This document shows positions 1-64,000 of a DNA stretch of 64,000 bases, piece by piece; the stretch's first letter is position 1; each line of letters opens with the position of its first letter. Source of the stretch: Morchella semilibera (taxonomy: Eukaryota > Ascomycota > Pezizomycetes > Pezizales > Morchellaceae); NCBI GenBank assembly GCA_009192285.1, contig CM018604.1:1240001-1304000 (forward strand). The letters run 5' to 3'. A program made the position numbers and the translations under genes. The notes under the pieces were generated by a model that saw only the letters and a list, made by a program, of their open reading frames with translations, was not told where the DNA came from and made no database searches.

Positions 1-3000
1 TTAGGTCTCAAACACCCAAAAGCTTTGGATCGAGCTCCCTATCACGTCATACACCTGAACTCTGACTGCTTGATTAATAGGGGTCAGAAATAATAGTGTT
101 GAAGAAGCAGTGTGATACGCTCCTACACTTTGGCCAACGAAGACCACCATGATAAGATAATGTAAACCTCGCATGATTTCGATATTAACAATGAATCATA
201 CTTACTGACCTGTCTTAGTAGTAGACTATAAGGCCGTTAATTAGGTGCCGATATATGCGTCTGTAATTACTACATGTATATATGTGTACATGTAGTACGA
301 CCACATGCCCACGTAAAACACCTCTATTTACATTATTATATGTAGATTTTGGAGAGAGTCTATATCCTATGGGCGGCTATCAGTCCAGCTAGACGTAATT
401 CTATAGTACAAGGTACCACCTTTATCAGTAATGAGGAGAGCCGAATATTGGTCCGGGATGGGAAGAACAACTCGATCATTACTTCTGGAGGAATTCGGGA
501 GAAGTGTTTAGCTATAGACAAGCATAAATAAGTTTTCAGCGCATGTTCTATAATCCCAGACTCATGAGGTTGGGTGTAAAGGACAACATAGAATCATGTA
601 ATATAATCCCATGTACCAATAAGACTTATTGTTTAACCTACACCGATTCATTGCTATAGCTTCGTTTCATTGCAATAGCTCCTAAAGATGCCCAAACCAC
701 AGGTTTCGAAGATCGATAGCATAGATACATTAAAAGATCGTTCTAGCTAGCATATGAGACGGCTAGAGATCCTACATGTATCATCACTGTATGTAGTTTT
801 ACCATGTATAGAGTGTCACTGCCCCTGTAGGTTCTTTTAAACAGATTATACTCTACCAGCCATTCATTTGATCACACGCGCACATATAAACCACGCCACG
901 GCCAATGATACGCACATGTACATACGTAAGAGCTCCTGCCATAGTACACATAGCATGCGCATACTAACTACATGATATGCTTCAAGTCACGCTGCAAGAA
1001 AGCAGCCAGTAATCGACGAAAGGTACGGTGCTACCAGAAAACTTACTACATGGATCATGCGAAGAATAACATGCCGCCATGTAATCCGTACAAAGGTTGG
1101 AGTGGAAACGCATGGCTCGCTATTCGATAGTAGGTAAGTTTGTATATATATCCTGTGGCATAAGAATTCTCATTGGTTATAATACCGGTCAAAAGCCTAC
1201 GGAACTAGTCTCTACTCGTATTTCCCCCGAAGTTTTTAAACTGGGCTGCTATTGCATGCCGTACAAAGTATGTTCACCAGCTTATCTCTTTTGCTGGTGA
1301 AGCTGCCAACATCTTAGGAGGCCGCATATTGCACCGTGCACCCGGGAATTCCCTCAGAAATACGCCGTCTGTACTTCTAAGACCTGGTTTATGGTTGTCA
1401 CGGTGGCGGAGGTAGCCCCTCAAAAGTTGGCAGCATTTAATCACCAGCGAAAGAGATAGGGATACAATAGCAGCCCAGTCCACAAACGTCAGAAGAAGAT
1501 GACGGTCGCGAGAGGGAAATTATACATATGCTAGATAATATGTCTGCTTACTCCTGTGTTGATCTGCAAGAAAAAAAGAGAATACGTGATCGGCTTTCGA
1601 TATGTGTGTTGCACAATCTCCATTTCAGTAGGGAAGGCCTCTGCCATCAATGTATGGCCACTGATTAATTTGAATAGCGTCGAATGGAATGGGAAAGCTT
1701 GAGATAGCCGCAAAAAGAAAGCAGGATGGTTAACAATATGCGTGTTAATAACCTAGATCCTGGATCATCATATATCCGGCCACTTAAGCCTCAGGCTCAA
1801 GTGATACAGATATATACAATGTATACATATACTTTGAAGCGACAAGAGCATTTGAATTGTTCATTGATTCAATAATACCATCCAATTAAATATCATATAT
1901 ACAAGCAAACAGTTGTTGCAGCTGTTAAAAAATCCTAAATGGGACAATGTCTGTGTTAGCAACGGATGAATATAACCGGCAGTTGACAGATATCTTATTT
2001 CGTGAGCTTAAGGAAACTACATGTACATGTATATTACTATGACGCAGGGCACTAAATACATGAATCCCATGACAGGCTGTTTATATGCTCCTAAATCCTT
2101 AATGTTAAGCCTAGATCTACATGTAATCTTTGCACACACGCGTGTACATGTACTTGTACATGAAGTACGTGTGCTAGGCGGCAGTTACATACATACATGT
2201 ACTTAGATGTATGTATGCATGTGTAACAGCTGTCTTCCTCTAAAGCACAGCTCAGATCTCTCAACTCCAAATCTTTAAAACACCCACAGTCAAACGAGAT
2301 GATTCATGTTCCCCACTACTGACTTTAACGGCTAACTGTTTATCCTTTGCACACTGCCAGGGCTCAGAACTCCGAGAAAAGCTCCCAATTCAATCATGAG
2401 ACGAACCGCTCTGTTTACTGTGGGGGTGCACTTCGCTAGGCACTAAGGCGTAATCATTGCTCAGAGGTAAAAAAACCTTCTTCCATCCCGGCTCAGAGCA
2501 GAGCCTATCATAATCCAAGTTCTTAGTATGCCCAGCTTAAACCCATACAGCCGCTACTCTTAATCGGCGTTTTACCACGATCATCTCCACGTCTTTATTT
2601 TCATTTCATAAACACAGCAGCATCCCTCCTGTTCCTTAACCAAATTCTCGCTCAAATAGCACCATACTACGTGCACTCCAGTTTTTCGCCGACCTGATAT
2701 TCAAAGGAACGAATTCTGGCCTCTCCTGGACGGTTTCAAAGTTGGCTCGCCCAAGTGATTTCTCATCACCTCATAAACCTCTTTTCTAGCTACTGTTATT
2801 GCTCTGCCGCAATATTGTCGTCGCCACGATCAACAATAAATAATCTATCCTGTATAGCAAGCCAAATTACTCCAACGCTATTAAGAGAGACTGTCGACCT
2901 TGTTTTGTAGTTTCCGACAAAAGAACTATACTAGGCAATTCTTGTTCAACATCAGATCCAGATCTAGGTTATAAGCCCCTGATGTTGAAAAGGTACGGAA

Positions 3001-3168
3001 ACATTATGCTGATTATCGAGAGCAGATTATCGAGAGGTCCTACTATCTGTGCATTGTTTGGAAGGCATCCAAACGGCAACTAGACGTAAGGTAACTGTGT
3101 TCTTAAGCCCCTCCCTGAGGCTAGAGCTAACTGATTATGTTCGTAATAGACCAGTAGCCTCCCCGCAG
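1..3168. other. gene-poor spacer
   Basis: No convincing gene is visible; the open frames are short and lack fungal-protein character. The stretch holds a foldback element at 1240-1479 and eight copies of TACATGTA, two of them overlapping at 2018-2031. The last 150 bases may contain an upstream exon and intron of the acidic-protein gene that follows. Confidence 0.6.
1240..1479. mobile_element. MITE-like foldback element
   Basis: A 15-base perfect terminal inverted repeat, ACTGGGCTGCTATTG at 1240-1254, pairs with CAATAGCAGCCCAGT at 1465-1479. Inside the ends the arms keep pairing imperfectly: TATCTCTTTTGCTGGTGA then GCTGCCAAC on the left match the reverse complement of the right side. The element is 240 bases and has no coding capacity. 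No clear target duplication is visible. It is most likely a non-autonomous DNA transposon copy; the superfamily is unknown. Confidence 0.7.
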
Positions 3169-3265
3169 AATAAGCAACATAATTCCATTTTGGATCTTGG
3201 CCTCGCTCTTTGTCTGCTTTTTATTCGGAAACATTTGTTGCAGCATATCTTTTTGCAACTCAGTA

Positions 3266-4114
3266 ATGTTGGATTCGCAGGAAATTGATGTTTATGCCGA
3301 TAGGATCCAAAATTCGAATAGTCCCCAAGACACAGAGCTTGTGAGCACAAGCCACACGAATAGATTTACTATTCCTCCTATAAATCTATATGGAAGTGTC
3401 CCGACGGTGGGCAGTGCCAGGGTCAGATGGATGCGTTCCCCACGGTCAATCTATCCCACAGATTCTGCAACACACGGCTCTTCCCCCAGCGAGCTAGGTC
3501 CAGCTGGATACGGCGCATATACCTCGCCTCCAGAGGCCCAGACAACGTTCAGTATCGGAGTAAGCCATGTAGCTACTATTTTGGGCGCCGATTCCCAGCC
3601 CCGCACTCCGACTAACACCATTACACCTGTACAAGCTACAATCGAGGTATTTGTCCAGGTATTGTCTAATACTCCCTCAGATGAGGAGAACGAAGAACAC
3701 TTCGGCGAAGAAAGAAACAATGAGGATGACGTTATTCCTGAGATCGAGAGCAGTGATGATAACGAATATCAAAACTGCTATGAATGTTATGAAGATCAGC
3801 TTGTAGAAGAAAACAACAGTGAAGAAACATACTACTTGTGGGAGGAAGTGGACGGAGAGGGCCCAGTGATTATACTATATGGACCAGGCGAGAATTGGGG
3901 CGAAGTTGAATTAGTGGATTGGAGTGATGATGAAATAGAGGATCGGAGTGAGGATGAATGGGAGGATTGGGCTGATATTAACCCCCCAACGATCCCTGGG
4001 AGCCCTCCTTATGAGGTACTTAGACCTGGGGCTCGAAGTAGGTACCTAGATGACTTGGGGATCTCCGTTAATCGTTTAATTTCAATCATCAACATTACTG
4101 AGGAGGATGGCTGA
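3266..4114 (+). CDS. acidic protein of unknown function
   Basis: I do not recognise this protein. From the first ATG at 3266 it is 282 aa. The C-terminal half is strongly acidic: runs of Asp/Glu with Trp and Tyr lie between about residues 130 and 240, followed by a Pro-rich stretch and a short C-terminal helix-like segment. The frame is open upstream of the ATG to about 3158 and there encodes a hydrophobic, Cys-rich segment that could be a signal peptide or membrane anchor. A plausible 3' splice site (CCCCGCAG ending at 3168) and a GCTAACT branch-like site near 3126 suggest that this is a later exon and that the true start lies upstream. It could also be an orphan gene restricted to this lineage. 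Length and biased composition support real coding, but no homologue comes to mind. Confidence 0.5.
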   Translation: MLDSQEIDVYADRIQNSNSPQDTELVSTSHTNRFTIPPINLYGSVPTVGSARVRWMRSPRSIYPTDSATHGSSPSELGPAGYGAYTSPPEAQTTFSIGVSHVATILGADSQPRTPTNTITPVQATIEVFVQVLSNTPSDEENEEHFGEERNNEDDVIPEIESSDDNEYQNCYECYEDQLVEENNSEETYYLWEEVDGEGPVIILYGPGENWGEVELVDWSDDEIEDRSEDEWEDWADINPPTIPGSPPYEVLRPGARSRYLDDLGISVNRLISIINITEEDG

Positions 4115-6308
4115 TCCGTTCAGCGCTCGCATGTTTATTATTTCATACTGTTTCCCTTGCAGTTGCAGATTAGCTCGCCTACCCTATTTTGTTATGTGAG
4201 GGTGTTAAATGTTAATTATAAGCTTATATCCTGTCGATAGGCTTTACTTTTCATAAGCGATCTCGGTGTCCGGTTTACAAGTGAGCGATGCTACCGATCT
4301 AGAGATCGTCTCTCGTTATCCTTCTCAAACAACTCCGTGTATGGCCTACGTCATTCTGCAGAATTGCCACGTTCCTCTTCCAGGTGCTTCTATGAAACTA
4401 CGCCTCCATTATCAGAATGGCCCTCGTTCAATTCTAGAATTAAAACCATCAAATTAGTCGTCCGCGCCTCGCTACTGCCTTCGCCCCAATTTTTATATTC
4501 AACCTGGGCCTTTATTTCGACGGTATGTATGATATTTTTAGGTGTATATTTTTGAGCGTCTTTCTGTACAGGCCTTTGGTTGTGGATCATTAGCGAGCCC
4601 TGTTTAATGGTGAACGGTCATTCGTCAACCGATGAATATATAGCTGGTTTTTGGGGCTGACTCCGCACCGAACCAGTTTCATAGTAGGTAACCAAGTGGA
4701 GGTTGTACCTACATATCGATCGATATTCTTACAGAACGCGTCGATCAGCCGATCCTTCACTCCAATTAATACCTTCAACGAAACAACCGATGTAGGTACC
4801 ATCAATCCGGAAGAATCATACTTAGTAGCCCCTAAGAATTTATAATTGATATTCGGTAAGTTTCCTAGTTTGCTTTGGTTATCGTGAGGTTTACCTGCTT
4901 TTCCAATGCTATTAGTTTAGGGTATATCAAGTTTTTATCTAGTATTTTATTGAGTCGAGCACGTACCACTATTCTCTTGCTGTATCCCTCAGGACAGGGA
5001 GGGGAGTATTGCTTATATACGATAATTTTTGCCACCTCCAAACCATGAGTCTAGCGACACTGACGGGCTTGGCTAGCTGATCTTAAACTCTCAGCTCAGA
5101 AAGTCTCGATCCTTTCAAGTTAGTACTTTCATTAGCGAAAACACACTGGAGCTGCCCCCCCCCCCCCCACTCTATTTCTAAAAATCAACACTTATAGGCT
5201 TCCGATATTAATACCTCTACATCAAGAGTCAATACGATAATATTCCTAGCTCTCCCCTTCAAGATAGATACGGGTATCCTAAGGACTTCTTACGTTGCGA
5301 TAATCTTTCCAGGGTGTAATCGACTAACATTTTAGAGGCCCTTCTGACTGGTTATGGGTGCTGGAGGATGATTCTTTCGTTAATAGGCATCCATCCTCAC
5401 TCAAGCCTTGAACATAACCGAAACATGTCCTCTGAGTCAGTATCGGTGTCTAAGCCAATAGACGTTTTCAGTTGGTAGTTATTCTTAAAGTATCAATTAC
5501 GCTCAGTTAAAAATCATGAACGGTCCCTATCGAAATATTTGGTGCTAAAACTGGTTCCCGTAATGCTTCGGCGCGTGTAACGAACTTAACCTAGGGTTTT
5601 TGAGCTATGTATTATCACTAAAAGCTCAGCCAGTGAGAAGCTCTTGTTAAGCCCGGGGGGAGATTCAATTCACCTAGTGAGTACATACCTTGAAATATTT
5701 CAACCAAGATGTATCAACTAATGAAGGTCATCGCTACCTTTTAATGTCGAGTCACTCGTTAGGTATCTTTCTCGTATAATCTTGTGGGACTAGATAGCGA
5801 CCAAGAGTATTATTGAACTCAACTCCATAAATCCCTTATCCGTGATGAAACATAGATAAGGCAGGGGATATCAGAGGACCCTGTAGATGGGCCGCAGCTC
5901 ATAATTAAGGCTCGAACATGATAATTCCGCCCGAAGAGCAATCGATCTCTATACTTACTCAACTACATGTACATACATAACACACATAAAGGTTAAAAGC
6001 AGGTACTGTACTCACATCTTACATGTATGATGCAACTACATGTACGTATAAGTATGATGTAGTTTGTAGGTTTCAGTAACGTAAATCATATCAGAAACTG
6101 ACACATCACTTCGAATGTCCCCGGTTTAGTGCCTATTCTCATATATACTCTCTACATAGGCACCTGATAGCACATGGGTATGGCTACACAGCTACAATAT
6201 TTACGTCATCAACACCCCTATTGCTTACAGTACCAACCAGTACAGGTAGTTGTTACTCGGTGCTTATTTTACACTTCGTCTTTTCTTATCGAACAAGCTT
6301 TGCCGTCC
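4115..6308. other. spacer without recognisable gene
   Basis: I see only short open frames that look random. There is a poly-C tract at about 5155-5168 and three TACATGTA copies at 5963-6043, shortly before the next gene. Confidence 0.55.
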
Positions 6309-8341
6309 ATGGACCGCCTCAAGTCTATCTCAAAATCTGGCTGGCACCCTAATTCGTCCTCTGAACCTTCCTACGCGGGTGCCTCAGAATCAAAACCTTC
6401 AGCCTCCTCGCGATTAACAAAAAATTTCAAGGGGCTTGATCAGGTGGTATGTACACTTCTTTCTATAGACCTATTGGACTGAATCTAATTGACAAGGCGG
6501 GATGGGTGGGTAAAGGTGGATCAGAGAATTCAAACGACGGCACAGTTAATGTACGCCCTGTCTCTACACTCCGTGATCCAGCGAGCTTTGGACCTCCGCC
6601 AAAAAGGGTGACAAGCACGGTGATTTCAAGTTATCGAGATGATAATCAGCCAAATGATGAGTCTCTTCCAACGGAAAGACGTCCTCCACCCGTCCCGCCT
6701 CGACTCCCGCCGCGGGATGAGCCTGTGCTACCGCAACCACGAGACGTAACCGACATGGAAACTGGTAGCATAAACACGTCCGCAGTAGAAAGACTGGGTA
6801 GGGTTGGGGTTTCGGTACCTGGGTTCAATATGACCTCGGATTCATCCTTAGCAAAGAAACCACCCCTTCCTAGTGGGCCAAGACCTTCTGCTAGTATGGT
6901 TTTACTTGGGGGATCCTCTCAAAGTGCACCTGCTGAAGGAACAACCTTTGCAGAGAAGCGGGCGGCCGTGACTACAGCCGCCGCTTTCTACAAGAATCCG
7001 GCTTCAGTTTCATTATCAGACGCGGGTGCTGCTTTGAAAACAGGGAGAAATTTTCAGCAACGGCATGGAGATCAAGTTGCATCAGGATATAAAAAGGCGC
7101 AGGATATGGGATTGGATAAGAAGATAAAAGGCTACGCAGATCTTTATGCTTCAAGAAATGAGACCGAAAACAGTAGATCGACAGCATCAAGGAACTCTGT
7201 TCCCTTCTTTCCGCCGGCTTTGCCCGCCAAACAGCAATCTTCCCCTGAACTTCCTTCCCGGTCTCCAAGCGCGCGGGACGTCCTTCAAGATCCTTCTGTA
7301 TCTGAAAAGAAAAGACCCCCACCGCCTCCCCCGCCCAAAAAAAAGCCAGCACCTCCATTGCCAATGAAGCGGCCACCCACCGACTCGTTTCCTCACAATG
7401 CGGTGGTATCACCTCCAACAATCCCACGTGCAACCCGACCATCTCAGTTAACTCCATCTTCTGTGCTCCAAAACAATGGTCTTCCAACCCAAATTTTCCC
7501 TGAAATTCCAAGAGATCTTGACCTCTGCCTTGACAATGCATGGTTCGCAAAAAATCCAATTGAGCTTCCACCAACTATAAGGGGCATAGTTGAAAAGATG
7601 TACTCGTATTCTTGTTCCTGGGAGCGTAGCCCTTCCGGGAGAACCAAACACACTGCTATAATAGCCATACGATGGACACTCAATCTTTCTACTACCAAAA
7701 TCAGAATCACGTGGGATGCCTCCGCACCAAGTGTTTCTGCTAAAGCACAACAAAGGCATTTCTCCCCTCCTTCCTCTCCTCCACCACCGAAAGAATGGGG
7801 GGACCGGATCGTGGAGTGGGTCAGGTCCAAGGTCGGGCAACAGGTAGGCAATGGCGAGTGTTGGACTCTCGCTGCCGATTGTTTTAATAGTCTTCAGTCA
7901 GAGGATGAGGCCTCTGGAGCACAGAAAATAATGGCTGCGCAAGGAACAAGTTTTGGTATCTGCATCTTCTCTCACTATTCTTCTCTGCAATACCAACCAT
8001 CAGCGCTGCCCGGTACAAGTTTGCAGCCAGGCGATATTTTACAATTCCGCTCCGCGAGATGGATTCGGAAGGACCCGGATGGAAGAGTTATTTTTGAGAT
8101 GCGGGCGGGAGTTCCGGAAGGTACAAGTGGGTGTAAAGATCATACGGCAGTTGTTGAGACCGTACAGTATGATCCAGGTCAGGGTGGGATAAAAGTTGGC
8201 GTTTTGCAACAAAACTCGGGTGGGGTCAAAACAGTGGGGAGAGGAGAATACATGCTAGGTACAGGCCACATGATTGAAGGTAGCGTCAGAGTATTTAGAG
8301 CTGTGGCAGATGGGTGGGCAAAGTTTGAGGCTGTGTGGTGA
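6309..8341 (+). CDS. AIM3/BBC1-type cortical actin patch protein
   Basis: Two exons, 6309-6446 and 6497-8341, encode 660 aa. The 50-nt intron has a GTATGT donor, a CTAAT branch site and ends GACAAG; splicing joins FKGLDQV to AGWVGKG, a motif I recall from the N-terminus of fungal AIM3-like proteins. The middle is disordered and Pro-rich: a PPVPPRLPPR class of SH3 ligand lies near residues 107-126, and a run of seven prolines flanked by lysines near 317-340. The C-terminal 170 residues resemble the cysteine-proteinase-fold domain of BBC1/AIM3. Cys501 sits in GECWTLA, His595 in DHTAVVE, and Asn619 in QQNSGG, the spacing expected of a papain/CHAP-like site. In yeast such proteins work at endocytic actin patches with SH3 proteins and type I myosin. 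No SH3 domain is visible here, so AIM3 fits better than BBC1. The ATG at 6309 is chosen because the conserved N-terminal motif follows it. Confidence 0.85.
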
Positions 8342-11300
8342 GGTAACTGCCGGTTCTCCAAATTTTACACTGCAAGAAAAGAAAGAAACGAGGAAATGAT
8401 AGAGAGATCCTGACACAGTGAGGCTTTTTTATCCTATTATCTGAAAGCTTGATCCCAGGACTTGTGTATGTTGTGAAACCAAGGAGGGGGGGGGGGGGAA
8501 CGGGAAGTTTTGTCTGGGAAGTCATGTGTCTGTTCGTGTTTCAATTTTTGATTTTTAGCTATTAGACTTGTCGGTGGTGGTGAGGAACAATTCATACATA
8601 ATGTTTTCTTGACGCGTTAACGTGCATATACGTTAAGGTTTTTAATTGGTCATAGGCCCTCGGCTGTCCTACATGTATGTATTGTCTAGAATTGTTTGTT
8701 GTAGTGAGGGCGGACCCTGGTGAAATCCATGACCCCGCTACCAGGTTATCCTGTGGTGTACCTACTCAACTACTCTACATGTAGTATGGAGTACTTACTT
8801 CTGCTAACTTACCTCGCGGTAGTCGTCATACTACTCTACATGCCACCATAACACAACCACTATAGTTTTTGCAACAAGACTAGTGGAACGACGAGCAGGG
8901 GTTCTAGATTCAATTGTCAGATTGACTACAATCTGCAGCTTCGTCGTTGTTTGCGGCTCGTCATTGCTCCCGAAGCAACTGTAGTTTAGAGGCTTGCAGG
9001 TCACCAACCACCACACATATAGTATTGTATGTATATACGGTTTTTATTAGATGAATGGTGATTGTTAACAAAAAGATTTAGGTTAGGCCAATATTGTCGC
9101 TTTTATGGTTAAAAAAATACCGTTTTGTAGGCCTAAGTCAGGCCTTGACTCGTGTGATCAAGGGTCCCCCATCATACGAATTTTTTAGTGATAGCATGGA
9201 TGCAAATATATGTACCTACAATACTGAGTAATGTGGTTGCAAGAACCAGCATAATCCCTGCTACTAATCGTTCGAACTACGATACGCATATTTCTTTTCG
9301 ATTATCCGTCTATTTCTATCAGAGTCTATTGCGCCTTTTCCAATGTTCTTTTTTGTATTCCTTTGAAAAAAAAAAAACCTTTATACAAGGTATATAGTTC
9401 AGCCGCAGGTGTTGTACTTTTACTGAGTAAATACATCTCCAACAAAAATTGTGCATTGATGTAATAGGCGGATCTCGAATCTTGCCACGTACAGCGACCT
9501 CATCTCAATTATGCAATAAATTACTTAACAGCCTCATCCCAATTGTCAAAAACTTAGTAGCTGATTCTTAATGAAACAGCTATATCTGATATCCAACGCC
9601 TTTGCTGTGCCTCTGATCGATTGATCTGAAACAGTTCTTCGTTCTACCGGGCTGAAGATTATGTACCCACTCTACCTGTAATACGTCCATGTATGTACTA
9701 CCGTCGTTGTTCGTAATACATATACATGTAGTTTTGTTTCCTTGAGAATTCCCCAGGGAGAAAAAGCAAAAATTGGCGGCTTTTGCTAACGAATCTTGTT
9801 ATCTCGCTCCTATCAAATGATTGATCTCCTATACAAACTCGACCCTCTATTATAGGGTCAGCATTGACAGCTTAACGATATAGAGCACAAATACGATCCA
9901 CGGATCCTGGATGTTTTAAATAAAACATGATAGCTCGTTTTGTTCTATGGTCAGCTCAGATTATCCTGTTTGAGTCCATATGCAAGTTGGGCCAGGCTTG
10001 ACAATCGAAATTTCAAGTATTGACCCACAGATTCAGTATATTTTGGAGCCGTCTGTCAAGTTTGTCGAGGACCGGTAGTTCATTATTTATTAACTGCCGA
10101 ATTTTTGCTTTTCCAACCAGGAATGGCAATCCATGCCAGCTGTTGCAGCTTTAACTGTTAGATTCCAAGTGGTTTGTATACATGTGGAGAACGCAACTTA
10201 CCATATATATTTTGCCACTTTGGGGGGCGGAGAAACGAGATAAATCCTTTCTTGGAAGTTGAATCTTTCAATTAACCTTCCTCATGCGGTTTTTTCTATA
10301 CTATGATTCACCGTATTGCTTTTCGCTAGGGTTAGTAGCATTTAGTTAGCGTCGTGTCGCTAAAATTGCAGGCTACGGCACTTAGTACCTGACATGCAGT
10401 ACATACCAGCAGCAAGGGACAGCGGACATGGTCGTGTTGTCAGACTCGTATTCATAGCCTCGTAGGGTAGCTGCCTCAAAAAGTGTCTTCCCCCTCTTAA
10501 TGTGCTGGTCAACACACACCATAGGCATAATGCATATTCCAATCTATCCATCCGGTTTTCGGGTAGCCGAAACAGTAACACCTTAACACAACCTACGATC
10601 ATATTTTGCGAGCCACGGTACAAACGGCCGTGCCCATCATAATATCAAGTCATCAGCCACTTGAGCCATTATTATATGGCCATTTTAATAGGATCTAGAT
10701 GGCCCATTACCCCGGCTCGGCGCATGTATGACGAAAGTGATTGTCCAACTAAGTCACCGAGTATTGAAAGTGGTCTGTCCACAAGCTAACCCTTCAGGTG
10801 CTAACTCGGTGACAACACCCGTTCGTAGAATATAATATAAATAAAGCCGGTTCCCCTCAAAGGTGATGCTTACACAGAAAATGACGACTTGAAAGAGATA
10901 TTTCAACGGTACAGTCCACAACCTTGTTTTGTAACAAGCGAAGGGTGGCGGAGGATGGAATGCCGGATAGGATGATGACCCTGAAAAAGGCATGCATGCT
11001 TGATAGTCGATGGGTTTTGATGAGCGGCAGGAGGTGTAAATTATTGGATATTGGAAGTAGTTCGGGTCCATATATTTCCTTGGAGGTTGGGCTCCTTAGG
11101 AAGGTCCTTTCTAGCACCCTTTGGAGCCATGCGAATGGCAGGTGGGAGACCTTTGGGGCATTGGTGCCGATATAGTCCTCTTACCTCCTAGCCTATGGCC
11201 TTTCTCGTTTCGCTTTCTAGATACATCTAGGGATATCGGTTGAGAAAGTTACGACCTTTTTATTCTCCTGTGGACCTTAATGGCCACAGGTTGTCGGTGG

Positions 11301-12118
11301 GAACCCCGAGAAAGTGGCAACTTGTAGGCCATTGGGATAAAAACGCCGGATTTGGAGCTTCTCGTCTCTAATAGCCTTGTTAACGAACACAGAATTCCAG
11401 GGGCAAGATTTATCTGCACCTACTTAACTACAACCTCCAGCTCAGGTGCAGCTTTGATAGCTGTTAGAGATTATACTCAATACTTCTTCGACAACCTGGT
11501 GCTGGTGGCGACGTTGGTGATGGTGGTGGTCTTTACTATGGCAGCAGGCAATTACTCAAACTGAGAACTGTGGCAGATATGACGAAGAAAGCTCTTGCTG
11601 ATTTATCTTTATATCGATCTCATAGTGTCGGCGCAGCATTATGGTGTAAGAATCGGAGGGTATCTTATGCTGGGGTGATCAAGACCTAAGGCTATTTCTG
11701 CGAATTCTGAACCAAGAATAAACGCCTGTGGCACAGCCGCCGCTTATTTTTTTTTTTCCCGCCCGTTTTGTCCAAATGCATAGCGGGGTAACATATTTAC
11801 CGCATGGAAGATTTTGTTAAATTGCTTGCTGTACAAGAACCTGGAGAAATACTTTAATGTGCTCCAAGCTGCCATCGCCTGCTATTTACTCACGGTCACC
11901 GGAAGCACAGAAATATAGGAGAGAAACCAATCGAGATCGGCTTATAAAAAGAGATAAAAGGAGACTGACGCCGTTCCGCCCAAAACCACCACCACCAATA
12001 CCACCAGAAAAAAGAAACCAGAATACAAAATTGAGAGCTATCGACGGACTGAAAGATTTCCATGCGGTTTTCACCCCCACCGAAAATATCCGATCCTTCT
12101 GATATTTGTATATCAAAC
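8342..12118. other. spacer without recognisable gene
   Basis: The 3' flank of the AIM3-like gene carries a poly-G run near 8487-8498. Beyond it are AT-rich spacer, three TACATGTA copies and a small 10-base hairpin (GTCACCGAGT 10754-10763 with ACTCGGTGAC 10804-10813). An 83-residue frame at 10924-11175 and one at 11857-12102 are open, but I cannot assign them and chance is a sufficient explanation. Confidence 0.5.
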
Positions 12119-13510
12119 TTAATTGAACAAGGCGTCAACCCTACCAAGATCGTCCCGGAGCTTAGCACTGCGTACCGACGCGGCCGGTCTTTGGAGTTCT
12201 GGGGACCACGGTTGCTCTGCTTGGATAAACCTCACAAGCGCTGGGGTGAGGGGTTGGAACCTCGGCCTATATGATTGGTTGGTTACTGGTGCCATTCCCT
12301 GGGAGATTACTGCCATACTACTCATGGGGGCAGTAGTAGGAGGAGCGCCGGTAGAGGAGTGCTGGATATTCTGGGGGTACCCCTCATCAGACCGAACATT
12401 ATCAATAATTCTGTTTCTACTAGCATCACTCAAGACCGTGTGAGAGTGTTCTAGAGGGCAATCCCCATATTGAACGCTCTCGGGCAGCAACCTACGACTA
12501 CGATCAAGCGTCCTAGTAGGCCCTTGGACCTCTACTGACCTCGACCCACTTACTCCACCGGTAGTGGGGCCATTAGCCTGCTGGGGATGTAGCAGTGAAC
12601 CCAACGGAGCCGGATGTGTTTCAGGAATGGTTGGTTGGGTCGTTGGCTGTTGCCAGTGCTGGTTAAGAATTGATAACTGAGGTTCAGCCTCAATGACCCT
12701 CCAGCGGTTCCCGAGATTTGGTAAAGCGTTAGCGGTCTCTAAAAGGTCGTGGGCATGCGAACTTGTTAATGGACCATTGATTCGGTTTTCCATATTCTCG
12801 TCGATAGGTCTGGAGGATGCTATACTGGATGCTGGTGCTGGTGCAGGAAAATTCCCTATTGTTCCTGTTCCTAACTCGACCATCCTGAAGACGTGCAAGT
12901 CAGGAGTCAGGATAGGGACAAGGGTGTTCGATTTTGTTTTATTCTCAAATTCTTTCGTGCCATGGATAACAAAGCTTAAGCCATCCATTCCAGCACTCTT
13001 ATCCGACCCTGTGATATCCATCGGGGTTACTACTTCAGGATCTTTGGGCAGCCTTGTCGACCCCGGCCCTTTAGCATTTAGCGGACAATTCTGGGCTAGC
13101 TTGGTGCGGTCAAGCATGGAAACTATATGAAGCCCTAGCTTCTGCGGAGACCCAATTGATCCGGCGAATTTCTGTGCCTTTTTTTCGTGAAAATACCAGA
13201 AAGCCGTCAACAAAATCGATACCGTGACCTGCATTACACATTAGTCACGGTTTCTCCAACCTTCTTCGTATGCCTTACTTACCCACTGTGTCAAGGAAGC
13301 CCACGATACAACCCTCGAAACGCGGACCTTTGACACCCAGTCCCAAGCTTGTAAAAAGGGTTCCGCTATACAAGGAAGGGTTCGATAGGAATAAAGGGAA
13401 AGAAGAGAGTTTTTATCGACCACCAATACAAGAGCTCCAAGAGAAACCAACAGGACGATCACCCCCAACCAAAGAGGCCTAAGAGCCGCCAGCCGATGGT
13501 CCTTCACCAT
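12119..13510 (-). CDS. membrane-anchored protein of unknown function
   Basis: Two exons on the minus strand, 13510-13283 and 13228-12119, encode 445 aa. The 54-nt intron is textbook: GTAAGTAAGG donor, GTGACTAATG branch and TGCAG acceptor, phase 0, joining SLTQW to VTVSILL. The first exon has a hydrophobic helix (WLGVIVLLVSLGALVLVV) near residues 14-31; a second hydrophobic segment (VTVSILLTAFWYF) opens the second exon near 77-89. The remaining 350 residues are hydrophilic, Pro/Ser/Thr/Gln-rich and probably disordered. The start ATG sits in AACAATGG, a good fungal context. I know no family with this layout; it may be a lineage-restricted membrane protein with a long tail. Confidence 0.7.
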
Positions 13511-14390
13511 TGTTCTCTTCTCGTCCTTTTGTTTGATCAGTCCGTGTTCTGGCAGGATTGGCAGAGTGACTCACTTAATGAACCTCACTTGTTGGGCAAG
13601 ACCTAGGATAGAAGAACAAGACCACCTTTTAGGAGAGATTTGAATGCCTTATTTAATAGACAGTGACACGATTTGGCTGTTGTATTTCTCGAATGATGGG
13701 TGAATCAGATAGCAGCAATCTGTGGTGGGGGATGGATGGGTTGTGATCAAGGTATCCAGAAAGCGGGGGGTTGGTGCTCTTAAAGCGTTTGCAAAGGATG
13801 GCTGAAATGGCTGAGGCTTTGACAGCTTTATGGGAATCTTAACGGAGATCTCCCAGTCATTTACTCAGACGTGTGGCGTGAATCTTTTTTTTTCCTGTCG
13901 TTCCGTTTTGATCCTTTCTTGTGAATAGAGCTAGGACTCCAGTATCTGTCTCTTGCTTGCTTATAAATTGGTAGGATAGATGTTGTAGTAGAGTTTGTTC
14001 CTGCCTTATAACACCAATTGGTGTGATCTTACGGATGATTGTGATGAGCTTTTCAAGATCTACAGTAGTTCCAGAAGCTCAGGGGCTCGTACATACTGGG
14101 GTTGAGTTCATTTTTTAACGCCTTGTTCCCAGCCAATACCCCAGTTGCTGGAAGTTGTTTCTTCTGCAGGCGTGTGGTGAAAGCAAAAGCTTTTTTTTTT
14201 TTCCGACAAAGGTTCTTTCACTCGCAAAAGTAGCCATCTCAAGATCCCAAAAATCATGGAGAAATCCTTTAATCGTATGGCAGTGGCTTCACTTCAGCTG
14301 GGGTAGGCATTTCATGACTGAACTAGAACGCCTTTCGAGGTTCCGGCTCGACAATGAAATCAGACACGCTGCATTCACCACCCCAAAGGG

Positions 14391-14423
<33 letters not shown>
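14391..14423 (+). repeat. poly-A tract, 33 bases
   Basis: An uninterrupted run of 33 adenines. It extends two unrelated open frames by encoding lysines, which should not be taken as genes. It could be the tail of a retroposed sequence, but nothing upstream is recognisable, so simple slippage is the safer reading. Confidence 0.9.
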
Positions 14424-14429
<6 letters not shown>

Positions 14430-17309
14430 TAGCACCCTTGCCCATCCATGTATCGGAACGGATACCCCAGCTTACGCATCGGTTGAGGGCCATCTACACA
14501 GAGCTAGAAAGATTTATCACGTACCACTGGTGGATCTTCAACCTACTCAAAGACAAGCCACCAGCCCCCCCATCACCCCGAAAAGTACCAACGAGCATCT
14601 TTTCTTATTTTCATACGCCAGGGAGGGAAACTAGCGCTGTTCCTTAACTGAATTCATGAAAGACCTCAATCCAACGGCTACCCGCAACATTCTGTTGGCC
14701 TGTCCAAATGTCCGAAGACCTTCTAGAAACCGCTCATCTCAGTGAGGGGTTTGAGACAGAGATGCAGTAGTGGAACCCTCAGAAATCTCTAGCCTCCATG
14801 CTCGATTCTCTCCCCACTTCCGTTATTTAGAATACATTCTCCTTCCCCTAATTTCTCCATCTACAGAGTGGTTCTCATCAAAGTTAAAAGTGCGGGGAGT
14901 GCACATTTTGTTACACAGCCTCAAGACACCAGCTACATCCAACGCGTAACCGAACGATAGTGTTAAGCCAGGGAACATCCTTAATATTGGCGGCGGTAGT
15001 GGCATTGTAGTATTGACGTTCCTCAAGGCTAAACGTAAAAGGAAACACCATCCAATGCCTGCTTAATGTCCGAAGCCCTCGCATTTCTATCTACGGTTCT
15101 GTGTGGAAGTAAAAAAAAGGAAGGAAGAAAAAAAAGAAGATCACCGGACAAGCCGAAGCCGCAAGTAGGCCATAGGAACTTGAGAAAGAGCCCCAATTAC
15201 CCTTTCGAAATTTCCTATACTTGTGATAGGTACATATGTAAGTGTTTGCTTCCATGCACCCGGTACATGTGTTCTGGGGTTTAAGATACGCTCCGGTTAC
15301 AATCCCCTGTTAGAGATGATACATACTCATGATAGAGGTCCCGATCACTTTCAAATTTGGCCAGCGATGATCGAGTTTATGTCAATAACATCATAAGAGT
15401 CTCATAATACCTTACCACCAGACCTTTCTCCGCTCAACCTAATCTCACCTCGATGTTGCCCATTTACGTGTTTACCAGGCCACGTAACCTAAGCCTCATA
15501 GGCTTATACTCTTCTCCATCATGTGTATTGTACATGTAGGTTCATGTTTTCCTAGGCCCCCTTTGACTCCCTTTCTTATTCATATAAGAAACGCTTGCAT
15601 GTTAACAGGCCATGCGCGCCGTCAATATCAAGTACATGTAAGTAAGTACAAGTATCTAACGCATACTTTAATCATTAGTAAATTATAAACTTTAATTAGA
15701 ATTTTCAGGTACAAGATAAGATCGGCTTTACCCAGCCCACTGGTATGTCCTCAAGTGAATACATGTATACATGTATCTACATGTATATACACCTCATATC
15801 ACTCGGAATATAAGGTACATGTACTTTCAGGGAGGCATTGCGTTGCTGGCCAAACGACGCGTGTGACGATAGGCTCCCCATACCGTAGATTATCACAGAT
15901 GCTGGGGTTGTGAAAGGCGGCTGGCAAGATCACCGATCATCCGTTAATATCCTCCCCCATATGCATCTAGTGAGGTAAACTCACTCACATACCCACACCC
16001 CCCCCCCCTTTCCCCGCCGCCCCACCCCAATACAACATATGCACCACTGATAATATGTATGTACCGGCTAGAATAGAGTGACCCGCTGCTTGACATCTGG
16101 TGGATGTTAACAAATACGAAGACGTTGCAGTACATGCGCGTCCTATAATGATTATAAGAAACTGGGATGTATCTTCCCACATTATATCGATCAGCACTGG
16201 CCTCTTCCAAAAATGAACCTGAGTTTATGAGAATTGCAGCCGTTCAACCAATAAGATGAGCAGGACTTTTTGTTGACTTTCTGTCCAACTCGCACAGCTA
16301 AAAAAATAGAGTACTCTAGTCTTCTCAATAAAACTACATGTAGTATCGACCCCTGCTCGGCTAACCTAGGGCGAGCAGATATGTCACGTCACCAATCATG
16401 AATGATTTCGGTTTCCTTGCCTTTTTTATCAATAAAATACTTGGCTTGAGAATTATTGAACTACACCAGCCAAGCGTGTCACGGTCGTCATATCTGTGTG
16501 TACTTACATGTAGTGTTATAAGAAAAATGCTTCAGTTTAAGGTGCCCTAGTGCTCACGTACGCTACATTATATACAAGCGACCTGCTAAATTGAATCAAC
16601 AGGATATAGAAGCAGCAAAGGTGACCATCTAAAGGTAACCAGGGATGTATCTAATGAGAGCTTGTGTATATGAAATCTACCATAGCTCTTTGCGGTGAAT
16701 CAAGATCCTCTGGACTCTCCACAATGTCCCAGCCTACTTAGGCCCCAGCCCCTGCCGCAGATTGAACTTATCAGAGCTGGCAGGCTCCTAAGAGACGTCA
16801 ACCAAGTGGAGTGGGCTTATCTACCTCAAGTATCTTAAGGGGATGTGACTAGGGACATTATTTGTTATCCTTACCATCATTAGATTAATAATTGCAGGCC
16901 CGTGAAGTCTAGTAACGTATAGAAATAAGAGCTGTTATCTGCTATTCTAGTAATCGCCAACTCTCGATATTTCTCGGTAGCATTATATATTAATATCGTA
17001 ATCTATATAGTATAAAACTCAATATAATACCTATATCATCGATTTAGCAAAAAGCATTTGTGGTCAAAACTCAAGGGTTTGACCAGGCATGCCATCCGGG
17101 AATGTCTTGTATGAGCCAGCGATCTCCCCCAGTGTAAAACACTTTCTTTGCTTTTTTTCTGCTTTTCTTTTAGAGCGAATGAGCGAGCTGTGTAACTACA
17201 TGTACGCATGCAGTCGAACGTTTTGACCTCTTTAATTAATGACTACATACATCTACATCTACCTGAACTAAAGCTTTACGCTTTATGTTGAGAAGACGTA
17301 CTTATAGAG

Positions 17310-17450
17310 TACTGTCGTTCCGGGGTGATACTGGGTGTTGACGGATCCCACAAAAGAGAAACAGTCAAGTCCGCTTAATTTGTTCTTATTGGCCAAAAAG
17401 CCCCTGTCCGTCAACACCCAGTATCCGTCAATACCCAGTGAGTGACAGTA
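17310..17450. mobile_element. small foldback element, DNA-transposon-like
   Basis: A perfect 19-base inverted repeat, GATACTGGGTGTTGACGGA at 17327-17345 and its complement at 17407-17425, lies inside shorter outer arms GTACTGTC (17310-17317) and GACAGTAC (17443-17450). A degenerate extra copy of the arm (CCGTCAATACCCAGT) follows the right inner arm. The unit is about 141 bases and non-coding. The nested arm copies are typical of a small MITE. Confidence 0.65.
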
Positions 17451-18709
17451 CACGAGACATGAACGTATGTACAAAAATCCCCTTGTCCATAACCAGGCTC
17501 TTCTTGCCCACCCCGACTCGAGCGCCAAGGTGACAAGTTTACCCTACCCCATCGATAGCCCTGCCTGCTACCCTACTGTTCTATGATCCAAAGTTATGCA
17601 AGACTTCACTGGACCCAGGGGTGCGGGCGAGCCGTGTATGAGGAGAAAACCGAGGATATTTCCCTCAGATTTACATATAGCCAACCCTTCTTTTCTTCTC
17701 TTCTTTGGCTGTTCAAGTCTCACACCGCCTTCCAATCGCTTGTATGACGAGAAGGCGTGTCCCAAGTATTTGTGGACATCTATATAAATAAACTAATATA
17801 ATACGTGGTAGATATCCCTGTGAGCTCGAGCATGATATGGAGGGGTGGGGAGGGCGACAATGGAAACGTCCTCCAACCACAAGCATACATGTCATTTTTT
17901 TTTTTTTATTTTTTTCAACTTCTTCATCCCATTCAGCTATTATGAATCAATAGTCAGATATCTAGCTACATGTATAGCAACTTACCCATTGACTCTCGGA
18001 CCTCGATGTCGTCCATCCTGCGTACACAAATTTTAGATAACTTTAAGGCGAATATCATGTACCAAATCTAAGGGAGGTTAGATACATGTACTAACATGTA
18101 TGTATATCGGATGATACATGTACTTTACATGAATGTACAACCTACATCATATACATACAAGGATATCCCTGCCTCTACTCTGAGCCTTCCCCTCCATCTT
18201 TCCTTCTATACATTTTCTAGTCCCCGCGCCAATCAAGTATCGTACCACTAGAGTACATGTAGATAGGGTATCGTAAAATTAGCTTAAAGCTGTCAGCATG
18301 GTCAGAGGTGTTCGTTTCAAGTTGACGTTTCTGGTAAGTTCTTTAAGCGTTTCTGTGAAATGACCCCCACGCCTTCCTGCGCTTAGGATGGGATGGGATG
18401 AGGGGGATGGGATGGATGGGATGGTTGCCGCTTCTAGGCGTCGCTTGCGTGCGTATCGCCTAACGGCGGTAACGTGGCAGCATACAGCCAATTACGTGTA
18501 GCCCGGGGGTCCTTAAAGTGATGCAACGAGCTCAATATTCTGGTGTAGCGACCACCATCAAAGCTAGATCCAGTCAATTTTTTCCATTTGTATTTCCATT
18601 TACTATTAGCTCCGCTTGATACTTCCCAGCTTTTGGGCATGGTGGCCAGTAGCTGCGAAATTAGTGTTTTTTGTTGCCGTTGCATCACTAGAGTACCCAC
18701 ATGATTTAC

Positions 18710-18845
18710 CTACATGTACATGTAGGTACATGCAAGTACTTCGCGCTAAGTAGAGTACTGTGCTAAGTACTGTGCGCACTGTAGGTACATGTTGAACACA
18801 TGTACTTCTTACATGTAGGTACATGTACATGTAGTTACATACGCG
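18710..18845. repeat. dense TACATGTA cluster
   Basis: Five copies of the palindrome TACATGTA, two pairs overlapping as TACATGTACATGTA, lie with several near-matches (GGTACATG, CACATGTAC, GTACTGTG) in about 130 bases. The stretch can fold into several alternative hairpins. It is the densest cluster of the motif in the window. Confidence 0.8.
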
Positions 18846-21800
18846 GTAGATCATTAGGTACTTCATGATAGCAACGGAATACCTACTACTCTGATGCATG
18901 TCGCCCTATTGCTCTTCTACTTACTATCTCCTAGCCAATCCGATGGCCTTGAGTCAGTACAAATATTCCTGCTTGATCTGCTACTAGATACGTCTAATAC
19001 TCTACTCTCTAACAAGCAATTGTAAGTGAGACAGGATCTGACCACATTTTAGTTACCAGCTTGGGTTAGTCAAATGCCAATCTACTTTGTTGCGAACCTC
19101 TCACACGTCAATTTTTTTGTTTCTTATCAATTTTTTTTTTTTTTCCCTCAAGGAAGTTATTACGCAATTTATCTAGAGAACGTCACACTACCCGCATATC
19201 ACTGCTTGACCAATGATGTACCAGATTGAGTCCTGCAACGCATATGATGATGTCTCACCTCACTTCTCGAAGCAGGTAACATCCAATGTTCCCTCCTGCA
19301 CAGGATAGCACAATAAGCTACAGTACTGTACTGTATCTTCCCCCCTCTTCCATTCCTCGTTCAAACTTTCCAGAAATGTGAAATCTCCGAGCTCCAATCA
19401 ATCCACTCCCCGACGCCCGCGCCCTCCCCTGTCTATCCCAATGTCCTATGTCCGTTGTAAAGCGGAGTTGAATTTGGTTTGGCTTCATGCCCATTGATAT
19501 ATCATGTTATGACTGTGTTCGATGTGGGAAGCCGCTCGGACGTGTCTATAAAACCCGTTCTTCTGCGGGATTGATACCCCCCCCCTCCTCTCTCTCTCCC
19601 CGGCACCCCTCTCCGTCCGTTAAGACCTATGCAGATCATATACCCCCAGGCCTGATACGCAGCAGAGAAAAACAACACCTAGACGGAATGAAACTAGGGC
19701 GCTGGAGTCTTGACGGGCCTCATGACCAGTCGACCGCCGCTCCTGATCAACGCATTTTTTTTTATCCCCCGGTGACGAACAGATTTAGAGCACAACCCGT
19801 GCCCTTTCCTGGATGACAACCATTAAAGGGCACTTTCTTGCACTATCACCACGGAGAATTCCATATAAAGCACTTAAGCTATGAACCCTGTTCAGAAAAG
19901 TGAAAAAATCCTGTCTTGCACGTCCTTTGCAAGACATGTCGCTAGTTATCACTCTTGGTGATCAGTGATCAGGCCACCATGATCTGATGGGATTCGGGAC
20001 GGACGGGGTTCGAAAAAAAAAAGTAAACAGAAAATGCCAGGTGCCTCCGTTCCATGTGCGCATCCGATATGAAACATGTTTACCAGGCATTCTGGTTACC
20101 CGTGCGTCATGGAGAAACAAGGCACACAGAGATTACCGAGGAGCACACCTGCGGTGCATAAGGTAGGAAGTTTGTTTACTTGTACCTGGGTTGTACAGAT
20201 CGCTGTGGCTGAGCATAGGTGGAGTGCGAAGCGTGCCAGTATGCATGTGAGAGGGGAACTGATGGATTCAACGTCAATGAACTAATGAGGCCGGCATTGC
20301 GTGCCCTTAATGATCAATGACGTTGTGAGTCATAGTAGGTCCTAATCAAATGTACTAGATCAATTGTCATAGCCTTCGGACTAGATACAATTACATGTAA
20401 TGATGTAAACAAAAAAAAAATGTGCTAGATCATGGGTGGTCACTCGGTATTATGTTTCTTGACCTAACTACTATTGATCGATTGATTGATAACTCATGTT
20501 AGAAGTCCGAGAAAAAGCATCTAGTGCACATGTGGTACTGCTAAACATGTATACAAACCCCCTTCCTCCAAATATCTATTTATGTTAGCTTCATATATTG
20601 TATATATACATGTACTTACATGTAGGTACATACTTCCAAGTATAGTAGAATGTGTATCCCAAACGACGAGTAGGAACATAGCGCTCCCCGAACTCTTTCA
20701 CTACTCCGCAATAACGCTCTTATTCCCAAATCTCCTCATCAATAATCTTATTCAAACCAACTTCAATGATTCCGTTATAACCAAACACAAGGTAGACTAC
20801 GTGTACCCTTCCTGCTTGACATTATTATATCAATATATCGTGAGGTAGGTCTAATATGAGCTAGTGTAAGTATATTAAGCTGAGATTCCCGTCGCGTTAA
20901 ACGGACTAGTAGGAAATTGTCAAATAAGAAACGGGGCTACTTTAACAACACCCGAGTCTACTTGGAAGCGGAATAAAGAGATATCTTTATTAGTGTAATT
21001 GACACTTGCTTTTCAACCTCCCATCAACCAATCCCTGGAACCTCGGCAGCAGTGGTTTAACGAGTGATATCTAGTGATCGATCATACATATAACATTTAC
21101 CCCACACACGCAGCATGGGTAAGGAGGGTGGGACGACCTATAGTTGACTATTTATGCGTAAATATTCGGAAAGTTCCTTTTAGATATAGACCACCCAACC
21201 ACTCACCAGGACACCCCCGGACGGTTGATATAATAACAAGATTCACGTTTCAACCGACTTCCATACCCCTTCTCAGTAAATCAAGATTAACTGTCCGGGT
21301 GAGGGAGTCGTCTAAATATGTCGGTGATGGTAGTCAGTGTTGGTGGTGACCTACTTTATTAACATGTGAGCATACCCACTTGGAGAACAGATCGCCTAGT
21401 AACTTTGGTCCGATTCTAGAATATTCGGCCAGGTCTCGCTGCTACAAGTATCTAGATCCTAGCCTTCATATTCCGATTATGAAACAGATGAGTTCGTAGT
21501 AGTTGGCTTAATTAGTGACAGGCCATATATATGCAGTTTAATGATCTACATATGTTGTAGTTATGTGAATTTTGCGCCATGGACCTGCTACTTTTTTTCG
21601 TTCCAGATTTTAAGAGTATCTTGAACCAAGATCGGGTATGGTTAGTAGCGGGGGATCGCTACTGATCCGAGGATCTAGGATTTGTTTCCCCACTTATCCT
21701 CACACACCTTCCTGGCGTTACACCGTACGATTCACCGTTTAATACTTCACTTTAAGCTACATCGTTTAGCACTTTCGACCGTTTTCAGTGGTATTTGCCA

Positions 21801-23744
21801 AGAAAGCTATCCGGAGGTGAGGCCCCCGTAGCAAGAATTCCGATATAGTTGACCGGATTTCACCCTCTAACTAGGCCATGAGCTCTGACTAAAGGGCGTA
21901 AAAATACCAAAGGGTCCCCCCGAAACAAGGTAATACTTCGGCAAAGCGGCCTCCAGTCAAATATAGACAGATTTCTGGTATCCAAACCGGCTATTGATAT
22001 ATCCAGGCCCATTTGATCCCAGAGACTTCCCGCATCCCTTCCCCCCCCCTCCAGTCGGGAAGATAGAGTTTTAGCTGCACTCGGGGCCATAATCCAAGTT
22101 TCAAGCGACATTAATTCTAATCATGATATTTCACTCGTTGTTGTTCCTCTGTTTTTTCCGGGAATACATGTAATCGGTACGTATCGATAAGGAAGGGAGC
22201 TAATGAAATTTTGTGGGTGGTGACGTTGCAGGAATGCGGATAACGATAAGGGGAGAAGTTCTTATCTGTGGCCGGTGGTGTCTATGCGTTCTTTTGTTCG
22301 CGGTCGGCCCCTAATGGCCCGCGCGCAGCAGATCGATATCCGCAAAGACGATTCCAGGGATGAATGATCAGAAAGAAGAAAATTCCACCACGAGTTACAC
22401 AGAGACTTGCTTTTTGTTAGTATCAAAGGTAGGTGATGGGGTTAGAGTGAAGATTGAATGGTGAAAACGACTGCGACAAAGACGACAGCGATGAAGGGTA
22501 GAAGGAGGAAAGGACGTCGGCGTCGATTTCCCATGAGATCAAGTTTCTGTGGGGTTGGAACTAGGTTGGAACATGTCAGTCAGTATGTATGTAGCAGATA
22601 GATCACCAACTCGGTTATCTTCATCTGAACCACCTCGGGCTCTATCTATCTCTTTCTCTTCTGCAACCTTACTCTACTTTCACATCAGATCAGGGACTTC
22701 CCTCGCTCCCCTTCCCCTCGGCTTGATGCTCGGTTAGAGGGCACGTTTAATAACAAAGCATTATCAACCAGACCGTTGAAGTCAAAACCCCTGCACATTC
22801 CCAACAATTTACGGCCTGTGTTACCGAATGCTACTGGAACAACGTTTTTTCCGTCAACCATCCTGGACGACTGCGCCCAAAAAAAAAAAAAAGTGAATAT
22901 CGATTCCCCCCTTATCTCAGGACCTTGTTCTTGATTTCAAAGGAGTATCATTACGGTTTAAAGCTATCTCTATTGCCTCGGCTAAATTTTAAGGACATAG
23001 TCAAAGTCCCAATTGTAGGGAGAAACAATGGGAAACAACCTCGGAACTCCTCTGAAAAGCTCTAATATGCCCAGACGGTGGCTGGATAGTTGATATTGGA
23101 TTGTGCGTAATTGAGACTCAGTAGTTTTTATTGTTGTTGTGATATTGTTGGATGGCTTTTTTTTTCTCCTGGAACCTTTTTTTCTGTTGAGCTGCGGAAG
23201 AACACAAAAACACCCGATAGGTGTCTCGGAAAATCTACTTTGAGGGCTCATAGGCTGATGATTGAAGAAAAGCGCCCTGATAGAGCAGTGGCACATTATA
23301 TGGGAGCCAGTAGAACCATTAAAGTACCTACGCTGAATCCGTCTCTCCTGCATTGATTGTTGAATTGAGGTTTTTGAAAGGTTGAGAAGACGACATGATG
23401 TTTTACCTCAATTGATAAATTCATGTTGTTCCAATTACAAGCCCCCCTACTTCAGTTCATCGTAAGAATCAGTGCTCAATAGGGTAGAGGTACATACATG
23501 TAGTTTGTATCTCGCCCTGCAACCATCCCCGGAATGTTGTAGTAGACGTAGGTGAACACCCCCGAGGGGACCCTTTCTCCCCTCGCCCCCCTCCCCCTCC
23601 CCCAGTCCCTAACCCCACCACTCTCACGCTTTTTTTTTTTCCCTCGCACCCCTCGCAGAGCCCGTTGTGCAGCTCCCAACAGAACTACTTCCCCTAGTCC
23701 GATAGCGGTTGGGTGACCCCAATTTCTTAGCATTTCTCATTCTC

Positions 23745-23878
23745 TTATTACTCTGCCACCTCTCTTCTTCTTCTTCCTCATTTCTATAATCACCCCATCA
23801 TTCACTCACCACCACCAACAAACCAACAAACCACTATCTCTGTCAACATCAATTAGCCAGAATCAAAAATTTCACACA
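23745..23878 (+). promoter_or_regulatory. pyrimidine-rich leader of the elongase gene
   Basis: A CT-rich stretch (CCACCTCTCTTCTTCTTC onward) followed by CA-rich sequence runs directly into the start codon. Such pyrimidine tracts mark transcription start regions and 5' leaders of well-expressed filamentous-fungal genes. No TATA box is obvious close by. Confidence 0.5.
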
Positions 23879-25031
23879 ATGGCCTCATTGATGTCGTCTC
23901 TCAGGCTTGCCTTGCCGCCCAACTCGTGGATCAAGGCTCTTCCATCACCATCATTAGCTTCGCCTGCAATCCCCCCGGCACCTGGTTTATACCCGTTCTC
24001 AATCTCAGAATCGCTTTACACCTCTCTGCTCAACCCTGCCGTTCCACTCACAATCGCTGCTATATACGCAACAGTCGTCCATGCACTTAACTCCCGCTGT
24101 GATGGCACTCCCTACAGGATATCAAAAACTAGGGCGTTCAAATTGTTTGTGATTGCGCACAACCTATTCCTGGCTGTCTACTCACTGTGGACCTTCGTTG
24201 GAATGTGCATGGCTGTACACCGCTCGATTGTGACCACACGTGGGGTTTCTGGGGTTGTAGAGTCACTTTGCAAGATTCGCCCAGAGACAAGGTTCGGAAC
24301 GGATTTGACCCAATTGCCAGAGGATCTGTTGCAGGGGCCTGTTGGGATGTGGGAGGAGGGTCTTGCATTCTACGGATGGCTGTTCTACTTGAGCAAGTTC
24401 TACGAAGTTATTGACACCGCCATCATTATTGCCAAAGGGAAGAGGAGCAGCCTTTTGCAAACTTACCACCACGCTGGTGCCATGATTTGCATGTGGGCCG
24501 GTATTCGCTTCATGTCTCCTCCTATCTGGCTCTTCTGCGTTTTCAACTCTTTAATTCACACCCTTATGGTAAATCCTCCCCAATCTAAACTTTTATTAAT
24601 GACCATAAAATGCTAACAAACATGAATAGTATACCTACTACACTCTCTCAACTCTCCACATCCGCGTCCCCAACGCTCTCAAGCGCTCTCTCACCTCCCT
24701 CCAGATCACTCAATTCATTGTAGGTGGATCAGGAGCGGCCATCCACCTTTTCATCTACTTCACCCCTACTACTGCCACCACTATTCTCAACGCCGCTTCA
24801 TCCGTGGCCTCTGGTGAGATGAAGAATGGAAGCACTGTTGGAATGCACTCTGGGCCAGGCATGGTTTCCTGTCTCTCTGGCCCCGAGGAGGTTTGGGCGG
24901 TTCTTGCCAACTGCTTCTATCTCACTCCTTTGACCTATCTCTTTGTCAGCTTTTTCGTCGACTCATACACCCAGAAGGGCAAAGCCAGAAGGGCATCGCG
25001 TGCCGCCGCTCTGGCAGCGAAGCAGCGATAA
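23879..25031 (+). CDS. ELO-family fatty-acid elongase
   Basis: Two exons, 23879-24568 and 24630-25031, encode 363 aa. The 61-nt intron has a GTAAAT donor, a perfect TGCTAAC branch and an AATAG acceptor, joining NSLIHTLM to YTYYTLS in phase 0. The ELO signature is clear: KFYEVIDT at 173-180, then QTYHHAGAMICMW from 194, then the NSLIHTLMYTYY region. Several membrane helices surround these, and the C-terminus is basic (KGKARRASR), fitting ER retention. ELO proteins are the condensing enzymes that extend acyl-CoA by two carbons with malonyl-CoA. The histidine box is QxxHH rather than HxxHH; I recall QxxHH from Mortierella-type elongases acting on unsaturated or medium substrates, so it is not obviously the Elo2/Elo3 very-long-chain type. 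Substrate cannot be read from sequence. Confidence 0.93.
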
Positions 25032-25106
25032 AACCTCAATAGTTTTGGCTAGTTCTCAAAAGACCAGTCGTGCCAAGATAATGCGGTCATATCTAGAGGA
25101 AATTCA

Positions 25107-25112
25107 AATAAA
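25107..25112 (+). terminator. AATAAA polyadenylation signal of the elongase gene
   Basis: AATAAA lies 76 bases after the stop codon, a normal distance for a fungal 3' UTR, in A-rich sequence. Confidence 0.4.
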
Positions 25113-26936
25113 GTAAAAGTATGGATTAGACGAACGTGTGGATGAATTGATGAATGTACAAACAGATCGGGTCTGGGCACTGCGGGGGTAGGCTTTTCTT
25201 TTCTTTTGGATTCGGAGTCTTTGTTATTTTTATTCCCGCGCTTTTCTAGACCGTTATCTTAAAATGGTATAAGAGGGTAGTTAGCTGTATATAGACATTA
25301 TATAAAATTTCTTCATGTTCTCCAGCCAGTTGGTATTAACTCATGGGATATCACTCGGTCCAATTAGCAACTGGGGCTCTTTTGTTTCACCGACTAAACG
25401 GTGGCAACCAAGCTAACCCTGGGCGGCAAATGCGCGAAAGTAATTTTACCGTAGTAAAATAATTTACTACCGTACTGAAAATAATACTAGCGTTTATATT
25501 CTATAATGCCAATTTATGGTAAAACCACTATGGAGCGGTAAATGTGTCAAAAGTAATTTTACCAACGGTGGTATAAGCACTGAATTTCAGTCCTTGTTCC
25601 AGTATAAATGCTGACTTTCAGTCTTTATTCTGCATTATCATTAATACTAACAGTTTCACACCAGTGGTAAAATAGCTACCACCGGTGGTAAAATGACCTA
25701 CCACTGGTGGTGAAATTCCCCACCAGTGGACAATGTTCATATATACTGGCATTATATAGCCCCTTTTGGCCAAAAGGTCTGTGCTTTTATCCACTTTAAT
25801 GTATAAATGCTGGCATTATTTTCACCACCGGTGGTAAAATCACTTTTGACACGTTTACCGCACCATAAAACCACAGACCTTTTGCTTAAACATCTGTTAA
25901 AAGTTAAGTTTCATTCGTCCGTCAATGCTAACCCCCCTATAGTAGAGGAACGAAATTTGTATAGGAGATCTATTATTTAATAAGAGAGATGACGAGATCG
26001 ATATCTGTAAGTAAAGCCACACCAAATTTACTTTTTCCAAGGGGTCAGCACCTTACTAACAGATGATAAGATACATGTAGCTCTGCTAAGTTAGGGGGTG
26101 CCGTTTTTCAGCCACACTAGGGCACAGTTCTCGGTGATAATCTTTATATGAGTCAATTGAAAACATGCAAACTCAATTTGTCTTGAGTTCTTCTGAATTC
26201 GGGTATTGGGGTAAGGGCATCCCGAAAGGCATCAAAGTGGGCGGGACGATGTATTTCCCCGTGCGATTCTGATGCCGTTCTGATTTTAAGCTTGGTGGGT
26301 TTATCGGCGCCTTTTAGGAATAGTTTTCCCTGATTTGTTTATCCATCTTGTAAGCGGGGGTCTAAATAATGAATTAAACAAAAGAAAGAAAAAAAGCGGG
26401 GGTCTAAATTTGTATTACGTTGGGATCACCGACCGTCACTCGTTTCGTCATCACATGGGTGACAAATGTTAAGACCCAGGTTATGGGGTATAGGTGTCTT
26501 CCGTACACAAAACCCTTTGGATGTTTATTACAGCCTGGTGGCCTTATTGAAATGCATCTACTTTGGGCTGAACTGTCGGGGAATCTTTAGGGGCTGTGTC
26601 GGAGGCCTGCGTAGAAATACTCTTTCCTTCTAAGTCCATTCTCTAGAGAGTTTGACCAGTCGGATGTTGGGGTTCCTAAGCTTCCCAATTACGCTTTCGA
26701 ATCTTCAAGAACAATGGAATTCTGTGGTTCCCAATTGTGAAGAGGTTCAGTTCAATCTTGAATGATTTGTAGGGATTGAATTATATCCTTTGATTCATAG
26801 CCGTAAAGATACAATTAACCAGCCAACCCCGTTGTCACAAAGTGTCTATTTTGCAGGAGTATTTTTTTTGACGACATTAAACCTGTGTACGCCTCAAATT
26901 GACATTATAATTTAGTGGAGCTTTCAGCTATCGAGG
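25113..26936. other. spacer with foldback element
   Basis: Apart from the palindromic element at 25527-25869 no gene is visible. A degenerate extra copy of that element's arm lies just upstream near 25420-25455 (GGGCGGCAAATGCGCGAAAG then TAATTTTACC). A 15-base direct repeat, AGCGGGGGTCTAAAT, occurs at about 26353 and 26394. Confidence 0.55.
25527..25869. mobile_element. palindromic foldback (MITE-like) element
   Basis: Arms of about 45 bases at 25527-25571 and 25825-25869 are inverted copies with roughly 40 matching positions; the shared core reads GTGTCAAAAGT then TTTTACC. The interior repeats the palindromic block TACCACCGGTGGTA and close variants at about 25660, 25677, 25699 and 25720, each tending to be followed by AAAAT. 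A second pair, AAAAGGTCTGTG near 25774 and its complement near 25872, also pairs. No coding capacity. The arms and the repeated internal palindrome suggest a non-autonomous DNA element with a complex secondary structure. Confidence 0.7.
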
Positions 26937-27320
26937 CTATCCTTTCAGCTCTTCGAAAACTGTGTGCCATTGCCCGCCAGCGATCCGCTGTTCATTCTTC
27001 TCTACGTTGTCTGCAAAGTGCGTGGTCTTCCCTCCCCTTTCCGTTCCAGCCTCCTTGTTTTTGCTCACGGCCTTGGAGGCTGGCGCTCTCTGTTTAACTT
27101 CCTTGTAGGACTCTACATCCCTTTCCACTGAATCACTACCCGATTTCCTCTTGTGCACTTTAATCAACTTTCCTGCACTTTTCGCCTCATCAGGAGCGCG
27201 ACTATCTCTCGCTGCTCCGTGTCCGTTGTTATCGACCTCGACCGCCTTGCCTGAGCTCCTGGTTTTCATTTCTTGGTATGGTGTGATGCCTGCATTGTTA
27301 TTTAGCAGGGTACTGGTCAT
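26937..27320 (-). CDS. small hydrophilic protein, unknown
   Basis: A single open frame of 127 aa from an ATG at 27320. The product is rich in Lys, Glu, Ser, Asn and Gly, has no hydrophobic segment and looks disordered. The centre holds a basic patch (KLIKVHKRK). I do not recognise it. Length alone could arise by chance in a window of this size; the even, protein-like hydrophilic composition is the main argument for it being real. Confidence 0.35.
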   Translation of the reverse strand: MTSTLLNNNAGITPYQEMKTRSSGKAVEVDNNGHGAARDSRAPDEAKSAGKLIKVHKRKSGSDSVERDVESYKEVKQRAPASKAVSKNKEAGTERGGKTTHFADNVEKNEQRIAGGQWHTVFEELKG

Positions 27321-30300
27321 GCAAATTGAAAGGGTTGAGATATTTACGCCGTATTTAGGTTTGTATGAGTGCTTAGTATGTAGTTGAGCCGTGGCTCTTT
27401 AAGTCGTTTAAAAAGATGTCAGGGTCACGCGCGTGGATCGTGGAGTGAATCAAGGCAACACGGGAGAGGTTGATTATGGAGACTGACGGAATTTATGGAA
27501 CATGACTGTTCTTGGCAACGCCAAGATGGGTATCTGTAGATCACTTGCTAGGGGCAAGGCACCAAAACCTCAAGTTATATGTATTTTGAATATTTTACTA
27601 GTAATGGAAACAACCGACATGACACTTATAGGAGGAATCTTAAGGTTATAAATGCAATTAGTGATAAGATCTTAAGAAATAACTTTACAATTAAAATACT
27701 CATTGGCCGGTACTCGGAGGTACTTACATGAGCATGTACATAGTAGCTTGAGCTGAGTAGAAGAACCCTTATGCGCGATAGATAACACAATCAAAGTTTT
27801 TCATGGTGAGATACGCCTCTAGTCTGTGATAGGGCGATTAAATCACTCATGATTCTACACGAAGTACGTAAAAGCTACAAGATCTATATACAAGACATAC
27901 TCCCTGAGTATGTACGTACATGTAAATCCATACCTCGATCCAATTGGTTCAGCTGCATAGATAAACGCATATCTCGTTTAAATAATTTATACAGTGGTCA
28001 TGTGCAGCCCGTTACTATCACCGACGCATTAATGGCTTTTTAGGCAGGCACGGACACCTTGTTATAAGATTATACTCGGTGAGATTTACATATGCCCACC
28101 CTTGTCAAGAGTGGGCCCAAGTACTCGGGACTGCCTAAGGACCCGAGAATTCTGGTCCGCCAACCCGACCCGGAACGTTCATACAGCCGTACCTCGCTAT
28201 CCCTTGGACGGATAAAACTTGTCAAATTCGCGACCTACCACTTTCAGCTAATAGTAACCTCGTGTGGTAACTGTTGGAAATTCTTGTTTGGTTCGTTTGT
28301 TGGTATTTACCATAACAAGCAATATAACTCCCCTACTAAGTGGTGCACGGTCCAGGTCGCGAATTTGACAACTTTCATCCTTCCAAGGGATAAGAAACCT
28401 CGCTATAAGAAAAAACCTTGCTGTAAGAAATAACATATAGGGTACACGCTAAGGACTCTGCACTAAAATCTCACTTGCTATAAGAAATTTTTGGGGGGGA
28501 CCCTTGCTATAAGAAGCAGAGACCGCCGCAACCTTGGCGTTTCTTATAGCGAGGTCTCGATCTCGCTGTATACATGTATCTATCACCTGGCAGGCCGAAA
28601 CATGCTCAGAATCTGGTGTACATGTACTGCATATTATACAAACCCGGCTCTTGACTTTCTATATAGGGTATTGATATAATTAAGACTACAACAGAAATCC
28701 CCTTAAACAGTTTTTTTTTTTAAGTTGCCAAGGCTGTATATAGTGCACCAGTCTCACTCAGCCTTCCAGGCAATAGTAAAATTTCACGTGCTTTGTCTAA
28801 ATGCGCAACTACTATTTAGCCAGGTTGCTGTTTATTCTGCAGGTCTTGAAACGGCCCCTGAGCACCAGGTACCCGACCCAATCTGTTTTTTGATGCAGCT
28901 ATTTCTTATTCATTCGTCACGCGCCCAACCTGGCGATCAGATTTTTGAAAAGCGCTACATACTTATTCGATCGAGTCATCAAAACACATAGAATTAAAGC
29001 TGAGGGTTAGATATTAACTCAATTGACCAACGTCAGGAGCTCAGATGACTTACGACAGAACTGATAAGAAGTACATAGATTGGAACAAAAAGAAAGGGAA
29101 AAAAAAGAGGCTTTTCAGGGGTAGAGAATATCCGATACTCCACTATAGTCGATATAGGTAGCTAGAGGATGGTCAAGCTGATTTTAGATTCGGGAAGGTG
29201 GAAATCAAACTAGATTCGCGGTACCAAGTAACTTCTGAGGGTTCTAAGCAGGCGTAATGATACCATTAGGTCCAAATTTTTTCTCGGCCGACTAACGGGA
29301 CATAGATCCAGATCTATCGAGCGTACACACCTTGAGTCAGTTACACATATACAACGGGAGTCTTCAGACTATATTATCTCAGCTATAATAGCTATAGATA
29401 AATGCATCGCTAGTGGCAACGGACAAATATGTAAAGTACTCGTACTGTCCTGATACTAAAACATCTGTAACTATAACATACTCATATATGCTTATAGTTA
29501 ACTGCGTGGTTACGTGTATATGACACCTCAGACCAGCCGTTCTAGTAATCCGAACTTGAGATCTCAACCAGATTTTTTTTTTTGCAGAGTTATGTAATTA
29601 TTTGTGCCTTCCATTAATCAGACTGCTCTAGAGTATATGCATTTGAGTTAAAATATTTACCAACAATTATATGGCCATGTTGTGACGTATCGTCGCAGGG
29701 ATGCATGCAAGTACCAGCCAGGGACAAGGTATTTGTGTGTTTTGTTTTCAAAAAGAAAGGAGATCCGAGCATCTCAAAAATCACCGTACCAGTAAGAGAG
29801 GGCACCCATACAAGTACCCTTGAAGGATATGCAGTGAAAAATCTTGTATGATGATCTTCAATCCCATTCCAAATAAGCAAGATAGCCACTCCAGAGCCTT
29901 CGTTGCCTGGCAAGCGAAAAAGCTCACATACGCATACAGACAGGAGGCTCCTCGAGCTCCCGATTGTTCCTCGTGACCCTTCTGCTCGGTTGACCTAGAT
30001 CAATTGCATTGCAGAGAATTGTAAGTCCATGCACAATGCAGGGGAAATATCCATGGTTCTAGTTTTGTTTGGTTCCGAAGATGAGGCGTGTTAGCTAGAA
30101 AACGTTGAATAACTAATAGATACGTGGTAGACCCCTTATGAAACACTGTAGGTGGTCTTCTGATTGATTACATGTATTTTGTATATAGAGTACAGTGTAA
30201 AGAAATATCGATTGGGTCTGGGAACGAGACTATTCCCGTACTGGAGATGGGATGAACTGAACTCAGCCTTGTCGTGCCCACGGTGTGTTGCGGCCCGTTG

Positions 30301-32028
30301 ACGCACATTAACAAATTCTCGCTACAGGCTGTATGACTAGACCCTTTGAATCAATAACCCTTGTAGATAACGCATCTCCTTTTTACTAGGCTTTATCAGT
30401 TGAGATTGATGAAACATTGTGCACGCGGCCCCCGACACAATCATAAGTTTTAGAGAGGCAGCATCATCTAAACGATCTTTTTTTGGGAAAAAAAAAAAAC
30501 TACATGTAGTTAGAAAATCCTCAGGATTGGGGATGGAAATAGCACCAGTCTCTAGCTATGAAAGGCGTTTAGCGCTCATGTGTCCGGCACTTAATGTAAG
30601 CGCCAAAATAACCATTACGACCTTTCAAACTCTGTACATCTTATGATGAGAGGGCTCTAAGTTTCTCTCTTTTTTTTCTTTCTGTTCATACACTCGCATC
30701 AAATCTATATTATAGCTCAAATAAGAACAGGGGCCTTCAAGCGTACTTTCATTATTAACCCTAGTTGATAGCGATTGCCTAGGGCGTATCTAGAAAAGGA
30801 TCGCAATTATGGCGTAGGTAGACACGTACACGAGGGTGTACCAGGTAGGCCTGTGCATTCCGTACCTTAAGCCTTCCTTTGAAATCTGTCAGTTGATCCA
30901 CACACCTCACTCCCGGGGTCTCTGTAGCGTTAGTACAGTTACGATTTCAAGTGTTGTGAATGTAGATCCGATACAATGAGCATGCCATTAACGAGGATAT
31001 GAATGGATGAGCGTTCTGCGGTGTCAATTCGTGTCTCCATGGCATGAAAGAGATAATATTCAACCCACATTAAATAATCATTCAAAATCAACTAGATCGA
31101 ATGTTTCAATACGTTGGGTTTCTTGCTGACGAGCCTTCACGGCTGCATTGACTGAGTTTGCTTCCCGGCTTGAAGTTTCTGGTAGAATCAACTAATTCTG
31201 CCATCTACCACTTAAAAACGGGCACAGCCTGGTGGTGTACGTGCGATGTCTTTAGAACCCGTCCTATCATTAACCTCTATGTCATCCAAGCAGGGATTTA
31301 ACCCAACCATGCGTAAAGGGATAACGTTACAACTTTCTTCTTATGATTTTGTTCCTAGATTTTGTGGGCATTAACGTCCTATGAATGTAGTTACCCTACA
31401 TCAATGAGGATCAGGTTCTTGTCATTTCGTTAGCCACTGAATTGTTTCTGCACCACACAAAAATTCATCTCTGGCCCCCATATTGTTAGATTGAGAGGTG
31501 CTTCCTGCTGCCGCAGACCGATTTGGTCACTCTAAAGCTCTCCATATGACCTGTGAAACCTCACTGGTGGGTCTTGACCAACCATCCTTGGTGCCCTACT
31601 CATGATTGTCGTTTCTGCAGAGACCCCCTACCAGCCTATTTAGAGGTTAGCTAGATTCCGGTTAGGTTGCTTTCCCTTACCACATCGTAAGGATCTTTAT
31701 AACCTCCATATCCTCTCTATCAAAATCAACCATATCTACCACAAACTACCCTTATACTTCCGACCACGTCTTCCGCAGAAAACGATACCGTTTGGTCTTG
31801 GAGATATACATTATATTCTATTCTTCGTTACCTCGAAATCGAACCTCAGGCTGAGCCGTTGAAATTCTGGCCCAAGTAATTCGCCCTCATTGTTCAAATC
31901 AGTCATTCAAATCATCTGATAGTCCAAGAGAAAATACCCACCTTTATTCCATCCACCCATCCATAATTGGATACATGTATGTTTTTTCTAAATTATTACA
32001 ATTTCTCCTGAGAGGTTAGATCTGACTG
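27321..32028. other. spacer with pogo-like MITE remnants
   Basis: Contains the inverted-repeat element at 28191-28410 and related fragments to about 28560, several TACATGTA copies, and otherwise AT-rich sequence with only short open frames. No gene is supported. Confidence 0.55.
28191..28410. mobile_element. MITE, possibly pogo/Tc1-mariner related
   Basis: Left arm 28191-28236 and right arm about 28354-28404 are inverted copies sharing CCTCGCTAT, TATCCCTTGGA and TTGTCAAATTCGCGACCT. The ends carry CCTCGCTATAAGAA-type sequence, which resembles the ACCTCGATATAACGAA-type termini I know from pogo/Tigger elements; that assignment is inference from memory. Loose further copies (TTGCTATAAGAA at about 28478 and 28505, and TTCTTATAGCGAG near 28540) follow, suggesting a second broken copy. 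A 113-aa frame crossing the element is an artefact of it. Confidence 0.65.
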
Positions 32029-32364
32029 ATGAAACGAACAGACGTAACTCAACCTATACCGCCATCAATTCCAGCATCATCCATTATGACTTCAAACAAA
32101 GACAAACACTCCCCGAAGAAGGTATTGGATGACCCTCCAGCTGGTTCTGAAGCCGTCACAGACACTTTGCATTTCGAGAGGTTACTTATTGATGTAACCA
32201 CAACCCCCGAGGGTTACACCAAAATCACAACTCAGGATATGCACTACGCCGGGACCTGCGATCATTTAACTTATACCGCTGGATTCAGCGGTATATCTGC
32301 TGGCGAAAGGGCTACAAAGCTTGCCCAAGAAATACAAGATATTGTTTCGATCCTCCCGAAATAG
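32029..32364 (+). CDS. small protein of unknown function
   Basis: An intronless frame of 111 aa from ATG 32029; a second in-frame ATG follows at residue 20. The N-terminus is Pro/Ser/Lys-rich and the rest alternates charged and hydrophobic residues, with a Gly-rich segment (YTAGFSGISAGE) and an amphipathic C-terminal helix. The upstream 100 bases are pyrimidine-leaning. I do not recognise a family. The composition looks protein-like, but the length is not significant on its own. Confidence 0.35.
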   Translation: MKRTDVTQPIPPSIPASSIMTSNKDKHSPKKVLDDPPAGSEAVTDTLHFERLLIDVTTTPEGYTKITTQDMHYAGTCDHLTYTAGFSGISAGERATKLAQEIQDIVSILPK

Positions 32365-35300
32365 AATAGGGATAGTTGACTGTCATTTCGCTGGTTTGGT
32401 CTTCGTATATGCTTCGACTCCGATTACGATAAAGATGTACGGTTTCGATTATGGTGACCTATTAATTTCCTTTCCCTTGGGCATACTGTGGTAGTATCCT
32501 AAGATAATGTTAACTTTTCCTTGGAACCTTGTATTTTTTATTTTCTGGGTGGGTTATTGTTCTTGGTCTTTATATTTTCTCTTTAACTAAGAGATATTTA
32601 CCTTGAAATCTTAGAGAGAGAAAAAAAAAGCATTTAAATCCTCATGGAATACAATCAATATGAGCCTATATTGGACCGTGAGTATGTTGCCTATGGTTTG
32701 TTTTAGGGTCTTGGGTATTTCAACGTTAAAGGATATTCCTTTACGAAACATATGGCGCGGTTTATATGGATATTTAATTAATATTAGGATAGAGTGTCAA
32801 TTAACCTCTAAGATTATAGCATCCCGGGTAGAAAGGGTCATTTATACATACGACACATTGCTGTCCTGTCGGGGTCTGCTGGGTGGTATCGATGATCAGA
32901 TGTAAAACCTGATGGTGTAATGGTATATGCTGCCGGATGTCTGTTAATCTTACAGATATCTCTAACTAACAAGGGCTCTTTGAGCTTGTATTAGATAAAA
33001 TCCAGAGCTAATGTTATTATTTCTGGTCTGCCGGAACCTTGCTGTTGAACAGGAGGCAAAATCATATGAAAATGCATGTAGGACCACCGTTACAAAGGAT
33101 TATCTGCCGTTATGTCGAGCAGGGAAGCTAGGTAGCTTCATTGACTATATGCATGAGAGAATAGGTACTGTGCCTACATGATCGTAACCTCGACGTTTGT
33201 TCTAAGATCTGAACCCATAGTGGGTAGTCCTATCTCTAGAACCTTTAGGCGCCTGTTCTCTGTCAATATGTGCTATCTCTGTGAAGATTTGCTAAGGCTT
33301 CATTCATGTATTAGTAATTGGTGACAGACAATACTTAAAATGTTCGTACTTATCTTCAAAAAGTCCTGACATCGCCCCGAGTTTGGCACCCTGTCAAAGC
33401 TTCTAGTATCAAGTATTGATACGAACTAGACTGCAAGTGCTAGGTCGGGTTCTATCGCAATTGTTTACTCAAGACCAATACGTATAACATTAACGCACAT
33501 TCATCCTTTTCGGCCAATAAAATGTTTCCGAGTACGATGGAATCGCACGGGGGAGATAGCGGGCGTCCTGGCTATAAAGTAACTTTAATGGTTGAGATAT
33601 CTATGGTTCTCTCTGTCCGTCTTTATCGGAGGAGGAAATGTGGCAGCGTTAACGGAAGCCGACAATTAAATTGGACCATATTGAGTCATAGGTGATATAT
33701 CCTTGACTAATCCTCCAGGAACAACATGCTGGCGTAAGATACGTTTTGGGTGAACAAACATGTTCTATCGTTCAGAGTGGCTCTTTAATTCTGAGTGGAA
33801 CATGGTTACGTCGCATGCCGATGTTGGTTGGGGGAAACTAAAAGTATTGGGTGTTGGGCTTTAGCAGCCTGAGCTAATTTCCGAAGTTCACCACCAATAA
33901 AGGGACTCAACGTACTCACAACATTCTTATGCATTAACAACGAAATAGAGTAGGTACTCGTATGTCTGTACTTACTCTACTGATTACACTCAAGACCTAA
34001 GACGGTACCTTTTATCGACAGCCTAAAACTAAGTTCAAAAATCCTATTCAATGCGTCAAGATCGGAGGGCCTTCTGAAACATGTCCACACCCTCTGGCAG
34101 CCCGAGCCAGGTTACTAGTGGATACCGCAAGATGTCCCCCGGAAACTAACAGGTCCCAAGCCCTTGGGACGAAAATGCTTAAATGGACATCAATTTCATT
34201 ATGTTATCCCTGATACTTTGTTTTTGGAAGTGTGTTGGCAGCAATAGCAAGTGCGGGTCTCCTCAGAACATACCTGTAAATAAAAATAAAAATAAAAATA
34301 AAAATAAAAATAAAAATAAAAATAAAGATCCCTAGATTCAGAGCGACTGTTTGAGATGCATGTCAGTAGCTTTTAATTTTTAGTGGTAATTCACCGAAAT
34401 TTTCAATTGGTAGTCTTCACACTTTGATACATACATCACAGTAAGGCAATGCTGCGTGCTCATTCGCCGATATCCCACAATCCTGGACACCACAGACATC
34501 CTGGGCCAATAGATTTTCCTTACCACTAGAGAAATGTGGCGTCCCTGGTCCGGTTGGAGTTAACCTCAAGTGCCTGCGTACTAAGTATGTAACTAGTTTT
34601 TGCTTTTCAAAAGTGGCGGTGTTGATTGTAGGTGGTATTATTAGTACTCCTGAAAAATGTAGCTATAGCTAGGTACTCTACATGTAGATACATAGTAAGT
34701 ACATAAGTAATCTGATTACTTTAGTCAACCTGATGAAAACTGTACCTGGGGCTATTCTAGTGAATTTTGACAACTCCAAGGGAACGCAGTCACTGCATAG
34801 TGTCATCAACAGAGTTGTGAACATAGCGGCCTTAGCGGAGTGTCCAGGGTTCGAGGAACTCTCGAATCTTTGGCCGCTTGTTCACGTACATATTCGGCTG
34901 TTGGTTCTGGTCTCAGAGCGGAATCGCTAAGAACAGTCTCGTTACACATATGGTGATGTGTGTGTGGCAAAAGGAATACAGAATAGATTGGGTAAATACC
35001 GGCTGAGACTAAGCGACCGTCCACCAGTAGAAGAAGTAATAGATGTAGAGCTCGTATCGTAAGTCTATGTAATAGGTATTTGCATGGTGTCCAAGAGTCT
35101 ACAGTGTATACAAAAAGGAGTTCCGAAATTATCGCTCACCAACTTTTGTTTCGGACATTCCTTGTGTTGCAAACAGGTATGTACTGGCTTGCTCTGTAGA
35201 TCTAAAACCTTATTCCAATTCCGTTCAAAGGAGAACCATACCCAGGATATTTTTGTTTATCCTCGTAGGGTGCTACCAAAGAGTCGGCTGTCACATTTCT

Positions 35301-35581
35301 CTCCCCGTGAAAGGAAATGTTGCGCCTTCTCGCTACTGGAACCACACATTTTGTCCTTGCTTTGGGAATATGACTTAGAAGCAAGTTGCCATCAACCAGC
35401 CCTTTTGCCTATAAGCCAGTAGCGGGGGCTGAGGCTGAGTGTGTATGTATGTACCTACTGCACATGTATGTAAGTCAAAAACTACTTATGGAACCACAAC
35501 ACCCTCCCCATCCATCTTATAGTCCCTCCTATCCCCTTCTATACTTTCGAAGGATCCTGTAACGGGGGAAAATAGTTAACG
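32365..35581. other. spacer without recognisable gene
   Basis: AT-rich sequence with a hexanucleotide repeat at 34277-34325 and one TACATGTA copy near 34680. Frames at 34733-34930 and 35084-35422 are open but have no family resemblance. Confidence 0.5.
34277..34325 (+). repeat. (AAAAAT)n microsatellite
   Basis: About eight tandem copies of a six-base AAAAAT unit, almost perfect. Probably polymorphic in length between strains. Confidence 0.9.
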
Positions 35582-36504
35582 ATGTCGCCGCCGCTCGTAG
35601 GTGTCACGGCACCTAGCCAGGATTCAGACGTCAGTACCACTGGAGGCTCTCTTCGCTCCGAAAACAACAGCTCAATTCAAATAACTCCCTCCGAGGATTC
35701 GAATGATGGTCAATGGAGTCCAGTTCCAACCTCGGTGGACCCAAACCGTCCTGATTACAGCACATCAACATCTAGCCCACTACCAGCAACTAACGATCAG
35801 GGAGGAGATCTCAATACTGCGGCACTGGTGGGAATAACGATTTCGGCTGTGGTCATTGTGTTGGCTGTTGTGATTACTATTATCTGGTGGACACGGACAA
35901 GAAGCAAAAACCGTCACGGTTTTGGTTCGGTGCATGGGCAACAGCGACAACAAAGACCCCGTGGCATCGAGGAGGAGGAGGAGGAGGAGAAACCGCCAAC
36001 GTATGAAGCTGCCGTGTTTGGGATTTACAGCAATTCTCAGACAGTATGTGTCTCATTACTCCCATTACAGATATATCTGGAGATTTCTAACCCTTTAATC
36101 AGCACCATTCCTTGCAACACATTCCGTCTCAACAGCCATCCCCAACCCCGCTACCGCAGGCTCTCCCACAAAACCACTATTTAAATCCGCAAAGCTCGGG
36201 TCCCTCACACACTGCTACCCTGAATCGAACCCTTCATCGGCTTGATACTACAGTGCCCCAGCAAGACATTTCCCAACAGCGCCCAGATATTGTAATTTAT
36301 CCCCACGATTCACCTCCGCAAACTCCAGCGTTACCAGAGCAGAACCCGTTATCGATAAGACCGACGGAACAAGTGAATCGAGCCGATAGAGATAATGTTG
36401 TTTCTCACCACATTACGGATTTTCCGCAGGACTACCCAGACACTATCTCATTTAATAGTGATTTCTCAGACGATGAACCGGCTTCGGCGGCCGAAATTGT
36501 GTGA
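35582..36504 (+). CDS. single-pass membrane protein with PPxY motif
   Basis: Two exons, 35582-36043 and 36103-36504, encode 287 aa. The 59-nt intron has a GTATGT donor, a TTCTAAC branch and an AATCAG acceptor, phase 0. Residues 1-78 are Ser/Thr/Pro-rich and would face outward; 80-103 is a strong membrane helix (ALVGITISAVVIVLAVVITI) followed by a basic stop-transfer stretch (RTRSKNRH). The cytoplasmic part has a Glu run and then KPPTYEAAV (138-145), a PPxY motif of the kind bound by WW domains of Rsp5-type ubiquitin ligases. The tail is Pro/Gln-rich and ends acidic. No signal peptide is visible, so it may insert as a type III protein or have an unseen upstream exon. Layout resembles fungal wall-stress or Mid2-like proteins, but there is no Cys-rich domain. 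Confidence 0.75.
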
Positions 36505-37536
36505 GATAAGCGAACGGAACATTTTCGTTTCAAGTTCACCCTTCTGGGTGTTACTTACTACACATTCGTTTAGAATTTTCATTTCCATATCAACTTGCCT
36601 TGCATTTACATAGGTTTTGGCTCTGCGGTTGCGAAAGCGAACACGAGCCTAGGTTTTATTTCCCTGGTTTTGTTTCCCGATTGACATGTCCATAATACAG
36701 AGATACGAAGATTCACGTGGGTAGATGGGTGATGGGTGTCATGTAGGACCAGGAAAAGGAGTGTGTATCCTGAAACATCAGTACTCGGTTTTTTGCCGTG
36801 GGATCTATATATAGGCCTATAAAGCTCGTATCCCCGGTATAGGATTGTTTACCTATCTTGTAAGTATTGTACATAATAATACCGAATTGAGTATCAGATT
36901 ATAAAATGCTTGGAACTTCGAAGTGATTACATGTAGTCCAATAATCGCTCCATATAGAAAAAAGGTATCTCACATATCTTCTATCCGTCCATATCAATTG
37001 AATACAACATATTATCTATATCTTGTTTTGCGTACAGCTGACTCCAGTCAAATATCCAGACCATTTTCCCTTTCGCTCTAATCACCGTTCTACGCCGGAG
37101 CATTCCATATGCATACTCATGTTGCATGAGCCCGCGGATCATGTAGTCTTCTTATACGTTTCGAGTCACAGGCCCTCAAGAATCAGAGGCTTGCCCCTAA
37201 AACATTTAATTTGCAATGATTTTTTCGACCATCCCTTGAGACGTTTTAAGAGTCAAAATCGTACGTGGGAAGCGCATCCACGTCTTTGTTGAAATTCCGA
37301 CTCGAAAGAAAATTCAAGGGGGTGGTTTGAATCATGAAGTAATAGATTCTCTTAGCATGGAAGTTAAAATCAAGTTTCCAATATTTCAACTGGTTTCTAG
37401 AGACCCACCTGTTATAAAAACCTTAATGGTCATACTGATTATTTACAACAGTACCAGCTGCAGGAATATATTTATACCCATACAAACAGGCACAAATAGC
37501 TGTTAGAACTCTACCATACGTTTTTTTAACAGCAAG
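36505..37536. other. spacer between two genes
   Basis: 3' flank of the membrane-protein gene and probable promoter or 5' exon region of the next. One TACATGTA near 36927. A 3' splice-like TTTTTTTAACAG ends at about 37532. Confidence 0.45.
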
Positions 37537-38280
37537 ATGATCTCAATAACATCACTATCCTGTCTTTCCACAGAAGACAAAGACGCCTTTGCCGCAGCTC
37601 TCTATCGACCACCACACACACGGGAAAAACACACTTACCATGACCATCTTGAGACTGTTGATCTTGAAATGATCAATAGCATTAACGAAAAAAAGAAAAT
37701 TGCCGCACTGCCGGGTCACTTGCTACAGAGGCCAACAGGGCTCACGAAGATATTGAGAACTCATGCGAGGGGGTACTGCAAAGCCCATGAAACACTCCAC
37801 ACCTATGTTATCAGCTCGATTCTCCACAAAATCCGCCACGAGGTCACCGGACCGCAATTCAATATACTCGTACCACTCCCACATCCCGTTGCTCAATATC
37901 TGGTCAGTTCTTTGAAGCAAATCAACGCTTATTGGACTACACCATCCGACTATCGGAAGATATTCCCCGCTTTCAAGGGTTCCCTTGGATCTGCGTCTGT
38001 TAGTTTTCAAGAGAACCAGTGCGATGCGTGTATTTTAGCTGCTATTTCTGGCAACAAGAAAGTGTTGGAAGCTCTTAGGACATCAAGTTTTTCGAAGAGA
38101 AGGACTGGGGGAAGGCTGGTCGAATGGCTCGATCGTTGGCTATTTGCCTTGGGAGGAGAAGTGCTATATGAGGTCCTGGAAAGATCCGACAGAAATTCTT
38201 ATATCCTTAGGAAGCTCAAATGCGGGCTTATCAGGAAGGAGAACGTGGAGGAAGAGGGACAGACTACTCTAGAACCCTGA
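37537..38280 (+). CDS. conserved fungal protein of unknown function
   Basis: An open frame of 247 aa from ATG 37537. The part from about residue 157 (ENQCDACILAAISGN, then KRRTGGRLVEWLDRWL) resembles a family I recall from many Pezizomycotina, marked by a CxxC followed by a Leu-Ala-Arg-Ile-Gly-Gly-like segment and a Trp-containing helix; its function is not known to me. The protein has no membrane segment. The 5' end is doubtful: good 3' splice signals occur just before the ATG (TTTTTTTAACAG) and inside the first codons (CTGTCTTTCCACAG ending near 37574), so the conserved part may be a downstream exon of a longer gene. Confidence 0.65.
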   Translation: MISITSLSCLSTEDKDAFAAALYRPPHTREKHTYHDHLETVDLEMINSINEKKKIAALPGHLLQRPTGLTKILRTHARGYCKAHETLHTYVISSILHKIRHEVTGPQFNILVPLPHPVAQYLVSSLKQINAYWTTPSDYRKIFPAFKGSLGSASVSFQENQCDACILAAISGNKKVLEALRTSSFSKRRTGGRLVEWLDRWLFALGGEVLYEVLERSDRNSYILRKLKCGLIRKENVEEEGQTTLEP

Positions 38281-38978
38281 GGAATAGGGGATCCGTATGA
38301 AGACTAGAATCGTACCTATATGATTGGGTATAATTCAATAAAACAAATGGTCTCCGTATCACTCATGCACTATTAACTCGTATTTTGGACAAATTGGAGA
38401 ATCGTTCTTTAAATAGTATGCGTAGGTAAAATACCTCACTCTCTCAGTCCGCGGTGCAAGAAATGGTTATAGCCTTAGTTAGACGTAAGTACGTACGCGT
38501 CGTATAACCCTTTTCCTATCATCATCACACAATTACAAAACACCAACATCATGCATAAGTCCAATAAAGTTTGGGATAACCCTTTGGTAAATATAGCTGT
38601 TTCATCATGAAGAGCCTTGTTCTTCGATTATCACTCGGTTGGTTGGTATAATGCAACAGTCGATTGGTGTATAAGAACAAATCAATATTGTTAAGTAGCG
38701 TGACAAAATTCAGAGGTGGGGCACAAAAGAAAGAGTTTGAGTACATTAATCACTTACTCATCCAGTCCGATAAATAGTGAGCACACTGTGTGCATCTTGG
38801 AGTACCAAATGACAGTAGTAAATTTCAATCCTAACAATTTCTGATATTATGGACAGAATAATAATTCACGTAGCGATTTATTCAGTGCGATTCAGATTTT
38901 TTTTTTTTTTGCGCCCAGCTCCAAATTACACAAGATTGATAATATCTTGCCCTTGGGAAAGAAAGCTAGCTGTGCAAT
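38281..38978. other. spacer between convergent genes
   Basis: 3' flanks of the unknown-function gene (+) and of the TCTP gene (-). A T13-type run lies near 38897. No gene seen. Confidence 0.5.
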
Positions 38979-39869
38979 TTAAACCTTCTCCTCTTTCATT
39001 CCATGCTTCCAGAAGGTGATATAAGGAGTAGAACCGTCTTCTCTGTAGTTGAGGAGGGCGACCCTGTTTGTACGTCAGTAGATTAACTCTTTATAATGAG
39101 TATTAAAGTTGGGAAAGAACTTGACAACTCACATTCCATTGATGTCCATACTCTCGCCAATAAGGAACTCATAGTCCTTGAAATTAGCAACGATCTTCTT
39201 GGCAAATGCTTGGGCACCCTTCTCGAAAGTGGAAACCTCCTCGTCGGGGACGCCTTTCTCGACGAGCTTAGCTTTAACAGTCTTCATATATGCTGTTAAG
39301 TTCAAACAAAATTAGTTCAGTGGAATTACAGACTGGGGAATGTACACCACGAACTCTTAAGATGAGCGAGGTAGGTCTTCTTGTCAAAGCTGGTTTGCTG
39401 AAGACGGAATGAGTGGCAAACATTGTTGACGGTTTCCGTACCGTCCTCAACATCATCGGCGGCTTCTTCGGCGGAGGCATTTGCACCGATGTCTATGTTT
39501 ACAATGTCAGTATCAGGGGGATGATACTCAAGGAGTAGTATATAACATACCAACATCGGCACCCTTCTTAATGGTGACCAGGGCGCAATTAACTTCATAA
39601 ACAATATTGTCGACCAGCTTCAAATCGAAGGCATCCGAGACCATCTCGTCACCTGAAATAATATCCTATACATGGATGTCAGTAAACTACTATAAAGAAA
39701 ACCTTTGATAGCCTATGAGGCCAAATATGATAAGCAATATTTACTCGGAGACTCAATCTACCCCACCCCCATATATATCGACCCCGCACCAAATACAAAA
39801 AGGAAATGCTTCGAGAAGATAGACTATTGATCAAGGGGCAATAATACCACTAACCTTGTAAATGATCAT
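38979..39869 (-). CDS. TMA19: translationally controlled tumour protein homologue (TCTP/Tma19)
   Basis: Five exons on the minus strand, 39869-39855, 39665-39551, 39492-39355, 39292-39133 and 39063-38979, give 170 aa, the usual TCTP length. All phases agree. The protein starts [19 protein letters not shown] and contains [37 protein letters not shown] and the C-terminal [20 protein letters not shown], all hallmark TCTP segments; the family signature around the acidic loop is intact. TCTP is an abundant cytosolic protein, ribosome-associated in yeast (Tma19), which moves to mitochondria under stress. Introns are 189, 58, 62 and 69 nt. The third donor is GTTCGT, less typical, but its ACTAAT branch and AACAG acceptor are good and the spliced residues (HLK-T-YMKTVK) match the family. 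The first exon encodes only MIIYK, so ORF finders would miss it. Confidence 0.95.
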
Positions 39870-39960
39870 TTTGCTGGTTTTTATTGTTTATTTTTGCGAA
39901 TTGAGAAAGACAGTAGAGAGTAGAACAAGGAAGGGAGGCGAACGGGCGATGGGGAAAATA
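39870..39960 (-). promoter_or_regulatory. pyrimidine-rich leader of the TCTP gene
   Basis: Read on the minus strand, CCGTTCGCCTCCCTTCCTTG and further CT blocks precede an A-rich 25 bases before the ATG (CAGCAAAATG). This is the usual core-promoter and leader pattern of highly expressed fungal genes. Confidence 0.5.
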
Positions 39961-41367
39961 AGGGTTGAAGTGGGGGAGGGGCAACTTTTTTGTGCGAACT
40001 CAATTGGATTAGCACCGCTCTTGGCGGCGGACTGCTAAATTAGGCAAGACCAGGACACTTGGCGCATGCCAACGGACCTCTAGTAGACAATTAGATCTCA
40101 GACGATTCCTTTCTGCTTGAAACAAGCCGTCAACCAGCGCATCTGCTACTGTTATCTGACAGTTGGTGAACCAATGAAAGATTTGGATATCGCTCCTGGT
40201 ATCCCGGACTCCCGTCAGCCGCCGCAGAGACTTGAAAATAAGATGCCAACACGTGGATCACTTCACACTTGGGCAGCATGTACCTACTGACCCGAGTACA
40301 ATTCAGCTGCAGCCCAGTTCCGGCTTTCGATCATTTGCGTTGGTGGGTTAGGGTTTCTATCACTCTACACCATAAAGCAATGGAGCGTCGATGAATAACT
40401 ACATGTATTGTAGCCGCACGCCGCGCTTAAGCCAACCGGAGGGCCCAGCAGATATCTGAATTATTAACGAGGTCCAAACCTCGGGAAATTAGAAATACTC
40501 CGGTCAATCCTAGATTGTTGAAGGGAAGGACCACCACTATTTGACGATCGGGTGATATAGAGGAGTGACACAGTACGAATACCAGAATATCGGTGACGAT
40601 ATGCTTTTGTATCCAACCAAGTACCCTAAGTATAACCTTATTCATTTTAAGATACAGCATAGGATTCAACTGATAAAATTCTAGTGCATATAAAATTCCA
40701 CGAGCAGCTATCTCCATATATACAGTACGAACCGCTGCTGTTTATAAGGATCGCATTCTCCTACGGAACACCACTGCGTCCCAACCCATATGAATTGGCT
40801 CATTGGATTTAGTCTCTGGGGGTGGCGTAGAGTGACTAAACTATAGAAGTTGTCAATTCAGTCATTTCCGGCACCTCTCCCCGGAAGGATTCTTCCCCTT
40901 CTAGAGTGCTTCTTAGTCATAATATACATCCGAAGTCAGGGCACGGCTCGCTAGCACCGGACCTCGGCGTAACTTTAATTGACATTGACATCGGCAAAAG
41001 GCTTTAGTAGACCAGGTAGATCGATTACAAATACCGTCTAGTTATACCAGCTCCAACGAACTATGGTTGAGTGATCGAATGTGAAGCAAAAGAGCGGTTT
41101 TTGCTTGCTAGTCTAATGGAATACGTCCGTCCGTACCTAGCCAACTGCACTGTTTATACTGTGCTGCCCCTTGTATTATACTCAATTTTTGACGCTGTAT
41201 GCATGTATGCACTCCCAGGGATATCAAAATCTTACAGGCCTACATGCTCGTGCCCTACTTAGCTAATATTCGGCGATGTCAAGCCGAAACACTGGGTAGG
41301 TACATGTACTTAAGCTTCTGTCATCGCCCCCTCACCCCTCTCCCGTCACATACATAAAGTTTATATA

Positions 41368-41456
41368 CTCTCGCGTAATGTAGAGTTAGAGTAACGTTGC
41401 ATGCAGACAAGAGTACCTATATACTAGGTATCTTATAAACTCTACATAAGCGAGAG
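41368..41456. repeat. short inverted repeat
   Basis: CTCTCGCGTAATGTAGAGTT at 41368-41387 pairs with AACTCTACATAAGCGAGAG at 41438-41456 with one or two mismatches, separated by about 50 bases. Could be a minimal MITE or a lone hairpin. Confidence 0.55.
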
Positions 41457-42417
41457 AAAAATTTCTCGTTTTTGTTAGTAAACAGAGCAAATACGTGGTA
41501 AAACATAAAAACGTCGGTGCACTCTACTTACGGTATTTTTAACCAGATGACTGCGCCGGGTTGATTAGCACCCGTTGATAGTCCCATGACTGCATATTAC
41601 CCCAGGTTTGCGGCAATTCCTACAAGTAAATGCACCAACGCCCGTTCTTCACAAGTGCGATACAAATATATAATTTGCGCCATGGCCATATGGCATATTG
41701 AAAATGCCGCAAAAAAAAAAAAAACGGAGTTTTTCGGCGGGGGTTGATACATGTACAGCGTACGGAAGGCGGGAAGCCGAACGGATCCGGGAATGTCGGT
41801 GGCCGCTTATTTTTTTTGACGGGGTCCAAACGGACTCGAGCAGAACGTGCATTTGCTTTTTTTCTTTTGTCGGTTGTCCAACGTCACTCACTCTCAATGG
41901 ACCATTTTTGTTTTTCTCCAATGGACTCCCGTTGGGCGACTTTTTTCGATACGATCAATACATTTTTAAATCCACCTATTGTTTCGCGTTCAACACGTAT
42001 AATTGTTATGGTATTAGACGCGGCGCGCCAGAATGCGTTCGGTTACGTGTTCGGACTGATATTTTGAGTGTTGCTGTAGTTACTGTAGAGTAACTTGATG
42101 TGCTGGTACCGAAATCGATATCCATTGCTTTTCACTCCACGATTTTGAGGATCGACCCTGTAAGATGCTCTCGGCGTATGCGATGACCAAGGAGGGCCTT
42201 TCTATCAAGGTACGACGCGATACCCGGTACTTCCTGTATTTCTTTAGGCCGGGACTAAATCGGGTTAAATACCGAGTATTGCATCAAGCGCGGATCTCGA
42301 ACCCTGAAAGGCTAGAAGTAGAGAGAGCTCCCTGAGGGTTTTCTTTGGCAGGCAGGCCAGGAAGAGGGTCACGAAGAATGTGCCTACAATATGCGTATGT
42401 TGTAATATAGCATGCTA

Positions 42418-42695
42418 GGGTCCCGTCAAATATACAAGGGTAAGATACTGGGAGTAAGAAACACGGTTATAAACCGGTTATAAACTCAGGTCTAGTTGAG
42501 AGGGAGTAAGATGCTGTGGCAGGGTTAGGGTTATTAAACAGGAAGAGGCGAAACAAGTCCGTCCCCCCCCCAAAGGCATATACAAAAGACACACCCGAAT
42601 TTTTTGCTTATGTCATGCAGTTATAAACATCAGTTTCCGACAGCTTAAGTATTTTGCTCTGTTTTAAACACGGTCTCTATTATCTCACGGGACCC
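42418..42695. mobile_element. MITE with TA-flanked ends (Tc1/mariner-like)
   Basis: The ends GGGTCCCGT (42418-42426) and ACGGGACCC (42687-42695) are inverted and flanked on both sides by TA, the target duplication used by Tc1/mariner elements. The flanks read GCATGCTA on the left and TATAGCATGC on the right, so insertion appears to have split a palindromic GCATGC-type site. Internal sequence has two partial direct repeats (GGGTAAGATACTGGGAGTAAG and GGGAGTAAGATGCTG). No coding capacity. Confidence 0.65.
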
Positions 42696-43423
42696 TATAG
42701 CATGCTGTACCTTGTAAGGCCCAAAGGCTCGAGCTTGAAACCGTGATGCTTCTTGGCGAGATTACAGGTGTCGTGTAAAAAAAAAATATGGGTGACTCAA
42801 GCTGTAACGGTGTGTTTAGTGAATGGTGACGTCAGCTAATAAGGATACAGTATTTTATTTTGTGTACCTGGGAGTTTAAGGCTTACCAAGCGGGTCAGGA
42901 ATGCCCAGAATCACGGTTTTTTTTGTTTTTTTTTTATTCTGCAACCACCCCCCCTACGAGGTGTTCGAGTCTTTGACGGGGGTCCCGGAAAGGCCGGGCA
43001 ACCTAGGAGCAACTACAGATTGAAACGGAGTACGACGGCGCAGCAGTACAGTCATTCATTATCAGTTATGGAGTGATCGAGAAGGTTGGGAAGTGCATGA
43101 GTTATGTAAAAGTAGCTGGGGTAAGATTGAAATTGATCTTGGGAGGACATATTTTACATGAAAGTGGGGAACTGAAAACCAGAACTCATTCCTTTCCTAG
43201 CAGTGACAGCAGCTCAGGGGAGACTATGATTCACAGGTACATGTATTATTCAATTCATATCTTCAAAATATCGGCGCTGTTATCGGATGATCAGACAACC
43301 GGGGGGCGGATGTTGCAAATCCGGTGGAAGGATAAGTTAGTCGGGCGTTTTGGGGGTGAGTGTGAGTGTGAAATGGAATGGGCGGCTGCAGGGCTGGCTC
43401 ACTCACGCGAAGAAGAGAGACGA

Positions 43424-43700
43424 CTCTCTCTCTCTCTCTCTCTCTCACTTCGACTTTCCACTACGGATGCAATCCCCCAAACCCTCTCTCATCTCTCTCT
43501 CACCTCACCTCTTCTTGTCGCCACTCTCACGCGACTTCTCCTCTTTCTCGTACTAGAGGATAAGAAACTCTATCATTGAGCCAGGTTTCCCTTTTTCTGC
43601 ACGGCCTTCCCTCTTGCTCTCTCTCTCTCTCTCCCTCACTCTCTCTCTCACTCCTTCCCTCCCTCCCTTTCATTTCAATTTGCAACTTCAACCCCAATCC
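43424..43700 (+). promoter_or_regulatory. CT-repeat leader region upstream of the C4-hydroxylase
   Basis: A (CT)n tract of about 23 bases at 43424-43446 is followed by further CT-rich blocks to about 43672 (CTCTCTCTCTCTCTCCCTC and similar). Pyrimidine tracts like these are typical of fungal core promoters; here they start about 630 bases before the start codon, so the leader may be long or contain an intron. A further poly-C run lies near 43844-43858. Confidence 0.45.
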
Positions 43701-44056
43701 TGACATCCACTTTCGCATTCGAATTCTCCCCATACAGCACTCCACAAACACCTCAATTCCGATACGTAATTTGGGCATTTACATAAATACTTAATTCGAT
43801 ACTACCATAATACCACACAATATCCCACACACTACCCCTCCTCCCCCCCCCCCCCCCAGTAGCTCCGCATAAATACGACTCTGTTCCTTCTTTGCCTTGC
43901 GTTGCCGCCACCACCAGATCTGTCAACCAACCTCCCCCAACCATTCACCAGCTCAGGGACCGTCGCTTTACCGGTACAACTAGTGCTGCTACAATAAAAC
44001 TTTCAGCCCAGCTACAATAAACATACGGCGTCAGTGGCGTCATAACAGCCTTCTCA

Positions 44057-45524
44057 ATGAATGCAACAATAATAAATCCCCCAATTCTCCCCCCTCCTCC
44101 TTCGCTCTCAACACTCACACCGCTTCCTCCACTGTTACCTCCAGTCACAGATGCGGTTCTATTGCTCGTCTCCCCAGTAGTCGCCTACTGGTGCTTGTCC
44201 ATGATATTTCACTTCATGGACTCCTATGACCTCCTTTCCAAATACCGACTACACACACCTGCAGAGGTACTAAAACGGAATCATGTATCCCGAGGAGAAG
44301 TAATGCGAGATGTAATCTTACAGCAAATCATCCAATCAATTGTCGGCTGGGTAATTAGCTTGTCCGAGGGAATTGAAATGAGGGGAGGTGAATGGTGGGA
44401 AATCCTGAATTTGTACTCAAAATTCTTGCAAACGGAGCGATGGGTTACGGGTGCTCTCCAGGTGGTCGGAATCAACACAGCTGGGTTAGAGCAGAAGTTT
44501 ATCTCGGGAATCACGGCGATCGGAGTGGACAATCTGCTGGAGGGTGCGGTGCAGTTTATGGGACTAGAGCCGACAGATAACGGGAATTGGAGGTACAAAC
44601 TTGTTGAGATCGCGTACTGGTACATCATCCCTGCCGCCCGGATGTGGTTTGCCATCTTTATTCTCGACACATGGCAATATTTCCTACACAGGCTCATGCA
44701 CGAGTCGAAGTGGCTTTACAGTGGGTTCCATCCTCTGTTAACTTTTTTTTTTTAACGTCGATCCACCTCGTTTCATTTAAGCTAACATAGACTAGAAACA
44801 TTCCACTCACGACATCACCGCCTCTATGTTCCTTACGCGTTTGGTGCGCTTTATAACCATCCATTCGAGGGCCTCCTCATGGACACGCTCGGTGCTGGTA
44901 TTGCCTTTAAGATGTCCGGTTTAAAAGTGCGCGGAGGCGTGTTTTTCTTCACATTCTCCACTATGAAGACGGTCGACGATCACTGCGGGTACTCCCTCCC
45001 ATTCGACCCCCTGCAGTACATTTTCTGGAACAACGCCAGTTACCATGATATCCACCACCAAGGCTGGGGCATCAAGGTCCGTTTTCTTCTCTTACAATCC
45101 CCATATGATTCGACAAGTTGCTGATAATCTATAGACAAATTTTTCTCAACCGTTCTTTATTTGCTGGGACCGCTGGCTCGGAACCCAATGGACAGGAGGC
45201 GACGTTTCATCGCGATACCAGGCATCTCGTGAAAGGGCGGCAAACGCACTGTCAAGAGATGGGTTGGAGGGCCAAAGCTCGAAGATGTCAAGCGGGTCGA
45301 CGTCATCTTTCGCTAATGGGAGCATGAACGGCTCCGCAAGCGGTGGATTGAAGCCAAGAATACCCAATGGAAAGCCAAGAGTGCAAGCCGAGGAATCAAG
45401 GCGACAAGTCCTCGAGGGCGAGGGCGCCAATGTACTATATGAAGAGGATAGGGAGGAGCAAGAAGTAGAGGCACAGATGGAGCGGGAGCGAAGAGATCGG
45501 TGGAACGATGGAGAGGCGTGGTAG
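44057..45524 (+). CDS. SUR2: sphinganine C4-hydroxylase (Sur2-type)
   Basis: Three exons, 44057-44720, 44796-45076 and 45135-45524, encode 444 aa. The first intron (75 nt) ends CTAG at 44795; using that acceptor rather than the nearby CATAG gives KTFHSRHHRLYVPYAFGA in frame, as the family requires. The second intron is 58 nt. Membrane helices lie near 33-53, 185-205 and in the centre. The diiron histidine boxes of the fatty-acid-hydroxylase/desaturase family are intact: HRLMH (211-215), HSRHH (225-229) and HDIHH (305-309), with the Sur2-typical MKTVDDHCGY and GIKTNFSQPFF segments. The ER enzyme hydroxylates C4 of sphinganine or dihydroceramide to make phytosphingosine. It is about 95 residues longer than the yeast protein; the extra part is a hydrophilic, Ser-rich then Glu/Arg-rich C-terminal tail, probably disordered. 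Confidence 0.95.
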
Positions 45525-48500
45525 TGTATTCTGACTTGTCTTTTGTCTCTTTATATTGTGAAGAGTATATTGCTCTCATGTTTTTTATTACCCGTTTCTC
45601 CCCCCTTTTTTGCGCCGTGGCCTGCTTTTATCTATACCTTACAATTCTAACTTCCAACCTTTATCATTTATTCGCTTCTCTCCACCCCTCCTATGGCTCT
45701 CTTTTCGTCTTTGCCGTTTCTTTGTTGTCTTGTGTTGTTTGTTTGCTGCATGTCTGAAACGCTGGGCTCTGGGTTTGGTTGGGGGGTTTTTTTTTTCCTC
45801 TTTTTTTCCTCCTCTTTTCTTTGAATGTTGGGGCATGGGGCGCGGAAATGGGAAATCAGGTACCTACGAATAAGCATAATGTTGCAGGAAATGGATGGGA
45901 CGGAAAGGAATGGGAAGGAAAACCGCGGGAGCTCTGAGTCCAGCTGGCGGCACCATGGAGGGGAGGGGGGGGTACCTCTAGTGGTGTGGAGGGAGGGAGA
46001 GGTTTGTGGGTGGGCGGGGTGGGGGGAGTATGTGGGGAGTTATTGGGACGAAACACATATCTCGGTGTAATTGGATTATAACAGTTTTTTGTGATTTTCA
46101 GTTGCTTTTTTCTTCACATTGAGTTTTTAGGGGGGACTTTTTTTTTCTTGTTTCTTTTTTTTTTTTTTTTTTTTGTTATTACTTCTATTTCTCACCGAGT
46201 CCGGGGGCGTTGCAGCTCGGACTGTTAATACGTAGATCATGATCAAGAGTACGTACGTTACTTGAAGTTAGTAGTTGGAGCGAGAGGGGGAGGATGTTGA
46301 CGCCATATAGATATATATGTTGTATAACTGAGCTCTCGCCGGTCTTCTTCCCGTCTTGTTTTCATTTGTCGTACATATCCACAATCTGCTTTCGGGTCTA
46401 GCTTTCTGGGTGTTATTGGACTATTGATGTATCTTGCTTGCAGCTGGGCCGCAGGTTAGTTAGGCTTGTATGTACGAATTGAAACATCTAAACCAAATCA
46501 CATCGCGTCACAAACCAGCACTCGTCTAGCCATATCATAACATCAATGGGCATACTACGTACCGGTGTCGGGGTAAAATCTGCTGTAATTTAAACAGTGA
46601 TCTGAACAGTCGCAACCACGGGCGCCCGTACGTACAATACATACCAAGGCAGTGGAATGTAAATACGCAGACATGGGACGAGGCGAGGCGATAGGTCTGC
46701 CTGCGGTCAGGCCACCACTAGATATCATCATCATCATAGGTGGTGGGTGGGGTGATATGGTTCCTGGCGCGCCTACCTTTTTATGCTCGGACCTCGTCTG
46801 TTTTGTGGGATTATCAAAAACCACAGACGCTGTCGTCGTCCAAACTGCCCCCCCCCCCCCGCTCTGTCTGTCTGTCAACCACAGATAAGCTCGAGCGAGC
46901 GGTAGGAGGAATTAAGGCGACATCACTAACGTGACGGCTAGCTGAGCGCGAGAGTTGAGTTGCCCCTCGAGACACGATCGACAGGGCAGGGCGTGTAAAT
47001 CCGGGGTAAGGGGGAAGGGGGAAGGGGGGAAGGGGGGAGGGGGGAGGGAGGAGGAGGCATGCACACTCTGTTACCCCCTGATGTAAAATGTATGTAGTTA
47101 TCGATATCACCCCCTTAATACTCATCGTATATCTATTCAGATGCTGGATTCTCGTATGTAGTCGAGTTAGGTTACACAGACCGTCGGTTGGCTACGAACG
47201 AATACCTACCTGCCCTAATCAAGCGCCGTCTAGTGCTCTAGAGCTACATGAATGTTATACAAGTAGAGTACATGTATATACATGCACTTAAGCTGTACGG
47301 CAATATACTTACATGCAATCTCCCTAGGAGATGCGGTGATCCGCCGCGCCCGGCGGTGATCGCCGCGGGGTTTCCCCTTTTGGGTATGAGTGTGGGTGGG
47401 GGTGTGTGGGGGGGCGATTGAGTCTGTGGAGAGGGGGGGGGGTGCGGGAGGGTGGCCACCCATCGGTGGTGAAGCCGAAGGGGGCGAGTGATGGGTTGTG
47501 ATGAGATTAATTGTGGAGAGGTACTTCGTTAGGGAGGGGATCATTCATGAGCGTAGAGGGGAGTGACACCCGCCTGCATAAAATGTAGATGCTATATACT
47601 ACGCTGTAACCATCACGCACCTCTAGGTGTGACGACTCGTATGGTTTATAATCTCTTTACAATTATTTAATCAGTTACAAACTACAGTGAAAAGGAGGAG
47701 GGGTAGCGGATCGAAGGTGTTGATGGGTCGGTAGACTTTAATTCAGAGAAGATCAAAAGACACACTTAAGACCTCACTCCCCCAGTGAATCCCGCCCGGG
47801 TCATGAGATATGATTCGGACCACGCGGCTCAGGTCGTTGGTAAATCATTTATTGCATGCAGCCCACAAGGCTATGGCAAACACCCTCCCCCCTCTTTCCC
47901 CCCCTCGTCCCCTCCTCTTCTAATACAAGTACAAATATTAGAAATAAGGAATAAAACCAAGTAACTAAATAAAACAGAGCAGTCTTTGATCTTCTGTGTA
48001 TTCGCATCCGTAGTACGCCCGAGTCGTGTCACCTGTGGCTGACGCAGAAAGGTTAGTTGGCTTGCGGCTGGCACGGGGCAGCTTCAGGCAGCTCCAGAAC
48101 AGTGGATAAAAGTCTGGCCACGAGTCTTCGCGGGGATGGCATGATAGCCCGTACCCCCCAGGCTGAATCTATGTGCCCTCTGATGAGAGGGATAAATCGA
48201 TACGAGTAGATAAGTCCGAATAGTATATATTCTCGCCACGGGAGAGCAGTTCGCAACCAGGGAAGGAAAATTCTCTCTCGATTAGTGATTGCGTCTTTGG
48301 TTAAGAGAGGGAACATCTCATGCCTCCCCCCCCCCCCCAAGCTCTTCGGGCGGACGATCACCATAGGCCAAAAATCCACTAGCCAGTAGTCTCATAGCAC
48401 GCCGTTTAGTGGCCGTCTTTCTGAGGCCCCAATATCCGTTGTAACGAGGAGGACCAATAATCAGCTTTTGTAGGCCAGTACCCTGAAAGTGTAGTTTAGG

Positions 48501-49658
48501 GTATAGATGCCCTCCTCCGGTAGGTAGAAATGTTTGGTAGATAGAGCGATGTTTGCTGATGAATGACGGTTTTAATTAGTTGGAGGGGAGGAGGGGAGGA
48601 GGGCCTCGAGGTGCTCATTAGAAATCTCAGAACAAAGCCCTTCGTTCACTTTGACAACCCGTTAGTCATCAGAACTGCATTTTCATGTACGTAGCTGCAG
48701 GTCAGGTAAAGGTGGCACTCAGCTGCTTGAAGTTGCTTCTATTTGGTGGCTTAAATTAAGGTTGTCTCTCACACAACTGTCACGATTAAGGTTATCTATA
48801 CCCCATTGGTTTCACCGTTTTTTCTCTCATCTTACGGCTGTGTGGTGCGGCCCAATTCGGGCGTGCAGAATCGAATGTTCTGCAGAAGCTCATCCTCACC
48901 AGCTGTCATTTTTTAGGCTTCTGAAATCTCGATCCCCCAAAGCTCACATATTGATCACGATAGCGCTTCCTTTTCGAGAATTCTAAACGTGTCTTGATCA
49001 GTATACTGGTCACGCATATATCACCGAACCGTTAATATGCGCCCCCTCTGCATGCGCTAAGCTTGTGCTTCCATCTCACACACCGTAAATCATTTCATCT
49101 TGTGAAGAAACCCACAAAGCTCCAAACCTGCCGAAAATATTGTCTCCGGATATATCCTTCCCTAACCATTGAATTGTATATGCTCGCAGAGAGCAAGTCC
49201 ATTTCAGAACGACGAATCACCCCCCACTCCCCCCCACCCCACCCCATCTGGAAAAATATTGTTATGTCCATGTAATGAGGTAAAGGTAACTAAAAAGATG
49301 ACGAAGAGGGTGGAAGAATAACTCCTCTAATAACCCCTAAAAGAAATGCTTTTCATGAGATGTTTTACCTCCAAAGCGATAGCTAGCCAAGCTGTGCAGA
49401 TAAGATTCAAGAAACAAGAAATGACTGGGTATGGCGCAGTAAATAGCAACGGCAGCAAAGAAATAGCTAAAGAAAACCCCATAATTTTTACATCGCCAGA
49501 AATAGCGTACAAAAAAAAACAAAATATGCGCCACTAGCTCAGTACGTCCCAGCAGAAAGAAGAAAAGAAGGAAAGGGGGGGGGGAGCCATATATGTCCGT
49601 AAGCTCATCAAAAGATGCATCATAAAAATAAATAGAAAAAGCAGCAGGCACTCCGTCT
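45525..49658. other. spacer with strong purine/pyrimidine strand bias
   Basis: T-rich 3' flank of the hydroxylase (45560-45820), G-rich stretches at 45955-46030, 46995-47058 and 47380-47450, long T runs near 46138-46174, and a T/C-rich region toward 49.5 kb. The open frames here follow these biased tracts and are not credible genes. Only one TACATGTA copy (47271) occurs. Confidence 0.5.
46995..47058 (+). repeat. G-rich purine tract with G-quadruplex potential
   Basis: Successive runs of four to six G separated by AA or A (GGGGTAAGGGGGAAGGGGG and on). Four or more G-runs in a row meet the usual quadruplex pattern on the plus strand. Confidence 0.75.
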
Positions 49659-51559
49659 CTAAATCACGACACTGCCCAAATAGCCCAATTCATCAACCAA
49701 TTCATCTCTCCAGGCCAATTCACCGGCAACTTCCTCCCGTAGGCAAGCAAGAGGCTTTGGAGAAGACATCCCCGAATATGATGCCTCATTCAGGATAACG
49801 TCACCGGCATATTTCCCGATATCTCTGTTTCCCCCTGGCACATGACCTGAAATTTCATCGAAGTTGTAATATTGTGGGTACACACGTTCGTTTTGATGAT
49901 AAGGATAAGGTGTAGTAATACCTAGGCCATCCACAGGTGTCTCGACTTCATATGCATCCTCCTCCTCCCCTCCGTCATCATCACTAGAGCAGCTCTCAGG
50001 CGAAAAGGCAGACTGGACCATGGGAGAGCACGCGCAGGAATAAACCGATCCATCGTTGCATGAGCAGTTAGAGGACATAGACTCTATTATTGAGGGCGAC
50101 GTAATTGTGGACTCGTTTGTTTTCTTGCTAGAGTCTGAAATGCTTCTTGGGATTTGCGAGCGCATATCTGGCATAGTAGAAACGTATGTGTTCATTGCTA
50201 TAGGGGAATGGTAATAGGCCTGTGTGGGTTGTGTGGGGTGTGATAGTGTATCCTGAGCTGCTTCGATTGATGTGTCTTCCCTTAAATAGTCCACAATGTC
50301 TGCAACACTGTGATTAGACCCTAAAGGGGCAGGTGCCCTTTTGTTGAGTGTGGCATCTTCTCCCACCTTCTCAGTTGTTTGAGTAACCCTATATCCAGTA
50401 TCCGATACGACTCTGCTCCTGCGGAAAAAACCCGAGGTTTTTTTTACTAGAGACCATCTTCTCTTTGAAGTGTTTTCTTCAGCTGCAGTTCCGTCGGCCC
50501 CACTGCCAAAGAACATTGATGAGACACGCCGAACGCTCCTTTCCTTGACCTTGCCCCTCAAGCTTCCCGAGCCGTTACCAGATTGTGTCGGATGTTCTGG
50601 AACTTGTCTAGGTTCCTCAAAATCCTTCCCTCTACTTCCACTGCCTGCAAAGATTGAGGCACCAATAATGCCAACTGGTGATATCGTTTTCTCTCTCTCC
50701 AGTGGAGATACCGGAGACGCGGGTATAGTTGCGGGTATATATGCGTGTGGGGACATTGGTGGGGGCGGTTTCGCGGTCGAGGGTGGAAGCTCTATCGGTA
50801 CATAGAGGATTGATACAATCCTGCCTGTTTTTTTATCAACAGTTGTGCATTCCGGCGGTGAGCCGGGATCTGAAATGTAACGTTTTTGATCCAGTAAAAA
50901 CTATTAAATGATTAACTGAACTGCCTAAAATTAAATCAAAAATCAAAAAATGTTTCTGAGGATAGGCTAACATAGTATGTAAATTCAGAACCCATCTCAA
51001 GACCACCTTTGTCGGTAATCATGTATTTCCAAACCCCTCTGCCAACGCGAATATCCTGTTCCATAGCAATGGGGTTACGGAAGTTATCCCATGATCCTAG
51101 CAAATGCACGGATTGAGGTGTTGTTGTTGCAGGGAGGACTCTATTTGTTGTTAGAAGTGCAAAACTAATTGCGGGGTGCAGCTCCTCAAAGTATTAGGGT
51201 CGAAGATTAGGCGTTTGGGAGAACACCAAAAGAAAAAAAGAAAATAGAAAGAGATGGGATGGAAAGGGTCTCGGGTTCCTTGCATAAAATAAAGAAATGG
51301 GAAACAAACATTCTAAATGAAACCAGAGCTCTTTCGTTTCTCGCATCTTTTCTCAAGTATGAGGTTGCCATCTCTTCTTTCTTAAGGTTATAGGGGCTCA
51401 ATATATTATTAATCACAGTCGCTGTCAGTGTATGATGGGCTCTGTGTTGAGCTTATGTTTTTGCTGACGCCAATATTATCGGTAGAAACTGCGCACGGGA
51501 TTAAAGACTATTATTGCTGGAGCCCCAGGAATAAACGTTAGCCGAATTTTCACTTTCAT
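49659..51559 (-). CDS. CBM48/AMPK-glycogen-binding-like protein
   Basis: Proposed exons on the minus strand are 51559-51537, 51164-50972 and 50900-49659, giving 485 aa. The second exon encodes SVHLLGSWDNFRNPIAMEQD and VGRGVWKYMITDKGGLEMGS followed by FTYY; this is the AMPK1_CBM/CBM48-like glycogen-binding fold found in many fungal proteins (GSWDNF, then GRGxW, then GGLxMG and YYY). The third exon continues it with FLLDQKRYISDPGSPPECTT and VSILYVPIELP. The 71-nt intron between them (GTTAGC donor, AATAG acceptor) is in phase and restores the fold. The remaining 360 residues are disordered: Ser-rich, basic in the middle (KRRWSLVKKTSGFFRRSR), with a Cys cluster (NCSCNDGSVYSCAC) and an acidic run (DDDGGEEEDAYE). 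The first exon (MKVKIRLT) and its 372-nt intron with a GTTTAT donor are my least certain part. The ATG at 50756, where an ORF finder would start, is internal and misses the domain. Partner carbohydrate is unknown. Confidence 0.75.
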
Positions 51560-54500
51560 TTTGGAGGGAGAAGGAGGAGTCGAGAGAGAAATGTATTGAA
51601 TAGCGAGAATACAAACCTTTTTACTTTCGCAGAGTATTTCTTTAGAAAGTTATTCCGAGCTTCAATGCCCCTATCCGTTACTTCAGCAGTGGAAGCACTT
51701 CCTTCCAGAAGCCTTAGATAGTGCAAGTAACCGTCTGGACTTATTTTTCCAATTTATTGTACCCGAGCTGCAGGATGCAGGCAACTGGTTAGTGGTGCCT
51801 ATATAGTCGGGATATATCGAAGCCGACGGTATAGATTTCAAGATAGATAAGTCGGGGAGAAACGAAATCGGGTTTTCATTTCATTGATGACAATGTTTAG
51901 TGAGGATGAATGAAGTATGATACAGATGGAGGGCGGGATGGGGGTAGGAACTGGCTGATGGTTGGTTTAAAGGAGCTGAAGGTGCTCTAGCAAGATACTG
52001 CTAGTGAAAGAGGCTTAACAGGTCCAGCTGCACGGCCAGCAGCAAGAACAGTGAGGATTAACGCAAGAAGATAAAATCAACAACAACTCCGATCAACCAG
52101 TCTCAAGAGTGTAAAAGGCGATATGTAGTGACGGGGTGGTATCAGTTGGGGAGTACCGTTCATTTGTGGAGGATGTTCTAGTGCAATTGCTTTTTGCCTC
52201 ACACCGACCTCGCCTGTCGGTAGGCCCGTAAGCCATTAGGAGGCTAGAGTAAAGGACAAGAGGCAAATTTCAAATTTCCCTAGGCTTCGCAGCCCTGATC
52301 TGTCCCAGGATACGGTTCCTACTCGGCAAGATTAGACAATCAACCTCCCTTTTCCAGCAACTTGCCTTGGACCTGGACTAACTCTGTCGAACCGAAAGGG
52401 CGGGCATTCACCCTCCTTGGGATTTTGTGATTCTTGTTTGTTTATTTCTTTGTTCTTATGATTCTGTATACAAATAGAATCAGCCTCTACCACTCACGAT
52501 CATATTTAGTTCTTTATCTCCATTAATGCCTCGTTGCTGCAGCAGCAGCCTCTTCCACGAACCAACACCCCCCTCCTAAAGACTCCTCCATACTCTCTAT
52601 CAACCACCCCAGTCAGGCGCCAAAGCACCCGTGGGCCAACCAACATGCATATTATGTACTCCTCGAGCACGTTGGTGACATGGATAGGCGAACCCAAATG
52701 CTCACCATGACGCGAAACTACTTGGCACTGTAGAGTAAACATGCAGGGACAAACGACTGGTCAAGTTTCTTCTGGCTGGACCAGGGGGCGATTCGCTAGA
52801 TCCCTTCTGCAAATCTAAAGACACTGGCCTGGGTGGTGGGTGTAGGTGGTTTATTTGGCTAGGTCTTTTATTTTTACTTCTTGATTCGAGTTTTTTTCTT
52901 TGTTCTTTGTGAGCGCAGTTCCCACAGCCCTCCTCACCAATAAATACCCTGGTAGGCACATTCCTGATTCGCGGTAGATCGGCCTACTTTTGCTTCAATG
53001 GAACACGGTACATAAACGTTTTTAGAGTTTCCGTTTCAGCCTCAGAAACTGGGGCACACCTGGACCGCGACAGCCGTAAACTGTTGTCGAAGCGCGAACA
53101 ATTCACTGCTGGGTCTCATTTGTTTATTATTTCGGGATCGTCGCCTCGCTCCCCAGCCAATGGTTCAAAAATCCGCTTGATCAGCATGGCTTCATTTCTT
53201 GCGGTATTTTGGGCGTCACCTAAAATACACAATGTATGTATATAACTCCTCTACGCCCTCTTCCTTGCCCAAACTTCGTGAGGTGCTTCGAGTAAAGTAC
53301 TGACTGATATATTTGAAGGCCCAGTGAGGTTTTAAGTAATATTTGTTTAATTCTAATGAAACCTCATTTTATTGTAAGGTGCCGATTCCCGGTTAAAAAA
53401 ATTTAATCAATCTCAAATACCTACCGAGATCATACATTAAGCTATGGGCCGGCCGGGACCTTGCATATGGTGATGGCGACTGTGTGCCTACCTACATAGG
53501 ACCCCACATCAATTTGTTTATCCGACGCTGCACAGCACGGTCGAATCTTCGATAATCGATTTTTGGCTCGGGTCGGGGCTGTTTCGGTTTTATGCCTTCT
53601 TAAGATCGCTTTCGGCGACTACCACTTACTTGGTTGTGGTCGCTTGTACAGACACTTCTTTTCTTTTGGTTGGGTTCCTGGGCCTATTAATCAACCCCGG
53701 CATTCCAAAATGCCAGGTCACGATGTTACTGATTAGCTCTTGTGTCGAGTGGTATGTCTTTGAGAGCTATCCATCCTTTGGCTCTCAAATACTTGAATTC
53801 TAGGAGAATCTGGGCTTGGTAAACGGTCAGTCACGTTGGTGACGGTATCTGTGTTCACGAAGTCTAGAACAACCTGTCAAATATGATATACCGGGGGCTG
53901 CATGTCATGGTTTGTTGGAAGTTCCGACGATAAACCTAACCCTGATATTCAGCCATCTATTTATCTGGAAAGCCTACAAGTTATCAAACCACGATATATC
54001 TGATACTAATGCTGTCGGAACGGAGCCGGGAGTGCATATGTAAGACTAGTCCCTTTTGTGTTGCTAAGAGTGGTCTTGGTGTTTCTTCCGGTAGGCACTC
54101 GTGTTTTACTTTGTTGATAGAGTTGTCTGGAACACTATCACGAGCCCCAGTATGCACAAAGCTCCGGAGTCTAGAGAATCCGGCACCTTCCACTAGTGAA
54201 TATATGTTGTTTTTTCTCGATAGGCGATTGTAAAGTCTCGAGCGGCTTTTCATAGAGAGAGAAGCGTCTAGAGTTAAGCGTCTACGCCAACGTCCTGTTG
54301 GTAATAAGATTTTGGTCTAGTCGCAATAAAGGGCTAAAACAAGTAGTCCTTTGCGTTGGATCAAAAGGCATTAAAGGAAGAAAGCAAGCAAACTTAAATT
54401 CCAAGCGAGTGAGTACGTACATGGGCATGGGCATGGACATGGGCTTTAAAGCTCAACGGCAAGTGTTGAGGGTTGCAGAGAGTACTTTAACTCTGTCTGT

Positions 54501-55649
54501 GAAACCCCAGCCAACATACTTTATGGCCAGCTGGACCAAGCAGCGTACCGTGGCAAGAGTAGCCTAGGCAGATATACGCACTATATTACCCTGCTCTCGA
54601 TAATGGAAATTCTGGTGTCGCGATGCGACGTCGTCTATTCCCTAACAACACTCTTACATCTTTTAGGACGCTACATGTAAGTAACTACATGTATAGCTAC
54701 ATTGAGTGCCGATTGTGTATATTGTTACGGTGTTATTACCTTTATCGATAATATACATGTCCTACCAATATATCGGATATCCGCAGGTTAGTATAATAAG
54801 TTGAACCGATAAAGGCAGGCCTAAGTACATGCACGTTACTCGTATCGTGTAATAATGGGATATAAGGTTATAAAAGTGAGACCACTAAATTTTGTGGTAC
54901 GTGAGCTTTCTCCATCTTTATCAGAATCCGAGTGATAGCTTATGGTTTGATCCGCTCTGGAGTATTTAATTTATGTCAGACAAACCTTATAAGCTAAATA
55001 TGAACGGATTAAGAAGTGGGTGTTCGGCCATGCCTGATATATAAGATTATAGAAATCTGATATTGGGGTTTTTTTCCCCTTCTTTTGTTCTCGATTTTTA
55101 TTGTTTGTGATTATATATCGTATGTTCCATGAGTTGGGTTATTGTCAAGACCTGTACGGACCCAAACACTTATTTCTAGTATTCGGGAGAACGTCGACAA
55201 CAGGCTATCTTGCAGTACTTCAGCTAGGATAATACTCTTTTGTTAAGCGTTTGGAAAAACTATTCTATGCCGTACAAACACCCACGTATATGCAACACTA
55301 GAGTTACTTGCCCTTAAAAGAACGTCATGTGTTAAGTTTCTCAAATGATCATAGCACGTTCAAAATGTTTCTGATTGGCTTGTCAAATCCCAAATAGCCG
55401 GCCTGTACGCACTCCAGAATACTATGGCATCTTCTTCATAGGTTAAAATTTACAGAGCCACAGAACCGCATAGACTAATATTAGACCTCCTTATTCATGT
55501 CGACAGCAGCTCAATCTTTAGGCAGTTATCTTTGCTCTAACTCTAAAGCTATAGCTAGCTATCAGCAGCTCTAGCATCCACAACATATTATCAGCACCAC
55601 CTTTTTGCAGAGAAACGTCCTCCGAACCGCAGCTCCTAGAACCATAATC
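51560..55649. other. spacer without recognisable gene
   Basis: The first 40 bases upstream of the CBM48 gene are CT-rich when read on the minus strand, fitting its promoter or leader. Beyond that I see only short frames: 52506-52742 and 52702-52959 on the minus strand are open but unassignable. There are two TACATGTA copies near 54672-54694. Confidence 0.5.
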
Positions 55650-56081
55650 ATGTACAGTATGCCCTACCATAGTTCGCCCCACTACAAGCGCAATGCGCCC
55701 ATAATGCGACCCTCAAGAGCCCTCCCATCTCACACCGTGATCATCATAACCTCTGTCCTCATCGTCGTTGCGCTGGTTGGGGTATTGATATACTTTGGCG
55801 TCGTCACTTTACAGAGGCGTATGCCTATCGAGGTGAATCATGTACCCAAGAAGCCGGTCATCGATGGTAGGTTCTACCCTATAGATGATTATATAGAAGA
55901 TAGGCTGATCATGAACTGACGTGTATGTGAAGCTGCGGTAGAGATCTCAGAGTCGAGTGGGTCGACATCTAGTAGCAGTGGTGGTTCTGGATCGGGCTCG
56001 AGCTCAGACTCTGGACCTACATCTAGTTCTAGTTCTGGTTCTAGCTTAGGGGTTGCTAGTAGTGATGGTACCGTAGCTTAG
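55650..56081 (+). CDS. small membrane protein with Ser-rich tail
   Basis: Exon 55650-55866, a proposed intron from 55867 (GTAGGT donor) to 55950 (ATCTCAG) and exon 55951-56081 give 115 aa. An equally in-frame acceptor at 55941 (GCGGTAG) would add three residues. AACTGAC at 55914-55920 is a good branch site. The first exon has a membrane helix (TVIIITSVLIVVALVGVLIY) at about residues 29-48 followed by a basic and then Pro-containing stretch; the second is almost pure Ser/Gly/Thr. Without splicing the same frame runs through 17 more codons to a TGA at 55917-55919, giving an 89-aa product. The start could lie upstream, since TTTTTGCAG just before looks like an acceptor. I do not recognise the family. 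Confidence 0.55.
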
Positions 56082-57732
56082 AGGTTCGGTATATATACGG
56101 TGGGTGATAGAGCGAGACCAACTAGCTCGGATGATAATCGGGCGCTAGCTTCTTTAAGAGTTAGAGCATTAACTAGAAACTTTAGATGCAGAGCACACAG
56201 CAGCGTATGTGGCATTAAGTGGAGGAGTGGATTTTTGAACCTGTAATAAAATTCAATGCTTCAAGGCGCTCAATTAAAAATTATCTTGACGTTTTTTTTT
56301 TAAAAGAAAAATTTCCTTTATCATGATCATCGATCGCCTCGTTTAATTTGACCCCGAATTAATATTGCTAGGCACCTTATATCACTCGCCCAAGGGCATC
56401 AAACTTCACAACTACATGTACTTGAGATAGATGTCCCCACGCGCGGGGGGTGGTTGGCCGGGTGGTCTGTAATATACAGCTGGTTTAGTTGTCTACATGG
56501 TTGACCGAGGCTGGATGATCAATATTTTGACTTTACGTACGGTGTCAATCAAGTTTTATGCTCCCCATTCGTATTTTTTTTTTAAGCGCATAAGCTCTAC
56601 TATTCCATAGGATTATAGGCTTAACAATCTTTTATTCTTATAGAGCTTAGCTATATGTAGTGATTGAAAATTTGGAAAGCCTTGTAAGAGCCACATCACA
56701 GATTCTCACTCGGCAAATCTAGCTGCGCGTGGGGGTTGTTGTTACTTTTCACCCTCACTCTACTCATATGCTTTCTTTTTCGACTGGTAAGAAGTATAGT
56801 AATTTAAAAAGGAGATACCTATCTTTCTAGCTCTAGGCTTGAGGGGGAAGCCTCCGGGATTATGAAATTGTGAGCTGGTATGTATTCCGAGCCGTAATGA
56901 ACCGGCCCGATTTTAGATCCTTCAGAGAGTTCCATATGAAGTAGGAAGTAATACATGATATGACAACAGGCGTAGTCTGGGTAGGGAAGAAGGATTAACA
57001 TGGGTTAGGGTTCAGAGCACCATATGTCTGGGGGGCCTTGCCAAGCATTACAAACTGGGCTGGTTAAAGATAGAGACAAGCTTTTCGGGGAACAAGCCAG
57101 AGTCTCTTTGGCGTAAGAACCCTGCATACATACGAGAGCATTGTAGAGTGCTATAGATCCATGGCTGCTTTAATTTATATGCAAACAAGGAAGCTGTTTT
57201 TTCCTTTCGGTTCCTCTTTCTGGGCACCTGATAGAAAGCATTCCTCCAACGCCCCAACGTTTGAAGTAATGTTGGACTTTAAAGCTTTGGCTGTTCTAGA
57301 TCTGTGTGGGGAGAGTTCTGCTTTTAGGGTTGTATATTTTCAGCCGTAGTGGCGCAGCTCCTAGGATCCTGCAGTATTGGAATGTGAGGATGGGATAAAT
57401 ATAGAGTTATTAGGTATATAATCATGATTTAGAAGCTGTGGGTATATTCTCCATGCCTAGCAACTGTGAATCATCGATACAGGTGATACGGTTATAATTA
57501 TCAGCTCCTGCGCCAGGTTGTCTCGTAGGCTGCCATCGTTGGTGAGTGCAGTAGTTCACGTTAATTAGTCCTGAAGACGCATTATAGAACTTGGCGTCCA
57601 CTGTCACCTTGTGGGGGAATGTAATATGTCTGACAAAGACATCTCTCATCTCAAGAATAACACACCGGCAGATTACACAGCATACCAAGCTTGATGCTAC
57701 ATACTCTACAGGCATCAAAAAAAAAAATCCAT

Positions 57733-57780
<48 letters not shown>

Positions 57781-58507
57781 TATCCATGTGATCCTTAGCT
57801 TAGACTACTTAGTTTATACGGACGGTTGCCAAGGGACAATTTTGCAGAGGAGCTGAAAAATATCACCCCTTAAAGGAAGAGATCGGAGCCTTTTACAGCC
57901 AACACCGCTCTTGGCAACTGTATGTATAAACTGAGATTTTGCGGTATATCAAAGTCAGTGTTCCCACATGCACGTGCATCCACAAAACATACGAAAGTAG
58001 GCGCTTGTAGGTACTTACATATTGAGAGTGAGAGAGAGCTAGAGAGAAAAAGAGAGTTTTAGCTCGCCTATATTCGCTCGATTATACCCCATAGATCTAG
58101 CTTGTTGGAGAGGATTTATGTCCTACGCTCTTGCAGCAGAACTGGGAGTCAGAGAAGCATGGAATACCACTCATGAGCTATGAACCTTCCCCGCGAGCCG
58201 GCTTTCTTATCCATGCGATACCAGTTTTGTCCCACAAATCTGGCCCATAAGGCTATGCCACAACAACTGTCATGCATTGAGTATAATTTTGGTGACGTTG
58301 TCTTTACTTGATCTGCGGCGGGCTCAGCGGGTGATAGGTGGCGCTTTAATCGCACTCTAGTATGCTCTCTTTGGAACATATAAGAGGTATATATACTTTT
58401 ATTTTCATCGATCGCAACACCATCATATTACTTAAAGCCGCAGGATCCACCTTTCTCACCCTCTCATCAAACCCTCAAAGCTAAAAACCTTATTTAACAT
58501 AACCACC
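56082..58507. other. spacer with microsatellite
   Basis: Contains the (AAT)n repeat at 57735-57777, one TACATGTA near 56413 and purine-rich GAGA sequence near 58025-58055. The last 60 bases are pyrimidine-rich (CTTTCTCACCCTCTC onward) and look like the leader of the next gene; a TATATATAC box lies near 58387. Confidence 0.5.
57735..57777 (+). repeat. (AAT)n microsatellite
   Basis: About 14 perfect tandem AAT units. The long Leu or Asn runs in frames crossing it are artefacts. Confidence 0.95.
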
Positions 58508-58962
58508 ATGCTATCGTTCATCCTCAGACTTCCCCGCTACCTCCCCCACATTACACTCTCGAACTTCCTCTGGTTCCTCGTTGTGCTGAATATCGTCCTG
58601 TTCATATACATCCAAGCATCGGACCGCCGGTCCCAGCAGAAAACTGTATACATATACTTGCTTGCCATCACAGAAATTACAATCATGATATATGCTGACA
58701 CTATTTCTGCGCATACTACTAGTCTAAAATAACTAGACCTAGAGGACATGAGAGCTTCATGGGCCACTGGTCCGGCGGGATGGATGCCTTTTTTGCGCGG
58801 AAGAGGGTCATCGAGATAGGCTACAGGGTGAGTATGCATGCTCTAGAGAGTATTGGTAGATAGGTCTACGTGGCTCTGATCGAGTGGAGGTGCTGAATCC
58901 TTTTCTCTCTCGTCTTGGAGGATACGCTGCAGTTGGGAGCACGGAAGAAGACTGAGATATAG
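58508..58962 (+). CDS. small membrane protein, exon structure partly resolved
   Basis: The ATG at 58508 lies in an excellent fungal context (AACCACCATG) after a pyrimidine-rich leader. It opens a 74-aa frame with a membrane helix (LSNFLWFLVVLNIVLFIYI). Downstream, 58743-58827 has protein-like sequence in another frame (GHWSGGMDAFFARKRVIEIG), ending at a strong intron, 58828-58920, with a GTGAGT donor, a TGCTGAATCC branch, a CT-rich tract and a TTGGAG acceptor; the last exon then reads DTLQLGARKKTEI and stops at 58962. How the first frame joins the second is unclear: the GTATAC donor at 58646 gives the wrong phase for that frame, and GTCCCA at 58630 gives the right phase but is weak. So either one three-exon gene or a short 74-aa gene is present. 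Not recognised. Confidence 0.45.
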
Positions 58963-61073
58963 GATTTATTACAACGCTCGAATTTGCCCAGGAGAGGGGG
59001 AAATATCTTGGAGGTGAGGATGCAGCTGGGCGTTGAAGCGGCCCTCGCACATTATTTTCGTTTTTCGTTTTTCCTTTTTGCGGGATATAATCTATGGGTG
59101 TGGGGTTATATTGGGGCGTTCTAAGGTTTCTTTCTAGCGTTTTCTATTATTCGTGGGGGCGATAAGTTTCAAATACCTCTAGACATGGGCTTTCTTTATA
59201 TCAGCTTTGCGGCGGAATAAATTCCTTTTGTCTAAAGACAAGGTCAATGAGGGGCTTTGATGTTACAGAAGTAGGGTGAAAGTGGTACTATCATGCATGA
59301 TATGATTGATCGATGAGTAATAAAACGTGGGGGTAGGGTGTCTGATAAACAGCGGCCTCTAAAGAAAGTTCCGAAAGGTTCAATAGCAGAGATTATTACC
59401 GAATAACGAGCAGACTGGGACAATACATGTGCTTACCACAAGTGCAAGACTGGTTGAAACAAACATGGTTAGGGATGTTAATATTGCGTCTTATTAGCGG
59501 TTAATTTCTCGAATATCAATTTGAGACCTTGCGGATAGTGTAGTCGACCAACCGCACAGCTCGGATACACTGAGTGCTACTTGCGTATATCTGGTAGGGG
59601 CTATCTCTAGGGTGAATTCATACATGACCCCGAGGACGAAAAAGTACTTTTGTTTGTTTTATGAACAGATTTTGTCATAGGGTAGGCCGCGAAGCTCAGC
59701 GCAATGAATCCACATTATATCCCTGATTGCCAATATACAGGTGTTTTAACCCAGCAAAATTCATGGTTTTGATACTTGCTCGGCGTCGATACAAGTAGTT
59801 GGGGTTAACTCTAGCAGCTGCCACTCACCCGTCCTTGTAGTTCCGTCCTACACTTAAAAGTTGGGCAAGTAGTAGAGCGCAGGCTCTCGCCCAGATCAGA
59901 TCGATCTACGTCATCCTATAAGATATAGTCGGCAGGGCTTGTTATAAGAGCACCTTCTATAAGAGTAATTTCTCTATAAGGGTACACTCTTTGGTCCGCT
60001 TTCTCCTGTTTGTGTGTTTGGTAGTATCTCTATATAAGGGAATCTGACCATAAGGGTACCAAATTTCGATCCTGACAGTTACATCGCTGGTATAAATGAA
60101 GTCGCGAAAGTATACTTGATACAGGTTCTTCAGGGTAACAGTGCATATATATTGTAGCTATCACCTTCACGCTCAGCTCATTGGGCCGGAGGTTTTCAAT
60201 AATAACATGCATGTACTATGTATGTAGGTATGTACATGTCAGTACTATGTGCGCTTTTGATTTGGTTTTGTTGCAGCTGCAATTGGTCAGCATTTACACT
60301 TCATCCGCGATGTTATAAGGAATTAACTGCTCAAGAGTAGGTACTTCATACGAACTCTTGTATATAGAATTGGGCCGGGAGTTGGCCATGGACCTGAATG
60401 CACGTCAGGGTATTTCATCTCGCCTTGCGCCACCTAATATATCACCGATACTATTATATCTGTTCAAGATTTGTTTTCATGAATTCAGTGCACCTATCAA
60501 ACTTTAAAGGCGTATAAATTGTCTCGGGAAGCCGTCGAAGAGGCGCGGAAAGGGTACGTACGGTATCCGCGACGAGTGATTTCATCATCTTAGGGATTTA
60601 CTAGATTGCCGGAATTAAAATCATGATGGCTTGAAGATGCATACATGTAGGTACCTCCAGTTGCACCTACTACTGTAAGGGGTGGAGAAATTTGGTTACA
60701 GATCCCCCCCATTCATATGTACTGTAATCCACCTCCGCCGAGCTGCCGTAAAAACTGCAGGAGTATTAACTAAAGTGTGCGTATACATAAGCACTGGTAG
60801 TTGCAGTTGAGCGGTATAAGCTTTGTATTAGATTGTAGCTGATCGGATTAACCCTAACGACTAATCATAAAATCTAGCGAGAAGAGCGGGCGAGTAGCCC
60901 GCTTAAACCTTAATTTTGTTGATGTTCGACCCCTTTTTTGTTTCATGCTTTTTTGCTATTGGGTATTGGGCGTGTGCGGGGGTTATATAAACTATAGCGG
61001 AATGTCTTTTGTATGGATAGCGGTGAAAAACAGGCAACAAAATAATCAACTAATCAAGTAGACTTCACATGTA

Positions 61074-61175
61074 CCATAGATACTCGAAAAATTCGCTAGC
61101 GCCCTTTACACTAAAAAGTACTCAAAGTGCTGATTTTTTGGACAACAACGCTAGCGAATTAATTTTATGGTATGT
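61074..61175. mobile_element. minimal foldback element
   Basis: A perfect 12-base inverted repeat, AATTCGCTAGCG at 61090-61101 and CGCTAGCGAATT at 61149-61160, with a 47-base spacer. Outside it GTACCATA on the left and TATGGTATGTAC on the right extend the pairing imperfectly, giving a unit of about 100 bases. Probably a tiny MITE. Confidence 0.55.
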
Positions 61176-62961
61176 ACTACATAGGTAAATACATTCTTAA
61201 GCTTAAGGAGTAGGTCAACTACATAACTACATGTAACTAAAGAGTTTTCGGGAAGGATGTACATTTGAGTGATAAATCATGAAGAATGACATCATCTGAA
61301 AAAGGAATTTAATTCCTTGTATGCATGACTTCGGGGTTCTTACCAATAAAGACTTTGGGTGCGTTGGGATCACGTACCTGCGCGAGATCGGCTTTGCGAG
61401 CCGGCTGGGATTTTACGACCCCCTACTAAACGACCAAGCACACGATGAAAGGATTTGTCTTAGCCTGGCAGGTTGCCCGGGCCCCTATACCCAGGGCCCA
61501 ATTTAAAGCAGATCAGTCTCAGTTTCATTGTGGGGTCAGCAAATCCTATGACCGACTTCTAATGATCTATCAAATGCACGTGGCTGGATAATTTAAAATA
61601 TCACGGAACAACAGCATTAATATCGAAAGTACATACTAATGTACATTTTCGGAATATATATATACTAAACGTTATATAGACTTAGGAAAGATGCCCAGGC
61701 TTCTATACTCACCCCAAGTATATATATATATACTGATAGCTCTTTTCAGCTCTTTTACTCAACCTCCTTCTGATAAAGACACAGTCCTATCTGTTTCGTT
61801 GGGTAGTGAAAAGTGAACACTTACTGACCGATGATCAAATCGTTGCCCCTGGGGTCCTTTATGTTAACTACTCTCGTTTTGTTATGTTATAGGTTTAATG
61901 TATATCAGAAACGGGTGCGTTGGGGTCTAAATAATTAACAATTGGGCCCGTCGAACTTAGACTCTGGTGCTTATATTCAATACAGTAAACAGACAATGAT
62001 CTCAAATAACGGTTTAGACATACTGTGAGTCAGGAAAATAGATTTGTTTATATCTAGCGAGGAATGCCGGTCCGTGGCGTTCGATCAGGTGGGGACAAGC
62101 TAGATTCTTGCTTTTCTACGAAAACCGCCCGAACGGGCCAATCCACGAATGGTAAATCATCTAAACCTGAAAGGTTGTCACTAAATCACTTGCTACTCAA
62201 TGCACTTCGCTTGCTCATGATAGCTCTTTCCGGTAGTTCTACCATCCTCGATCCTTTGATTCATCATGATCAGTCACTCAATGCTCCTAAATTGAATAAA
62301 AAAAGACCTTACATACATGCGGAGTTAGGAACCTGGCTGAGCGGCTATTGTCATTGGCATCTAACAAAGAAATGGTATGTTGTCGTGAAATGGAGTGTAG
62401 CTAAGACCAATCTCATATCCCCTTTTCTGTCTCTAGCTGATTTGCTATTTTCCGTAGGGCTAGTAGGGCTACCACAGCAACATGCGCTGCTATCGAGTTC
62501 CGGTATCTCGGGGTAGGGGCGATCGCCTTCCAGGGGGACCTATCAAAACAATGCCACGTTTAGGTCGCTCGAAAAAAAGGAGGGATTAAACCTAGACACT
62601 GCCAAGTGGTGTGCCGAATGATTTAGTACTAGATTTGCGACCATGCACATCAGCCTCAGATAACCGGGGGTTTCTTTAATGCAATGCTTGCCTTGGGTTT
62701 CCCACGAACCATAAAGCTGGCGGGAAATCAATGCTATGTAGGTAGAGAGTACTGGGTACATAGATCTCCTAGAAATCTTAAGTTCAAAAGTATTGAGTCA
62801 ATTAGGTGACTTGATCCGTGTCTTTGATCGTTGGTTGACCCGGATAACCTATTACGATTTGATCTGATCACATTAGTTGGGTAGTTGCTTTTTTTATCCC
62901 TTCGGGTGCTGTTGATATCAAATTCTGCGGGTTAGTTTATGAGACATGGGATCTCTATGGT

Positions 62962-62969
62962 TATATAAA
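62962..62969 (+). promoter_or_regulatory. TATA box of the ABC transporter gene
   Basis: TATATAAA sits 40 bases before the ATG at 63009, followed by AC-rich sequence. The spacing implies a very short 5' leader and supports this start codon. Confidence 0.5.
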
Positions 62970-63008
62970 GCGGGAGATTCCCACCATTAAATCAACTTTC
63001 CCCAGCCT

Positions 63009-64000
63009 ATGGCTAATTCAAATATGTCAACAGGAGCAGCAAACTCAACCTGCTTCTCCGGAGGAGTCGGGTTCGTGCTCACCCAATCCAACGATTGCAG
63101 CCTCGGATTCTATTGTAAGTGCACTGCCTCTTGAGGGCTCCTCAGTGTGTATATAAAGCATTTTGTCTGGCTGACCGTTTGAGTGGAACTTAGGCCCTAA
63201 TAATACCGCAACACATCCCCCAGAATACTGCCCTCCGACCCCAGAATGTCAGATAGTACGAATAGGGGGTGCGGTCTGTGGGCCGCAAGGCCTCTATGAG
63301 CCTATAGTATGCCCCGGGGGTAGCTACTGTCCCAAGGGTGGGAAGGAAATGATTAAGTGTCCCTCTGGACACTGGTGCCCAGTGGGGTCATATGAGCCTC
63401 GGAAATGCAACGTTGGAACAATATGTCGAGAAGGGACTTCGAATAAAACACCTATTATGGGCCTTGGCATTTCGATAGCCATCGACATAATCTTGATTGT
63501 AGCATTTTTGGGTGTTGGTACCTGGAGGAAAGTAATGGGTAGAATAACGGGGAGAAAGAGGGCGGCAAAACAAAGCAGTGGTAATAAGCTCTCGATGCAG
63601 CCAGCAAAACCAGACATGAAAGACAAAAATTTTCTGAAGAATGAGACTTTGGTGGGGAAGACTGCCATTAGTGAAGTTGTCCCGGATAGTGCGCTATCGG
63701 AGTCGGATATTGAGATAATTCAAGCCGTTGATGACTCCGAGCAGGTAATGGAAGAACCTAACGAGGAGCTGAAGAAGCTCGTTGAATCTTTTAGGAGATG
63801 TATAGATGGAGAGAATTTTGGCCTTTCATTTGAATTTCAGGAGTTGGGATTGACCCTCCAGAGTGGACAGCAGTTGTTGGCGGGTATGAATGGAAGGATT
63901 GAGAGAGGATCGATGTGGGGTATTATGGGCCCTTCTGGAGCTGGGAAAAGTATTTATTGATTCTCTCATCGTCTTGCGTAGAAGGAAGGGTGCTGATCGT
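63009..64000 (+). CDS. ABCG (White/Adp1-type) half transporter with Cys-rich N-terminus, 5' part
   Basis: Exons 63009-63114 and 63194-63949 are visible; the gene continues beyond the window. The first intron is 79 nt (GTAAGT donor, CTTAG acceptor) and splits a Cys codon, giving SLGFYCPNNT. Residues 1 to about 130 are Cys-rich with repeated CPxGxxCP units (VCPGGSYCPKGG, CPSGHWCPVGSYEPRKC), like the ectodomain of plant ABCG24/28 and related fungal transporters. A membrane helix (MGLGISIAIDIILIVAFLGV) follows, then a linker with basic and acidic parts, and the start of the nucleotide-binding domain, ending with Walker A GPSGAGKS. That motif is split by a GTATTT donor at 63950; the last 51 bases are intron. 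ABCG half transporters dimerise and export lipids or hydrophobic compounds. No signal peptide is visible, although the TATA box position argues against an upstream exon. Confidence 0.92.

Follow-up and report, generated by a model that had tools for sequence, protein, structure and literature searches.

What accounts for the many copies of one palindromic octamer, TACATGTA, in this stretch of the Morchella semilibera genome (the window, i.e. the whole 64 kb that was analysed)? Judging from the letters of the copies and of the elements resident in the genome, the word is very probably the footprint that Tc1/mariner-type transposons and related non-autonomous elements, with ends 5'-CA...TG-3', leave on excision.

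Abundance and distribution of the octamer

Exact matching gave 56 copies of TACATGTA in the window, at positions 271 to 61228. Base composition predicts 1.46, an order-1 model 1.17 and an order-3 model 3.6; other palindromic 8-mers reached at most 11 copies each. The first-pass annotation had counted about 55 copies against one or two expected, both of which agree with these values, and its excess of about 40-fold is correct for the window since 56/1.46 equals 38. The skew that it described towards the first 31 kb was also recovered (43 copies there, 13 in the remainder), as was the location outside exons, with none of the 56 copies in predicted coding segments.

Besides the copies treated further below, the octamer lies in the first 31 kb at 271..294 (starting at 271 and 287), 773..780, 2118..2201 (2118, 2145 and 2194), 5964..6044 (5964, 6020 and 6037), 8670..8783 (8670 and 8776), 9723..9730, 15531..15640 (15531 and 15633), 15760..15823 (a cluster of four at 15760, 15768, 15778 and 15816), 16335..16512 (16335 and 16505), 17197..17204, 17967..18122 (17967, 18083 and 18115), 18254..18261, 18711..18724 (an overlapping pair at 18711 and 18717), 18810..18833 (a cluster of three at 18810, 18820 and 18826), 20392..20399, 20607..20624 (20607 and 20617), 22165..22172, 23495..23502, 26072..26079, 27917..27924, 30169..30176 and 30501..30508. 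The remaining copies are found at 31972..31979, 34679..34686, 36928..36935, 40400..40407, 41301..41308, 41748..41755, 43238..43245, 47269..47276, 54672..54693 (54672 and 54686), 56413..56420, 60642..60649 and 61228..61235.

Moreover, the excess extends over the whole genome. A genome-wide count, which the first-pass annotation had left to be made, gave 22,206 copies in 56.76 Mb, 21 times the number expected from base composition and about 33 times the order-1 (dinucleotide) expectation, both scaled up from 19 sampled 10-kb pieces; the observation therefore holds. The reversed palindrome ATGTACAT has 3,723 copies. With simple repeats excluded, no other 8-mer is as over-represented in the sampled non-coding DNA as TACATGTA. 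Its density in the window is about 2.2 times the genome average (56 per 64 kb versus 22,206 per 56.76 Mb), and the 10-kb piece directly to its left holds 23 further copies. In a 284-kb sample consisting of the window and 22 fetched 10-kb pieces, only two of 140 copies fell in predicted coding segments, although these make up 31.7% of the bases. A general excess of AT-rich palindromes was ruled out, the median enrichment being 1.02 over 79 words other than TACATGTA.

Copies inside miniature-element families

Self-comparison of the sampled DNA gave just five aligned comparisons at three sites, which was too sparse, and copies of five miniature-element families were therefore fetched. In the window these families are represented, all on the + strand, by a miniature inverted-repeat element of family A at 18497..18698 (aligned with its relatives, 20 copies) and by four TA-inserted elements that served as test beds, namely family G at 25529..25867 (20 other copies aligned), family D at 28198..28392 (ends TCCCTTGG), family F at 28400..28559 (ends of relatives CAGCCATACCTCGC) and family E at 28581..28775. 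Intact relatives of family A read TA|CATGTACCCCGGGG...GGGGTACATG|TA; this family has at least 34 matching places, duplicate contigs included, with 39 of 265 candidates scored.

Are the copies simply the ends of such resident elements, for instance of family A, which carries TACATGTA at both ends? Of the 25 exact copies found where the families were aligned, 19 are indeed family A ends, but only 61 of the 22,206 copies in the genome run on without mismatch into the terminal repeat of family A, the one repeat end seen to bear the word (decayed ends uncounted). When the flanks of 140 sampled copies were compared in pairs, 33 pairs matched at 13 or more of 18 positions (two in the control), and 30 of these 33 contain a further copy of the motif. 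Among 277 pairs of sites at most 1.5 kb apart, the best inward inverted match was 13/16, within the cluster 18711-18826, which rules out the paired ends of one miniature element. We thus regard an origin as element ends as highly improbable, and the flank comparison together with the family A count also dismisses the possibility, raised in the first-pass annotation, that the copies are parts of one longer repeat.

The copies inside the families point instead to short insertions. Over 88 aligned copies and 21,454 8-mers from families A, D, E, F and G, insertion columns contained four of the six internal exact copies of TACATGTA, compared with 3.4% of all 8-mers (p = 2e-5); the alignment of 18 family E copies has five internal ones. 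A short gain at TA, as is characteristic of a Tc1/mariner footprint, is cleanest in copy L048, where it is exactly 6 bp long. Of the other 17 copies, 12 have plain TA there, and the remaining five show TT (L049), CA (L054), TATATA (the window copy) or no such stretch (L060 and L022). The next cleanest is L047, where CATGTA and one extra T have been added to a TA still present in 16 of the other 17 copies. In the window, the octamer at 28571..28578 separates elements F and E, and that at 28619..28626, within element E, is a 6-bp insertion missing from all 17 other aligned family E copies; its target reads CA in 16 of the 17 relatives and AA in one, and never TA.

Other cases are less simple. 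At L003, a tandem duplicate is distinguished by a 9-bp insertion with CATGTA in it, and the family A copy L023 has TATATGTA, one transition away from TACATGTA, at a position that is plain TA in most of the aligned copies. The internal octamer of L094 lies inside an 18-bp insertion and is not a clean 6-bp gain, those of L059 and L061 (two of the six) adjoin deletions and are ambiguous, and a further octamer at L010:1262, within a coding-like repeat of 2.6 kb, came about by substitution without a change in length. It should be underlined that short insertions of different sequence also occur in the same families (40 insertions between 3 and 30 bp long), and that in the sampled DNA of this one genome no single locus displayed all three states, i.e. 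empty TA, element and scar.

Resident elements with CA...TG ends and their target sites

The genome harbours elements with stop-free DDE_3 reading frames that sit in TA and have ends 5'-CAG...CTG-3'. Elements L087 and L088 are 98% identical; the reading frame of L087 spans 361 aa and that of L089 378 aa. The terminal repeats of L087/L088, L089 and L110 begin with CAGC or CAGT within TA duplications (CAGCGG, CAGCAC/CAGCGC and CAGTCG). Both the L087 and L089 proteins match the DDE_3 and HTH_Tnp_Tc3_2 domains, Sleeping Beauty being the best solved relative of the former (E 1e-34), and with a DDE_3 domain, a Tc3-type helix-turn-helix, terminal inverted repeats and a TA duplication the two elements belong to the Tc1/mariner type. 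At L059 a CA-ended 162-bp element with TA duplication is inserted in family E. In our reading, the ends of family F resemble those of the pogo-type element L110. The outermost bases of the resident elements, CA and TG, are the letters of the scar. Counting against this origin, living CA-ended elements look few relative to 22,206 scars.

An element of this kind would insert at TA and duplicate it, giving TA-CAG...CTG-TA. If the transposase then cut two bases inside the 5' ends of the element, leaving a 2-nt stagger, end-joining by the host would produce TA-CA-TG-TA, i.e. TACATGTA, and leave the site 6 bp longer (by CATGTA). We infer the excision itself and the stagger; most of the scars may stem from Tc1-like or from pogo-like elements. 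Two suggestions of the first-pass annotation are thereby partly retained. Its relics of a very small repeat family come closest, but would be relics of transposon excision and not of a self-spreading repeat, and its templated mutation process is half right in that a 6-bp insertion at TA would be filled from the ends of the excised element.

The letters are specific: among the 16 words of the form TA-XY-Y'X'-TA, that with CATG is enriched 38-fold and TATATATA, also a microsatellite word, 11-fold, and the other 14 reach at most 2.8-fold. With regard to the target site, T was found at +3 in 149 of 255 flanks of solo TACATGTA, compared with 32% at ordinary non-coding TA, at 24 of the 38 ends from CA-ended elements, and at 16 of the 64 from families D, E and G. 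The scar sites thus share the target preference of the CA-ended elements (solo versus CA-ended, p = 0.60) and differ from the D, E and G ends (p = 2e-6), as do the CA-ended elements themselves (p = 3e-4), a split by end letters (24/38 versus 16/64) that was chosen after the counts were known. An earlier grouping, in which F was placed with D, E and G, gave 21/26 versus 19/76, and all 102 element ends pooled gave 40/102, which is not significant (p = 0.07). Within the CA-ended group the preference was seen in family A (13/18) and in L087-L089 and L110 (8/8, L110 having T on both sides); family F (3/12) is the sole CA-ended group without it.

These results also bear on whether TACATGTA is maintained by selection as the binding site of an architectural, silencing or regulatory protein, as might be thought of a palindromic, clustered, non-coding and genome-wide word. 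The first-pass annotation's idea of an architectural or silencing site finds no support, because the traceable copies are mostly insertions missing from sister copies. Furthermore, neighbours one transition away are enriched 2.3-4.5-fold and transversion neighbours 0.7-1.6-fold, which looks like free decay of the word, and the preference in the outer flanks agrees with the insertion sites of CA-ended transposons. Selection of a protein site thus has very little probability. As excision footprints, scars outside exons would tend to last and to decay through transitions; from the number of one-mismatch copies relative to exact ones, divergence per base would be several percent, a rough value inflated by microsatellite words.

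Each scar would offer two fresh TAs for further insertion, and overlapping copies (TACATGTACATGTA) would therefore arise, as in the window at 2018..2031 (starting at 2018 and 2024), where an earlier scar presumably supplied the TA for re-insertion. Genome-wide there are 501 such pairs and 23 triplets. The observed 0.0226 pairs per copy (501/22,206) is near the 0.021 predicted (0.0143 times a clustering factor of 1.5), and the triplets (23/501, or 0.046) are about twice as frequent as simple re-insertion predicts. Pairs and surplus triplets could also come from a slipping hexanucleotide microsatellite, (TACATG)n, but the series 22,206, 501 and 23 drops steeply, in our view not the behaviour of such a repeat with its long arrays and slow fall-off, and slippage was rejected. 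A templated 6-bp insertion at TA independent of transposons, in turn, predicts neither the CA/TG ends of the elements nor the common preference for T at +3. We consider it very unlikely that either process explains the word.

Known scars and the meaning of the excess

Excision footprints of Tc1 in Caenorhabditis elegans were reportedly described by Plasterk in 1991. The Tc1 scar, consisting of the TA duplication and two bases from each CA...TG end, has the same letters as TACATGTA, and, as with Tc1, a DDE_3 transposase with a Tc3-type DNA-binding domain is present in this genome; unlike the Tc1 case, the scar here, at 22,206 copies genome-wide, leads all non-simple words in the sampled non-coding DNA, and the host is a fungus, a placement that AIM3/BBC1 and ELO domains also fit. 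The highly iterated palindrome HIP1 of cyanobacteria is likewise a single palindromic octamer in large genome-wide excess. However, we know of no described insertion origin for HIP1, whereas TACATGTA shows one at TA.

Sleeping Beauty and Frog Prince, of the same superfamily, leave a short scar flanked by TA duplications as here, but one of 3 nt, given as C(A/T)GTA in PMC3878927, and TACAGTA/TACTGTA is merely 1.6-fold enriched in this genome. Scars of TA-inserting miniature elements are also known from grass Stowaway and other DNA transposons, where they were inferred by comparing empty with filled sites; in rice, 86 of 94 excisions from several superfamilies were imperfect, with deletion, filler DNA or both (PMC1925063, PMC4423477). 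In contrast to rice as described there, one uniform product predominates in this genome, and a Tc1-type scar might be counted as filler in the rice comparison. Literature matches to TACATGTA, judged by title, included none about excision scars or fungal genomes. Searches on transposon footprints gave no account of such a scar excess, and those on Fusarium impala/mimp footprints and on palindromic octamers in filamentous fungi found nothing. The type of scar is thus already known from worms, and its scale appears to be new.

Cut-and-paste transposons are normally counted by their remaining copies, and departed copies are hard to see. A scar left at every excision would mean that the genome retains a countable record of past excisions. 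With a uniform scar at about 22,000 places, excisions would become countable, mappable and datable genome-wide, target preference could be measured without living insertions, and exon avoidance could be examined in terms of selection or targeting. There is also a caution for motif finding, as a genome's most enriched word need not be a binding site and can arise as a by-product of mutation. A bolder and rather doubtful proposal is that excision of CA-ended Tc1-type elements has been long, near-uniform and repeated, possibly host-favoured or linked to the sexual cycle, and that scars therefore far outnumber surviving elements. If true, TACATGTA would keep a molecular tally of lost transposons, one that reinforces itself because every scar supplies two new target TAs.

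Abundance and placement of TACATGTA

The self-complementary 8-mer TACATGTA occurs 56 times in the window, where 1.46 copies are expected from base composition, 1.17 from an order-1 model and 3.6 from an order-3 model; the first 31 kb hold 43 of them and the remainder 13. The genome (56.76 Mb, 23 contigs) contains 22,206 copies, as against 3,723 of ATGTACAT, which has the same letters reversed and is also palindromic. With expectations scaled from 19 sampled 10-kb pieces, the genomic excess is 21-fold over base composition and 33-fold over order-1. TACATGTA was the most enriched 8-mer of a 183-kb non-coding sample when words of period 1-3 were excluded (136 copies versus 3.6, 38-fold), and again came first by fold (21.5-fold, with a minimum of 10 occurrences per word) when these words were retained in the 19 random pieces. 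Coding segments were predicted with a hexamer model, for which long open frames of the same sample served as the training set. These segments held 2 of 140 copies while making up 31.7% of the bases.

A general excess of AT-rich palindromes was rejected, as 79 further palindromes, each containing six or more A/T, had a median enrichment of 1.02. Among the 140 sampled copies, 33 flank pairs matched at 13 or more of 18 positions (2 in the control), as one longer repeat would predict; just 3 of these 33 lacked an additional TACATGTA, and this reading was rejected as well. An intact copy of the miniature inverted-repeat element family A (18497-18698) bears TACATGTA at each end, as TA, CATGTACCCCGGGG...GGGGTACATG, TA, but only 61 of the 22,206 copies continue exactly into its terminal repeat. 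Overlapping units fall from 22,206 single through 501 double to 23 triple copies, which we judge too steep for a slipping microsatellite.

Other features were noted alongside. The window has numerous long C or G homopolymers, with 37 overlapping occurrences of CCCCCCCC. Further words enriched in the non-coding sample are CGAGTGAT/ATCACTCG (10-fold), GTACGTAC (9.9-fold), GCTCGAGC (9.8-fold) and TAGAGTA (2.4-fold); some of them may derive from terminal repeats or from scars of another kind.

A probable excision footprint and its candidate sources

We regard TACATGTA as very probably an excision footprint of CA-ended Tc1/mariner-type elements. Excision of an element with CA...TG ends by a 2-nt stagger would leave the scar TA-CA-TG-TA, the classical footprint of Tc1 in C. 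elegans. The 16 possible words of this type (TA-XY-Y'X'-TA) served as one discriminating test: CATG was enriched 38-fold, TATATATA, which doubles as a microsatellite, 11-fold, and the other fourteen at most 2.8-fold. As described in an excerpt of PMC2170065, Tc1/mariner transposases make 5' cuts two or three bases inside the ends and exact 3' cuts, and the resulting overhang of 2-3 nt, once repaired, gives a characteristic footprint (excerpt of PMC3878927).

The genome yielded 69 DDE_3 and 96 DDE_1 transposase-domain matches, duplicate contigs counted. Contigs C9/C10, C12/C13 and C21/C22, in which transposase and repeat matches recur at near-equal coordinates and often with equal scores, seem to be duplicates, possibly allelic. 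Five elements were fetched. In L087, L088 (98% identical to L087) and L089, the terminal inverted repeats start with CAGCGG or CAGCAC/CAGCGC immediately inside TA duplications; the pogo-type L110 starts with CAGTCG and L111 with ACGCC. The L087 and L089 proteins (open frames of 361 and 378 aa) match DDE_3 and HTH_Tnp_Tc3_2, and the best solved relative of the former is Sleeping Beauty transposase (E 1e-34). L059 holds a 162-bp CA-ended element with a TA duplication, nested in a copy of family E.

The target preference was compared at the third position outside the TA. T was found at 149 of 255 flanks of solitary TACATGTA copies, versus 32% at ordinary non-coding TA. When nested copies were counted too, 90 of 279 flanks had a further TA at +3/+4, versus 9.4% at all sampled TAs. 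Among resident TA-flanked elements, those with CA ends had T at +3 at 24 of 38 ends (family A 13/18, F 3/12, L087, L088, L089 and L110 together 8/8), versus 16 of 64 for families D, E and G (4/20, 5/15 and 7/29; p = 3e-4, the split being chosen after the counts were seen). In the same post hoc grouping, solitary copies did not differ from CA-ended elements (p = 0.60) and did differ from D, E and G (p = 2e-6). Over all 102 pooled element ends T was not significantly enriched (40, p = 0.07), and family F by itself showed no preference (3/12).

Gain of TACATGTA within element families

The window carries at least six miniature inverted-repeat families, mostly TA-flanked (17309-17450, 18497-18698, 25529-25867, 28198-28392, 28400-28559 and 28581-28775), with D, F and E placed nearly end to end. 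Copies of five families were aligned (A 22, D 16, E 18, F 11, G 21), a barely alignable seventeenth D copy, L025, being left out of the count. Besides 19 exact TACATGTA at family A ends, six were internal (E 5, G 1), and four of these six lay in insertion columns, versus 724 of 21,454 8-mers (3.4%) in element bodies (p = 2e-5). The cleanest case, L048 of family E, has gained exactly six bases at a TA that is plain in 12 of 17 other copies; the remaining five have TT (L049), CA (L054), TATATA (the window copy) or lack the stretch (L060, L022). L047 has gained CATGTA and one T at a TA retained in 16 of 17 others. A 6-base gain is also seen at window position 28619, yet its target is CA in 16 of 17 relatives and AA in one. 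In L094, TACATGTA sits inside an 18-bp insertion, and in L059 and L061 it adjoins deletions and is of ambiguous origin. Outside the five families, the L003 tandem duplicate shows a 9-bp gain containing CATGTA, and a coding-like repeat (L010:1262) acquired TACATGTA by substitution alone.

The aligned families list 40 short insertions (3-30 bp), mostly with other letters. Extra insertions of 5-8 bp in L038 (family A) and in L074 and L076 (family D), some at or near TA, are perhaps scars of other element families. The family A copy L023 has TA changed to TATATGTA, one transition from TACATGTA. One-transition neighbours are enriched 2.3-4.5-fold and transversion neighbours 0.7-1.6-fold, as expected if scars decay freely.

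Proposed re-insertion and scale

When both TAs of each scar are treated as targets equal to other TAs, the scar rate per TA (0.0076) and the context weights (0.97 x 1.93) predict a pair/single ratio of 0.0143, or about 0.021 after 1.5-fold clustering among the 19 pieces; 0.0226 (501/22,206) was observed. The triplet/pair ratio (23/501, 0.046) is about twice that of the simple model. The right end of L110 (about 2749-2763) adjoins the outer TA of a TACATGTA (ttacatgta, then CAGTCG, read inward), as expected under re-insertion.

This type of scar is already known; as far as our searches show, no account exists of one that ranks first among the words in sampled genomic DNA. In rice, according to an excerpt of PMC4423477, deletions or filler DNA accompany 86 of 94 excisions from several superfamilies, although a short Tc1 scar might be classed as filler in that survey. 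Set against the rice excisions in that excerpt, one uniform product on the scale of TACATGTA is notable.
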